DNA of 64,000 bases from Rhea pennata (taxonomy: Eukaryota; Chordata; Aves; Rheiformes; Rheidae): the NCBI RefSeq assembly GCF_028389875.1, contig NW_026907681.1:1612001-1676000 (forward strand), read 5' to 3'. Position 1 is the stretch's first letter; each line of letters opens with the position of its first letter. Position numbers and translations under genes: made by a program. Shown piece by piece: positions 1 to 64,000 of this stretch. Below the pieces are notes generated by a model. That model worked only from the letters and a program-made list of their open reading frames with translations, did no database searches and had not been told where the DNA came from.

Positions 1-178
1 AAGGGGACTAATAAATAAGAAGTCATTAGTAGGAACAAAAAAAAGTGTTACAGGGATCACCTATCATTCCCCTTATGCTTTGGAAGCACGTTAACAAGGT
101 GAGAGCCTCACTAGAACAGCTCTGGTTTACAATGCTCCTTGCTGGAGGACTCCAGCAATGACCACAGGTGAGACTCAC

Positions 179-327
179 CCTTTATGCATGACATAGCCAT
201 AGAAAGAATTGAGGACACACTTGTGTGCCAGCTGCAGGGAGTCATAGAGGATTTCCATATTCTTGCAGTGCTTCACTTCAGAGGCATCGCCTGTCTCCAC
301 AGCCGCAGACAGCTTTTTCTTCCACAC
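179..327 (-). pseudogene. POLE: POLE copy A exon 21 (NSFYGYVM motif)
   Basis: The exon is 149 bp between a CAG acceptor and a GTGAGT donor. It translates without stops and contains [12 protein letters not shown] and NSFYGYVM, the conserved helix facing the nucleotide in B-family polymerases. The residue after VM is His, where human has Arg. This is the last exon before the left edge; nothing is recognised in 1-178. Confidence 0.88.
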
Positions 328-1293
328 CTGATGGCAAGAGGCAGTGTCAGGACAACCCTACATTCCACTACAGGCAGTACCAACATCCAGATATTCCCCC
401 CACCACAATCCTAATATGACACTGTGATCCTAGAACAGTATCAGTTATTAAGATAATTCCTCTTTCTTTCTGCTCTTTCTTTTGCATTTGAGGGGGAAGC
501 GTTGGGCACAGGCATTATGCTATATTATGGAAGAGTCTTGCAGCATCAACTGTAACTCACACCCATAGTTAGAATTACCTAATCCCAGCAGAACTGCCAT
601 CCTACATCAATTCTGTCACACCACGTATTGTGCTGGCAAGAACTAAATGCTTGCAGCAAGAGATTAGATCGAGACTAACAGCAGAACCATTTCAGCAGAA
701 AAGGCCTCCCAGCCACCTCCGTGATTCATGACAGAACTAGCAATAACTGCAAAGCAAATAGCTCTTTATTAAACTCTTCCAGAGACAGAGTCCCAGCGTC
801 TTGTCATTTCTTTCAACATATTAGCAACTACATTTCAGGCTCCTCCCTCTGCCACAAGACTCCAAACATTTGAGAACTAGAACATGCTGCTTCTTTCTCC
901 TAGAATCAATCACTTCTTAGCCTAAGATCAATTGTTTCTCTGCTTGTCTCATCTTTCTCTTTGAAAAGTACCCTACACTGAACACAAACCAGATCACAAA
1001 ATAGTTGAGCTGAGGATTTTCTAGATCCAGTAAAAGCCAAAAAAAACCCAGCTGTTTTCTTTCCTAGCACTGAAAGTGATTGCATCAGAGAGCTAGGAAC
1101 CACTGTGGCAGCAGCTGTTTAGGATTCAGCAGGGGAAAAACCTGCACTTGCACCAGAGCTGTCAGGAAAGCTAATATTTCTTACTGACCATACAGATTGA
1201 GCAAAATGATCCTTTAGGGTTCAAGTTTTCAGTGAGAGGTGAGGACCTTCTAGCTTTGGCAGCCCAAATAAAACAGAAATTCAAGCCCAGCAC

Positions 1294-1439
1294 CTCATGC
1301 AGCCCCTTGAACTCACAGCGACAGTCTCTGAAAGCTCGTACACTGTCTACATAGAAAGAGTTCTCTCACTGGCAGATGGTGGTGACACGCTCCTCCACCT
1401 TGGTGACGTGGATCTGCTCATAAGCCTTGCGGCAATAAT
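1294..1439 (-). pseudogene. POLE: POLE copy A exon 20, premature stop
   Basis: The exon is 146 bp and encodes [15 protein letters not shown] followed by a TGA (1366-1368) and then [12 protein letters not shown]. The stop replaces an Arg codon of the family; CGA to TGA by CpG decay is the simplest guess. It would remove everything downstream, including the finger and thumb parts of the polymerase. Confidence 0.9.
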
Positions 1440-2163
1440 CTAGTAAAGGGAATAAACAGAGAAAGCTTTCTCAGAGATCAGTGCCCCACTATGGATGGGA
1501 AGGATGAACACAATGGCATCGGGCAAACCACACAGATCCACAGATCTGAAGCTTTCAAGGCACCAGTCTGAGAAAAATTCCATCAATGCAAATAAACATC
1601 ATAGCTAGGAAAGCAAGGAAGCAGACCTGCTACAAAGGCAAGGGGAGGAAGATACTAATATGGGGAGAAACAGCACCTCTCTATAGAGATGCAAAGGTGT
1701 GTGTGGGAAATAAATTGCCCATGAGGGCTCATCCACAAATTCAGACTCTGCTCAGAGCCCCCACTAGCTAGATGCTTCTGCTGAGCAGTACCACTTTAGG
1801 AGCAAAAAGTGAAAGGATATCGACACATGTGTTTCACTGACATGCTTAATGAGTGCTCATTAAAGAACAACAACAAAAAACCCCAAACAAAATATCACCT
1901 TCCATGTGTCTCAGCTCAAATACATGACTCTCAGTGAGAAAAGAGAAACACTGAGACAAAAAACAGCACTTGCCTCCTCCTCAAAAAACGTACAGGAATT
2001 GGTTGGGATCCTAGGGGAAAACTGTTGCAGCATGAAACTGAGATCAAATTCATTCTGAGCCAGCAAGAACTAAGTAGCCCCAGACCTGAGAGACAAGTAA
2101 TTAATGATGTGTTTGTAGTCTAGGCAGCAAAAACCTGCTCCACATAACGCCATTTATTTTTAC

Positions 2164-2310
2164 CTGCCAGTCGCTTCTTCTCATACTTGGCCTGCTCTTC
2201 ACGGCAAAGCTCGTGGAACGCCCGGGGTGCTCCATCTGGATACAGAGGAGGAAACTTCTCAGGCTCCAGTCGTTGCTGGATGCGGTGATACTCGCTGCGG
2301 CTTGCAGGCA
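2164..2310 (-). pseudogene. POLE: POLE copy A exon 19
   Basis: The exon is 147 bp and open. It encodes [19 protein letters not shown] and [13 protein letters not shown] with canonical AG and GT neighbours. It starts in phase 1, completing the Met begun in the preceding exon. Confidence 0.9.
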
Positions 2311-2449
2311 CTGCAAAGGAATAGCAACTAGGAGCTTTCCAGGGGAGGAACAGGAAGTGGTCTCTGTGTCTTCAGCTCATGCTGCAAGCTCTATCCATGC
2401 TGCAATGCAACAGGGAACTTGACAAAGCAGACAGCAGAATTACACTTAC

Positions 2450-2552
2450 TGAATTCTCCTCTCCACTGCCAAGTCATCCGGCGCTGACGATTAGCACCTG
2501 GCTTGTTGAAGTCACAGGCAGCACATGTGGCCTCATCCACCATTGCTGAGGG
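2450..2552 (-). pseudogene. POLE: POLE copy A exon 18 (Cys motif of the palm)
   Basis: The exon is 103 bp and open. It encodes [20 protein letters not shown], which in the family follows motif A and contributes cysteines near the iron-sulfur site. Boundaries are CAG and GTAAGT. Confidence 0.9.
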
Positions 2553-2968
2553 CTGGACACAGGTCAGACACACCCATGTTAGAGAAAACAGAACCGTCTC
2601 CAGTGACATATGCCAGAAGGAATCGATGTTGGGTACTAGAAGAACACAAATGTGAACATCACAGAGGTGACGTTCAGTAAGTTTCCCTTTCTAGAAGCTT
2701 TTCAGAACACAAGTTACAGCAAAAACAATGACTATTCTTTGGAAGAAGCCAGCTAAAGCTATTGCTCTACCTTGGACAGACCTTTCGGCTCTGTACACCT
2801 GCCAACTGTAACAGCCTGACTGGATTTCAAACCGAGCCTTATTTTATCCCCCTGTCCAGGGCAGAAAGTTTATTGTTTGCCGCTAAGGGGATCAAATCGG
2901 AGGGACCTCCTAGACCATCTGCAAGACAAAACAGAAAACACCTTCCTGACTGGACTGAGGTTACCCAC

Positions 2969-3097
2969 CTGCAACCTGTTGGTCAGAATGATGTTGGGGT
3001 ACATGGCCCCTACATCTAAATGGTAGATAAGGGGGCATTCAATTCCGTTAGGAACATCCTTCAAGGAATTCAGCTTGACTTTGATTTCATCACAAGC
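2969..3097 (-). pseudogene. POLE: POLE copy A exon 17 (polymerase motif A)
   Basis: The exon is 129 bp and open. It encodes [18 protein letters not shown] followed by [13 protein letters not shown]. The motif A aspartate that binds catalytic metal is present. Flanking sites are CAG and GTGGGT. Confidence 0.92.
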
Positions 3098-3684
3098 CTG
3101 CGGGGAGATGTAAAAAAGTAAAATTCAAACAAGAAGGAATTAATGATGCAGTCACATACGCACTATATTTGGTCCTTTACTTCCGACATGCACAGAAACA
3201 CCTGCCACTGATTCTGGGGAACAGAGGAAGAGTATGAAAAACTAAAGGAATAGGATTAAGAAGAGTGGCAGCGGCGAGTCTTCTTTAGCCACCAATCTTT
3301 AAGGTTTTCTTTTGGACCTCCAAGGTAGGTTTCATCTACACTGCAAATGTCTACAGATAAGTTTCTCCTGTCTCTCTCCATGGAGTATAAAATGAGTCTA
3401 AACAGGCATCTTTAACATGTGGTGTCTCACCAGACATATTCAGGATGAGAAAAATCAGCCTTGCCTCCAGCCTATGCCAGTTCTTTATTAATATGGGAAA
3501 TAAGGCACAGATGGACATGGGGCAGAACTCAAAGCTGAAGAAAGTTGTTATACAGCACCAATATGTGTGCACAGGACCCAGGCTTGCCTAAAGAAATGTG
3601 CTGCAACTCCACCCTCACAGTTCTGCTCTCCTTGGAAAGCCCAGTCATGCCTCTGGCCCTGCAGGCTGAGGCAGGACAACAGAC

Positions 3685-3792
3685 CTCCTGGAAGTTGGTG
3701 ACTTGATCCAACGGCAAACCTTCTTCCTCTTCGACAGCATGCCGGAGCGTCTTCTCCACATGCTGCACCAGGAAGTTAAAGGCAGAAGGATT
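3685..3792 (-). pseudogene. POLE: POLE copy A exon 16
   Basis: The exon is 108 bp and open. It encodes [20 protein letters not shown] and DQVTNFQE. Sites are CAG and GTCTGT. Confidence 0.9.
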
Positions 3793-5005
3793 CTGCAAGG
3801 ATACAGGAATGATACCGAGACCTCTTCTAGCCCTGACACCATCCTCACACACTGCCCAGGGAAGGGGTGCAGGGGGTGACAGCTTCTGCAAGATTATCCA
3901 TGCTCCAGCGTAGCTTCGGTGATCTTTGAAAACAGGCTCACTACTTAGCAGAGCATGTCTCAGTATGGGTAGAGAGCAATTCATCTCATCTGAAGGGCAG
4001 ATGGCTGAAACAGGTCAGCTGAATGGCATCTTGAAATGCCCCTTCGTTCACTGATCAGCTCCAATGTCAGCAGGCAGAAAATGGCTGACCTCCACAGCCA
4101 ACTTGAGAGCTCTCTAGAACTGAAGGACGGTGGCTTTCTGCTAAGAACCCTACAACTCACAAAAGTCTACACCACTGGCACTAAGGCAAAACACAAAGCA
4201 GAGAAGAGATGGTGGCTGCTCCCCGGCCCTTGGAGTTCTCCTGCAAAGGAGGCTATATAGGGCAGCTAACAAGAAGAGAAGATTGCATGCATGTTCCAGA
4301 GTGCAACACTTATGGGGCTGACCTAGCAGTCAGCTGCTCACACATCTAAGGCTCTAAGGGGCCAAGGATTTAGATTTAAGGTCCTTCTAAATTCACAGTG
4401 CACGTTCCCTTAAGATCATTCACGAGATTAAGGCCACTAAAATAAGCAGCACTGAGGTCTGGTGTATCACACAGCAAAGAGAGAAGTTGCCTCTAAAACT
4501 TACAATCTAGACAGTAGCACCAACCAGAAACAGGTAAAAGAGGCCAAAAGAAGCTTGGCTTGAGTGGGAGAAGGACAAAGATATAATCCTGATGAGAAAA
4601 AAACAGAGTCATCTCTGCCAACAACCACTCGCTCAAAGAAAACCAAAAAACAAAAAAAAACCCTCAACCAACCAATAAACAAAGTAAACAAACCCACACA
4701 AAAGCAATGAACCACTCTCCTTGCTGTAACACTGTCTTTACCCAATAGCCAGCCTGAGGTCATGAAGAGCAACTTCTCCAACCCTTCCCACCTAAACTCT
4801 AAGCAGGTTCACACACTCAAGCCATAAATTAGGTATCAAAGTTTTATAACAGGTATTGCTATTGGGTATCCCCCAAAAGAACAGAGGATGGTAATTCCAG
4901 TTGGAGGGTTATTCCCTACTGCCATGTTCTCCAGAAAGAAGAGAAAGAGCATGATTGCATTACCATTTTAAAGCCTCTGTCACAACACCTTGATTGTGTC
5001 CTTAC

Positions 5006-5281
<276 letters not shown>

Positions 5282-5543
5282 TTAGGCTGGCCTTATCACC
5301 ACATCATTGAACTTAAATGTCTGATTTGGTGCCCAACATGATGTGTTTATTCAGACAGTATTGAAGCCCAAGGCAAGAAGGAGCACAGTAAGGAAACAAA
5401 ACCAACTCCTTCACTTAGGCTACCCATAACTGGTCTATGGAAAAACAGCTATGACTGCTGTACTGCAGAAAGGAAGCGCATTTGGAGACTACTTTCCCTC
5501 CTTTCCTTGGGAAAAACTATCCAAACAGTAGAAATTAGTTCTA

Positions 5544-5732
<189 letters not shown>

Positions 5733-6344
5733 CTGTTGAGGAGAAAGACAAATCAATCCCAGTCACATTTAATACAGCAGTTAACACGTACAACGGGAAA
5801 CAAGGAAAGGTTGAAATCAGCAGGAAGATGCAAAAGGTGTATTTCTGCATACAAACATCCCAGCATGTAAAGAGTTATCAGTTGGCTTAAGACGACATTC
5901 TGCTTTAACCCGAATTACATAAGCCAGCTCCGAATTAGCAGAAATGGGGAAGATGAGCTCACTGCCACATATCTGCACAGATGCCACTCCGGAGTGGTCA
6001 GGAGGCCACGCTTGGCCTACAGAGATCTCCAGGGCTTTGGCAGAAACCTCATTAAGGTGTCTCCTGGACACTAGCAAAGTACTGCTCCGTTGCAATGCCC
6101 CGAGTACTACCGTTTTGCAGAAGTGTAAATAACACAAATATACAGTGCAACGCCAATGCCAGAAACACATCAAGGAAATTCTATTCTTCCCTAAGCTTAA
6201 GTTCTTTCAGGTGTCTGAAATTCAGCAAGATACACTGACAACTTCTCAAAGACACTGCATTAACTTAAAGGATTTCACAAAGCTCTAACTCAAAGGTTCA
6301 CTAATACTGCAGATGCCCAGAGATACAGCACAGGGTGGGAATAC

Positions 6345-6477
6345 CTGAGGCTCCTCTGTAGCCGTCCGGCACATCTCTTCAGGGTCCAGCTCCACTGCAT
6401 CATAACCCAGTTTTGCTTTTGCTGCTGCTTTCAGGTTGTGACTTCCCACTGGCAGGTAACTCTCTCTCTTCACCCAC
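6345..6477 (-). pseudogene. POLE: POLE copy A exon 13 (end of exonuclease domain)
   Basis: The exon is 133 bp and open. It encodes [20 protein letters not shown] and [21 protein letters not shown] with TAG and GTATTC at its sides. The breakpoint of the 6.4-kb duplication lies inside this exon, at 6,404. Confidence 0.92.
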
Positions 6478-6875
6478 CTAGACAGAATAATGAAAATGCC
6501 AGTCGACGAAGAGACAGCCCTGCACTTCAGAAAGGGCTGCTACGTACAAAAAGATCTGCATTACTCTAACAGGGAAAGGTGAGAGCAGAACATCCAAGTG
6601 CAGTGGAATAAGAAGCTGCACAGCTTTAGACAGTCTGCATATCTACCCATGCTCTTAAATCCTGACTCGTACAAATTCTGCTATTCAAATCATTTCTATT
6701 GCTCAGATTTTTCTCAACCCTCATACTTCAGAGACTTCAAAGATAAACGTTTAAACACAGGAGGAGGTATCAGCAGGACTGCAAAGAGAGGCAGTTGTTT
6801 TCCAGAGTCTGGACACTGGTCCAATGTGAAAAAACATTCAAGTCACAACTACCAAGACAGACAGCCCTCTCCTGT

Positions 6876-6904
6876 ACACACACACACACACACACACACA
6901 CGCA
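6876..6904. repeat. (CA)n microsatellite
   Basis: About fourteen CA units in a POLE intron, present in shorter form in the duplicate at 33,294-33,318. Confidence 0.9.
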
Positions 6905-7303
6905 CCCTTTCTTTTCCTCTCTGTGCTAGGCAGGCTGTTGGGTTAGAATATGGCCCTGTGCCCACTACAACGGTTTGGTCTTATCCTGTCCTTGTACCTG
7001 CTATCCAGGACAGTTCTCAAACTCCCAATGACAGCCACCAGCAGACTGTATAAACAGAGTTAGTCGTTCAGGCTAATGTGGATGAGACGTAACTTCTGTA
7101 CATAATGGCACACAACGGAGTACCGAGTAGAAGCAGCACAACCAAAGATGGGGGTGCTAGTCCTTTCCTAGTAAGATGTAACTCATGATAGCAGTGCACA
7201 GAGATGGAAAAGGGACAGTATTCAAATACATCAACTGTAGGCATTTTATACAAATTTAACAGATAAAGATGCAGTTATACGGTACAGACGCAGCATTCGG
7301 TAC

Positions 7304-7423
7304 CTCAGACAATCCATGTGGATGCACTGCGGGGCTTTGTACTCTCCCTGGCTGCCCTTCTGAAATCCAATCTCCTGATACATATTAATTCCATGAGCTG
7401 CTGCTCTTGCTTCCACAAAAGGC
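7304..7423 (-). pseudogene. POLE: POLE copy A exon 12
   Basis: The exon is 120 bp and open. It encodes [20 protein letters not shown] and [17 protein letters not shown], very close to the vertebrate protein. Sites are CAG and GTACCG. Confidence 0.92.
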
Positions 7424-8171
7424 CTGAGGAGAGAGACAATGCAGAAGAGAAGAAACAAAGCAGTCCCTTTCCTCCACCCCATCCCCACCCCAAGGGTTTC
7501 AGAATTGCTTTCTTGTAAGCTACTTAATGAGGAATTTTTCTTGTGAAGTCTCCTTTGCTCCAGACCTTACCCGTGAGAGCTGGCCACAGGGAAAACTCCC
7601 TGTAGGGCAGAGCTACTGCAAGAAGAAAGCTGCTTGCTTACATCCTATACCAGGAGGCAGAACATTATGATCGAGTTTCCCTCGCTCCCCAAAGGCTTGG
7701 CTGCTCTGGTCTCCCTATTGTTCTGCAGTTCTCTTTTGACACTTTGCCTGTTCTCCAGTTACTGAGGTCATCAGTGTACAAACATTGCCAAATCAACAAC
7801 AATCTAGAAGTAGCTCAGCAATCCCTGGACCAACTGATGAGACTCTATAGAAGTTCGTATTTCAAAGCCAATAAACATAGCTCTGCTCAGGAAAAAAAAA
7901 AAAAAAAAAAGTTCTGAATTCCACCTCCCCCTCTTCGACAGTCCTCTGCAGGCTGGCAATCCAAGACTCAGCCCAGCACTCCAAATAAAGAGCACATAAT
8001 CAGGATGTAAACAGGTTCCCAAACTGGCTGGATAGTCTGCGTAGATAAGAACGCATGTGGCCGCTATGTGACCTCCAGACAAAGGACATACAGGCTGGTA
8101 CCCAATCTCACCTCATGGCCTAGACAACATTTCCTTTTAGAAACCAGGTTAGTTTTCATTCCTGATCTTAC

Positions 8172-8257
8172 CAGTCAAAGAAGTCTCCATCGTATGTGAC
8201 AATGATAGTAGGTTTGGTCTCCTGGACATGTTCAAACCACCTCTGGATTAAACGAGC
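8172..8257 (-). pseudogene. POLE: POLE copy A exon 11 (exonuclease motif II)
   Basis: The exon is 86 bp and encodes ARLIQRWFEHVQETKPTIIV followed by TYDGDFFDW. The family motif reads YNGD; both copies here read YDGD, so the conserved Asn is lost while the catalytic Asp remains. Confidence 0.9.
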
Positions 8258-8578
8258 CTAGTATGCAACAGAGGATTAAAAAAAAAAAAACCCAAAACAA
8301 AAAACATCTCCCCCACAAACACAAACACTCAGCAAATTCACCTCCTGCAGGCAGGCACTGGATATAATACAATTGATGCAGTCCTTCCCCTCTGCTCTTG
8401 ACCTAGCTAGAGCCCGATCTGCCTCATCATCACACCACGAAATGAAAGCATCACCAGCACTGTGACTGTCCGCTGAGCTCCCCAAAGATACAATCTATTG
8501 CATGATAAGCTCTCTTTGGCCTACAAGAGACCAAGGCAGATAAAAAGCAGCCTGATTTCCCAAGTAGAACCTACTTAC

Positions 8579-8687
8579 CTCATCTGGTTCATTAGACACA
8601 GAATGGACCCTCACACTCCGGCTTGGGAGCAAATTCAAAGCCCTCAATATCCTCACAGACAATCTCCTTGTTTATGATCAGATAGCC
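8579..8687 (-). pseudogene. POLE: POLE copy A exon 10, 2-bp frameshift
   Basis: The exon is 109 bp, 2 bp shorter than expected for the family. It encodes [19 protein letters not shown] and CEGPFCV, then shifts frame and reads TAA where FNEPDE is expected. Copy B carries the same lesion, so it predates the duplication. Confidence 0.92.
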
Positions 8688-9150
8688 CTAGAGAGTTGAC
8701 AAAGGAAGAGTTACTGAGGACTCAGATCCCTGCTACACCAGGGACACGTTCCTGAACAACCTAACTAAAGGATGAAATAGATATTTCATCCCTAAAGGAT
8801 GAAATAGTCTTCCATCGATGAGATAATCCTTGCACAGCTTGATAGGTAGAGCTTTTGTCAAGTGGGAACGACTCTTTGGAGGTCACCTTCTGAACAATTG
8901 CTTACAATCAACTAAGGGTGCCAAAAGGGAGACAACTTAAGGACTATACTCTCCAAATTACTACTGCCCCTCAAAGGGGCACCAGTAGCCTTAGCTGGGT
9001 TCTCCAACATACAAAACGAGGAAATCCTTATGCATCATTCAGACTAGACTTCAATTTTATTTCCACAGACATTACATATAGACCAAGCAACTAGCAACAA
9101 AGCAAGCCAGGGACCAGACCGCCAAAGGTGACATGCTCGTTTGCTGTCTA

Positions 9151-9333
<183 letters not shown>

Positions 9334-9903
9334 TCAGCTTTAGAATATGATTTAACGAGCAGTTCTCATTAGATTAACAACTAATTTACCTAAGTAGGTT
9401 TATGCACATCTCAGACCCAGCAGGCTTGACTGTAGGAGACAAGGTAGCAACAGTGGTACCCACTGATAACCAAACAGCAAAATTCATTAACAGGAGAGAA
9501 CGGAATAACAAAAGCTTCTCTTTAATGCAACAACCCCCTTCGAGAAAGAGAGTCATCAGGATTGACAGCACGTGAGGAAACATTGCGCAGGCAAAAAACA
9601 CTTATTACCTCTATGCCTTTATAATAAAGGTTTCTTATGGCATTGGATTTATAAAGCATAACGAGTTTAAGAATAGTTGGGCACCCCAGGAATCACCTGG
9701 AACAAAAAATGTACACCTCTCAGTTGGGCAGGAAGTGCTCACTTCACTAGATTCCTCTTCCTTTGAAATGGTTCAACTGAAATCAGACATCAGGTGTAGG
9801 AAACCAAAGAGAAGATTGGAATTCTCATTTGTACTTTTTAGTCTGTGTGACTAGGGGAATCCTAAGAAGCCCATGGGCCAACCATCCTAAGGAGACCTCT
9901 TTC

Positions 9904-10058
9904 CTTGACAGCATAGATGTATAGACATCGCTCGCCTGGTCTCGCTCACTGTTTTTCCTCACAGCAGGAGAGATCTCCTTCCGCATCTTCACCAAGTCCT
10001 CCACCACGTGGAAGGATAACTTAATGTAGTTCTGCTTAAGATCCACCAAGTGATTTGG
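9904..10058 (-). pseudogene. POLE: POLE copy A exon 6, mutated donor
   Basis: The exon is 155 bp and open. It encodes [20 protein letters not shown] and [19 protein letters not shown]. The expected donor reads AG/GAAAG instead of AG/GTAAG. A GT seven bases further in could be used but would add two codons absent from the family. No sequence for exons 7-8 (the conserved stretch around HWYNVRYRG) is visible between 9,304 and 9,903. Confidence 0.85.
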
Positions 10059-10605
10059 CTACAAAGCAACAAGACAGTGCCAGCTAAGGGTGGAAAAGAG
10101 TAATGAGGGAAAGGGGAAGACTGCTAACAGTAAGAAAGCGTTGGGAAGGCAAATTATACTGGCACACGTGGAAGAACTGGCCAAAGAAGAGGTAGTAATT
10201 GGATGGAAAGACTCGGAGTGAGAAGAGATGCTAGCAAGCACGTAAGACAGCGAAGAACATATGAGCTATGCCAGTTCACACCAAGGGCCATCTTGTCTTG
10301 TTGTCTGTTTCCAAGCGCAATCACCAGTATACACCCAAGAAAGAGTAAATGTATAGTATCCCCCTCTGCCACAACACTCTTAATCTCCAACCATTTCTAG
10401 CTCAGGAAATTTCTTGAGCATCCTGTGAAAAAGACTATGTGCTGGAGCAGAACATATATTTTATTTACTATTACTATAATAAGCAATTACTATCAATAAG
10501 CAATAATTAGCCTATTCATGATATGCAATGCAAACAGTGCTTGAAGATTAAAGGTAAGCATACTGCTTCCCTTTACTGCTTAGCCCCTTTCTACTCCACT
10601 TGAGC

Positions 10606-10607
10606 TC

Positions 10608-10637
<30 letters not shown>
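10606..10637. repeat. (GAAA)n microsatellite
   Basis: Pure tetranucleotide run in the intron between exons 5 and 6, also present in the duplicate at about 37,013-37,044. Confidence 0.9.
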
Positions 10638-10638
<1 letters not shown>

Positions 10639-10676
10639 TAGTTATTCAATAGTACAGCAGGCAGAGGAATACTGAC

Positions 10677-10769
10677 CAGATCCAAATCTTCTTTGGGGAC
10701 AGTTTCCAGCTTTGAAATGTTCCCTTGAAACTTCTTGGAGAGGAATGATGACACTTCTCGTTCACAGCC
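10677..10769 (-). pseudogene. POLE: POLE copy A exon 5
   Basis: The exon is 93 bp and open, encoding [20 protein letters not shown] and [10 protein letters not shown]. Its donor side is followed upstream in the intron by a GAAA microsatellite at 10,606-10,637. Confidence 0.9.
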
Positions 10770-11403
10770 CTGCAAAGAAACTGGAGAATGAGCAACAAAG
10801 CCAGACACTTCTCCAGAGGAGAAGACAAGCTCACAAGAGGTTCTGGCACTAGTGTCCTCAATTGTGAGGGGAGGACACGAGGCTGTCCTGAAATCCTGGC
10901 CGTCTGGAAATCTGTTCCTTCACACTGGGGCTCTCTTTGATCGTCAATTCACAGCACCGTCAGAACAAACCCAGTTTTGCAGCACGAGCAGGATCAAGAT
11001 GAGATGAGAGGGGAAATTTACCCCTGTTTGGGCTTAGAAGAAGTGAAATAGGCTCCAGAGATCAATTTTAGGACAAAAAAAGAACAGGAAAAATATGACA
11101 GCTCCTTGAAGGGATAATTCATCACATAACAAACCAACCTCCCTCTAAGAAACCTTAGTGCAGCCACCATACTGATACAGCTGCTTCCCATCTCAAGTCT
11201 TCTCTAACAGCTCTGACAAAACCACCAACAGAAGCACTGGAGCTGTATTTTTCTCCTACCAACCCAAGAAGATGGTCGGTTACAAGGCCTCTCAGCTGAC
11301 TGGGGGACCCTTCAAGTCAAACCTGCCCTTGTCTCTGGGACCTCGGCCACTAGTTTACTCAAGACCCCACTTGCCAGTGCGCAGCTTCCAAGTCCATACT
11401 CGC

Positions 11404-11448
11404 CTTCTGGGTAGCCATGTAGAAATACGGCTTATAGGGCAGGGCCAC
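11404..11448 (-). pseudogene. POLE: POLE copy A exon 4, no AG acceptor and a GC donor
   Basis: Fifteen codons, VALPYKPYFYMATQK, match the family exactly in position. The sequence just before the exon is TCCTGG, not AG, and the donor is AAG/GCGAGT, a GC-type site. Copy B is the same at both sites. The GC donor could be tolerated; the missing AG would not normally splice. Confidence 0.82.
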
Positions 11449-11761
11449 CCAGGAGAAATCAAAACCGGTGAACATTGCACGACCCCGCAGCCAAGGTGAG
11501 AAACCAACCCAACGGTTCCCAACGGAAGCAACGGGCACCGCGCTGCCCTTGCTGCGCGTTGCTGGCATTTGTGCGCCACATACATCCCTGCATCTCTGCA
11601 GCACCCACATTGGCCCCCAAGGGTCCCAGGTGGACCCAGAGTAGGGCAGACAGCGCTGCTGCCTTGTGGGTGATGCCTGGGGCCCAGAACAGCCAAACCG
11701 GTGGGGGCAGGCAGGACGCCCAGCCCGGGCACCAGCGCTGCGCTGGAGGAACGGGATGCAC

Positions 11762-11839
11762 CTCGAAGCGGCTCCCATCCTCCGGGATGAAGTAGTCCAC
11801 AGCGCTCACCAGCCGCCGGTCCTCACCCAGCACCTCCGT
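11762..11839 (-). pseudogene. POLE: POLE copy A exon 3
   Basis: The exon is 78 bp and open. It encodes TEVLGEDRRLVSAVDYFIPE and DGSRFE with CAG and GTGCAT boundaries. Confidence 0.88.
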
Positions 11840-11892
11840 CTGCACATGCACATGGCCTGTTACGACACACGACCCCCCCTGCCCCCTCCCAC

Positions 11893-12198
11893 CCCAGTCC
11901 TACTGGGTGCCTGTCAGTGACACCTCCCCTGCCCCAGTCCTACTGGGTGTCTATTGGTGACACCTCCCCTCACACCCAGGTCCTACCGGGTGCCTGTCGG
12001 TGACATATCCCCCCCCTCCCGCCCAGGTCCTACCAGGTGCCTGTCGGTGACATCTCCCCCTCTCGTCGGTGACATTCGCCCCCCGTCCTACAAGGTGCAT
12101 GTCGGTGACCCCCCCCATCGTTGTCCCCCCTAGTCCTACCAGGTGCCTGTGGGTGACACCCCCCACCGGTGACATCCCCCCCCCTGGCCCAGTCCTAC
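11893..12198. repeat. Minisatellite derived from the exon 2/intron 2 junction, about six units
   Basis: Imperfect units of about 40-55 bp repeat the motif GTCCTACCGGGTGCCTGTC followed by GGTGAC. Units start near 11,895, 11,936, 11,981, 12,026, 12,083 and 12,131. The last unit of the series is the 3' end of exon 2 itself. On the minus strand each unit carries a donor-like GGTAGGAC. Copy B has only three. Confidence 0.8.
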
Positions 12199-12334
12199 CG
12201 GGTGCATGTTGATGAGCCAGCCCGTGCGCTCGCCAGGCTCCGTGGGCCGCTCGAAGCCAAACAGTGTGTCCAGCCGCTCCGTGCGCTGCGAGCGCTCCAG
12301 GCGCTTGAGGGAGGACAGCGAGGAGCCATCCTCC
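12199..12334 (-). pseudogene. POLE: POLE copy A exon 2
   Basis: The exon is 136 bp, one base plus 45 codons. It encodes [38 protein letters not shown] and MHP. The acceptor is CCTGCAG and the donor is GTAGGA. Confidence 0.9.
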
Positions 12335-12427
12335 CTGCAGGACACCGCGCCGCCAGCCACCGCCCAGTCCCCCACGCGACCCACCCCCCCCCCCCACCTC
12401 CCGCTGCCGCCTGGCCCCAGTGCTCAC

Positions 12428-12493
12428 TGCCCCCCCAGCCGCCGCCGCCGCCGCCGCCGCCACCCGGCTCCGCGCGCCGCCCCGCAGCACCAT
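12428..12493 (-). pseudogene. POLE: POLE copy A exon 1 with start codon
   Basis: The ATG at 12,493 opens MVLRGGARSR followed by an alanine run and reaches a GTGAGC donor. It resembles the basic N-terminus of vertebrate POLE (M-x-LR-x-GG). The length is a multiple of three, whereas exon 2 expects two left-over bases, so the exon 1-2 frame does not join as drawn. A donor at GAG/GTGGGG further in has the same phase. Either the GC-rich exon has changed length or the junction is different. Confidence 0.65.
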
Positions 12494-12900
12494 CCCGCCG
12501 CGGCCGGAGCAGCCCCGCGCGCTGCCCCCACCTCCCGCGAGCGGGAAGCCTGCCAGCCCCGCCTCCCCAGGGAGAGCACCAATCAGAGAGCGGCACCGCA
12601 GCCAATGGTCGCTCTCTTCCTCGACCTCTGCCCCGCAGCAGGGCGGCTGCGCTGGCCACGCCCCTCGCGGCACCTTCCCGGGCAGGCCCCGCCCCCGCCC
12701 CGGCTGCCGCTGCCGCGCACGCGCCTGCGCGGCGGCGCCCGGCGCGGCCCGACCCGGCCCGGCCTGTCGTGGGGCGGCGGCGCTGCGCGGGAAGCGGCTG
12801 CTGCTCCCGAAGCGGCGCCGTCACGGGGGCAGTTGCGGACCGGCGCCGCCGTCTTGGCCGCCTCTCCAGGTAGCCCTCCGGCTGCGAGGGAGCTGGGAGC
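12494..12900 (-). promoter_or_regulatory. POLE copy A CpG-island promoter with two CCAAT boxes
   Basis: Very GC- and CpG-rich DNA upstream of the start codon. CCAAT motifs lie at 12,579-12,583 and 12,602-12,606, 23 bp apart, about 90-110 bp upstream of the ATG, and several GGGCGG/CCGCCC-like boxes flank them. No TATA box is visible. In mammals this promoter is bidirectional with PXMP2; I do not recognise PXMP2 coding sequence on the other side. Confidence 0.6.
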
Positions 12901-14700
12901 CGGCTGCGCCCCCGAGGAGCCCTGGCCGGCCTTGAGGCGCGTGCCGGGCTCCTTGGGCCGTGCGAGTCTTCCTGCCTGGAGGCCGGACGGGCTGCGGGGA
13001 GCCGTCGGGGGCCGAGGCGCAGCGTGCGAGCTCCGTCCTTGCTGCGCTTTGGCGGGGCGGGCTGAAGCCCTGGCGGGCTGCGCGGAGCAGGCCTGGCATG
13101 GGCTCGGCGAGCCTGGCCCGCCCCGTCTCGCTGAGGTGCCGCCCGGCCGTTCAGGGCGCGGGAGGGAGCTGGCCGCTGAAGCTGGCTGGCTTGCAGTGAA
13201 ACAACAAGCAGCACTGCGGTCAGTCTGTGGAGTCACTGCCTGAGAGAAGAGAAGAGGGGCAGGTGCTCTGCAGGGACCCTAAAAAAAATCTCTCAGACGT
13301 CGGAAAACTGCACTGTGGAGGTAGTGCACAGGAAGCGCTTTCTGCACGGCTGTACGAACCGTGTGTTTGGGGTTTTAAGCATATGCAGTGTGGAAATCGG
13401 GAGGCTCCTGGGAAGTTTCTTTCTGGGCCCCAGCCAGCTGCGAGCCGGCACTGCCAGCTTGAGCAGCCCGGATTGCGTTGTCCTTCCGTGGTGCTCGGGC
13501 GGTGTTGGGAGCACGTAGGAAGCACCGCTGCCTTTTGCCCAGGCTGTGCTCTGTCAGCGGCCCCTTGGGCACAGCCCCCGCTACTAAAGCAAGCCTCTTC
13601 TGTGTTGGCCGCTGCTAAGGCTTTTGTAAATAAACTAGGAGGAGCACACTGTTTTTTTGAATTTCCTTGTTTGTATTCAGTTGAACTTCTTGAACTGGAT
13701 CCTTTCTAATGACCCAATACTAGTATTATTTTAATAAGAGTGTAAATTACCAAAGTTGTTGTTTTTTTCCAGATATGAATGTCATCATTATAAGATAGAT
13801 GGGATGTGCAGGGTTTGTGCTTCCTCATTATAGTTAAATAAGCAAATATTAAAGAAAAATGTGGGGAGAAAACAGGTAGTTAACATAAATCTGATTTTAA
13901 CCAAAACTGTGACCATTGAGTTGCTGAGCACTTCTCAGTGGGGGATGTTTTGGAAGGAAGGGCACTTTCTTTCTCTCTCCCCAAACTGTACTGCCAGCCA
14001 TCTGTTGATAATTATTGTCCAGTCTCTGCTGAGAACTTGTGATAGTTAATATTTCCTCACCGCTTGAACAAATAAGCGATAATCACTGCAAGGTACTTGA
14101 CCACAGGAGTAGAAAGATGAATAGCGTGGAAGAGTCAGTGTATACCTTGGTTTGTGAAAACAGCTCAGTTTTCCATAAGTGATTATGACAAATTCAAATT
14201 CTTGAGGACTTGGAGAATGAGTACATTGAGTTACATAGTATCTCTGGAAAAAGTAAGTTAAAAGATCAAAATTATCAAAAATCTTAAAAATTCTCCATTC
14301 CTGTTTGTTTCGTATTATTTTTAATTTACATTATCCTTTCTCAGAGGAAATATTGAATGTTTATAGCTAAGCTGGGGATAGCTCACTTCATGGCAATGTT
14401 TATTCTCTTAACCTGTCAAATCTTTATAGTTTTATTGAGCCCTATGTAACAGGAGAGTAGAAATCATTCACTCTGGTTTAAAAATGGCCTCTGAAACTGT
14501 CCAAAATCATTGTTGTGATTTTGTTTTTCTTTTTTTCAGTTATGTTAATAATACATACTAATAGGCTATGCCTTTAGTTCAAAGACCTGTAGGTTTACAA
14601 ATAACAGCTCTTTCAACTTTGTAATACTCTTGATGTGATAGCTTCTAAGTTTGTCTAAGAGTGGTCTGGGAATCATTTTTTTTTTTTTTTTTTTTTGAGG

Positions 14701-14764
14701 CTTCACAGTTGGACTTTTTCTATCTCTACAGTCTTCACAGTTGGACTTTTTCTATCTCTACAGT
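14701..14764. repeat. Perfect 32-bp tandem duplication
   Basis: Two adjacent identical copies of a unit beginning CTTCACAGTTGG and ending CTCTACAGT. The perfect identity suggests a recent event. Confidence 0.95.
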
Positions 14765-15084
14765 GACAATCTCTGTGTTTTTTCCTAACACGTAAAACTC
14801 AAGATTTTAAAAACTTATTTCTGGACCCACAGAAAACTTCAGATCTTAGCTCTTTGAAAACTCACACCCTTTCAAAATGCCACAGAGTACGTTTTGCTGA
14901 TAGCAAGAAAAATGTGTGTTGCTATTGAAATGGCTTTGGGTAATTTGATCAAAATGTCATCAGGCCTGATCCATTTGAGTGTATACTTTATGCTTATTTT
15001 TTGGTTATTAACTTTCCTTTTCTTCATAGGTTTCAGTAGGTACAAGTCCTTGACGGCTTGCAGCACCTTTTCCAGAGGAAATGA

Positions 15085-15134
15085 ACTGGGCAGCGCTGGT
15101 GTGCCCCGGTGGGCATGAGAAGCGTCTCAGGGCT
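15085..15134. repeat. 50-bp dispersed repeat, member 1
   Basis: The sequence beginning ACTGGGCAGCGCTGG matches 18,025-18,074 with two or three differences, at an offset of 2,940 bp. Confidence 0.8.
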
Positions 15135-15707
15135 CCTGGGACCTCAGAGGCCTGCCCTGAGGTGAGGTGGGCCTTGGGAAGAGGAATGGAGAGGATGGCG
15201 GGTTACAGAGATGTGTGGAGCTGCCAGCAGAGACCCCAGGACAGACAGTGCGGAGCTGCACGTGGACGTGATGTTGGTGCCTGTAGCTCTCCTCTGCCGC
15301 TACCAGTTTGTGGCAGGGATCCCCCTGCCTGCCTTGGCCTGGGCACTGTTTGGGGGCTGCTGAGTGAGGGATCACAGGAGGGGAGATGTGTGGAGACTGA
15401 GCGGAGCTTGCTGGCGGATGCAGAGACGTGGGGAATCCTAGTGAGCACAGCTGCCCCTGGCTCAGTTCCCATGCAAGGAAATGGAGAAGAGGGTTGACTG
15501 TCTACTCCGGAGGACACACCAAGGAAAGCCATGCTAGAGTAGGGCCACCGCAGGCACGCTTAACGGCTGCTTACCCCAGGCAGCTTGCAAGGGCTGGCAC
15601 CCATGCAGAGGTGGGGAAGCACATGGGGTGCCCCGTCCCCTCTGCAGCCACAGCGTAGGACTACCAGCTGCATGTCCTGTTCTCACCATGTCCCCCATGA
15701 CCCTGCA

Positions 15708-15786
15708 GGGGCTAACAGTTTGCAGTGCTGTATGCAGCTGCGACCATGACTGCACCCCTGGCGACATGGACATGTTGGGCCACAGA
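15708..15786 (+). pseudogene. P2RX2: P2RX2-like exon, extra copy (CSAVCSCDHDC)
   Basis: After a CCTGCAG acceptor the frame reads LTVCSAVCSCDHDCTPGDMD and MLGH. This matches the cysteine-rich extracellular segment of P2X2 (C-x6-DC-x3-ELDMLG). There is no clear GT donor after MLGH. The exon is isolated from the rest of the gene, so this copy cannot be functional. Confidence 0.7.
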
Positions 15787-15885
15787 GAGCTGGGCATGTG
15801 CAGGGACAAGTGATCTGTGCAGCACTGCACACTGGGCAGGACCCCATTTGCCAGGAAGTTCAGCATTGTGTGTTCATCCTCACAG

Positions 15886-15971
15886 GGCAGAAGACAGGGC
15901 GCTGCGTGCCCAGTGCTGGCGGCACCGAGAAGAGCTCTAAAATGCTGGCTTGGTGTGCAGCAGAGGAAGCG
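15886..15971 (+). pseudogene. P2RX2: P2RX2-like exon, extra copy (TGRCVP)
   Basis: After a CTCACAG acceptor the frame reads GQKTGRCVPSAGGTEKSSKM followed by LAWCAAEE. It matches the TGRCVP...FGWCPVE segment of P2X2. Relative to the second copy a Pro of WCP is changed to Ala. The 3' boundary is approximate. Confidence 0.72.
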
Positions 15972-18024
15972 AGTGTCGGGTACGGGCCCCAAAGATGGGT
16001 CGTGGCACTGGGGAGGAGAGTCCTCTGCTAGGATGGAACAGGCACCAAAAGGCTGGCCCATCTTCGAGGTCCTGTCGGACACCAGGGGATGCTCTGGGTA
16101 GGACACCTCTGAGGGTGCTCTTGAGAGGTTTGGCCCCTTCAGCAACAGGCCATGGCCTAGGGAGGCGGTGCCATGGCCCTTGATGCCACTTCCCAATGGC
16201 AGCATGGGAGCGGACTCTTGCCCTTTCTGCAGTGACCTGGGACAAGCCTGGGGCAGCGTGGGGCGCGTTGACACAGAGCAAGGGGCCCGCAGGCATCCTG
16301 GGCCATGGCCCGCGCATGGCCCCGCAGCAGGAGGCGCAGCTGCCCTGGGGTGCTGGGCACAGGGGCTGCAGCAGGGCCGGCAGCCCCGGGGCCTTGTGCC
16401 ACGCCGACGCCGGGCCGGCAGACGGCTGGCAGGGAGGCTGCAGCGCGGCCCCAGGGCCCCCATGTCGCAGCACTGTGACCCGGCAGCGCAGTCACAGTGC
16501 TCGCGGCACGAGCAGGGCTAGAAGGCGCCCACGCCCCTGCCGCTCTGCCAGGCTCCACAGCCGGCTCACAGCTGGCTGCCGCCCAGGGCCGAGGCTCTCT
16601 GCAGGCTGTCCTTGGGCGCAGGCGCACCCACCGCCACGAGGGCAGCAGGGCTCTCGACGGCCACCCAGCGCGACGTTGTCACAGGACATGTGGGGGAACG
16701 GCTGCCTGCACCTCAGGCCGCCAAACGATGGACGTGCTCAGCAGCTGCACCTCCCTTTGGTATGGAGACCTCTTTGTGGCCTTCCTCTGACCTCACTGCC
16801 AGCTCTTGCTTTGCACCTTCTCTGCCCTGCTTTGGTGCTCAGAGCACTCCCTGCCGTGGCCGTGCCCCGTGCCTCGCAGGCTTGGAAAGTGCCTATGTCT
16901 GCTGCTTCACTCCCTAACACTGCCTAACGCTGCCTCCTGTGCCGGCTGCCTCTTCCCCAACACAAATAGGCACGACCAACCCCTTCCTCCTGCAGCCCTT
17001 GACCCCTTCCAGCACCAGCTCTAAGACTGGCTCTTTGGCTTGCCTCAGCCTCAGAAAGACTGTGGATCCTCTTCCTCTTCCGCCTGGCACTCCTCCAAAG
17101 ACGCACAGAGCAATACCAAGTGACAGCAAGGTTTTCACAGTGTTTTCACCCTCAGGAGAGCAGAGGGAGGTCAGCATCTGCCAGCTCCAGGTCTCTTCTA
17201 AGCTGCCTCAGCTGAGCTGACGCAAAGGGGCCAAGGCAAGCAGGCTTTCTGCTTTTATTGCTGTACTCGTGTGGCGCTGCTGGGCACAGCTGGCCTGTGC
17301 ATGCCTCCTGTGGGAAATGGAAGTGACCCCTGCCACCACTGTCAGCAGCCATTCTTGTGCGAGCGCAGACTGTGCCCAGGCATTTGCTCAGGGGCAGGCA
17401 GCGCGCTGAAGCTCACAGCTGATTCAGCCCTTGTGCACCATCCGATCGTGGAAGGTTTTCTGTTGGAAGAGCTCGCTGGAGGCCCTGCGATCCAATCTGT
17501 GCTCCGAGCAGGCTCGGATTCAAAGCCGGATGTAACTTTGGTCTTTCAGAGACCGGAGCAAGCCCTTGGGAGCGGGAGAAGACCCCTCACACGCACCTCA
17601 AGCTCCGCAAGGGCTCCAGGCCTTTTCAGCTGGAGATCAGTGGAGAAAGTTAACTCGATGGTCCGCAAAGAGCAAGGGCATCCATTCTCGGAGCCAGAGA
17701 CCCTTCCAAAGATCCCCATGCCTGTCTGCTTTGGCGCCACATGCAGCACCCAGGAAATGCAGGCCATGCGATGCGAAGATGCTCCAAGTGCTCATCATCA
17801 GTGTCATAGGTCTCAGGCAACACTCTGGAGCACCCGGCCAGCTGGTCTCCTGCAGGGCCCAGGAAAGAGTTTTTTTCCCCCAGGCTCTATCAGGTCTGGT
17901 TTTTGCTTTTTTTTCTTCCTTTCTTTTTTGCTTTCTTTTTTTTCTTTTCTTTTTTTTTTCCCTTAAATTTTGCCATGCTCTGGAGCCCCTAAAGTGGCTT
18001 CAGTTTGAGAGAGAGAGGAAAGGA

Positions 18025-18074
18025 GCTGGGCAGCGCTGGTGTGCCCCGGTGGGCGTGAGAAGCGTCCCAGGGCT
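18025..18074. repeat. 50-bp dispersed repeat, member 2
   Basis: Partner of 15,085-15,134; the flanks do not match. Confidence 0.8.
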
Positions 18075-18872
18075 GGCCGGGAGGCAGGCCTTGCTCACAT
18101 GCGCAGGGAACAGCCAATCACCAGCTTTGGGGTCAGGAAGGAATTTTCCCCCAGCACAGATTGGCAGCAGTGCCTGGGGGTTTTTCGCCTTCCTCTGCAG
18201 CACTGAGCACAGCCCACTCCCAGGGCTCCTCGGAGCCCTTTCAGGCCACTGATTGCCTGCTCTTGCAGCACCAAGACACCAGCTGTGCCCTGCAGCTCTC
18301 TCGCTCTCTGCCCTGGGGCAAGCTCAGGCACTTCCATGCATTCCATATGCTTGGGCTGTTCTGCCTTGTGCAAAACAATGTGCGTTTGCAAAGGCTCCGG
18401 GCTTGATGCTGCATCAGGAAGCAGCTGCCGCTTGTCAGCTCTCTCTGCATGTAATAAAAGTGCAATGCTTGTAACCTCTGCTGGCTCTGCTGTGTGTGTC
18501 GTGTGAGTCGTGGCTGTGGCCTGAGAGCTTTGTCGTGCAGCTGTGCTGTCAGGAAGCGCAGGTACCCTGCTGCCTGCAGGGTCTGTTGTGGGGCTTGCAG
18601 GGTTGCTCTGCACCGCAGGGAGTTTAGCCCAACTCCGCCCCGGTTGCATAACGGGCTATGACACTGCGCGCGTGTGCAGATTTATTTTGGGGGGCACATT
18701 GACTTTGGGGTTCGCTATTTCATTACTCTTCAACTTCAGACCTTCTGGTTGACTGTTTCTCACAGTTATTCTGTGGCTGGAAGCCACCAAATCTCTATGT
18801 AACCAACCGCTGTTCTTTCTCACAGATTTCCAGTTACTTATTCGTATTCTGCTTAACACAGCGGTAGTGTTC

Positions 18873-18978
18873 TAGACACCCAAAAGTTACAGCAGGGACC
18901 GTTCCCGCCAAGTATCATGTAGTATGGATACAAAAGTTGCAACACAGACCGTTCCCACCAAGTATCCCGTAGTACAGA
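18873..18978. repeat. Two-unit degenerate tandem repeat, about 53 bp per unit
   Basis: Both units contain AAAAGTT, ACCGTTCCC, CCAAGTATC and GTAGTA in the same order, with several substitutions between them. Confidence 0.75.
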
Positions 18979-20112
18979 TGCAGCACTCTGGGTCCCAGAG
19001 GCAAGGAGATCACTGATAGCGCCTTTTCCTGTCATCCTTCAGAAGGGCTACCAGGAATGGGAGACAAGCCTGCAGAGCTCTGTCCTCACCAAAGTCAAGG
19101 GCGTGACACAGTCACCAAGCAAGGTGTGCGATGTCGGGGTGTACATAGCCCACAACCACCCTCCCCCCGCCTCCGCTCTACACCCCCCCAACCCGCACAG
19201 CCGAGATGAGGCTCTGACCCGCCTTTCTTCCTTCTCTTCTCTTGTCTTGCTTGCTTTGGGTGGCCTCTTGGAGCAGTAGATGAGCAGCAGACTTTCTGCA
19301 AGGGCTTCCCAACTGCTCCTTCATCCAGATGGACCCAGCAAAGGAAGCTGTCGTGTGTGGTGGTCCCCGCTGCCTGCATGGGGACTCCTGTGTTCCCTCC
19401 TCCAGGCCCAGCACTGTCCTTGGCTCCCGATGAGGCAACCATGGCTGCGTCCCAGACACATTGGGACTGCATGTTAGGTCACCTTTGCAGTGCTGTGCGG
19501 CAGGCTCAGCGGAGCTTGGCACGTAGCACAGGGCAGGGCCCTGTGGCCTTAGCCAGGCAGGTGCGCCATGCTCTGCCTGCCCTGACAAGCAGCGTCAGGC
19601 CTCTGTGGTTTTGGATGTTCAGGGCGGGAGAGGGCACTCTCAGATCAGGTCAGGGGAGGCTCTGACATTCACGTGATGTTGGTGCCTGTAGCTCTCCTCT
19701 GCTGCTACCAGTTTGTGGCAGGGATCCCCCTGCCTGCCTTGGCTTGGGCACTGTTTGGGGGCTGCTGGGTGAGGGATCACGGGAGGGGAGATGTGTGGAG
19801 ACTGAGCGGAGCTTGCTGGCGGATGCAGAGATGTGGGGAATCCTAGTGAGCACAGCTGCCCCTGGCTCAGTTCCCATGCAAGGAAATGGAGAAGAGGGTT
19901 GACTGTCTACTCCGGAGGACACACCAAGGAAAGCCATGCTAGAGTAGGGCCACCGCAGGCACGCTTAACGGCTGCTTACCTCAGGCAGCTTGCAAGGGCT
20001 GGCACCTATGCAGAGATGGGGAAGCACATGGGGTGCCCCGTCCCCTCTGCAGCCACAGCGTAGGACTACCAGCTGCATGTCCTGTTCTCACCGTGTCCCC
20101 CATGACTCTGCA

Positions 20113-20191
20113 GGGGCTAACAGTTTGCAGTGCTGTATGCAGCTGCGACCATGACTGCACCCCTGGCGACATGGACATGTTGGGCCACAGA
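20113..20191 (+). pseudogene. P2RX2: P2RX2 exon (CSAVCSCDHDC segment)
   Basis: Same exon as 15,708-15,786 in the duplicated block, preceded by a CTGCAG acceptor. It encodes the C-x-C-x3-DC cysteines and MDMLGH. Donor unclear. Confidence 0.7.
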
Positions 20192-20290
20192 GAGCTGGGC
20201 ATGTGCAGGGACAAGTGATCTGTGCAGCACTGCGCACTGGGCAGGATCCCATTTGCCAGGAAGTTCAGCATTGTGTGTTCGTCCTCACAG

Positions 20291-20376
20291 GGCAGAAGAC
20301 AGGGCGCTGCGTGCCCAATGCTGGCGGCACCGAGAAGAGCTCTGAAATGCTGGCTTGGTGTCCAGCAGAGGAAGCG
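20291..20376 (+). pseudogene. P2RX2: P2RX2 exon (TGRCVP...WCPAEE)
   Basis: Encodes GQKTGRCVPNAGGTEKSSEM and LAWCPAEE, closer to the family (WCPVE) than the extra copy. A GT seven bases after GAGGAA may serve as donor. Confidence 0.73.
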
Positions 20377-20660
20377 AGTGTCGGGTACGGGCCCCAAAGA
20401 TGGGTCGTGGCACTGGGGAGGAGAGTCCTCTGCTAGGATGGAACAGGCACCAAAAGGCTGGCCCATCTTCGAGGTCCCGTTGGACACCAGGGGATGCTCT
20501 GGGCGGGACACCTCTGAGGGTGCTCTTGAGAGGTTTGGCCCCTTCAGCAACAGGCCATGGCCTAGGGAGGCGGTGCCATGGCACAGGGATGGCCTTGCAC
20601 AGGCCATGCCAACAGGGACCATTTTGCTCCCAAAGCCATAGTACTTAGGTCTCTCCACAG

Positions 20661-20742
20661 TGAGTCCCTGGCGAAGATGGCACCACAGTTCCCCATCCTT
20701 ATCAAGAGGAACATCCACTTCCCCTGCTTCGGCTTCTCCAAG
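20661..20742 (+). pseudogene. P2RX2: P2RX2 exon (MAPQFPILIKRNIHFP)
   Basis: After CTCCACAG it encodes ESLAKMAPQFPILIKRNIHF followed by PCFGFSK, matching the P2X MAPNFTILIKNSIHYPKF region. The expected donor after FSK reads GATGTC rather than GT. Confidence 0.82.
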
Positions 20743-21257
20743 GATGTCCATGTGGAAGAGATCAATGTGGGGCCTAGGGATAGAGCAAGTAGACCAGTGG
20801 GTACCCAGGCTGCCATGTGTGTACAGGGTATAGAACAAAGTGGAGAGCAATATAAATGGAGAGCTGCAAATGCTAAGCAGCTGAGTGCAGGTCAGGCCCT
20901 GCTGCTGGGACCAGGACAGCCTTGCTGCAGCAGCAGTGCTTTGTAGTCAGGTCTTTGGCATAGTGGGGAGAAGGGGGCCACCCTGGCCCTGCACTTGCAT
21001 GTGTGTTGTCTGAGTGTGTGTGTGGAGTGCAGCCAGATGCCTTCCTGAAAGTGCAATGGTGGATAGCACAGCCATTTCCCGTAACAATTAGGTACCAGAG
21101 GAATGAGTGTTCACTGACAGCAGGGAGATGTGGTTGAAATACGTGGACAAGCCTGAAGGATGGAGAGGCAGGAGTGGAGCTGTGCAGGAGCAGTGCCATT
21201 TGGCAGCTGGAGGAGATGCCGGCTTTTCACAGGGGATCCCTGTTCCTAAGTTGCTCC

Positions 21258-21880
21258 CAGAATGACGGAGGTTGGAAGCACCTCTGGAGATTGCCTAGTT
21301 CAACAGCTGCTTAAAGCGGGGTCACCTACAACAGGTTGCTCTAGGCCAAGCCAACTCGGGTTTTTGGTATCTCCGAGGATAGAGACTCTCTAACCTCTCT
21401 GGGCAACCTGGTGCAGTGTTTGATCACCCTCACTGTAAAAAAAAATGTTTGTTCTTAAGTTCAGACACAATTACTGTATTTCAGTTTATGCCCATTGCCT
21501 CTCATATGATCACGGGGCACCACTGAGAAGAGCCTGGTTCCATCTTCTTTACTCTTACCCATCAGGTATTTGTACACATTGATAAGATGCCCCTGAGCCT
21601 TCTCTTCTCCAGACTTAACAGTCCCATTTCTCTCAGCCTCTCCTTACATGAGAGATGCTTCTAGTTCCTTCATCATTATTGCTGGACTTGCTCCAGTAGG
21701 TCCATGTCTTTCTTGTACTGGTGAGACCACACCCACACACAGCACTCCAGCTGTGGCCTCACCAGTGCTGAGGAGAGGGCAGTAATCACCTCCCTCAACC
21801 TGCTGGGACAGGACGTTTTTTTGGTGCTCAGCTGCTGTCTCTGTGATACGGAGTTCCCAACCCTTACTCCATCCATCTAT
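21258..21880 (-). mobile_element. CR1 LINE, 5'-truncated
   Basis: The minus strand carries the C-terminal end of a CR1 reverse-transcriptase ORF (REVITALSSALVRPQLECCV then WSHQYKKDMDLLEQVQQ), followed by the typical CR1 3' UTR. The right-to-left 3' end at about 21,260 reads GTTGAACTAGGCAATCTCC and ends near TCATTCTG, a remnant of the CR1 terminal 8-bp repeat. It lies in a P2RX2 intron, opposite to that gene. It cannot move on its own. Confidence 0.92.
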
Positions 21881-22355
21881 CCTTCACTCTTGCTTGCCCC
21901 TGCCTCCACTGAGGAAGGTGGTGATGATGAGGATGGTAATTATTGAGAAAGAAGGAGCAGGAATGCTCACACTGGTGGGTAGATATGGGGCATGTGGCCT
22001 TGCAAAGGGAGCGGTTGAAGTCTTTGGGAACAAGAATCCCTTTGATAATGCCAGCATCTCGCCAGGTAACTACCCCAGGGTTCCTCCTCTTCCTGCTCTC
22101 CACCCTCCTGCTGTGCAGGCCATCCCCTAGTCAGTCATGTGCATTTCTGAGTGCCTGCATACATCCACGTCTGGTATGTAGTTCTCCTAGGAAATCCCTT
22201 CACCGTTCATCAGCTGGGACCATCAGTGATGACTTGGATACCAATGAGCAGAGCTGGGGTTTAATGTTTCGTTTGGGTGCTTCACGATATTAGGAAGAAA
22301 ATTGAGGCGTATTGGTGTGCTGCTCTATGCCATGGCTCTGGCTTTGTCTCCCCAG

Positions 22356-22479
22356 GGGCAACATTCAAGCTGCTGAGAGCAGTTACTTGAAAAGCTGCAC
22401 CTTCAACACCACCTCTGCCCTTTGCTGCCCCATCTTCATGGAGCAGGCGGGAGAGAACTTAAGGGAGCTGGCAGAGAAG
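22356..22479 (+). pseudogene. P2RX2: P2RX2 exon (KSCTFNTTSALCCPIF)
   Basis: Encodes GNIQAAESSYLKSCTFNTTS and ALCCPIFMEQAGENLRELAE. The family has an extra five or six residues between CPIF and the E-x-AGE motif, so an in-frame loss is likely. The acceptor is CCCCAG and the donor AAG/GTGTCA. Confidence 0.82.
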
Positions 22480-23460
22480 GTGTCATGTCCTGGGAGGATG
22501 GTCCTCCCAGAGGGCCCAAGGTCTTGCTGGCTGGGCACAGGGCGTTCCTTCAGCACCTGCTCTAGTGCTTGGCTCCACGGGATCATCACTCACACACTGA
22601 CACTGTTGAGACTCAGAGGCAGCTGGAGGCAGGTCCCTGGCCCTGCTGCCCTGCCAGTATGCTGCAGGGGCTAGCTGGGATGGGCTGAGGGCAGAGGCAG
22701 CTTAGCCAGCCTCAACAGCTCGGAGCACAGCACATCCACTGCAGCCCCTGAGCAGTCCTTTCTGCCCACCTTGCGCATGCAGAGCCCTGCAAGGCTCCCA
22801 GGCCCAGGGTCTCTCTTACGAGGCCCCTGTGCAGAGGCTGGAGAGCAGGAGGCCAGCTGGCAGCAAAGCATAGACTGCAGGTGTGCCTGTATCACTGCCA
22901 GGACTGGCAGGTTTGCTCGCCCAGCGGTGGGGACTCATTCACACACTTTGGGAAATACCATGACATTGCCAGGGGAGGGCAGTGCACCCAGCATTTGGTC
23001 TCCAGCCCCATCTGGCCCTGCTGCCTCTGCTGCCCTTTTGGGAGTAGACAATTCCCATCCAGGGAAGGAACTCAGCACTGTTCCATCCTCCCTCCAGGTT
23101 CTGCATCCCCTGCTCAGCCCCAGCACCCTCCAGACCCTAGAGGCCCCCCACTCTGCATCTGGGAATGCTCCCTGATGCCTAGCCATGCTCCCAACTCAGG
23201 CCTGACTGCAGCAGCCTTGCAAGCAGTGCTGCTGGCTTCCCTGGCAGGGCCGTGTGCCCCAGTATGGTGGCATTCCTGGCTCTTCCCAGCTGGTGATGAG
23301 GATGACAGCTGTGCTAACGCCTGAGTGGGGGGAAATGCCCTGCTTGCTTGCTGGCTTATCATGCCCATGGCCAAGCTGTGTGCACAGTAGTGCTGTGCCC
23401 TGGGGTCACTGTGTCCATGGTGTGCTGGTGCTGTGCTAGGCCTGCTGGTTTCTGCTGCAG

Positions 23461-23566
23461 GGTGGGGTGGTCATCAACTGGAACTGTAACCTGGGCCTGC
23501 CTGAAACCGACTGCAACCCCCACTACTCCTTCCACTGCCCCGATCCCAAGACCACTGTCCCAGGCA
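23461..23566 (+). pseudogene. P2RX2: P2RX2 exon ([10 protein letters not shown])
   Basis: After CTGCTGCAG it encodes [20 protein letters not shown] and [17 protein letters not shown]. It aligns with [20 protein letters not shown] of P2X2. The expected continuation into the NFR ATP-binding motif is not found and there is no good donor. The end is approximate. Confidence 0.82.
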
Positions 23567-23648
23567 GTGGCACTTGCAGTCCTGCATCCTCCTCCTGGTC
23601 CTGCTGTGGCTGGTCCCCATCACTGGGCCCTTCTACCTGTCTCCCCAG

Positions 23649-23742
23649 GAGGTCTGCGAAGTATTACAAATGGAACGGGACCCACACACGAGTGTTGATC
23701 AAGGCCTGTGGGATCCATATTGATGTCATCGTGCAGGGCCAG
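23649..23742 (+). pseudogene. P2RX2: P2RX2 exon (AKYYKWNGT...IDVIVQGQ)
   Basis: Encodes [20 protein letters not shown] and [11 protein letters not shown], with the conserved Lys of TRxLIK that contacts ATP phosphate in P2X channels. The tyrosine of the family KAYGI is Cys here. Boundaries are CCCCAG and GTAGGA. Confidence 0.86.
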
Positions 23743-24138
23743 GTAGGATTTTGCATGGTCCATGTGCTACTGGGGTGCATATGTGCATAATATGCTGCCG
23801 TGGTGCTAGGACCGTCCTGGAAAAGCAGCTCTTCTCCACTGCTGCCTCAGAGCTGGGATGAACACAGCCAGGCCTCTTCTGCTCAGCCTTGCAGAGGAAT
23901 GGGGGAATCCCAGGTGCCTCAAATTAGAACCTTTGGCAAAGTGTGCAAAGTGTGCTGGAAGGAAATGCAAGACCTCATAGTGTGCGCTGCTGCTTGGGTA
24001 GGTTGTCCACACTGTGGCTTGGGCAGAGGGAGGTCTCTGCTCAGTCTCATTCCTTGTGCCCAACCCAGAGTGAATGCAGGCCCAGGCAGGAGGCAACCTG
24101 GGCTGGGCAGCGATTGCTGATCCCATCCTTTCTGCCAG

Positions 24139-24204
24139 GCAGGGAAGTTTAGCCTGATCCCCACTGTCATCAACCTGGCCGTGGCTCTGACCTCGCTGGG
24201 AATG
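24139..24204 (+). pseudogene. P2RX2: P2RX2 exon (first half of TM2)
   Basis: Encodes AGKFSLIPTVINLAVALTSL then GM, the pore-lining TM2 start of P2X2, between CCAG and GTGAGT. Confidence 0.88.
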
Positions 24205-24275
24205 GTGAGTATTGGTGCCGGGGGCTCGGCCCAGCTGCGCACTCCCAGCACTGACCTCCCTCTCTCACCTTCCAG

Positions 24276-24365
24276 GGCTCCTTCCTCTGGGACTGGATCC
24301 TGCTGAGCTGCATGAACAAGGACCAGGTGTACAGCAGCAGGAAATTTGAGCAGGCACCACCCTAG
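24276..24365 (+). pseudogene. P2RX2: P2RX2 terminal exon (end of TM2, short tail, stop)
   Basis: Encodes GSFLWDWILLSCMNKDQVYS then SRKFEQAPP and TAG. The YSSRK sequence fits the P2X YxxxK trafficking motif. The tail is far shorter than the roughly 120 residues in human P2X2, which could be a truncation or an alternative end. Confidence 0.86.
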
Positions 24366-25252
24366 ATCCTGGCCCTGGAGGTTTGGTCCTCTGGGACAGA
24401 GCAGTGGCCACGCTGCCAGCAAGGCAGGGCAGGGTGCCTGGGCACGGCTGCAGGGTGGGCAGCAGCATGTGGCTGGGGCTGCCAGGGCATCTGGCCCCTC
24501 CAGCCATCTCTCACCCCCGCGGCAGGCTGAAGGTGCCTCAGAGGCTGCTCCACGACATACAGCACCTCAGGGCTCTCCAGCCTCCAGAGAGTCTGTCCCG
24601 CAGGGACCGACCGCTTGTCCCTCCCCCACCACGTACAACCACAGCCGGAAGGAGCCACTGTGCCAGGCAGCAATAACACTTCCTCCGTCCGGGCCCTGCT
24701 CGACTCTGAGCTACCTGCTTTTCCCACGCGATGATCCCTGTGCCTGGCCAGGATGCACCGGGCACCTTGCCGGCTGCTGCTGCTGGCCACCAAGAGCCAC
24801 GGCCCCCTCCCTTCCCTCAGCCATGCTTCAAGCAGCTCCAGGCAGGTCCTGCCCCATGGCTGCCAGCTGCTGTGAGAGGCTGGGGGTCAAGAAAAGCCCC
24901 AGTGGCAGGGCAGACCCGTGGTGCCCTGGCTGGCTCCTGTGGGGGCTTTCAGGAGCTTTTGCTCTGGAGCAGAAGGCAGTGCCTGACTACTGGCTCTGCT
25001 TCAGCACACCGGGAATGGGCATTACCATTTTCTGGCTGGCTTGGAGCGCTGGCAGCCCCATCCTGGAGCAGCTCCTGGCTGCGGGCACCCAGGGTCCTGG
25101 GGGCAGGGGTGGGCACATCTCGAGTAGGCCTGCCCTGCTCATCCCCTGTGCCCCTGCAAAGCTGCCACAGATGGAGCTGCAGCAGTGGTGGTGGCCCTGG
25201 AGCCGTACTGAGGACTAGAGCAAGTCCTGCACTAGCCAAGCAGCCAGTACCC

Positions 25253-25258
25253 AATAAA
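25253..25258 (+). terminator. AATAAA poly(A) signal candidate for P2RX2
   Basis: Canonical hexamer about 890 bp after the P2RX2 stop codon, followed by GC-rich DNA; the first good signal on this strand downstream of the gene. Confidence 0.4.
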
Positions 25259-26502
25259 CTGCAACCACCCAGCCTTGCTGCCTGGGGCCTGATTGCTGCA
25301 GCATGTGCTGGGGGGAGGGGGAGGGTGACAGTGCAGCGTCATGGCTAGCGGGGTGAGAGATGGACATGTGCATCGCTCCACCCTCCACCCTAAAAGCTGC
25401 ACCCTGCTGCAGTGCCAGGGCACGGATGCTCTTGCCCCGGAGCCCGGGTGGTAGGGAACATGAGTACAAGCACCTGCTTGCCCTGCACTGCAGCAGTAGG
25501 GGAGGAGGACAAGTCCCCCCCCAACCCCTGCCAGCCTGGTGCATGGACCTCTGCCAACACCAACCCTGCCCTGAGGCTGCAGCTCTCTGAGCCTATGCCC
25601 AAAAGCAATTCACAGCAGGTACCTGGCAGTAACTCACCCAGGCATAACCTGATTATTTTCTGGCTCTCAGGTTACAGCAGCTCAGCTCAGCACATCCTCC
25701 CCCAGCATAGCTCAGCCCGGGCAGAAGTTTGGGGGAAAGGGGTCTTGTCACACCGGGCAAGGGAAGACCCCAAGCCATGTCTTGAAGGCTCTCCCACAGG
25801 CTGGAGGGTGGGGATGCAGATGGAGGACATGCCAGGGGTACAGGCAGGGGACTTCTGGTGCACCAAAACCTCCTCTTGCTCCCCTTCTGGGCTGGGGAGC
25901 ATCTTCCCCCTTTGACTTGGGGTGCAATTGCTCACAGGAACAAGGTAATACCATTGCAAGAAGAGTCTACCTTGTCCTCATTCCAAGAAGAGGACCTGGC
26001 TTCTCTAGGACCAAAGAGCAACTCTGAGCAGGCAAACCTATGGGAAGGGCTTGGGGGAAGGAGCCAGCCTCTCACTGTAGAGCAGCAGGATGAAGGCAAG
26101 TGCCTGCCCCCACCTCCAGCAGCTCATTGCCCTGAGGAGAGCAGGAGCAATGATGCAGGGCTGAGAGGAGCTGCCTGGCGCAGGATGAAGCCACTGGAGG
26201 CTCCGCTGGACCAAACCTTAACTCAATTGCACAACGCAATGATTGCATTAGGGCCAGGTTTCTCTGCCCGTCCAGGCCAGCTCATTTCCTCCAACTTTAA
26301 TATCAAGAAAACAAACACATAGGTACAGCCCCCTCAACCCCCCTTTCAGCAGTACTAGATGGAGGGAGGGCATAGCGAAGGACAGGACCACTTGCCCCAT
26401 AACCCAATGCTAATAGAAACAGGTATACTATAGAAGTGAAAAAACAAAGCTCAGAAAAATATTTTCAATACAGGTATGTGTGGAGGGCATTGAATACAAA
26501 TT

Positions 26503-26512
<10 letters not shown>

Positions 26513-26556
<44 letters not shown>

Positions 26557-26562
26557 TATATA
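26513..26562. repeat. (TA)n(CA)n compound microsatellite
   Basis: A run of TA units passes directly into CA units and back to TA. Confidence 0.95.
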
Positions 26563-26997
26563 TAGAAAAGGAAGTGTCAGAAGTAGCTGAACACACAGTG
26601 TTTCAAAATGCCCAGAAAATTAACTGGAATCTAGTAATCTTGGCTCCCCTCATGCTTTTTCAGGCTTCTGCAAGCAGGAGTAGATGGAAAGGACCAGGAG
26701 GCCAGGCTTCAGCTAAGCACTGGCCTCCTGGGTTTCATCACACCTGTGCTGGGATTTCAGTGAGCAGCCCCCCCACCCTATGACTCACTGCTGTCAACTT
26801 GAAGCTTTAGCACCCAAGTGGGACAGCTCCCTTGCTCCCCTTCCAGCCCAACAAGAAGAGTCTGGCTTTCTCCTCCCTCTAGGAATCCTGCCCCATGGCT
26901 CAGAGAATGCTCCTTTCCAGGGTGCCTACAGCTCCCTGCTGTGGGCCATAGCACGTGCTCCTCTACCCAAAGAACCAGATGCATTGTCTGTGACACA

Positions 26998-27003
26998 TTT
27001 AAT
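26998..27003 (-). terminator. ATTAAA poly(A) signal candidate for POLE locus B
   Basis: Variant hexamer on the minus strand about 350 bp past the POLE stop codon. Confidence 0.35.
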
Positions 27004-27349
27004 TGTATAAAACTCCACATTAAAACCACAGAGATTCATGCACACAGGGTGCTGCCTACAGCACAAACTCCCATCCCAAACTGGGCTTCTGCAGGGCTCT
27101 GGCAAATGCAGTCCCCCCTCCCCCATAGAGAGCAGTTCCAGCCCTAGGCACCTTCTTAATTCCCCCAGCACAGCACCAGGCTGTGACCAGGACTGCCCCA
27201 ACACCGCTTAGCGCCCCCACACAGTGCAAGATGGATATGTGGCTTCTCCGAGATCTATCACAGAGCACAAATGCTCTTCAGCAGAGGTGAGAGCAAGTAC
27301 CCAGAGCTGACACAGCAACAAAAAAAGACAGCAGGACAAGTTCATCACA

Positions 27350-27463
27350 TCACTGCTGGAGCTGGTGGTTTGTACGGAGCAGCCACTCAATAGTTTCCAG
27401 CAGACAGGCCACGCTCTAGTGCCAAGCAATGCTCTGGAAGATGTTGATGTGCTCCATGAAGAT
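27350..27463 (-). pseudogene. POLE: POLE terminal exon, premature stop
   Basis: Encodes IFMEHINIFQSIAWH, TAG (27,416-27,418), then SVACLLETIEWLLRTNHQLQ and Q before TGA at 27,350-27,352. The family has Tyr at the premature stop, so the last 20 or so residues would be lost. Confidence 0.9.
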
Positions 27464-27760
27464 CTGAGGGGGAAGGTACCAGTGAGGGAGGGCTGCCCAG
27501 CACACCTCATGCATGAGCCAGGGAAGATGGAAGCTGGAGGGGACAGGGGGGAGAAGGCCAGGCCAGGAGAAGTTCTGCAAGCTGGTCAGGCAGGACTGCC
27601 TGGGTTGAGCACAAAGCAACGAATAAACAGCCAGAAAGCACAGAGAGATGAACTTGTGCCAGATGGGCTGAAAGGGACAAGTTATCACTGGGTTTTTCAC
27701 TGGCTGTTACAGAGGAGCTGCTGGCAGGAGGCTGGATCTGGTGGCAGGATGCACACATAC

Positions 27761-27850
27761 CTGGGAAGAAATGGTGAGGGCAAAATCTCCAGCACAACCG
27801 CAGTACACAGGCATAGGTGTCTCCTTCACACCATGACACTTCTTGCACAC
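27761..27850 (-). pseudogene. POLE: POLE C-terminal exon, second half of CysB zinc module
   Basis: The exon is 90 bp and open. It encodes [20 protein letters not shown] followed by [10 protein letters not shown] with the CxxC and CxC ligands of the second zinc module. Sites are CTAG and GTATGT. Confidence 0.92.
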
Positions 27851-28172
27851 CTAGAGGCAAAGGAGTTTTAGCTGGGATAGCAGACAAGGCTGAGCAGCTC
27901 AGTCCTTTGACAGGGCTCTCTGGGGAGACACCACTGACATCAGGTCAATGGGTCAAGCCTCAGCCAGCCAGCAAAAGGCTGCAGCTATGTGCTGAGAAGA
28001 AGTGGAGAGCGCTCGAGCCAAACTCTCCTCATCATATCTCCACTGCATCACATCAGTCAGAGAAGTAAGGTTGGGCTGCTCGGTTTCAAGGAGCAGAGAG
28101 CAGCTTCAGCCCTCCTGCTGCAGCCTGCCACATCAAGGGCAGGCTCCCGCAGCACGGCCGCCCAGCACTCAT

Positions 28173-28298
28173 CAAGTCCTGCAGCAGGTAGGCCATTAGC
28201 TTCTTCTGCAGCGCTTCCACCAGTGCCATTTCAATGGAATCCGAGTCATACTGGGCCTGGCAGTTGGAGCATACCCAACTGGGCAGCACTGACCCATC
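28173..28298 (-). pseudogene. POLE: POLE C-terminal exon, first half of CysB module, splice sites lost
   Basis: Forty-two open codons include [20 protein letters not shown] and [15 protein letters not shown]. The sequence before it reads CCCTTG rather than an AG acceptor, and the donor position reads GATGAG where GTGAG would be expected. Both sides look mutated. Confidence 0.85.
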
Positions 28299-28706
28299 CA
28301 AGGGGCAGAGAGAAGGGAGATGAACACAAGTGTGACTCTTCCCAAGAGAAAGCATGGTGCAGCCTCAGTCCTTGCAGCCTAACAAGAGCATTCTGAGAGC
28401 CCCGAGTGCCAGGAAGCCATAACCAATTTTGGGAGGGGATAAAGCATCAGCCAAAGCACCAGCACACCTCAAACTGTCACAGGCAGCTCGGAAAGGGGAT
28501 GAGCAGAAAATAACCTTGAAGGGAGGTTTATCGCTGTCATGGAACCAAGCAGACCTTCAAAGCAAAAGGACTGAGAGAAAGACGGACAACATGTGAGTGA
28601 ATGACAGGCCGAGAGCACAACCATGCTAGGGCCTCTGGTGTCCCCAAGAGGGACTTAATGCATGCAGCCAGGGCAAAGGGGATTTCCTGGGAAAGGAAGG
28701 CTGTAC

Positions 28707-28907
28707 CTGCAAGAGGGCAGGGTCCTTGCACAGGTCCAAGTCCCTGCAAAAATTGCACTTCCTGCAGATGACTTCAGGGAGCATGTAGGAGCAGCAAGGG
28801 TCCCGAAACTGGGCTTCTTCTGAGAACTCACCCACCTCAATGAGGCGCAGCAGGTCCCGGCGCAGTTTGTTTACTTGGTTAGTTATACTGGCATCCAGGG
28901 ACAACAC
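28707..28907 (-). pseudogene. POLE: POLE C-terminal exon, CysA zinc module
   Basis: The exon is 201 bp and open. It encodes [40 protein letters not shown] and [16 protein letters not shown]. All CysA ligands (C..CxxC..C) are present. Sites are GTAG and GTACAG. Confidence 0.93.
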
Positions 28908-29084
28908 CTACAGGAGACAGTGTTAGGTAAGGCCACCAGCAGAGAAGACGGTCCTCACGGGGACTCACTCTGATGCGAGTGCTAGCTGGGCAAAACAAAC
29001 TGATTGTAGAATTGCAACAGATTCTTAAAAAAAAAAAAAAAAAGAAGAAAAAAAAAAGAAGAAAGCACAGCCCACCCCACTAAC

Positions 29085-29278
29085 CTTGTAGATGTATTTG
29101 ATGAACTCTAGAGCTGGGTTGTTGAGTGGCAAGTAGGAGCCAGGTAGCACTGAGAACATGTCTGAGGGCTCAGTGGCATTATGGGAACCAGCCATCTTCT
29201 TTTGGATCTTCTGAGTGACAGTGAAGAAGCTCTGCGTGAGCTCGTTGGTCACATAATCCTGTGAGAAAGTGATCATGC
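29085..29278 (-). pseudogene. POLE: POLE C-terminal exon ([18 protein letters not shown])
   Basis: The exon is 194 bp and open. It encodes [20 protein letters not shown] and [20 protein letters not shown]. Boundaries are CCAG and GTTAGT. An A-rich run of about 30 bp follows in the intron. Confidence 0.92.
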
Positions 29279-29423
29279 CTGGAGAGGAGGAGCAGAGAGA
29301 GCTCTTGAGCCATATGGAAGCATATGGGGACAGCAAGGTGGGCAGCTATCTTCCTGCTGCAGGACTGGCCCAGCAGTGCTGCACACAGCTCTCCCATGGC
29401 TAACTGTGGCTAACCGTACTCAC

Positions 29424-29562
29424 CAGGCATGGCTCCCGTCTCTCCCAATGCCTCCTGGGACACCTGGCTCATGGCCCTCCTCTTGATGGGAGCGCTCTGA
29501 GGGGCATTGTGCTGCAGCTCCTCGCTCCTCCTTCATGCTGTGGTACACAGCCACAATGTAGG
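29424..29562 (-). pseudogene. POLE: POLE C-terminal exon with 1-bp frameshift
   Basis: It begins AYIVAVYHSMKEE in one frame; the rest reads APIKRRAMSQVSQEALGETG only in a second frame. The two frames switch once, at about 29,505-29,525, consistent with a single-base insertion or a 2-bp loss. Splice sites are CTGCAG and GTGAGT. Confidence 0.87.
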
Positions 29563-29962
29563 CTGCAGAGACACGTAAGAAAAGCTCCAGATGCAGTCCA
29601 CGATGGGAGAGTGGCACAAGCGCGACTGTGCTTGTCGACTCTCCTGGGGCACCAGTGACTAATCAGGAACTAGTGACCTTCTTCCCCTCTCTGAGAGAGT
29701 TCACACTGGCGCTGAAACCACCCAAACAATGATATTTACAGACATGGAGGTGGTTCCTTCTGTATCACATCCAGCACAGTGCAGTCTTTGACTGTAAGGG
29801 GTTCTTTGGATCAACATCAGAACCTTCTCAGTAGCACAGAGAGCTTCAAGAAGCTGTGGGGAATGCTGTGGATATGGCTTGGGCAGCAGTAGGGTGCGGA
29901 TAGCTCTAATCACCAGAGGTAACATTCAAAGTAGGACCAGGCGAGCAGCAGACTGCACTCAC

Positions 29963-30137
29963 CCAACACAATCCTGAGGAAGCAGTTCTGACAGGAGGCA
30001 GCCTGGGGGAGAAACTGCACGATGTTCCAACTATTCTCCAGCAAGTCCTCCACATTTGCTTCTCCATCCTCCTCCTCTTCTTCCTTGTCCTCCTCTTCCT
30101 CACTGTCCTCATCCAATACTTGACTCTTGCTAGAGTC
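29963..30137 (-). pseudogene. POLE: POLE C-terminal exon with acidic linker
   Basis: The exon is 175 bp and open. A Glu/Asp-rich linker is followed by [20 protein letters not shown] and CQNCFLRIV. The acidic run is a family feature. Sites are CAG and GTGAGT. Confidence 0.9.
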
Positions 30138-30280
30138 CTGCTGGAATGGAGCACAAGCCATGCCCAGGCTTTCGGTTGGTGATGTCGTAGCAGTTCCCTA
30201 TATCCAAACCAATAGCTCCCTGCTCAACTCAACCCACTGCACCCCTGTCTCTGCAGGACTGAGCACTTCCCATCTCTTAC

Positions 30281-30413
30281 CTCCCCAGAGTGGACGCTAG
30301 AACGCACTCTTCCCTTGATACCTTCGTAATTTGCTGGATCCATCCAGAGCAGGAATTCCCAGCAGCGGCAGAAGGAAATAGTCAGAGAGTGAAAGATCTC
30401 CTTTGAGTGGATG
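30281..30413 (-). pseudogene. POLE: POLE C-terminal exon ([18 protein letters not shown])
   Basis: The exon is 133 bp and open. It encodes [20 protein letters not shown] and [17 protein letters not shown]. The 245 bp upstream of it contain no candidate for the several exons that should precede it. Confidence 0.9.
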
Positions 30414-30676
30414 CTGGAGGCAAGAGACTGCAGTCACACACAATGTTGGCATCTTCCCTAGCTAATAATCTTCTCCATGGGAGGCAATGAGGAGCAGGCG
30501 ATGTTAGCAAGAGAGCAGTTCACTTCTCACATCCAACCATGCTTCAGCAAATGGACTCAGTACAGAAGGCTGCAGAGCAGTCATTAGCAGAACTAAGGGC
30601 TGCAGAGGAATCATACCCACGCTTCAACTGCCTCTTGTGTCAAGATGCCTGTCTTAGGAGCCTACACATCATAGTA

Positions 30677-30804
30677 TTCTAGAGACGCCTGCTGGATCAC
30701 ATCAAAACTGATACTCACGCTGGAACCTTCTTCCATGTCATTGATGTGATGGGACTGTAACACTGTGTTTACAGCCAAGCTCTGAATATCCGGCTCCAGG
30801 CACA
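30677..30804 (-). pseudogene. POLE: POLE C-terminal exon ([16 protein letters not shown])
   Basis: After a CACAG acceptor it encodes [20 protein letters not shown] and [20 protein letters not shown]. Similarity stops after SLE; no donor is clear, so the 3' limit is approximate. The family exons on either side are missing. Confidence 0.82.
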
Positions 30805-31364
30805 CTGTGAACAAACACAACCTGTCAACGGGCAAGCAGGGCAGAGAACCAGCAAGGACACAATCCCCTCTCCAGGTATGATGAATGCACCCACTTGCCA
30901 GGACTTTCCACAAGTTGTAAGAGCTCTTTACAGGTCTTGCTGCATCTACCGAGTGCAACATCAAGATATTCATATCAGGAAATGGTGAAAGCCTATATGG
31001 TACTGCAGCAGCATGGGAAACCGTGCTGCTCTCCAGACTGCCACACACCTTGTATTACAGGCTTTAAAGGACACTTTTGGCACATGGCCAGACCTCTCCC
31101 CTCTCTGGCTGTGATGCTATGTATGGATGGCCCCATTCACTGCACAGCTAAACAGCATAGCACCTTCCAACAAAACTTGGATCTACTTCCCCTCCAGGGG
31201 CCACCAGCTTTTTCTGGAAACTGCAGCAGAGGTGCTCAGAAGAACTATCAGTCAGCTTGTTTTGCATCACAGAAAGATTCATCCTAGCGACCACCAGAAG
31301 TGATCTTCTGAATGCTGCTATGAGAGGCCACAAACTAGGAAATAATCTGTATTTAAATGCCTAC

Positions 31365-31515
31365 CTGCATTTTCTTCTAGGACTGAATAGCTGACGGCAT
31401 CTGTTACTCGGACAGGGACCAAAGGAAACTCCTCGATGATGGGAATCCCACTTGCCATTCGTTTCAGGTCCCAGTTAGACTGCACAGCAAGAAGTGTGGG
31501 GCCCCGGCGCTCATC
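31365..31515 (-). pseudogene. POLE: POLE C-terminal exon ([18 protein letters not shown])
   Basis: The exon is 151 bp and open. It encodes [20 protein letters not shown] and [20 protein letters not shown]. Sites are GTAG and GTAGGC. Confidence 0.88.
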
Positions 31516-31963
31516 CTACACAAAGGAGGAGAGGACATGCCCTGGTACATCCCTTCAGCCGGCACTTCTGCTCAGCAGGAAACCAGCTGTGTGAATGAGT
31601 GCTCACATGCCCCATTCCTGTAGTGGTCCCTGGTCCTCCACACAGTAGAGACAGTGTACTCAGAGTCTCTTGAAGCACCTCCCACTGAATAACCAGCTCC
31701 ACAATTGAGAGCTGGGGTTTGGGGGTATGATCTAGCCTCACTGCTTGCATTGCGCTATGTAAGCTCACCCCAGGCAAGCCAGAGCCCGCAGGCAACATCC
31801 ATTTTTACCCTTCAACTTTGGAGCACTAGCTGTGTGCAGAGAGCTACACTTAGAGGCTGTTTGAACTGCTGGACCAATGCCTTCCATGCAATGTTTTCCT
31901 CCTCCCAGGTACCTGTGCTGACAAGGTCTCAGTGGGGACCTTCCTCATGCCCTCAGCTCATAC

Positions 31964-32139
31964 CTTGCAACCCTGCAGGAGCCGCTGAATGGCTCTGTAG
32001 ACTGTCTTGAGGTCGGTCTCAGCACGCACTTCAAAGGTGTGCTTGTCTGGAAGCAGTAGTTCTTCGCCCACTTTTTCCAGCACAGACTGCGCTCCGATGA
32101 GTACATGTTGGTGAGGTTTGGCATCTGGTTGCTGCGTAC
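31964..32139 (-). pseudogene. POLE: POLE C-terminal exon with frameshift
   Basis: It begins [19 protein letters not shown] and continues in another frame as [20 protein letters not shown] and [19 protein letters not shown]. The switch lies at about 32,081-32,082. Sites are ACAG and GTATGA. Confidence 0.9.
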
Positions 32140-32404
32140 CTGTACCAAATGCAAACGTGATCAGAGGGAACAGGGTTCAAAAGAGACAGGCTCCAGGCTC
32201 CAAATTTCAAGGAAGCTCTTTCCTCTACACATCATAATGCTTCACGTGACAGTTGAGGAACAGACCTGCTTGGTACACTTCAAAATACGAGAATCCCTGC
32301 TGCACAGCAGTAGACATCTGTGTCTGTGCAAAGAAACCGCTCAGCTCCAAACCGCTGCCTGATCCCCTTGCGTTCCCTCCCAAGCCTTTAAGCCCTACTC
32401 TTAC

Positions 32405-32511
32405 CGTGTCCAGCACAAACACTGCAGCTTTGCGCTGAGAGGGGATGAAAAGGCCAAAGAGCGCTTTGTTGCCCTGGGAGCTCTGGTAGAGGTAGATGTG
32501 GCGAATACTTC
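32405..32511 (-). pseudogene. POLE: POLE C-terminal exon ([19 protein letters not shown])
   Basis: The exon is 107 bp and open. It encodes [20 protein letters not shown] and [15 protein letters not shown]. It is the first C-terminal exon after the internal join at 32,821. Confidence 0.9.
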
Positions 32512-32820
32512 CTAGAGACACAGAGCAAACATGCAGCATCAATAGTATCTTCAAGCTATTTGGTCCTGGGTACACAGACAAGCCTTCTCCTAGGGTGCCT
32601 TACCTGGCTCCAGCTAAGTAAACTGAGCCAGAGAGCGCATTTCCAGGTGTTCAGTGTCAAAAGTGTCAGCCTCTCGCCCTGTGAGGTGTCTGACAAGCTG
32701 CCTGCTGACCATGCACACGCAACCCAGCTGGATCAGGGCTCAGAATAGTAACGGCACCTGTCGTGACAGGGACACTCAGATAATCCTCAAGCCACCAAGT
32801 TTTGAGCTGCTTAACGAATC

Positions 32821-32956
<136 letters not shown>

Positions 32957-33293
32957 CTACGTACAAAAAGATCTGCATTACTCTAACAGGGAAAGGTGAG
33001 AGCAGAACATCCAAGTGCAGTGGAATAAGAAGCTGCACAGCTTTAGACAGTCTGCATATCTACCCATGCTCTTAAATCCTGACTCGTACAAATAGTGCTA
33101 TTCAAATCATTTCTATTGCTCAGATTTTTCTCAACCCTCATACTTCAGAGACTTCAAAGATAAACGTTTTAACACAGGAGGAGGTATCAGCAGGACTGCA
33201 AAGAGAGGCAGTTGTTTTCCAGAGTCTGGACACTGGTCCAACGTGAAAAAACATTCAAGTCACAACTGCCAAGACAGACAGCCCTCTCCTGTA

Positions 33294-33318
33294 CACACAC
33301 ACACACACACACACGCAC
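33294..33318. repeat. (CA)n microsatellite
   Basis: Counterpart of the repeat at 6,876-6,904; the two differ in unit number and in the adjoining CG units. Confidence 0.85.
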
Positions 33319-33720
33319 GCACCCTTTCTTTTCCTCTCTGTGCTAGGCAGGCTGTTGGGTTAGAATATGGCCCTGTGCCCACTACAATGGTTTGGTCTTA
33401 TCCTGTCCTTTTACCTGCTATCCAGGACAGTTCTCAAACTCCCAATGACAGCCACCAGCAGACTGTATAAACAGAGTTAGTCGTTCAGGCTAGTGTGGGC
33501 AAGACGTAACTTCTGTACATAATGGCACACAACGGAGTACCGAGTAGAAGCAGCACAACCAAAGATGGGGGTGCTAGTCCTTTCCTAGTAAGATGTAACT
33601 CATGATAGCAGTGCACAGAGATGGAAAAGGGACAGTATTCAAATACATCAACTGTAGGCATTTTATACAAATTTAACAGATAAAGATGCAGTTATACGGT
33701 ACAGACGCAGCATTCGGTAC

Positions 33721-33840
33721 CTCAGACAATCCATGTGGATGCACTGCGGGGCTTTGTACTCTCCCTGGCTGCCCTTCTGAAATCCAATCTCCTGATACAT
33801 ATTAATTCCATGAGCTGCTGCTCTTGCTTCCACAAAAGGC
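33721..33840 (-). pseudogene. POLE: POLE copy B exon 12
   Basis: Open; identical in protein to copy A over [20 protein letters not shown]. Confidence 0.92.
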
Positions 33841-34590
33841 CTGAGGAGAGAGACAATGCAGAAGAGAAGAAACAAAGCAGTCCCTTTCCTCCACCCCATC
33901 CCCACCCCAAGGGTTTCAGAATTGCTTTCTTGTAAGCTACTTAATGAGGAATTTTTCTTGTGAATTCTCCTTTGCTCCAGACCTTACCCGTGAGAGCTGG
34001 CCACAGGGAAAACTCCCTGTAGGGCAGAGCTACTGCAAGAAGGAAGCTGCTTGCTTACATCCTATACCAGGAGGCAGAACATTATGATTGAGTTTCCCTC
34101 GCTCCCCAAAGGCTTGGCTGCTCTGGTCTCCCTATTGTTCTGCAGTTCTCTTTTGACACTTTGCCTGTTCTCCAGTTACTGAGGTCATCAGTGTACAAAC
34201 ATTGCCAAATCAACAACAATCTAGAAGTAGCTCAGCAATCCCTGGACCAACTGATGGGACTCTATAGAAGTTCGTATTTCAAAGCCAATAAACATAGCTC
34301 TGCTCAGGGAAAAAAAAAAAGAAAAAAAAGTTCTGAATTCCACCTCCCCCTCTTCGACAGTCCTCTGCAGGCTGGCGATCCAAGACTCAGCCCAGCACTC
34401 CAGATAAAGAGCACATAATCAGGATGTAAACAGGTTCCCAAACTGGCTGGATAGTCTGCGTAGATAAGAACGCATGTGGCTGCTATGTGACCTCCAGACA
34501 AAGGACATACAGGCTGGTACCCAATCTCACCTCATGGCCTAGACAACATTTCCTTTTAGAAACCAGGTTAGTTTTCATTCCTGATCTTAC

Positions 34591-34676
34591 CAGTCAAAGA
34601 AGTCTCCATCGTATGTGACAATGATAGTAGGTTTGGTCTCCTGGACATGTTCAAACCGCCTCTGCATTAAATGAGC
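34591..34676 (-). pseudogene. POLE: POLE copy B exon 11
   Basis: Encodes AHLMQRRFEHVQETKPTIIV and TYDGDFFDW. It keeps the family His at its start where copy A has Arg, but has Arg for the conserved Trp of QRW. Confidence 0.9.
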
Positions 34677-35000
34677 CTAGTATGCAACAGAGGATTAAAA
34701 AAAAAAAAAAAACTCAAAACAAAAAACATCTCCCCCACAAACACAAACACTCAGCAAATTCACCTCCTGCAGGCAGGCACTGGATATAATACTATTGATG
34801 CAGTCCTTCCCCTCTGCTCTTGACCTAGCTAGAACCCGATCTGCCTCATCATCACACCATGAAATGAAAGCATCACCAGCACCGTGACTGTCCGCTGTGC
34901 TCCCCAAAGATACACTCTATTGGGTGATAAGCTCTCTTTGGCCTACAAGAGACCAAGGCAGATAAAAAGCAGCCTGATTTCCCAAGTAGAACCTACTTAC

Positions 35001-35105
35001 CTCATCTGGTTCATTAGACACAGGATGGACCCTCACACTCCGGCTTCGGAGTAAATTCAAAGTCCTCAATATCCTCACAATCTCCTTGTTTGTGATCAGA
35101 TAGCC
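35001..35105 (-). pseudogene. POLE: POLE copy B exon 10, two frameshifts
   Basis: Shares the 2-bp loss and TAA of copy A, and has a further private 4-bp deletion after KEIV that shifts frame earlier. The exon is 105 bp against 109 in copy A. Confidence 0.92.
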
Positions 35106-35595
35106 CTAGAGAGTTGACAAAGGAAGAGTTACTGAGGACTCAGATCCCTGCTACACCAGGGACAGGTTCCTGAACAACCGGAACACACTGCCTAAAGGAT
35201 GAAATAGTCTTCCATCGATGCGATAATCCTTGCACAGCTTGATAGGTAGAGCTTTTGTCAAGTGGGAACGGCTCTTTGGAGGTCACCTTCTGAACAATTG
35301 CTTACAATCAACTAAGGATGCCAAAAGGGAGACAACTTAAGGACTATACTCTCCAAATTACTACTGCCCCTCAAAGGGGCACCAGTAGCCTTACCTGGGT
35401 TCTCCAACATACAAAACGAGGAAATCCTTATGCATCATTCAGACTAGACTTCAATTTTATTTCCACAGACATTACATATAAACCAAGCAACTAGCAACAA
35501 AGCAAGCCAGGGACCAGACCGCCAAAGGTGACATGCTCGTTTGCTGTCTAGCATTTTGCTCCAAAGCATGAAGAAAAGAACTGTTGTTCCATTAC

Positions 35596-35703
35596 CTGCC
35601 CATCAACCACATAGAAGATCATCATGATCCGGTCTGCCTCTGCATCAGGAAACTTCAAAGGGAGTTTGGTAGTTTCAATGTCAAAGGCGAGAACAACCGG
35701 ATC
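35596..35703 (-). pseudogene. POLE: POLE copy B exon 9 (exonuclease motif I)
   Basis: Encodes [20 protein letters not shown] and [16 protein letters not shown]. The catalytic DIE is intact; ISYRI of copy A is IFYVV here. Confidence 0.92.
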
Positions 35704-36306
35704 CTGAATATGACCAAATACATTAAACTCAAATCAGCTTTAGAGTATAATTTAACGAGCAGTTCTCATTAGATTAACAACTAATTTACCTAAGTAGGTT
35801 TATGCACATCTCAGACCCAGCAGGCTTGACTGTAGGAGACAAGGTAGCAACAGTGGTACCCACTGATAACCAAACAGCAAAATTCATTAACAGGAGAGAA
35901 CGGAATAACAAAAGCTTCTCTTTAATGCAACAACCCCCTTCGAGAAAGAGAGTCATCAGGATTGACAGCACGTGAGGAAACATTGCGCAGGCAAAAAACA
36001 CTTATTACCTCTATGCCTTTATAATAAAGGTTTCTTATGGCATTGGATTTATAAAGCATAACAACGAGTTTAAGAATAGTTGGGCACCCCAGGAATCACC
36101 TGGAACAAATGATGTACACCTCTCAGTTGGGCAGGAAGTGCTCACTTCACTAGATTCCTCTTCCTTTGAAATGGTTCAACTGAAATCAGACATCAGGTGT
36201 AGGAAACCAAAGAGAAGATTGGAATTCTCATTTGTACTTTTTAGTCTGTGTGACTAGGGGAATCCTAAGAAGCCCATGGGCCAACCATCCTAAGGAGACC
36301 TCTTTC

Positions 36307-36461
36307 CTTGACAGCATAGACGTATAGACATCGCTCGCCTGGTCTCGCTCACTGTTTTTCCTCACAGCAGGAGAGATCTCCTTCCGCACCTTCACCAAGT
36401 CCTCCACCACGTGGAAGGATAACTTAATGTAGTTCTGCTTAAAATCCACCAAGTGATTTGG
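36307..36461 (-). pseudogene. POLE: POLE copy B exon 6, mutated donor
   Basis: Same GA-for-GT donor change as copy A. It encodes [20 protein letters not shown], with the family Val where copy A has Met. Exons 7-8 are missing here as well. Confidence 0.85.
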
Positions 36462-37012
36462 CTACAAAGCAACAAGACAGTGCCAGCTAAGGGTGGAAAA
36501 GAGTAATGAGGGAAAGGGGAAGACTGCTAACAGTAAGAAACCGTTGGGAAGGCAAATTATACTGGCACACGTGGAAGAACTGGCCAAAGAAGAGGTAGTA
36601 ATTGGATGGAAAGACTCGGAGTGAGAAGAGATGCTAGCAAGCACGTAAGACACACTGTGAAGAACATGTGAGCTATGCCAGTTCACACCAAGGGCCATCT
36701 TGTCTTGTTGTCTGTTTCCAAGCGCAATCACCAGTACACACCCAAGAAAGAGTAAATGTATAGTATCCCCCTCTGCCACAACACTCTTAATCTCCAACCA
36801 TTTCTAGCTCAGGAAATTTCTTGAGCATCCTGTGAAAAAGACTATGTGCTGGAGCAGAACATATATTTTATTTACTATTACTATAATAAGCAATTACTAT
36901 CAATAAGCAATAATTAGCCTATTCATGATATGCAATGCAAACAGTGCTTGAAGATTAAAGGTAAGCATACTGCTTCCCTTTACTGCTTAGCCCCTTTCTA
37001 CTCCACTTGAGC

Positions 37013-37014
37013 TC

Positions 37015-37044
<30 letters not shown>
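37013..37044. repeat. (GAAA)n microsatellite
   Basis: Counterpart of 10,606-10,637 in the duplicated block. Confidence 0.85.
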
Positions 37045-37045
<1 letters not shown>

Positions 37046-37083
37046 TAGTTATTCAATAGTACAGCAGGCAGAGGAATACTGAC

Positions 37084-37176
37084 CAGATCCAAATCTTCTT
37101 TGGGGACAGTTTCCAGCTTTGAAATGTTCCCTTGAAACTTCTTGGAGAGGAAGGATGACACTTCTTGTTCACAGCC
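37084..37176 (-). pseudogene. POLE: POLE copy B exon 5
   Basis: Open; as copy A with small changes near its start ([17 protein letters not shown]). Confidence 0.88.
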
Positions 37177-37810
37177 CTGCAAAGAAACTGGAGAATGAGC
37201 AACAAAGCCAGACACTTCTCCAGAGGAGAAGACAAGCTCACAAGAGGTTCTGGCACTAGTGTCCTCAATTGTGAGGGGAGGACACGAGGCTGTCCTGAAA
37301 TCCTGGCCGTCTGGAAATCTGTTCCTTCACACTGGGGCTCTCTTTGATCGTCAATTCACAGCACCGTCAGAACAAACCCAGTTTTGCAGCACGAGCAGGA
37401 TCAAGATGAGATGAGAGGGGAAATTTACCCCTGTTTGGGCTTAGAAGAAGTGAAATAGGCTCCAGAGATCAATTTTAGGACAAAAAAAGAACAGGAAAAA
37501 TATGACAGCTCCTTGAAGGGATAATTCATCACATAACAAACCAACCTCCCTCTAAGAAACCTTAGTGCAGCCACCATACTGATACAGCTGCTTCCCATCT
37601 CAAGTCTTCTCTAACAGCTCTGACAAAACCACCAACAGAAGCACTGGAGCTGTATTTTTCTCCTACCAACCCAAGAAGATGGTCGGTTACAAGGCCTCTC
37701 AGCTGACTGGGGGACCCTTCAAGTCAAACCTGCCCTTGTCTCTGGGACCTCGGCCACTAGTTTACTCAAGACCCCACTTGCCAGTGCGCAGCTTCCAAGT
37801 CCATACTCGC

Positions 37811-37855
37811 CTTCTGGGTAGCCATGTAGAAATACGGCTTATAGGGCAGGGCCAC
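37811..37855 (-). pseudogene. POLE: POLE copy B exon 4
   Basis: VALPYKPYFYMATQK, with the same missing AG acceptor and GC donor as copy A. Confidence 0.82.
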
Positions 37856-38170
37856 CCAGGAGAAATCAAAACCGGTGAACATTGCGCGACCCCGCAGCCA
37901 AGGTGAGAAACCAACCCAACGGTTCCCAACGGAAGCAACGGGCACCGCGCTGCCCTTGCTGCGCGTTGCTGGCATTTGTGCGCCACACACACATCCCTGC
38001 ATCTCTGCAGCACCCACCTTGGCCCCCAAGGGTCCCAGGTGGACCCAGCGTAGGGCAGACAGCGCTGCTGCCTTGTGGGTGATGCCTGGGGCCCAGAACA
38101 GCCAAACCGGTGGGGGCAGGCAGGACGCCCAGCCCGGGCACCAGCACTGCGCTGGAGGAACGGGATGCAC

Positions 38171-38248
38171 CTCGAAGCAGCTCCCATCCTCCGGGATGAA
38201 GTAGTCCACAGCGCTCACCAGCCGCCGGTCCTCGCCCAGCACCTCCGT
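38171..38248 (-). pseudogene. POLE: POLE copy B exon 3
   Basis: Open; differs from copy A by Cys for Arg in DGSRFE. Confidence 0.87.
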
Positions 38249-38303
38249 CTGCACATGCACATGGCCTGTTACGACACACGACCCCCCCCGCCCCCTCCCA
38301 CCC

Positions 38304-38475
38304 CAGTCCTACCGGGTGCCTGTCGGTGACATCTCCCCCTCTCGTCAGTGACATTCGCCCCCCGTCCTACAAGGTGCATGTCGGTGACCCCCCCATTGTT
38401 GTCCCCCCTAGTCCTACCAGGTGCCTGTGGGTGACACCCCCCGCCGGTGACATCCCCCCCTTGGCCCAGTCCTAC
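38304..38475. repeat. Exon-2-derived minisatellite, about three units
   Basis: Units near 38,306, 38,362 and 38,409 followed by the exon 2 end at 38,476. This is half the unit number of copy A. Confidence 0.8.
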
Positions 38476-38611
38476 CGGGTGCATGTTGATGAGCCAGCCC
38501 GTGCGCTCGCCAGGCTCCGTGGGCCGCTCGAAGCCGAACAGTGTGTCCAGCCGCTCCGTGCGCTGCGAGCGCTCCAGGCGCTTGAGGGAGGACAGCGAGG
38601 AGCCATCCTCC
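38476..38611 (-). pseudogene. POLE: POLE copy B exon 2
   Basis: The exon is 136 bp, open, with the same protein as copy A apart from its edges. Donor GTAGGA and acceptor CCTGCAG. Confidence 0.9.
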
Positions 38612-38711
38612 CTGCAGGACGCCGCGCCGCCAGCCGCCGCCCAGTCCCCCACGCGACCCACCACCGCCCACTCACACACACCTCCCGCTGCCGCCTGGCC
38701 CCAGTGCTCAC

Positions 38712-38766
38712 TGCCCCCCCAGCCGCCGCCGCCGCCGCCCGGCTCCGCGCCGCCCCGCAGCACCAT
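38712..38766 (-). pseudogene. POLE: POLE copy B exon 1
   Basis: ATG at 38,766 followed by [18 protein letters not shown]. Relative to copy A a 2-bp loss and a shorter GGC run change the frame after residue 7. The phase again does not match exon 2. Confidence 0.65.
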
Positions 38767-39135
38767 CCCGCCGCGGCCGGAGCTGCCTCGCGCGCTGCCC
38801 CCACCTCCCGCGAGCGGGAAGCCTGCCAGCCCCGCCTCCCCAGGGAGAGCACCAATCAGAGAGCGGCACCGCAGCCAATGGTCGCTCTCTTCCTCGACCT
38901 CTGCCCCGCAGCAGGGCGGCTGCGCTGGCCACGCCCCTCGCGGCACCTTCCCGGGCAGGCCCCGCCCCCGCCCCGGCTGCCGCTGCCGCGCACGCGCCTG
39001 CGCGGCGGCGCCCGGCGCGGCCCGACCCGGCCCGGCCCGGCCCGGCGCGGCCCGGCGCGGCCTGTCGTGGGGCGGCGGCGCTGCGCGGGAAGCGGCTGCT
39101 GCTCCCGAAGCGGCGCCGTCGCAGGGGCAGTTGCG
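38767..39135 (-). promoter_or_regulatory. POLE copy B CpG-rich promoter, cut by LTR1
   Basis: Counterpart of the copy A promoter. CCAAT boxes lie at 38,852-38,856 and 38,875-38,879. The retroviral array starts at 39,136, about 370 bp upstream of the ATG, so upstream promoter sequence beyond that point is gone. Confidence 0.6.
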
Positions 39136-39768
39136 TGTCATAAGTTACTCTCTTGAAGGTTAATTCATACAGAGAGTTTGTTAAATCATGTGAACAATTT
39201 ATTTAATTAAGTAAGCAGCCACAAGCAAAATAGCGCTGGGCGGCTGGGGAGTCTCAGCTCCGCCAACGGCGCGCGCCTCCCTCACACACAGTCCCCCCTT
39301 ATAGTCTGCGTTGTAATCTCCCGGTGCGTCCCGCGCATGTGTGAGTTGCTGGGGGGGTCGTCTGAAGCTCTCTGGTGGTCGTGGAGAGGAAGGCCGTGGT
39401 CTTCTTCCGTCTCTTTATTTTGGTTTGTCTCCTTGTGAGTGATCACAGGGGTTTGCTTATCTGTTGTGTTGACTCCCTTTTGGGATGCTGTTCTGTGAGA
39501 AAATTACAGGTGCCTGCTTATCTTTTCTTTATCCTTTTACCTTCAAAACCTCTGAGCAGCTTGTTGCTTACTTCAGCTCTTCATAGTCCTGCAAGATAGC
39601 TAGGGCCCCGACACTGGTTCCACAAGGGGTCATATAAGCTTTTGTGCTTACCATAATTTATTTGTCTGACACCATGTCTCAACCCTGATTGTTGTAAAAC
39701 CTCCTCCTCCCCCTCCATCGGCTTATTCCTCCTTCTAAACAATGAACAAATAGTTACAATTTATTACA
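39136..39768 (-). repeat. LTR1 (3'-most LTR of the array)
   Basis: 633 bp with TG...CA ends. The promoter region reads TATAAGGGGGG on the minus strand (39,298-39,303) and AATAAA lies near 39,199. It shares diagnostic variants with LTR5, not with the inner LTRs. It adjoins POLE promoter DNA on the left. Confidence 0.95.
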
Positions 39769-39787
39769 ATCCCTCCTTTTTCTTTTT
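39769..39787 (-). other. Polypurine tract, unit A
   Basis: Minus-strand A- and G-rich run ending AAAGGAGGGAT directly before LTR1, the plus-strand primer site. Confidence 0.85.
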
Positions 39788-39789
39788 GG

Positions 39790-40059
39790 TTACTTATTTT
39801 GTCCATTGAATTCCTGGAGCGCCCGGCGACTCAACGCTAATGCGTCCGCATCATCGTCTAATTCAAGTGATCCATACTTAGCACGTACCAGCATTAGGTG
39901 TACAGCTTCTAGGCGGCTTTTTACAATTGCCATTATTTTATTAAAAATACATGGTCCAAAAGTTAATGTTGTTATTAACAGTAGTAAAGGCCCTGCTATG
40001 GGTGAAACACATTGTTCCTGTAGGTAGGTTACACGGTGTTGTGCGGAAACTAGGGGCAC
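39790..40059 (-). pseudogene. env: env remnant, unit A
   Basis: An 89-codon frame keeps only a short SU start region, out of its usual frame, joined to the TM anchor IAGPLLLLITTLTFGPC and the cytoplasmic tail. Fusion peptide and ectodomain are absent. Confidence 0.88.
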
Positions 40060-40409
40060 CTGCTGTCGTTACTTGCTGTATCTTCATATCTAATTAAACT
40101 CCACTGAAAAGGTCGATGGGGGTGGTGTCGTTGTAGGATACCGCAGCTGACCATGATAATAACTCTAATTCCCGTGTTCCGCAAGAGCTAGTCGGGGCCC
40201 ATTTCTCCTAATGTTATGTTTTACCTGGCCTCTTAACCTCCCCACCGTCTGCACTCCTCTGCCTCGCTTGTCAGTTCGGTTGCAGCGAACTACAAGGTAT
40301 TGGTTCTTCTCGGCAGCAGTAGTGTTCTTCAGGGGAATCTGTTAGAGAGCCTTTGTCTAGGAGTGGGGCCCCTTCTCTCATTACGGTACATGGACAGGGG
40401 AAATAATAC

Positions 40410-41297
40410 TTATCGAGTCCGTTTAAGCGTTAATTTTAAGTCGGCGGAGCCTGGAACCGCCCTCCACTCTTCTCCCAGGATCGGTCCTTTCACACGGCTG
40501 GCATGAGTCCACCCTTTTTCTGCAGTCCGAACAGCTGTTTCTGTAGTAAGCAAAACAACGTAGGGGCCTTCCCACCGAGGTGCTAATGAAGTCTCTTTCC
40601 ATGTTTTGATTAGAACTTTATCTCCGGGCTGTACTCGGTGTATGGCTATATCTAATGGGGGTCGCTGCACCACTAGGCCTCTTTTCTGTAACTCTCTAGG
40701 TCGGCTCATTAACTGTGTTAGGTAGGGCTGTAATTGAGTATGTTGCAAATTGGGGTGGTCAAGAGGCATCTCTAAATCATATGGCATACCATAAAGCATT
40801 TCGAAAGGCGAAAGCCCCACGCCAGTTCGGGGCTGCGTTCGTATGTTTAATAAAGCAAGCGGTAAGCATTTTACCCAGGACGCCTTAGTTTCTAGCATAA
40901 GTTTTGTTAACTGTTTTTTAATTTCACCATTCATTCATTCCACCTTTCCAGAGCTTTGAGGATGCCACGGAGTATGATATTCCCAGCTTACTCCTAAAGC
41001 TTTCATAGTTTCTCGGGACACCTTAGATATAAAATGGGGACCTCTATCAGAGTCAATTGTTTCTACAATTCCGTATCTGGGAATTATATTCTCAAGCAAT
41101 ATTTTTACCACAGTCTGAGCTGTAGCCCTTGCCGTAGGGAATGCTTCAACAAAATGTGTGAGATGGTCTACAATCACAAGCATATATTTGTACCGTCCTG
41201 TTTTTGGAAGTTCTGTAAAATCTAATTGAATTTTTGCAAAAGGTCGATGAGCCAGTTCTCGACCTCCCAACACTCTTTTTCCTAACATGTTGAGCAT
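40410..41297 (-). pseudogene. pol: Integrase core and C-terminal domain, unit A, interrupted by a stop
   Basis: Two abutting frames hold the catalytic core (QLDFTEL, DSDRGPHF, SSGKVE) and the C-terminal domain ending in the WEGPYVV motif. A TGA at about 40,934 separates them exactly in the third catalytic region; the other units have CGA there. Confidence 0.9.
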
Positions 41298-43086
41298 TCA
41301 CCTTTCGACAAGTTATGCAGTCATTCACAACCCTCTTTGCTATATTGTAAATTCCTACACACATATACTTTATAGCAAATTGATCTATCAATGCTTGAGT
41401 TCCCCAGTGCGTGTTCTCATGAAACCTCTGTAGCACTCCCAAGGCTACCGACTTTGGGAGTACTTCTCGCCCATCCGGCAGTACCCACTTTCCCTTATCA
41501 GCTTCTTTTATACCCATTTGTACCATCTTGTTCTTTTCTAGCGGCGTGAAGCAAAATAGTGAGTAAACTGGTCTGTGCAAATAACAGCGTTCATATTCAG
41601 GGGCCTCGTCCCCAGCCGCTTCCTCGAGGAAATTACACTGTATTCCTCTGACACTCCTTTCCTTCCAACAATCATAACATGTTAACTTCTTTAAATCCTT
41701 TCCACAATTTGGACGGTCTTCCCTCATCTTTATAACCTGTAAACTCATCAGGGCCGCTCGTTTAGCTTCCTGATCTGCCAAATTATTTCCTCTAATTTGA
41801 GGAGTAAAACCTCGCTGATGTCCTTTCACATGGACTATAGCAATCTCTTTTGGTTCTCTAATAGCCTGCAGGACCTGAGTAATCAGTTCCTGGTGTATCA
41901 ATCCCTTATCTTGCCAGTCCTCTATTTTCTCTAACTTTTTCCTAATGTCCGTCCAGGATTTGGCCACAAACTGAGTTTTAAGTAAGGCCCCTCCCACAGG
42001 AGTCCCTGGATCTAAGCCACTATACAACTGCAAGCTTTTTCGCAGCCTTTCTAACCATTCTGTCGGGGTCTCATCCCGCCTTTGCTGTTCATTAAAAGCC
42101 TTATTAATATTCTGTCCCCTTGGGACTGATTCCCTTATCCCCTGAATGATAATGGTTCTTAAGTCTTGCATATGACCGCGATGGATTGGGTCCTGGTTAT
42201 TCCAATTAGGCGACTGCATTGGCCACTTAACATCTGCTGCCGGACCTTGCTGGTGTTGTTGGTCCCAGATTCGCATGCCAGCTCGCCTAATCATCCCTCT
42301 TTCCTCAGATGTGAACAGGATTCCCAGGATGGACTGTAGCTCCTCCCAAGTGTAAATATTTGGTCCTAGAAACTGCTCTGCCACTCCCAGTCGGTCTTCT
42401 AGTAGGTTTCCCATTTCCTTCTTAAAATCTCTCACGTCCCCGGAATTAATGGGGACGGCTACATATCCTGTCCCCGGTTGGGGTCCTCCCATAGCTGTTT
42501 CCCGCAGTGGATATAATCCTCCTTCGAGACTTAACCCCTGTGCTCTAGTCTGACTCCTAGTTACTGGTCTCTGGGGACTAGGGTTAGCCTCGCCATCCGA
42601 CTCCCCCGAGGACGGAAGTTCAGTCGGCCCGGGAAGAGAAGGGGCCGTAGGTATAGGAGGGAGTATATAAGGGGGTGGCGATAATGGGATCTCTAATTCT
42701 CGCTTCTTTTTCCCCCGCCCTCCTTTTTCTTTTAATGGGTATAAAAGGGTTCTCACCTCTGGATTTATCCAGAGGTGTGCATACTCGCTCTCTTCTAAGC
42801 TGAAGGGCTCCTTTGAATTTACGTAACTATTTAGGGCCTGGCATATCCAGTCCTCAAATGAACCAAAAGGGGGCCAGAAAACACTTTCTCCTTTTATAGG
42901 TTTGTTTCCCCAGACTTCAATACAATAATATATCATCTTAACTTTACTTTTTCCCTGCCTAGAAGGGGAATCATCCCAATATTTAATCATCAATCCTAGT
43001 GGGCTATCTGGGGGAATGGGAGGTAAGCCTCCACTACAAACTCCCCCACCCATGGGACCAGAAGGCTTACTTTTCTTCTGTCCCAT
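41146..43086 (-). CDS. gag-pol: Gag-RNase H-integrase zinc finger fusion ORF, unit A
   Basis: Open frame of 646 codons from the MGQ start (Gly2 suits myristoylation). Residues 1-395 are Gag: matrix, PPPY late motif at 137-140, and capsid with the MHR-like RRDETPTEWLERL. At 395/396 it passes in frame into the end of RNase H (HVKGHQRG, NNLADQEAK) and the integrase zinc site H556-H560-C590-C593, then runs out of frame. Nucleocapsid, protease and reverse transcriptase are missing. The MGQ start is preferred over the upstream Met, which translates a CA repeat. This is a deletion product; expression is unknown. Confidence 0.85.
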   Translation of the reverse strand: MGQKKSKPSGPMGGGVCSGGLPPIPPDSPLGLMIKYWDDSPSRQGKSKVKMIYYCIEVWGNKPIKGESVFWPPFGSFEDWICQALNSYVNSKEPFSLEESEYAHLWINPEVRTLLYPLKEKGGRGKKKRELEIPLSPPPYILPPIPTAPSLPGPTELPSSGESDGEANPSPQRPVTRSQTRAQGLSLEGGLYPLRETAMGGPQPGTGYVAVPINSGDVRDFKKEMGNLLEDRLGVAEQFLGPNIYTWEELQSILGILFTSEERGMIRRAGMRIWDQQHQQGPAADVKWPMQSPNWNNQDPIHRGHMQDLRTIIIQGIRESVPRGQNINKAFNEQQRRDETPTEWLERLRKSLQLYSGLDPGTPVGGALLKTQFVAKSWTDIRKKLEKIEDWQDKGLIHQELITQVLQAIREPKEIAIVHVKGHQRGFTPQIRGNNLADQEAKRAALMSLQVIKMREDRPNCGKDLKKLTCYDCWKERSVRGIQCNFLEEAAGDEAPEYERCYLHRPVYSLFCFTPLEKNKMVQMGIKEADKGKWVLPDGREVLPKSVALGVLQRFHENTHWGTQALIDQFAIKYMCVGIYNIAKRVVNDCITCRKVNAQHVRKKSVGRSRTGSSTFCKNSIRFYRTSKNRTVQIYACDCRPSHTFC

Positions 43087-43458
43087 CTTCCGGAGTACCT
43101 TCACACACACACACACACATACCGCTTCCCCCTTTTCGTGGCCCAGTCCCTCGCGGGATGTGGGAACCGCACTACCGAGGGGTCCGCACTCGCTTCGTCC
43201 TTACTGGACGTCTCTCACGTGTACTCCGGGATACCCAACCCCAACCGAATGGATCACCGGCCTATACTTACTCAATCCTGAGTCTTCATTCGGTCTTCGT
43301 GCACAAAGATTACTTGGGGTTGCCGGCTCTTTTTTTTTTGCTTGTGGCTAATTTAGGGTTCGTCGGTGAAGGGCTTGAGTGAAAATCGCTCTCGGCAGAG
43401 GCCGCCGAACTCGGCGGGGCGCCTCCCCTTCCGAAGAGCTTTTCAGTCCATTGCCTTC

Positions 43459-43476
43459 ATCCGAGTCACGGCACCA
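43459..43476 (-). other. Primer binding site, unit A (tRNA-His type)
   Basis: Minus strand TGGTGCCGTGACTCGGAT, 4 bp inside LTR2. It equals the complement of the 3' end of tRNA-His, as in HERV-H. Identical in all four units. Confidence 0.88.
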
Positions 43477-43480
43477 AATT

Positions 43481-44114
43481 TGTCATAAGTTACTCTCTTG
43501 AAGGTTAATTCATACAGAGAGTTTGTTAAATCATGTGAACAATTTATTTAATTAAGTAAGCAGCCACAAGCAAAACAGCGCTGGGCGGCCGGGGAGTCTC
43601 AGCTCCGCCAACGGCACGCGCCTCCTTCACATACAGTCCCCTTTTTATAATCTGCGTTGTAACCTCCTGGGGCGTTTTGCACATGTGTGAGTTGCTGGGG
43701 GGGTCGTCTGAAGCTCTCTGGTGGTCGTGGAGAGGAAGGCCGTGGTCTTCTTCCGTCTCTTTATTTTGGTTTGTCTCCTTGTGAGTGATCACAGGGGTTT
43801 GCTTATCTGTTGTGTTGACTCCCTTTTGGGATGCTGTTCTGTGAGAAAATTACAGGTGCCTGCTTATCTTTTCTTTATCCTTTTACCTTCAAAACCTCTG
43901 AGCAGCTTGTTGCTTACTTCAGCTCTTCATAGTCCTGCAAGATAGCTAGGGCCCCGACACTGGTTCCACAAGGGGTCATATAAGCTTTTGTGCTTACCAT
44001 AATTTATTTGTCTGACACCATGTCTCAACCCTGATTGTTGTAAAACCTCCTCCTCCCCCTCCATCGGCTTATTCCTCCTTCTAAACAATGAACAAATAGT
44101 TACAATTTATTACA
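43481..44114 (-). repeat. LTR2 (inner type)
   Basis: 634 bp, TG...CA. The TATA region reads TTATAAAAAG on the minus strand (43,641-43,650), unlike the outer LTRs. Confidence 0.95.
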
Positions 44115-44135
44115 ATCCCTCCTTTTTCTTTTTGG

Positions 44136-45893
44136 TTACTTATTTTGTTCATTGAATTCCTGGAGCGCCCGGCGACTCAACTCTAATGCGTCCGCATCAT
44201 CGTCTAATTCAAGTGATTCATACTTAGCACGTACCAGCATTAGGTGTACAGCTTCTAGGCGGCTTTTTACAATTGCCATTATTTTATTAAAAATACATGG
44301 TCCAAAAGTTAATGTTATTATTAACAGTAGTAAAGGCCCTGCTATGGTTGACAACAAGGTGGTGAGCCAAGGTGAATGATTAAACCAGGATTCATTCCAG
44401 TTCTGTCGAGCCTCATTTTCTCTTTTTCGTTTTTCTAGACCCTCTCGGAGTTTCATCATGGTATCTCTTACCACTCCAGTGTGATCAGCATATACACAAC
44501 ACTCCTCTCGCAGGGTGGCACAAAGCCCTCCTTGTTGTAAAAAGACCAAATCTAATCCCCTACGATTTTGTAGTACTACCTCTGAGAGGGATCTAACTGA
44601 TTTTTCTAACGCCGAAATGGATTGCTCGATCCTGGCCAAATCTTCGTCAACTGCGATACGCAGAGAGGTGAACTCTTGGCTTTGTTTTACTAGCGAGGCA
44701 ACTCCAGTACCAGCTCCTGCAACCCCTAAAACCATTAATGTGGCCAGGGTTACAGTTGTGACTGGTTCCCTCTTTTCGAGATGGTAATCTGCTACAGTGT
44801 GGTGACTGTATATATATTCCTCAGAGTGGTATAGAATCCTTGGTATAATTATTACCTGTACACAAAAATCATGAGACGAATTGAAGCGTTTTAATGATAA
44901 GCATGGAGTGACTCCTAATGATGAGCATGCCCACCTCGTGTTGTTGGCCGGAATTAACCATTGGTGTGACTGGTCGCGATCCTCTAAGATGTTACAAAGA
45001 CTGCCCTTTCCTCTGGGGACGGTACCCACGCACCTACCGCTTCCAGATACCTGGGTTAGTGTTACCCCGATTTCTTGTCCCCAGTGGCATTGTGAGGGGT
45101 TACTTTCGTTTGAATAGACGGGATCGCCTAAATCTCCGATGGCCTCATAATATGGGGGTCTTATGTTAATACATAACCAGCAGCGTCTGGTTATATTTGG
45201 ATTTGTTTGATTCAACACTCGATAACTAGCATCTATGACTTTCCATATGCTGTTCCCAGATGTGATTCTATGTTCCCCTGCAATGGTGGGGACTACATCT
45301 GTAGGGAATGATTCTATTGCACTATTGGGAGGTGTTGTAGATAGGTCTGGCCCAAGGGTTTTTGTAGGTCGGGCCTCTAGGATTCCCTTTGACAGTACGC
45401 TATTTGGTCCGACTGGTTGGGAAATCCTGGCCTCCTCTTTTTTTATCAGTATGAGGCCTCCCCTATCAGGTCCGTGTGAATAGAATCTAACGCCCCACAT
45501 TTTCCCTAGTAACCAGCTGATATCTTCCGGCTTGGTTACATTTAGATACAGAACCTTGCAAATCTCCTCGTTCCTATAATGTCCTGTGTATCCCAAATTT
45601 TGTCCTCGCCATCCTTGGCGGGGATCTGCTCGACGACTACATCCTAGCGGTCCATAGCCCACTTCTAAGAACTTGTCGCGACCTGCCCCAGGATTCCAGT
45701 CTGTAGCAATGGTTTCACAGCCCCAATATGCACAATAGTATTTATTTGGATAATTACAATACCCCCTTCCCGGGTTTGAGCTCGGACAGAAGTAAAGTCC
45801 TGATCGGTTGAAACACATTGTTCCTGTAGTTAGGTTACACGGTGTAGTGCGGAAACTAGGGGCACCTGCTGTCGTTACTTGCTGTATCTTCAT
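44136..45893 (-). CDS. env: env ORF, unit B (585 codons, no signal peptide seen)
   Basis: Gammaretrovirus-type envelope. SU has CWLC at residues 238-241 and many Asn-x-Ser/Thr sites. A basic EKR at about 373-375 precedes the hydrophobic stretch VTLATLMVLGVAGAGTGVAS. TM has the LQNRRGLDLVFL region, CX6CC at 458-466, and an anchor at about 513-533. The annotated Met is not preceded by a hydrophobic leader, and an in-frame TAA lies three codons upstream. The true N-terminus is therefore broken or lost, and entry to the secretory pathway is doubtful. Confidence 0.87.
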   Translation of the reverse strand: MKIQQVTTAGAPSFRTTPCNLTTGTMCFNRSGLYFCPSSNPGRGYCNYPNKYYCAYWGCETIATDWNPGAGRDKFLEVGYGPLGCSRRADPRQGWRGQNLGYTGHYRNEEICKVLYLNVTKPEDISWLLGKMWGVRFYSHGPDRGGLILIKKEEARISQPVGPNSVLSKGILEARPTKTLGPDLSTTPPNSAIESFPTDVVPTIAGEHRITSGNSIWKVIDASYRVLNQTNPNITRRCWLCINIRPPYYEAIGDLGDPVYSNESNPSQCHWGQEIGVTLTQVSGSGRCVGTVPRGKGSLCNILEDRDQSHQWLIPANNTRWACSSLGVTPCLSLKRFNSSHDFCVQVIIIPRILYHSEEYIYSHHTVADYHLEKREPVTTVTLATLMVLGVAGAGTGVASLVKQSQEFTSLRIAVDEDLARIEQSISALEKSVRSLSEVVLQNRRGLDLVFLQQGGLCATLREECCVYADHTGVVRDTMMKLREGLEKRKRENEARQNWNESWFNHSPWLTTLLSTIAGPLLLLIITLTFGPCIFNKIMAIVKSRLEAVHLMLVRAKYESLELDDDADALELSRRALQEFNEQNK

Positions 45894-46215
45894 ATCTAAT
45901 TAAACTCCACTGAAAAGGTCGATGGGGGTGGTGTGGTTGTAGGATACCGCAGCTGACCATGATAATAACTCTAATTCCCGTGTTCCGCAAGAGCTAGTCG
46001 GGGCCCATTTCTCCTAATGTTATGTTTTACCTGGCCTCTTAACCTCCCCACCGTCTGCACTCCTCTGCCTCGCTTGTCAGTTCGGTTGCAGCGAACTACA
46101 AGGTATTGGTTCTTCTCGGCAGCAGTAGTGTTCTTCAGGGGAATCTGTTAGAGAGCCTTTGTATAGGAGTGGGGCCCCTTCTCTCATTACGGTACATGGA
46201 CAGGGGAAATAATAC

Positions 46216-47103
46216 TTATCGAGTCCGTTTAAGCGTTAATTTTAAGTCGGCGGAGCCTGGAACCGCCCTCCACTCTTCTCCCAGGATCGGTCCTTTCACA
46301 CGGCTGGCATGAGTCCACCCTTTTTCTGCAGTCCGAACAGCTGTTTCTGTAGTAAGCAAAACAACGTAGGGGCCTTCCCACCGAGGTGCTAATGAAGTCT
46401 CTTTCCATGTTTTGATTAGAACTTTATCTCCGGGCTGTACTCGGTGTATGACTATATCTAATGGGGGTCGCTGCACCACTAGGCCTCTTTTCTGTAACTC
46501 TCTAGGTCGGCTCATTAACTGTGTTAGGTAGGGCTGTAATTGAGTATGTTGCAAATTGGGGTGGTCAAGAGGCATCTCTAAATCATATGGCATACCATAA
46601 AGCATTTCGAAAGGCGAAAGCCCCACGCCAGTTCGGGGCTGCGTTCGTATGTTTAATAAAGCAAGCGGTAAGCATTTTACCCAGGACGCCTTAGTTTCTA
46701 GCATAAGTTTTGTTAACTGTTTTTTAATTTCACCATTCATTCGTTCCACCTTTCCAGAGCTTTGAGGATGCCACGGAGTATGATATTCCCAGCTTACTCC
46801 TAAAGCTTTCATAGTTTCTCGGGACACCTTAGATATAAAATGGGGACCTCTATCAGAGTCAATTGTTTCTACAATTCCGTATCTGGGAATTATATTCTCA
46901 AGCAATATTTTTACCACAGTCTGAGCTGTAGCCCTTGCCGTAGGGAATGCTTCAACAAAATGTGTGAGATGGTCTACAATCACAAGCATATATTTGTACC
47001 GTCCTGTTTTTGGAAGTTCTGTAAAATCTAATTGAATTTTTGCAAAAGGTCGATGAGCCAGTTCTCGACCTCCCAACACTCTTTTTCCTAACATGTTGAG
47101 CAT
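46216..47103 (-). pseudogene. pol: Integrase core and C-terminal domain, unit B
   Basis: A 295-codon frame contains D (QLDFTEL), D (DSDRGPHF) and E (KVERMNGE) in the D,D-35-E order and the C-terminal WEGPYVV domain. It overlaps the fusion ORF in another frame by about 150 bp, so the zinc finger and core are separated by a frameshift. Confidence 0.9.
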
Positions 47104-48892
47104 TCACCTTTCGACAAGTTATGCAGTCATTCACAACCCTCTTTGCTATATTGTAAATTCCTACACACATATACTTTATAGCAAATTGATCTATCAATGC
47201 TTGAGTTCCCCAGTGCGTGTTCTCATGAAACCTCTGTAGCACTCCCAAGGCTACCGACTTTGGGAGTACTTCTCGCCCATCCGGCAGTACCCACTTTCCC
47301 TTATCAGCTTCTTTTATACCCATTTGTACCATCTTGTTCTTTTCTAGCGGCGTGAAGCAAAATAGTGAGTAAACTGGTCTGTGCAAATAACAGCGTTCAT
47401 ATTCAGGGGCCTCGTCCCCAGCCGCTTCCTCGAGGAAATTACACTGTATTCCTCTGACACTCCTTTCCTTCCAACAATCATAACATGTTAACTTCTTTAA
47501 ATCCTTTCCACAATTTGGACGGTCTTCCCTCATCTTTATAACCTGTAAACTCATCAGGGCCGCTCGTTTAGCTTCCTGATCTGCCAAATTATTTCCTCTA
47601 ATTTGAGGAGTAAAACCTCGCTGATGTCCTTTCACATGGACTATAGCAATCTCTTTTGGTTCTCTAATAGCCTGCAGGACCTGAGTAATCAGTTCCTGGT
47701 GTATCAATCCCTTATCTTGCCAGTCCTCTATTTTCTCTAACTTTTTCCTAATGTCCGTCCAGGATTTGGCCACAAACTGAGTTTTAAGTAAGGCCCCTCC
47801 CACAGGAGTCCCTGGATCTAAGCCACTATACAACTGCAAGCTTTTTCGCAGCCTTTCTAACCATTCTGTCGGGGTCTCATCCCGCCTTTGCTGTTCATTA
47901 AAAGCCTTATTAATATTCTGTCCCCTTGGGACTGATTCCCTTATCCCCTGAATGATAATGGTTCTTAAGTCTTGCATATGACCGCGATGGATTGGGTCCT
48001 GGTTATTCCAATTAGGCGACTGCATTGGCCACTTAACATCTGCTGCCGGACCTTGCTGGTGTTGTTGGTCCCAGATTCGCATGCCAGCTCGCCTAATCAT
48101 CCCTCTTTCCTCAGATGTGAACAGGATTCCCAGGATGGACTGTAGCTCCTCCCAAGTGTAAATATTTGGTCCTAGAAACTGCTCTGCCACTCCCAGTCGG
48201 TCTTCTAGTAGGTTTCCCATTTCCTTCTTAAAATCTCTCACGTCCCCGGAATTAATGGGGACGGCTACATATCCTGTCCCCGGTTGGGGTCCTCCCATAG
48301 CTGTTTCCCGCAGTGGATATAATCCTCCTTCGAGACTTAACCCCTGTGCTCTAGTCTGACTCCTAGTTACTGGTCTCTGGGGACTAGGGTTAGCCTCGCC
48401 ATCCGACTCCCCCGAGGACGGAAGTTCAGTCGGCCCGGGAAGAGAAGGGGCCGTAGGTATAGGAGGGAGTATATAAGGGGGTGGCGATAATGGGATCTCT
48501 AATTCTCGCTTCTTTTTCCCCCGCCCTCCTTTTTCTTTTAATGGGTATAAAAGGGTTCTCACCTCTGGATTTATCCAGAGGTGTGCATACTCGCTCTCTT
48601 CTAAGCTGAAGGGCTCCTTTGAATTTACGTAACTATTTAGGGCCTGGCATATCCAGTCCTCAAATGAACCAAAAGGGGGCCAGAAAACACTTTCTCCTTT
48701 TATAGGTTTGTTTCCCCAGACTTCAATACAATAATATATCATCTTAACTTTACTTTTTCCCTGCCTAGAAGGGGAATCATCCCAATATTTAATCATCAAT
48801 CCTAGTGGGCTATCTGGGGGAATGGGAGGTAAGCCTCCACTACAAACTCCCCCACCCATGGGACCAGAAGGCTTACTTTTCTTCTGTCCCAT
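46952..48892 (-). CDS. gag-pol: Gag-RNase H-integrase zinc finger fusion ORF, unit B
   Basis: Same 646-codon architecture as in unit A. The deletion junction lies at about 47,707-47,710, where a short CCTTATC matches the corresponding place in the undeleted gag of unit D. Confidence 0.85.
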   Translation of the reverse strand: MGQKKSKPSGPMGGGVCSGGLPPIPPDSPLGLMIKYWDDSPSRQGKSKVKMIYYCIEVWGNKPIKGESVFWPPFGSFEDWICQALNSYVNSKEPFSLEESEYAHLWINPEVRTLLYPLKEKGGRGKKKRELEIPLSPPPYILPPIPTAPSLPGPTELPSSGESDGEANPSPQRPVTRSQTRAQGLSLEGGLYPLRETAMGGPQPGTGYVAVPINSGDVRDFKKEMGNLLEDRLGVAEQFLGPNIYTWEELQSILGILFTSEERGMIRRAGMRIWDQQHQQGPAADVKWPMQSPNWNNQDPIHRGHMQDLRTIIIQGIRESVPRGQNINKAFNEQQRRDETPTEWLERLRKSLQLYSGLDPGTPVGGALLKTQFVAKSWTDIRKKLEKIEDWQDKGLIHQELITQVLQAIREPKEIAIVHVKGHQRGFTPQIRGNNLADQEAKRAALMSLQVIKMREDRPNCGKDLKKLTCYDCWKERSVRGIQCNFLEEAAGDEAPEYERCYLHRPVYSLFCFTPLEKNKMVQMGIKEADKGKWVLPDGREVLPKSVALGVLQRFHENTHWGTQALIDQFAIKYMCVGIYNIAKRVVNDCITCRKVNAQHVRKKSVGRSRTGSSTFCKNSIRFYRTSKNRTVQIYACDCRPSHTFC

Positions 48893-49264
48893 CTTCCGGA
48901 GTACCTTCACACACACACACACACATACCGCTTCCCCCTTTTCGTGGCCCAGTCCCTCGCGGGATGTGGGAACCGCACTACCGAGGGGTCCGCACTCGCT
49001 TCGTCCTTACTGGACGTCTCTCACGTGTACTCCGGGATACCCAACCCCAACCGAATGGATCACCGGCCTATACTTACTCAATCCTGAGTCTTCATTCGGT
49101 CTTCGTGCACAAAGATTACTTGGGGTTGCCGGCTCTTTTTTTTTTGCTTGTGGCTAATTTAGGGTTCGTCGGTGAAGGGCTTGAGTGAAAATCGCTCTCG
49201 GCAGAGGCCGCCGAACTCGGCGGGGCGCCTCCCCTTCCGAAGAGCTTTTCAGTCCATTGCCTTC

Positions 49265-49282
49265 ATCCGAGTCACGGCACCA
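49265..49282 (-). other. Primer binding site, unit B (tRNA-His type)
   Basis: Same 18 bases as the other units, 4 bp from LTR3. Confidence 0.87.
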
Positions 49283-49286
49283 AATT

Positions 49287-49920
49287 TGTCATAAGTTACT
49301 CTCTTGAAGGTTAATTCATACAGAGAGTTTGTTAAATCATGTGAACAATTTATTTAATTAAGTAAGCAGCCACAAGCAAAACAGCGCTGGGCGACCGGGG
49401 AGTCTCAGCTCCGCCAACGGCACGCGCCTCCTTCACATACAGTCCCCTTTTTATAATCTGCGTTGTAACCTCCTGGGGCGTTTTGCACATGTGTGAGTTG
49501 CTGGGGGGGTCGTCTGAAGCTCTCTGGTGGTCGTGGAGAGGAAGGCCGTGGTCTTCTTCCGTCTCTTTATTTTGGTTTGTCTCCTTGTGAGTGATCACAG
49601 GGGTTTGCTTATCTGTTGTGTTGACTCCCTTTTGGGATGCTGTTCTGTGAGAAAATTACAGGTGCCTGCTTATCTTTTCTTTATCCTTTTACCTTCAAAA
49701 CCTCTGAGCAGCTTGTTGCTTACTTCAGCTCTTCATAGTCCTGCAAGATAGCTAGGGCCCCGACACTGGTTCCACAAGGGGTCATATAAGCTTTTGTGCT
49801 TACCATAATTTATTTGTCTGACACCATGTCTCAACCCTGATTGTTGTAAAACCTCCTCCTCCCCCTCCATCGGCTTATTCCTCCTTCTAAACAATGAACA
49901 AATAGTTACAATTTATTACA
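49287..49920 (-). repeat. LTR3 (inner type)
   Basis: 634 bp; nearly identical to LTR2, with a GGCGACC for GGCGGCC change close to the start. Confidence 0.95.
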
Positions 49921-49941
49921 ATCCCTCCTTTTTCTTTTTGG

Positions 49942-51699
49942 TTACTTATTTTGTTCATTGAATTCCTGGAGCGCCCGGCGACTCAACTCTAATGCGTCCG
50001 CATCATCGTCTAATTCAAGTGATTCATACTTAGCACGTACCAGCATTAGGTGTACAGCTTCTAGGCGGCTTTTTACAATTGCCATTATTTTATTAAAAAT
50101 ACATGGTCCAAAAGTTAATGTTATTATTAACAGTAGTAAAGGCCCTGCTATGGTTGACAACAAGGTGGTGAGCCAAGGTGAATGATTAAACCAGGATTCA
50201 TTCCAGTTCTGTCGAGCCTCATTTTCTCTTTTTCGTTTTTCTAGACCCTCTCGGAGTTTCATCATGGTATCTCTTACCACTCCAGTGTGATCAGCATATA
50301 CACAACACTCCTCTCGCAGGGTGGCACAAAGCCCTCCTTGTTGTAAAAAGACCAAATCTAATCCCCTACGATTTTGTAGTACTACCTCTGAGAGGGATCT
50401 AACTGATTTTTCTAACGCCGAAATGGATTGCTCGATCCTGGCCAAATCTTCGTCAACTGCGATACGCAGAGAGGTGAACTCTTGGCTTTGTTTTACTAGC
50501 GAGGCAACTCCAGTACCAGCTCCTGCAACCCCTAAAACCATTAATGTGGCCAGGGTTACAGTTGTGACTGGTTCCCTCTTTTCGAGATGGTAATCTGCTA
50601 CAGTGTGGTGACTGTATATATATTCCTCAGAGTGGTATAGAATCCTTGGTATAATTATTACCTGTACACAAAAATCATGAGACGAATTGAAGCGTTTTAA
50701 TGATAAGCATGGAGTGACTCCTAATGATGAGCATGCCCACCTCGTGTTGTTGGCCGGAATTAACCATTGGTGTGACTGGTCGCGATCCTCTAAGATGTTA
50801 CAAAGACTGCCCTTTCCTCTGGGGACGGTACCCACGCACCTACCGCTTCCAGATACCTGGGTTAGTGTTACCCCGATTTCTTGTCCCCAGTGGCATTGTG
50901 AGGGGTTACTTTCGTTTGAATAGACGGGATCGCCTAAATCTCCGATGGCCTCATAATATGGGGGTCTTATGTTAATACATAACCAGCAGCGTCTGGTTAT
51001 ATTTGGATTTGTTTGATTCAACACTCGATAACTAGCATCTATGACTTTCCATATGCTGTTCCCAGATGTGATTCTATGTTCCCCTGCAATGGTGGGGACT
51101 ACATCTGTAGGGAATGATTCTATTGCACTATTGGGAGGTGTTGTAGATAGGTCTGGCCCAAGGGTTTTTGTAGGTCGGGCCTCTAGGATTCCCTTTGACA
51201 GTACGCTATTTGGTCCGACTGGTTGGGAAATCCTGGCCTCCTCTTTTTTTATCAGTATGAGGCCTCCCCTATCAGGTCCGTGTGAATAGAATCTAACGCC
51301 CCACATTTTCCCTAGTAACCAGCTGATATCTTCCGGCTTGGTTACATTTAGATACAGAACCTTGCAAATCTCCTCGTTCCTATAATGTCCTGTGTATCCC
51401 AAATTTTGTCCTCGCCATCCTTGGCGGGGATCTGCTCGACGACTACATCCTAGCGGTCCATAGCCCACTTCTAAGAACTTGTCGCGACCTGCCCCAGGAT
51501 TCCAGTCTGTAGCAATGGTTTCACAGCCCCAATATGCACAATAGTATTTATTTGGATAATTACAATACCCCCTTCCCGGGTTTGAGCTCGGACAGAAGTA
51601 AAGTCCTGATCGGTTGAAACACATTGTTCCTGTAGTTAGGTTACACGGTGTAGTGCGGAAACTAGGGGCACCTGCTGTCGTTACTTGCTGTATCTTCAT
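49942..51699 (-). CDS. env: env ORF, unit C (585 codons)
   Basis: Protein identical to the unit B frame by eye, with the same upstream in-frame stop and missing leader. The identity points to very recent copying or gene conversion. Confidence 0.87.
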   Translation of the reverse strand: MKIQQVTTAGAPSFRTTPCNLTTGTMCFNRSGLYFCPSSNPGRGYCNYPNKYYCAYWGCETIATDWNPGAGRDKFLEVGYGPLGCSRRADPRQGWRGQNLGYTGHYRNEEICKVLYLNVTKPEDISWLLGKMWGVRFYSHGPDRGGLILIKKEEARISQPVGPNSVLSKGILEARPTKTLGPDLSTTPPNSAIESFPTDVVPTIAGEHRITSGNSIWKVIDASYRVLNQTNPNITRRCWLCINIRPPYYEAIGDLGDPVYSNESNPSQCHWGQEIGVTLTQVSGSGRCVGTVPRGKGSLCNILEDRDQSHQWLIPANNTRWACSSLGVTPCLSLKRFNSSHDFCVQVIIIPRILYHSEEYIYSHHTVADYHLEKREPVTTVTLATLMVLGVAGAGTGVASLVKQSQEFTSLRIAVDEDLARIEQSISALEKSVRSLSEVVLQNRRGLDLVFLQQGGLCATLREECCVYADHTGVVRDTMMKLREGLEKRKRENEARQNWNESWFNHSPWLTTLLSTIAGPLLLLIITLTFGPCIFNKIMAIVKSRLEAVHLMLVRAKYESLELDDDADALELSRRALQEFNEQNK

Positions 51700-52021
51700 A
51701 TCTAATTAAACTCCACTGAAAAGGTCGATGGGGGTGGTGTGGTTGTAGGATACCGCAGCTGACCATGATAATAACTCTAATTCCCGTGTTCCGCAAGAGC
51801 TAGTCGGGGCCCATTTCTCCTAATGTTATGTTTTACCTGGCCTCTTAACCTCCCCACCGTCTGCACTCCTCTGCCTCGCTTGTCAGTTCGGTTGCAGCGA
51901 ACTACAAGGTATTGGTTCTTCTCGGCAGCAGTAGTGTTCTTCAGGGGAATCTGTTAGAGAGCCTTTGTCTAGGAGTGGGGCCCCTTCTCTCATTACGGTA
52001 CATGGACAGGGGAAATAATAC

Positions 52022-52909
52022 TTATCGAGTCCGTTTAAGCGTTAATTTTAAGTCGGCGGAGCCTGGAACCGCCCTCCACTCTTCTCCCAGGATCGGTCCT
52101 TTCACACGGCTGGCATGAGTCCACCCTTTTTCTGCAGTCCGAACAGCTGTTTCTGTAGTAAGCAAAACAACGTAGGGGCCTTCCCACCGAGGTGCTAATG
52201 AAGTCTCTTTCCATGTTTTGATTAGAACTTTATCTCCGGGCTGTACTCGGTGTATGGCTATATCTAATGGGGGTCGCTGCACCACTAGGCCTCTTTTCTG
52301 TAACTCTCTACGTCGGCTCATTAACTGTGTTAGGTAGGGCTGTAATTGAGTATGTTGCAAATTGGGGTGGTCAAGAGGCATCTCTAAATCATATGGCATA
52401 CCATAAAGCATTTCGAAAGGCGAAAGCCCCACGCCAGTTCGGGGCTGCGTTCGTATGTTTAATAAAGCAAGCGGTAAGCATTTTACCCAGGACGCCTTAG
52501 TTTCTAGCATAAGTTTTGTTAACTGTTTTTTAATTTCACCATTCATTCGTTCCACCTTTCCAGAGCTTTGAGGATGCCACGGAGTATGATATTCCCAGCT
52601 TACTCCTAAAGCTTTCATAGTTTCTCGGGACACCTTAGATATAAAATGGGGACCTCTATCAGAGTCAATTGTTTCTACAATTCCGTATCTGGGAATTATA
52701 TTCTCAAGCAATATTTTTACCACAGTCTGAGCTGTAGCCCTTGCCGTAGGGAATGCTTCAACAAAATGTGTGAGATGGTCTACAATCACAAGCATATATT
52801 TGTACCGTCCTGTTTTTGGAAGTTCTGTAAAATCTAATTGAATTTTTGCAAAAGGTCGATGAGCCAGTTCTCGACCTCCCAACACTCTTTTTCCTAACAT
52901 GTTGAGCAT
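52022..52909 (-). pseudogene. pol: Integrase core and C-terminal domain, unit C
   Basis: A 295-codon frame as in unit B, with Arg for Pro in the MSRPREL segment. It is frameshifted relative to the zinc-finger part. Confidence 0.9.
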
Positions 52910-54707
52910 TCACCTTTCGACAAGTTATGCAGTCATTCACAACCCTCTTTGCTATATTGTAAATTCCTACACACATATACTTTATAGCAAATTGATCTAT
53001 CAATGCTTGAGTTCCCCAGTGCGTGTTCTCATGAAACCTCTGTAGCACTCCCAAGGCTACCGACTTTGGGAGTACTTCTCGCCCATCCGGCAGTACCCAC
53101 TTTCCCTTATCAGCTTCTTTTATACCCATTTGTACCATCTTGTTCTTTTCTAGCGGCGTGAAGCAAAATAGTGAGTAAACTGGTCTGTGCAAATAACAGC
53201 GTTCATATTCAGGGGCCTCGTCCCCAGCCGCTTCCTCGAGGAAATTACACTGTATTCCTCTGACACTCCTTTCCTTCCAACAATCATAACATGTTAACTT
53301 CTTTAAATCCTTTCCACAATTTGGACGGTCTTCCCTCATCTTTATAACCTGTAAACTCATCAGGGCCGCTCGTTTAGCTTCCTGATCTGCCAAATTATTT
53401 CCTCTAATTTGAGGAGTAAAACCTCGCTGATGTCCTTTCACATGGACTATAGCAATCTCTTTTGGTTCTCTAATAGCCTGCAGGACCTGAGTAATCAGTT
53501 CCTGGTGTATCAATCCCTTATCTTGCCAGTCCTCTATTTTCTCTAACTTTTTCCTAATGTCCGTCCAGGATTTGGCCACAAACTGAGTTTTAAGTAAGGC
53601 CCCTCCCACAGGAGTCCCTGGATCTAAGCCACTATACAACTGCAAGCTTTTTCGCAGCCTTTCTAACCATTCTGTCGGGGTCTCATCCCGCCTTTGCTGT
53701 TCATTAAAAGCCTTATTAATATTCTGTCCCCTTGGGACTGATTCCCTTATCCCCTGAATGATAATGGTTCTTAAGTCTTGCATATGACCGCGATGGATTG
53801 GGTCCTGGTTATTCCAATTAGGCGACTGCATTGGCCACTTAACATCTGCTGCCGGACCTTGCTGGTGTTGTTGGTCCCAGATTCGCATGCCAGCTCGCCT
53901 AATCATCCCTCTTTCCTCAGATGTGAACAGGATTCCCAGGATGGACTGTAGCTCCTCCCAAGTGTAAATATTTGGTCCTAGAAACTGGTCCACCTGCTCT
54001 GCCACTCCCAGTCGGTCTTCTAGTAGGTTTCCCATTTCCTTCTTAAAATCTCTCACGTCCCCGGAATTAATGGGGACGGCTACATATCCTGTCCCCGGTT
54101 GGGGTCCTCCCATAGCTGTTTCCCGCAGTGGATATAATCCTCCTTCGAGACTTAACCCCTGTGCTCTAGTCTGACTCCTAGTTACTGGTCTCTGGGGACT
54201 AGGGTTAGCCTCGCCATCCGACTCCCCCGAGGACGGAAGTTCAGTCGGCCCGGGAAGAGAAGGGGCCGTAGGTATAGGAGGGAGTATATAAGGGGGTGGC
54301 GATAATGGGATCTCTAATTCTCGCTTCTTTTTCCCCCGCCCTCCTTTTTCTTTTAATGGGTATAAAAGGGTTCTCACCTCTGGATTTATCCAGAGGTGTG
54401 CATACTCGCTCTCTTCTAAGCTGAAGGGCTCCTTTGAATTTACGTAACTATTTAGGGCCTGGCATATCCAGTCCTCAAATGAACCAAAAGGGGGCCAGAA
54501 AACACTTTCTCCTTTTATAGGTTTGTTGCCCCAGACTTCAATACAATAATATATCATCTTAACTTTACTTTTTCCCTGCCTAGAAGGGGAATCATCCCAA
54601 TATTTAATCATCAATCCTAGTGGGCTATCCGGGGGAATGGGAGGTAAGCCTCCACTACAAACTCCCCCACCCATGGGACCAGAAGGCTTACTTTTCTTCT
54701 GTCCCAT
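52758..54707 (-). CDS. gag-pol: Gag-RNase H-integrase zinc finger fusion ORF, unit C
   Basis: 649 codons, three more than A and B because of the QVD insertion at about residue 238. Junction at about 53,513-53,516. All other domains are as in unit A. Confidence 0.85.
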   Translation of the reverse strand: MGQKKSKPSGPMGGGVCSGGLPPIPPDSPLGLMIKYWDDSPSRQGKSKVKMIYYCIEVWGNKPIKGESVFWPPFGSFEDWICQALNSYVNSKEPFSLEESEYAHLWINPEVRTLLYPLKEKGGRGKKKRELEIPLSPPPYILPPIPTAPSLPGPTELPSSGESDGEANPSPQRPVTRSQTRAQGLSLEGGLYPLRETAMGGPQPGTGYVAVPINSGDVRDFKKEMGNLLEDRLGVAEQVDQFLGPNIYTWEELQSILGILFTSEERGMIRRAGMRIWDQQHQQGPAADVKWPMQSPNWNNQDPIHRGHMQDLRTIIIQGIRESVPRGQNINKAFNEQQRRDETPTEWLERLRKSLQLYSGLDPGTPVGGALLKTQFVAKSWTDIRKKLEKIEDWQDKGLIHQELITQVLQAIREPKEIAIVHVKGHQRGFTPQIRGNNLADQEAKRAALMSLQVIKMREDRPNCGKDLKKLTCYDCWKERSVRGIQCNFLEEAAGDEAPEYERCYLHRPVYSLFCFTPLEKNKMVQMGIKEADKGKWVLPDGREVLPKSVALGVLQRFHENTHWGTQALIDQFAIKYMCVGIYNIAKRVVNDCITCRKVNAQHVRKKSVGRSRTGSSTFCKNSIRFYRTSKNRTVQIYACDCRPSHTFC

Positions 54708-55079
54708 CTTCCGGAGTACCTTCACACACACACACACACACACCGCTTCCCCCTTTTCGTGGCCCAGTCTCTCGCGGGATGTGGGAACCGCACTACCGAG
54801 GGGTCCGCACTCGCTTCGTCCTTACTGGACGTCTCTCACGTGTACTCCGGGATACCCAACCCCAACCGAATGGATCACCGGCCTATACTTACTCAATCCT
54901 GAGTCTTCATTCGGTCTTCGTGCACAAAGATTACTTGGGGTTGCCGGCTCTTTTTTTTTTGCTTGTGGCTAATTTAGGGTTCGTCGGTGAAGGGCTTGAG
55001 TGAAAATCGCTCTCGGCAGAGGCCGCCGAACTCGGCGGGGCGCCTCCCCTTCCGAAGAGCTTTTCAGTCCATTGCCTTC

Positions 55080-55097
55080 ATCCGAGTCACGGCACCA
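55080..55097 (-). other. Primer binding site, unit C (tRNA-His type)
   Basis: Same 18 bases, 4 bp from LTR4. Confidence 0.87.
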
Positions 55098-55101
55098 AAT
55101 T

Positions 55102-55735
55102 TGTCATAAGTTACTCTCTTGAAGGTTAATTCATACAGAGAGTTTGTTAAATCATGTGAACAATTTATTTAATTAAGTAAGCAGCCACAAGCAAAACAGC
55201 GCTGGGCGGCCGGGGAGTCTCAGCTCCGCCAACGGCACGCGCCTCCTTCACATACAGTCCCCTTTTTATAATCTGCGTTGTAATCTCCTGGGGCGTTTTG
55301 CACATGTGTGAGTTGCTGGGGGGGTCGTCTGAAGCTCTCTGGTGGTCGTGGAGAGGAAGGCCGTGGTCTTCTTCCGTCTCTTTATTTTGCTTTGTCTCCT
55401 TGTGAGTGATCACAGGGGTTTGCTTATCTGTTGTGTTGACTCCCTTTTGGGATGCTGTTCTGTGAGAAAATTACAGGTGCCTGCTTATCTTTTCTTTATC
55501 CTTTTACCTTCAAAACCTCTGAGCAGCTTGTTGCTTACTTCAGCTCTTCATAGTCCTGCAAGATAGCTAGGGCCCCGACACTGGTTCCACAAGGGGTCAT
55601 ATAAGCTTTTGTGCTTACCATAATTTATTTGTCTGACACCATGTCTCAACCCTGATTGTTGTAAAACCTCCTCCTCCCCCTCCATCGGCTTATTCCTCCT
55701 TCTAAACAATGAACAAATAGTTACAATTTATTACA
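55102..55735 (-). repeat. LTR4 (inner type, with one outer-type variant)
   Basis: 634 bp. It has the inner TATA region, but reads TAATCTCC where LTR2/3 read TAACCTCC, matching the outer LTRs at that base. Confidence 0.94.
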
Positions 55736-55756
55736 ATCCCTCCTTTTTCTTTTTGG

Positions 55757-57514
55757 TTACTTATTTTGTTCATTGAATTCCTGGAGCGCCCGGCGACTCA
55801 ACTCTAATGCGTCCGCATCATCGTCTAATTCAAGTGATTCATACTTAGCACGTACCAGCATTAGGTGTACAGCTTCTAGGCGGCTTTTTACAATTGCCAT
55901 TATTTTATTAAAAATACATGGTCCAAAAGTTAATGTTATTATTAACAGTAGTAAAGGCCCTGCTATGGTTGACAACAAGGTGGTGAGCCAAGGTGAATGA
56001 TTAAACCAGGATTCATTCCAGTTCTGTCGAGCCTCATTTTCTCTTTTTCGTTTTTCTAGACCCTCTCGGAGTTTCATCATGGTATCTCTTACCACTCCAG
56101 TGTGATCAGCATATACACAACATTCCTCTCGCAGGGTGGCACAAAGCCCTCCTTGTTGTAAAAAGACCAAATCTAATCCCCTACGATTTTGTAGTACTAC
56201 CTCTGAGAGGGATCTAACTGATTTTTCTAACGCCGAAATGGATTGCTCGATCCTGGCCAAATCTTCGTCAACTGCGATACGCAGAGAGGTGAACTCTTGG
56301 CTTTGTTTTACTAGCGAGGCAACTCCAGTACCAGCTCCTGCAACCCCTAAAACCATTAATGTGGCCAGGGTTACAGTTGTGACTGGTTCCCTCTTTTCGA
56401 GATGGTAATCTGCTACAGTGTGGTGACTGTATATATATTCCTCAGAGTGGTATAGAATCCTTGGTATAATTATTACCTGTACACAAAAATCATGAGACGA
56501 ATTTAAGAGTTTTAATGATAAGCATGGAGTGACTCCTAATGATGAGCATGCCCACCTCGTGTTGTTGGCCGGAATTAACCATTGGTGTGACTGGTCGCGA
56601 TCCTCTAAGATGTTACAAAGACTGCCCTTTCCTCTGGGGACGGTACCCACGCACCTACCGCTTCCAGATACCTGGGTTAGTGTTACCCCGATTTCTTGTC
56701 CCCAGTGGCATTGTGAGGGGTTACTTTCGTTTGAATAGACGGGATCGCCTAAATCTCCGATGGCCTCATAATATGGGGGTCTTATGTTAATACATAACCA
56801 GCAGCGTCTGGTTATATTTGGATTTGTTTGATTCAACACTCGATAACTAGCATCTATGACTTTCCATATGCTGTTCCCAGATGTGATTCTATGTTCCCCT
56901 GCAATGGTGGGGACTACATCTGTAGGGAATGATTCTATTGCACTATTGGGAGGTGTTGTAGATAGGTCTGGCCCAAGGGTTTTTGTAGGTCGGGCCTCTA
57001 GGATTCCCTTTGACAGTACGCTATTTGGTCCGACTGGTTGGGAAATCCTGGCCTCCTCTTTTTTTATCAGTATGAGGCCTCCCCTATCAGGTCCGTGTGA
57101 ATAGAATCTAACGCCCCACATTTTCCCTAGTAACCAGCTGATATCTTCCGGCTTGGTTACATTTAGATACAGAACCTTGCAAATCTCCTCGTTCCTATAA
57201 TGTCCTGTGTATCCCAAATTTTGTCCTCGCCATCCTTGGCGGGGATCTGCTCGACGACTACATCCTAGCGGTCCATAGCCCACTTCTAAGAACTTGTCGC
57301 GACCTGCCCCAGGATTCCAGTCTGTAGCAATGGTTTCACAGCCCCAATATGCACAATAGTATTTATTTGGATAATTACAATACCCCCTTCCCGGGTTTGA
57401 GCTCGGACAGAAGTAAAGTCCTGATCGGTTGAAACACATTGTTCCTGTAGTTAGGTTACACGGTGTAGTGCGGAAACTAGGGGCACCTGCTGTCGTTACT
57501 TGCTGTATCTTCAT
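55757..57514 (-). CDS. env: env ORF, unit D (585 codons)
   Basis: Same architecture as units B and C, with a two-residue difference (LL for RF before NSSHDF). The same TAA lies upstream in frame and there is no signal peptide. The frame is uninterrupted in a unit whose gag and pol are broken. Confidence 0.87.
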   Translation of the reverse strand: MKIQQVTTAGAPSFRTTPCNLTTGTMCFNRSGLYFCPSSNPGRGYCNYPNKYYCAYWGCETIATDWNPGAGRDKFLEVGYGPLGCSRRADPRQGWRGQNLGYTGHYRNEEICKVLYLNVTKPEDISWLLGKMWGVRFYSHGPDRGGLILIKKEEARISQPVGPNSVLSKGILEARPTKTLGPDLSTTPPNSAIESFPTDVVPTIAGEHRITSGNSIWKVIDASYRVLNQTNPNITRRCWLCINIRPPYYEAIGDLGDPVYSNESNPSQCHWGQEIGVTLTQVSGSGRCVGTVPRGKGSLCNILEDRDQSHQWLIPANNTRWACSSLGVTPCLSLKLLNSSHDFCVQVIIIPRILYHSEEYIYSHHTVADYHLEKREPVTTVTLATLMVLGVAGAGTGVASLVKQSQEFTSLRIAVDEDLARIEQSISALEKSVRSLSEVVLQNRRGLDLVFLQQGGLCATLREECCVYADHTGVVRDTMMKLREGLEKRKRENEARQNWNESWFNHSPWLTTLLSTIAGPLLLLIITLTFGPCIFNKIMAIVKSRLEAVHLMLVRAKYESLELDDDADALELSRRALQEFNEQNK

Positions 57515-57836
57515 ATCTAATTAAACTCCACTGAAAAGGTCGATGGGGGTGGTGTGGTTGTAGGATACCGCAGCTGACCATGATAATAACTCTAATTCCC
57601 GTGTTCCGCAAGAGCTAGTCGGGGCCCATTTCTCCTAATGTTATGTTTTACCTGGCCTCTTAACCTCCCCACCGTCTGCACTCCTCTGCCTCGCTTGTCA
57701 GTTCGGTTGCAGCGAACTACAAGGTATTGGTTCTTCTCGGCAGCAGTAGTGTTCTTCAGGGGAATCTGTTAGAGAGCCTTTGTCTAGGAGTGGGGCCCCT
57801 TCTCTCATTACGGTACATGGACAGGGGAAATAATAC

Positions 57837-58361
57837 TTATCGAGTCCGTTTAAGCGTTAATTTTAAGTCGGCGGAGCCTGGAACCGCCCTCCACTCTTCT
57901 CCCAGGATCGGTCCTTTCACACGGCTGGCATGAGTCCACCCTTTTTCTGCAGTCCGAACAGCTGTTTCTGTAGTAAGCAAAACAACGTAGGGGCCTTCCC
58001 ACCGAGGTGCTAATGAAGTCTCTTTCCATGTTTTGATTAGAACTTTATCTCCGGGCTGTACTCGGTGTATGACTATATCTAATGGGGGTCGCTGCACCAC
58101 TAGGCCTCTTTTCTGTAACTCTCTAGGTCGGCTCATTAACTGTGTTAGGTAGGGCTGTAATTGAGTATGTTGCAAAGTGGGGTGGTCAAGAGGCATCTCT
58201 AAATCATATGGCATACCATAAAGCATTTCGAAAGGCGAAAGCCCCACGCCAGTTCGGGGCTGCGTTCGTATGTTTAATAAAGCAAGCGGTAAGCATTTTA
58301 CCCAGGACGCCTTAGTTTCTAGCATAAGTTTTGTTAACTGTTTTTTAATTTCACCATTCAT
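57837..58361 (-). pseudogene. pol: Integrase C-terminal domain remnant, unit D
   Basis: 174 codons from MNGEIKKQLTKLMLE to the pol stop, including WEGPYVVLL. The zinc finger and the first two catalytic aspartates are missing because of the deletion to the right. Confidence 0.9.
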
Positions 58362-58420
58362 TCGTTCTACCTTTCCAGAGCTTTGAGCTTTCCAGAGCTT
58401 TCCAGGCTAACTGGACGCTA
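58362..58420 (-). other. Deletion junction with duplicated filler, unit D
   Basis: RT sequence ends after VQLAW and integrase sequence starts near ERMNGE. Between them CTTTCCAGAG occurs twice within about 25 bp, which suggests a slipped repair or template-switch junction. Confidence 0.8.
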
Positions 58421-59013
58421 GCCTGCCTTACCACTTCTTCATCCTTTCCTGCTATCAACAGATCATCCACATACTGTACTAACCTCACTCCCGGCACTTT
58501 ATTATAGTCCTGCAGAATCTGTTCCAGGGCCTGTCCGAATAAATTTGGGGATTCAGTAAATCCTTGAGGGAGGACAGTCTATCTTAGTTGCTGTTTTCTA
58601 TGGGTATCTGGGTCCTCCCATTCAAAGGCAAAATAATCCCTGCTGCTCTCATCCAAAGGACATGCCCAAAACGCATCCTTTAAATCTATCACACTGTACC
58701 ATTGATCATCCGGGTGTAACTGATTTAACAGAGTATGTGGATTTGCTACTACTGGGAACCTAGTCACAGTTCTCTTATTGATTTCCCTCAAATCGTGCAC
58801 CAATCTATATTTGCCATCTTTTTTCCTTACTGGTAATATTGGGGTATTAAAAGGGGACATACAAGGTTCCAATAGCCCCTGTCGTAGTAACCTCTGAATT
58901 TCAGGTTTTAATTCCCGCCTGCCCTCTTCGGACAGGGGATATTGCTTAATTCTCGTTGGTACACCCGGGTTAGTTATAGTTACCTTAAAAGGTTTAATAT
59001 TTAATTTGCCCAC
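58400..59013 (-). pseudogene. pol: Reverse transcriptase remnant, unit D
   Basis: RT palm sequence includes LPVRKKDGKYRLVHDLREIN, the catalytic region VIDLKDAFWACPL, LPQGFTESPNLFGQ and the YVDD box in QYVDDLLIAG. A TAG at about 58,576-58,578 interrupts the frame just before TVLPQGF. The connection and RNase H domains are deleted. Confidence 0.9.
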
Positions 59014-59423
59014 ACTATCTGGAGTTTACCAAACGTCCGGGTTTATGTTTTGTTCATCCTCTATTCGGAGAGGACACAATTTAATTTGTAGTCTATTATC
59101 TATCACTTCTAAACTTATGCCTAATTCTATTATCAAATCTCTACCTAACAGGTTATACTCAGCTTCGGGTACCAAAAGTAAAGGTCCCACACCTATCTTG
59201 GAACCTGTTTCGATTAATACTTCTTTTATAACGAGAACCCCAAATGGTTCTCCTTTTGCCCCAATTACTTGTACCCTTTCTGCCGAGGTAAGGTTTGGAC
59301 CATAGATCTTTCAGCCCCTGTGTCTATGAGGAATTCCATTTCCTCACGCTGGGGACCCACTTTTAATTTTATCAAGGGCTCGTTTTTTTCTCGGGTCCCC
59401 AGCAAATAGAGCCCCTGACACCC
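59014..59423 (-). pseudogene. pro: Retroviral protease remnant, unit D
   Basis: Follows gag after a TAG, the arrangement used for readthrough in gammaretroviruses. The active-site region EMEFLIDTGAERS is intact. A frame change lies just downstream (about 59,290-59,310), the rest reads GPLLLVPEAEYNLLGRDLII in another frame, and a TAA occurs at 59,026-59,028. Confidence 0.82.
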
Positions 59424-60885
59424 CTACTCATCCTTGAACATCTGCTCATCCTCTTTTCTCTGTCGACATTCTCTCTTAATATGACCCTTTCTACTACAAT
59501 AAAAACAGATCACATTTCTTTGTCCCTGACCATTTCTCCCTTCTTTTCTCTCAAGCTTCCCACGCACCATCCTAGGCCTTCCTCTTTGACCTTCCCGTAC
59601 TGCTGCCACCATCATTCATACTTGTTTCTTCTCTTTTTCATCCTCTCTCCTAACATACACCTTCTGTGCCTCTCTCAGGAGTTCATCTAAGCCCTTATCT
59701 TGCCAGTCCTCTATTTTCTCTAACTTTTTCCTAATGTCCGTCCAGGATTTGGCCACAAATTGAGTTTTAAGTAAGGCCCCTCCCACAGGAGTCCCTGGAT
59801 CTAAGCCACTATACAACTGCAAGCTTTTTCACAGCCTTTCTAACCATTCTGTCGGGGTCTCATCCCGCCTTTGCTGTTCATTAAAAGCCTTATTAGTATT
59901 CTGTCCCCTTGGGACTGATTCCCTTATCCCCTGAATGATAATGGTTCTTAAGTCTTGCATATGACCGCGATGGATTGGGTCCTGGTTATTCCAATTAGGC
60001 GACTGCATCGGCCACTTAACATCTGCTGCCAGACCTTGCTGGTGTTGTTGGTCCCAGATTCGCATGCCAGCTCGCCTAATCATCCCTCTTTCCTCAAATG
60101 TGAACAGGATTCCCAGGATGGACTGTAGCTCCTCCCAAGTGTAAATATTTGGTCCTAGAAACTGGTCCACCTGCTCTGCCACTCCCAGTGGGTCTTCTAG
60201 TAGGTTTCCCATTTCCTTCTTAAAATCTCTCACGTCCCCGGAATTAATGGGGACGGCTACATATCCCGTCCCCGGTTGGGGTCCTCCCATAGCTATTTCC
60301 CGCAGTGGATGTAATCCTCCTTCGAGACTTAACCCCTGTGCTCTAGTCTGACTCCTAGTTACTGGTCTCTGGGGACTAGGGTTAGCCTCGCCATCCGACT
60401 CCCCCGAGGACGGAAGTTCAGTTGGCCCGGGAAGAGAAGGGGCCGTAGGTATAGGAGGGAGTATATAAGGGGGTGGCGATAATGGGATCTCTAATTCTCG
60501 CTTCTTTTTTCCCCCGCCCTCCTTTTTCTTTTAATGGGTATAAAAGGGTTCTCGCCTCTGGATTTATCCAGAGGTGTGCATACTCGCTCTCTTCTAAGCT
60601 GAAGGGCTCCTTTGAATTTACGTAACTATTTAGGGCCTGGCATATCCAGTCCTCAAATGAACCAAAAGGGGGCCAGAAAACACTTTCTCCTTTTATAGGT
60701 TTGTTGCCCCAGACTTCAATACAATAATATATCATCTTAACTTTACTTTTTCCCCGCCTAGAAGGGGAATCATCCCAATATTTAATCATCAATCCTAGTG
60801 GGCTATCCGGGGGAATGGGAGGTAAGCCTCCACTACAAACTCCCCCACCCATGGGACCAGAAGGCTTACTTTTCTTCTGTCCCAT
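59421..60885 (-). pseudogene. gag: gag, unit D, broken
   Basis: Starts at the same MGQ and keeps matrix, capsid and a nucleocapsid with one zinc knuckle (CFYCSRKGHIKREC). An extra T at about 60,507 shifts the frame after GKK, before the PPPY motif. A TGA near 59,828 replaces an Arg codon after EWLERL, and another TGA near 59,616 precedes the nucleocapsid. It shows what A-C have lost between capsid and RNase H. Confidence 0.9.
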
Positions 60886-61255
60886 CTTCCGGAGTACCTT
60901 CACACACACACACACACACACACCGCTTCCCCCTTTTCGTGGCCCAGTCCCTCGCGGGATGTGGGAACCGCACTACCGAGGGGTCCGCACTCGCTTCGTC
61001 CTTACTGGACGTCTCTCACGTGTACTCCGGGATACCCAACCCCAACCGAATGGATCACCGGCCTATACTTACTCAATCCTGAGTCTTCATTCAGTCTTCG
61101 TGCACAAAGATTACTTGGGGTTGCCGGCTCCTTTTTGCTTGTGGCTAATTTAGGGTTCGTCGGTGAAGGGCTTGAGTGAAAATCGCTCTCGGCAGAGGCC
61201 GCCGAACTCGGCGGGGCGCCTCCCCTTCCGAAGAGCTTTTCAGTCCATTGCCTTC

Positions 61256-61273
61256 ATCCGAGTCACGGCACCA
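61256..61273 (-). other. Primer binding site, unit D (tRNA-His type)
   Basis: Same 18 bases as the other units, 4 bp from LTR5; this is the first primer site of the whole array. Confidence 0.88.
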
Positions 61274-61339
61274 AATTTGTCATAAGTTACTCTCTTGAAG
61301 GTTAATTCATACAGAGAGTTTGTTAAATCATGTGAACAA

Positions 61340-61345
61340 TTTATT
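61340..61345 (-). terminator. LTR poly(A) signal
   Basis: AATAAA on the minus strand about 95 bp downstream of the TATA box; conserved in all five LTRs. Confidence 0.7.
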
Positions 61346-61439
61346 TAATTAAGTAAGCAGCCACAAGCAAAACAGCGCTGGGCGGCCGGGGAGTCTCAGC
61401 TCCGCCAACGGCGCGCACCTCCCTCACACACAGTCCCCC

Positions 61440-61446
61440 CTTATAG
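61440..61446 (-). promoter_or_regulatory. LTR TATA box
   Basis: CTATAAG on the minus strand followed by a G run; the likely core promoter for the array if active. The inner LTRs have TTATAAAAAG. Confidence 0.65.
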
Positions 61447-61910
61447 TCTGCGTTGTAATCTCCCGGTGCGTCCCGCGCATGTGTGAGTTGCTGGGGGGGT
61501 CGTCTGAAGCTCTCTGGTGGTCGTGGAGAGGAAGGCCGTGGTCGTCTTCTGTCTCTTTATTTTGGTTTGTCTCCTTGTGAGTGATCACAGGGGTTTGCTT
61601 ATCTGTTGTGTTGACTCCCTTTTGGGATGCTGTTCTGTGAGAAAATTACAGGCGCCTGCTTATCTTTTCTTTATCCTTTTACCTTCAAAACCTCTGAGCA
61701 GCTTGTTGCTTACTTCAGCTCTTCATAGTCCTGCAAGATAGCTAGGGCCCCGACACTGGTTCCACAAGGGGTCATATAAGCTTTTGTGCTTACCATAATT
61801 TATTTGTCTGACACCATGTCTCAACCCTGACTGTTGTAAAACCTCCTCCTCCCCCTCCATCGGCTTATTCCTCCTTCTAAACAATGAACAAAGAGTTACA
61901 ATTTATTACA

Positions 61911-62414
61911 CAAATGACCACGCCTCGGCTTTTGACATTATTTGTGACAGCAACTGCATTTGCTCACACCCGCCCTGCACACACTTGGTGTCCTCATCCA
62001 GGGCGCACCTGCCTCGTAGGCCTACAGGCGTGCGCTTTCACTCCGACGAAAGCAGCACGGGCTCAGCAAGGCCCGTCATGTCAGTGTCCCCCAAACTAGG
62101 TGGCTTTTGCAAGCTGCTGACATCACGGAGGTGTCAGCTGGCAATGAGCGTGACATGGAGACACTCTAGCCACCGCCCTGCACTTGCAGATCCAGAAAGT
62201 GGGTGAAACGCGGCTCCGCTTCCAGCCAGGCAGGCTGCCAAGGAGCCAGGTGAGCCACAGAAGCAGAGCGCTTCCCAACAGCCTTGCCGCTGGACATCTC
62301 GTCGGCATGGCTGTAATGACAAAACCACTTCCCTAGGTCCCCTCCTTTGCAGCTCCTCCGTGCCTGTCTGTCTGTACTCCCTAAGGGGCTGTGCACTCTG
62401 GGAGGTGTTAGATC
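61911..62414. other. Right flank of the array, no gene recognised
   Basis: Unique-looking sequence without open reading or repeat features that I can identify. It bears no relation to the POLE promoter DNA on the other side of the array. Confidence 0.5.
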
Positions 62415-62732
62415 ATGTCTCTTCCAGGTGGACACCAGCCCCTGAGCCTCATGTTTCTTTTGGGGCTGGGGCTGGCATCAGAGACTATCAACTGCCCAAG
62501 CAGGTGCAGCTGTCAGTACCTGGAAGTGAACTGCACAGGGCAACAGCTGCAAGAGCTCCCTGTGACCATCCCACTGGATACCAGGCAGCTGATTCTGGCA
62601 GCAAACAAGATCTCATACCTGCCTGCAGTGGAACTGAGCTTCCTCGCTGACCTGGTCTATCTGGACTGCCGGGAGAACCTCTTGGGGGATGGTCTGGATT
62701 TCACTTTACGCATCGGGAAGCGTAACCAGTAG
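62415..62732 (+). pseudogene. LRRC52: LRRC52-like N-terminal fragment
   Basis: The frame starts MSLPGGHQPLSLMFLLGLGL, a signal peptide. It continues with an LRRNT cysteine cluster (NCPSRCSCQYLEVNCTGQQL) and one to two leucine-rich repeats ending FLADLVYLDCRENL. Start, cysteine spacing and the SDLVYLDC-type repeat fit LRRC52, an auxiliary (gamma) subunit of BK-type potassium channels. After DFT the match stops at about 62,703 and a TAG follows at 62,730, so over two thirds of the protein is missing and there is no clear donor at the break. Another LRR membrane protein is possible but less likely. Confidence 0.7.
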
Positions 62733-64000
62733 CTAGGATATTGCTACTTCTATAAAGTGCCTGCCCCAGCTGCAGGCGGTATCACTGCGAGCTTGTTATC
62801 ACTTTTGTCACTGCGAGTCACAGGCACCTTACAGCTGCAGTGCCAAGAGTGAGGAGCCCGAGGAGGCTCTGGGGAGAGCTGCAGAGAAGGCTACTGCTCT
62901 GATTTTCCTGCCTTTTCTTCAGCTGCTCGATAGACTGTATCTTTTTGTTGCTGCTGCAGTATCGCTGCATCCATAACAGTCCGTTAAAAACCCCTCTCTC
63001 CGTGGAGATGCGGGAAGTACTCTGCTCCTGCCTCTGTTCTGTCCTGCTCTGCTCAGCCTCTCCAGCCCTGAGCTGCCCACCGTTCTGCCAGTGTCCCCTT
63101 CACCTCAAACACCTCCTGCAATGCCTTTTTCCGAAAAAAATATGGCAGCTGTTGTGCTAAAGCAGATCGAAACGACAGTTCCTATAACCTCCAGCTATCA
63201 CAGTGCTTCTAGCTGGCAAAGCAGGTACATTTGACAGGTTCTCAGGATCAAGCCGTGATCCAAATGCTCTGAACTCGGCAAAAGACTTTTGCTGTTCCCA
63301 TGGCGGGTTCTGGTTTGGGTACCGGTGAAATGCGATTGACAGGGTGAAACAGAATGCAAGTTAAGACTGTGGTCAGAAAAGTGTCTCTGTATCCTTATGA
63401 GTGACGGCTTCATATGTTCCCACTCTTCCTCCAGCATCCCAGAGCAAATTGGCTCACTTTTGTTTTAAGTTATCCAAAATAATCAAGGTACATGCATTGC
63501 AGATGAGCGTCCGCTTGAGTTCCTCTGACTTCTGCAGCAGAAAGGCACTTACTCCCGAGTAAGAGCAGTTTACTGACAGCAGGAGCCTTCTTTCCTTACA
63601 TCATCTGGCTCACCAAAATCCAGCTGTTTTCCATCTTATTGAGAGAGTCTACAGCTGGACCACAGATATTGAATATTCATGAGGCAAAGTGATCACTGGT
63701 TCCCTTTTCCAAAGAAACACTAGTCCCAAGCGTAAAAATTTGTTATGCAGCTATGAAATTTGTATTTGATTTTCCAAATTGAAAAGGAACACATCACTGC
63801 ACCAATGAAAAAAGCTTGATCCTCAGTAATTCACAATAAAATAATGAAGGAGAGCTGGGGAAAAAAAAAAGAAGAAATTTGAGAAAACCTGTCCATCAAG
63901 TAAGAAAAAGGCAGAAAAGAACCATAAGGAAGGGCAAGGGAAGCTGGTGTTAGGACAGAACAGAATTAGGGATGTCTGAGTATCTTAATAGGCGTAGTAA
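62733..64000. other. Right edge, no gene recognised
   Basis: No LRRC52 continuation, splice-bounded exon or known repeat is seen. Short A-rich runs occur near 63,860. Confidence 0.5.

Follow-up and report, generated by a model that had tools for sequence, protein, structure and literature searches.

A five-LTR, four-unit tandem provirus array in Rhea pennata: a mosaic probably produced by homologous recombination

Structure of the locus

The window (the whole stretch of 64,000 nucleotides of Rhea pennata DNA that was analysed) carries on its left side a DNA-polymerase-B exonuclease exon, which judging by its domain and neighbourhood probably belongs to POLE, as well as P2X exons; among solved structures, P2X purinoceptor 2 is the best relative of the latter. 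A 912-bp direct repeat, 97.8% identical between 15266-16177 and 19671-20582, lies in and before the P2X exon region. An array of endogenous retrovirus (ERV) sequences occupies positions 39136-61910, equivalent to C144:1651136-1673910 in the assembly; in it, five LTRs in the same direction (L1-L5) delimit four ERV units (A-D) on the minus strand (Table 1). The left flank (LF) has an uninserted copy within the window at 6404-12837, and the LRRC52-like exon in the right flank (RF) is 97% identical to a Rhea pennata protein.

Table 1. Features of the array and its flanks in window coordinates; resident and core types are assigned by sequence comparison
Feature	Position	Strand	Remark
Left flank LF	32821-39135		duplicated POLE-side fragment
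LTR L1	39136-39768	-	outer, 3′ LTR of unit A, resident type
Unit A	39136-43480	-	left end (about 39136-40000) resident type, core type from 40079
Resident-to-core switch bracket in A	39971-40079		contains env-deletion junction; 6-bp GGTTGA repeat at ends
LTR L2	43481-44114	-	common to A and B, core type
Unit B	43481-49286	-	entirely core type
Env ORF of B	44136-45899	-	587 aa, TLV_coat
Core-specific pol segment of B	46777-47703	-	gag followed directly by RNase H/integrase N part; no protease or RT; same in A, C
LTR L3	49287-49920	-	common to B and C, core type
Unit C	49287-55101	-	entirely core type
Env ORF of C	49942-51705	-	protein identical to that of B
LTR L4	55102-55735	-	common to C and D, core type
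Unit D	55102-61277	-	core type up to about 58174, resident type from 58368
Env ORF of D	55757-57520	-	587-aa frame; 2 aa changes vs B
Core-to-resident switch bracket in D	58174-58368		40747-40941 in A's numbering
Resident-type pol segment of D	58388-59684	-	N-terminal RT part; C-terminal RT part, integrase N part missing
LTR L5	61278-61910	-	outer, 5′ LTR of unit D, resident type
Right flank RF	61911-64000	+	LRRC52-like first exon at 62415-62732

The LTRs measure 633, 634, 634, 634 and 633 bp (L1 to L5), and every one starts with TGTCAT and finishes with ATTACA (TG..CA). In all four internal regions, an 18-base primer-binding-site motif, which presumably reads as tRNA-His, adjoins the right LTR (at 43459, 49265, 55080 and 61256) and a polypurine-tract motif adjoins the left LTR (at 39769, 44115, 49921 and 55736); because each internal region possesses both motifs, the three inner LTRs are truly shared. 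The locus has the arrangement of a tandem LTR-sharing provirus, in which three or more LTRs of one direction bound two or more internal regions and the inner LTRs have a primer-binding site on one side and a polypurine tract on the other. These results reproduce the positions given in the preliminary description (five direct LTRs at 39,136, 43,481, 49,287, 55,102 and 61,278, bounding four internal regions) and bear out its statement that the internal regions share LTRs.

The protein domains suggest that the ERV of the array is gammaretrovirus-like (class I). A domain profile scan of ORFs from units A, B and D gave matches above the cut-off to Gag p30 (PF02093), the MLV-type integrase C-terminus (PF18697) and the MLV/TLV-type Env (PF00429), and the RNase H match in the scanned ORFs was sub-threshold. 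Env resembles MLV-type and syncytin chains when matched to solved chains, and its best named relatives are bird sequences. The first approximately 75 aa of one relative (P0001) fall outside the open env frame of B, the unit compared, and as C and D share the same 587-aa frame, the idea of an env dosage arising from three env ORFs was dropped. Complete pol is absent from all four units, which are not equivalent: A, B and C have one pol deletion in common, D has another, and A lacks 1460 bp of env at a junction between 39999 and 40000. In B, gag p30 runs directly into the RNase H match, and the pol segment at 46777-47690 is identical in A, B and C (0/914). An Rfam search and a tRNA scan performed with bacterial settings gave no match.

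No target-site duplication (TSD) surrounds the array: the left flank reads CAGTTGCG and the right flank CAAATGAC, with no 4-6 bp match between them even when the LTR ends were shifted by up to 3 bases. The three family members on other contigs for which both ends were fetched (L088, L090 and L091) possess TSDs of 4-5 bp (CAGG, GGGTG and CTTCT); L089 stood outside this comparison, its right end lying beyond the fetched stretch. LF and RF are not contiguous at an empty site, and each continues otherwise in uninserted copies. In 21 fetched uninserted copies, as well as in the one within the window, LF runs on into the sequence found at 12838-13137 of the window (91-100% identity), and RF is preceded by TTATTCAGTG in all seven LTR-free copies. 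The flanks of the array thus originate from different places and not from one integration site.

Mosaic of the four units

Private substitutions are distributed unequally between the outer units. In the left part, 10 sites are private to A and 1 to D, and in the right part none is private to A and 15 are private to D (Fisher p = 2e-6); the left-part count was made without a 66-bp LTR cluster, without the env stretch that A lacks and without the integrase stretch, which by itself has 1 A-private and 2 D-private sites. In the right part, A equals B (0/1578) and C differs from both by 4 substitutions and 9 bp, giving the grouping ((A,B),C),D; in the left part A is the outlier, and the closest pair is B and C. 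The near identity of B and C noted in the preliminary description was confirmed, the two differing by 4/3286 substitutions on the left, 4/1578 on the right and one 9-bp indel. On the left both middle units agree with D and on the right with A, as expected of unequal crossing over, a pattern not exclusive to that process because it would also follow if a core tandem had entered ready-made. One column (2971) is discordant, with A equal to C and B equal to D. Among the LTRs, L2, L3 and L4 differ mutually by 1-3 bases, L1 differs from L5 by 8 and L5 from L2 by 20. Thirteen changes within 66 bp set L1 and L5 apart from L2-L4, and 0 of 100000 random placements were as tight; L077, L083 and other proviruses show mixed states in this stretch, indicating that it has been shuffled within the family.

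Four segments taken from the units were compared with 10 single proviruses, L082 and L087 being omitted from the site table since their integrase piece is only partly alignable. The array mixes two ERV types: its outer ends belong to the type resident in the amplified region (resident type), and its core, which takes in B and C entirely, A on the right and D on the left, belongs to a type with a pol deletion (core type). The left end of A is nearest to L028 (3/864; the next of the 10 proviruses is at 11/864), and L1 is likewise nearest, among seven left LTRs compared, to the left LTR of L028 (3/633); L028 retains env, which is absent in part from A. The gag of D is nearest to L083 (11/1573) and L078 (12/1566), with L028 at 17/1299. 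As the ends of A and D have different nearest relatives, the resident parent is not any one of the proviruses sampled. Among the 15 gag sites private to D, 8 show states that the majority of the 10 resident proviruses carry, whereas the other 7 do not, so that the right end of D is of resident type with changes of its own. An earlier reading, in which A and D were the original pair and B and C derived mosaics, was abandoned: the pattern stands, but the resident proviruses show that A and D are mixed and that B and C are core.

The pol region separates the two types in the same manner. All 12 fetched proviral units at loci having LF, RF or X3 (another left partner of RF), that is, 10 single loci and two tandem units, carry the D-type RT fragment, and the core pol segment was found in none of the 12. 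The pol junction of D is fully matched at at least 11 other places, all on C144, C18 and C147 (best 40 of 108 candidates), and the core pol junction is fully matched elsewhere only on C28, in provirus L088 (best 40 of 123 candidates). An 11-bp integrase deletion of units A-D occurs otherwise only in L088 among the proviruses aligned. The env deletion of A is widespread, its junction being matched at at least 22 other places, none of which reaches the length of A including the 11-bp deletion (best 40 of 99 candidates). L088, which has a 4-bp TSD, is a sister provirus of the core type and not its direct source. Its divergence from A, B and C amounts to 0.55% for the core pol segment, 1.4-1.7% for gag and env and 1.6-2.2% for the integrase piece, and the LTR on its left is closer to L1 (4/633) and L5 (6/633) than to L2 (16/633).

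The two switches between types lie approximately 0.67-0.97 kb apart in unit coordinates, and since they differ in place, one simple crossover does not explain both. The core tract is circularly permuted, with both its start and its end inside one integrase stretch. Four A-private bases beside the env-deletion junction (40002, 40024, 40040 and 40129) fit neither sampled type, and L077 has one of them. Divergence within the core is 0-0.3% in the LTR, env and right part and reaches 0.8% in the integrase piece of A, which is 0.6-0.8% from those of B, C and D; the LTR pairs of TSD-bearing proviruses differ by 9/635, 10/635 and 16/632.

Paralogous loci with other unit numbers

The array lies within an amplicon family observed on C144, C18, C149, C147 and C138, in which the POLE-side fragment occurs at at least 40 places and the LRRC52-like fragment at 26, with ERVs joining different flanks. 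Among the LF loci (best 40 of 169 candidates), 22, including the window's second copy, are uninserted and 18 are inserted; the latter comprise the present array, 12 solo LTRs followed by a flank designated X2, two solo LTRs and two proviruses followed by RF, and L087. These counts are lower bounds, as the RF list includes LF copies missing from the LF list. All 26 candidate RF loci were scored: besides the array, seven solo LTRs and four single proviruses are joined to LF, one solo LTR, five single proviruses and one two-unit tandem have X3 as their left partner, and the remaining seven lack an LTR. The LF-ERV-RF join therefore recurs at 11 other loci, with a solo LTR in 7 and one provirus in 4, and loci paralogous within one genome differ in unit number. 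The simplest reading is that this mismatched join predates the array and was multiplied along with the region. Members of one ERV family also mark swap points between duplicated gene fragments, connecting no fewer than three right and two left flanks.

The two-unit tandem (L085 and L086, C144:2299397-2312005) shares a truncated LTR between internal regions that differ at 4 positions in 5515, and its middle and right LTRs have a common deletion. The same deletion is present in the right LTR of the related L084 (C144:2110076-2116689), which has one unit, the state to be predicted if copies recombined to duplicate a unit. Among the best 40 of 355 candidates, the only inner LTRs flanked by two intact neighbours were the three of the present array; the search misses shorter cases, the truncated middle LTR of L085/L086 being absent from its matches listed. 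None of the loci examined represents the proposed two- or three-unit precursor.

At L087 (C18:538900-548800), LF is combined with a different right flank beginning GTTGC, and the same five bases occur one base in from the end of LF, which may reflect a disturbed TSD or chance. L087 was considered as the original insertion at LF, a reading against which its right flank counts, since after GTTGC it does not continue like the empty site.

Origin of the array and comparison with known tandems

Taken as a whole, the array is probably a real product of homologous recombination, with a resident provirus, the entry of core-type sequence and two steps of unequal crossing over, rather than of one integration. 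A defective gammaretrovirus-like resident provirus would have sat in an amplified composite between the POLE-side and LRRC52-like fragments, and core-type sequence would have recombined into it, leaving the outer ends resident and making the interior core. Unequal crossing over of misaligned units would then have proceeded in two steps, most simply from A-D through A-C-D to A-B-C-D, each new middle unit receiving its left half from the right-hand unit and its right half from the left-hand unit. We infer this order from the units themselves: the identity of A and B in the right part, from which C is set off, fits the formation of B after C. The mosaic alone cannot tell stepwise crossovers from a ready-made core tandem, and only this identity favours the steps. 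Unequal recombination had already been proposed in the preliminary description; that proposal is strengthened by the unit mosaic and by same-flank paralogues with other unit numbers, but the two types and the mismatched flanks make the multiplication of a single provirus an incomplete account.

The core type would have entered either by exchange with a genomic copy or by recombination of cDNA together with a conversion tract, and we favour the former, in which another genomic copy would have supplied the core type by ectopic exchange. The latter, which we regard as possible but unlikely, holds that core-type viral cDNA (a one-LTR circle or a linear form) recombined homologously into the resident provirus independently of integrase and was subsequently amplified. 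It would explain the circular permutation of the core tract and the persistence of resident-type sequence on both sides, and no other full-length family tandem that could act as donor was present among the matches listed (best 40 of 355 candidates). However, a circle entering by a single crossover should place both switch points together, so that their observed separation demands a conversion tract, and a recombination of cDNA in the germ line would leave no distinctive trace. A concatenated intermediate, the other route proposed earlier, may have brought in the second type, but the integration of one concatemer is not supported. Were the cDNA route true, an outcome we rate as a long way from probable, it would represent yeast-like recombination of extrachromosomal ERV DNA in the germ line of a bird, and hence a vertebrate, seeding a tandem array without integrase.

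An assembly artefact, in which two or more near-identical proviruses were joined or repeated by the assembler, looks unlikely as judged from the assembly alone, and we consider it improbable. The different ancestral origin of the flanks, the divergence of only about 0.14% between B and C and the ampliconic contig would all suit such an error, but within the same assembly the flank join recurs at 11 other loci with a solo LTR or one provirus, every unit has deletions or variants of its own, and a second LTR-sharing tandem exists on C144. It is very improbable that two nearby independent insertions were fused by LTR-LTR recombination with deletion of the intervening host DNA and then expanded. 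Fusion would be compatible with the absent TSD and the unlike flanks and may explain the first meeting of the POLE-side and LRRC52-like flanks; it was set aside for the array once the same join had been found with solo LTRs and single proviruses, most simply predating it, and fused insertions alone would not surround a core of one type with ends of the other. That a concatemeric or read-through tandem intermediate integrated once, a route discussed in the case of rice LTR tandems, is hardly credible: it would yield shared LTRs in one orientation but does not agree with the missing TSD, against 4-5 bp in three family members on other contigs, or with the differing deletions of the units.

Tandem LTR-sharing proviruses are already known as a kind, of which the rhea array is a variant. 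According to PMC11807958, the HERV-K (HML-2) loci 7p22.1 and 6q14.1 are tandem proviruses with three LTRs and two units, which, like the rhea array, have several internal regions bounded by shared LTRs and a variable unit number; the variation there is between people at one locus, whereas the rhea array has five LTRs, four units and two subtypes, and its variation lies between paralogous loci of one genome. Rice and other plants contain tandem LTR-retrotransposons that share inner LTRs in variable number (PMC11899658). In that paper, two rice loci have 4-5 bp TSDs and are each interpreted as a single insertion, a perfect 5-nt TSD is present in 10 of 28 selected rice tandems, and the flanks and TSDs are used to argue against two-insertion fusion at the rice loci, the choice between complex insertion and later recombination being left open. 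The rhea array resembles these tandems in its shared inner LTRs and differs from them in having no TSD and in being a mosaic of two subtypes. The same paper (PMC11899658) describes centromeric tandem LTR elements of kangaroos that share LTRs, ascribed to LTR-LTR recombination, whereas the rhea array lies among amplified gene fragments and has its switch points in the pol region. It also mentions that LTR elements of yeast can insert into resident elements independently of integrase, a route that would give tandems inside a resident element without new integration and that is for the rhea array a candidate reading only. A search by titles and the beginnings of abstracts, which most subscription papers lay outside, found no paper on a comparable bird array. 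In the rhea, one genome holds solo-LTR, one-, two- and four-unit states between related flanks, and the internal marks of the four-unit state suggest an order of steps.

Other repeated series were observed in the same assembly. A series on C139 spaced at 7821 bp was considered as an LTR-sharing array and rejected, the one stretch fetched consisting of an ERV piece and about 5 kb of self-similar repeats; in this stretch (L092, C139:540300-548300), the repeats show 75-81% identity in the matches listed. Five RVT_1 matches lie in a row at a spacing of about 11.79 kb at C144:1398797-1446477, and eight RVT_1 matches in a row at a spacing of about 4253 bp at C148:794004-824439 are probably another tandem retroelement array.
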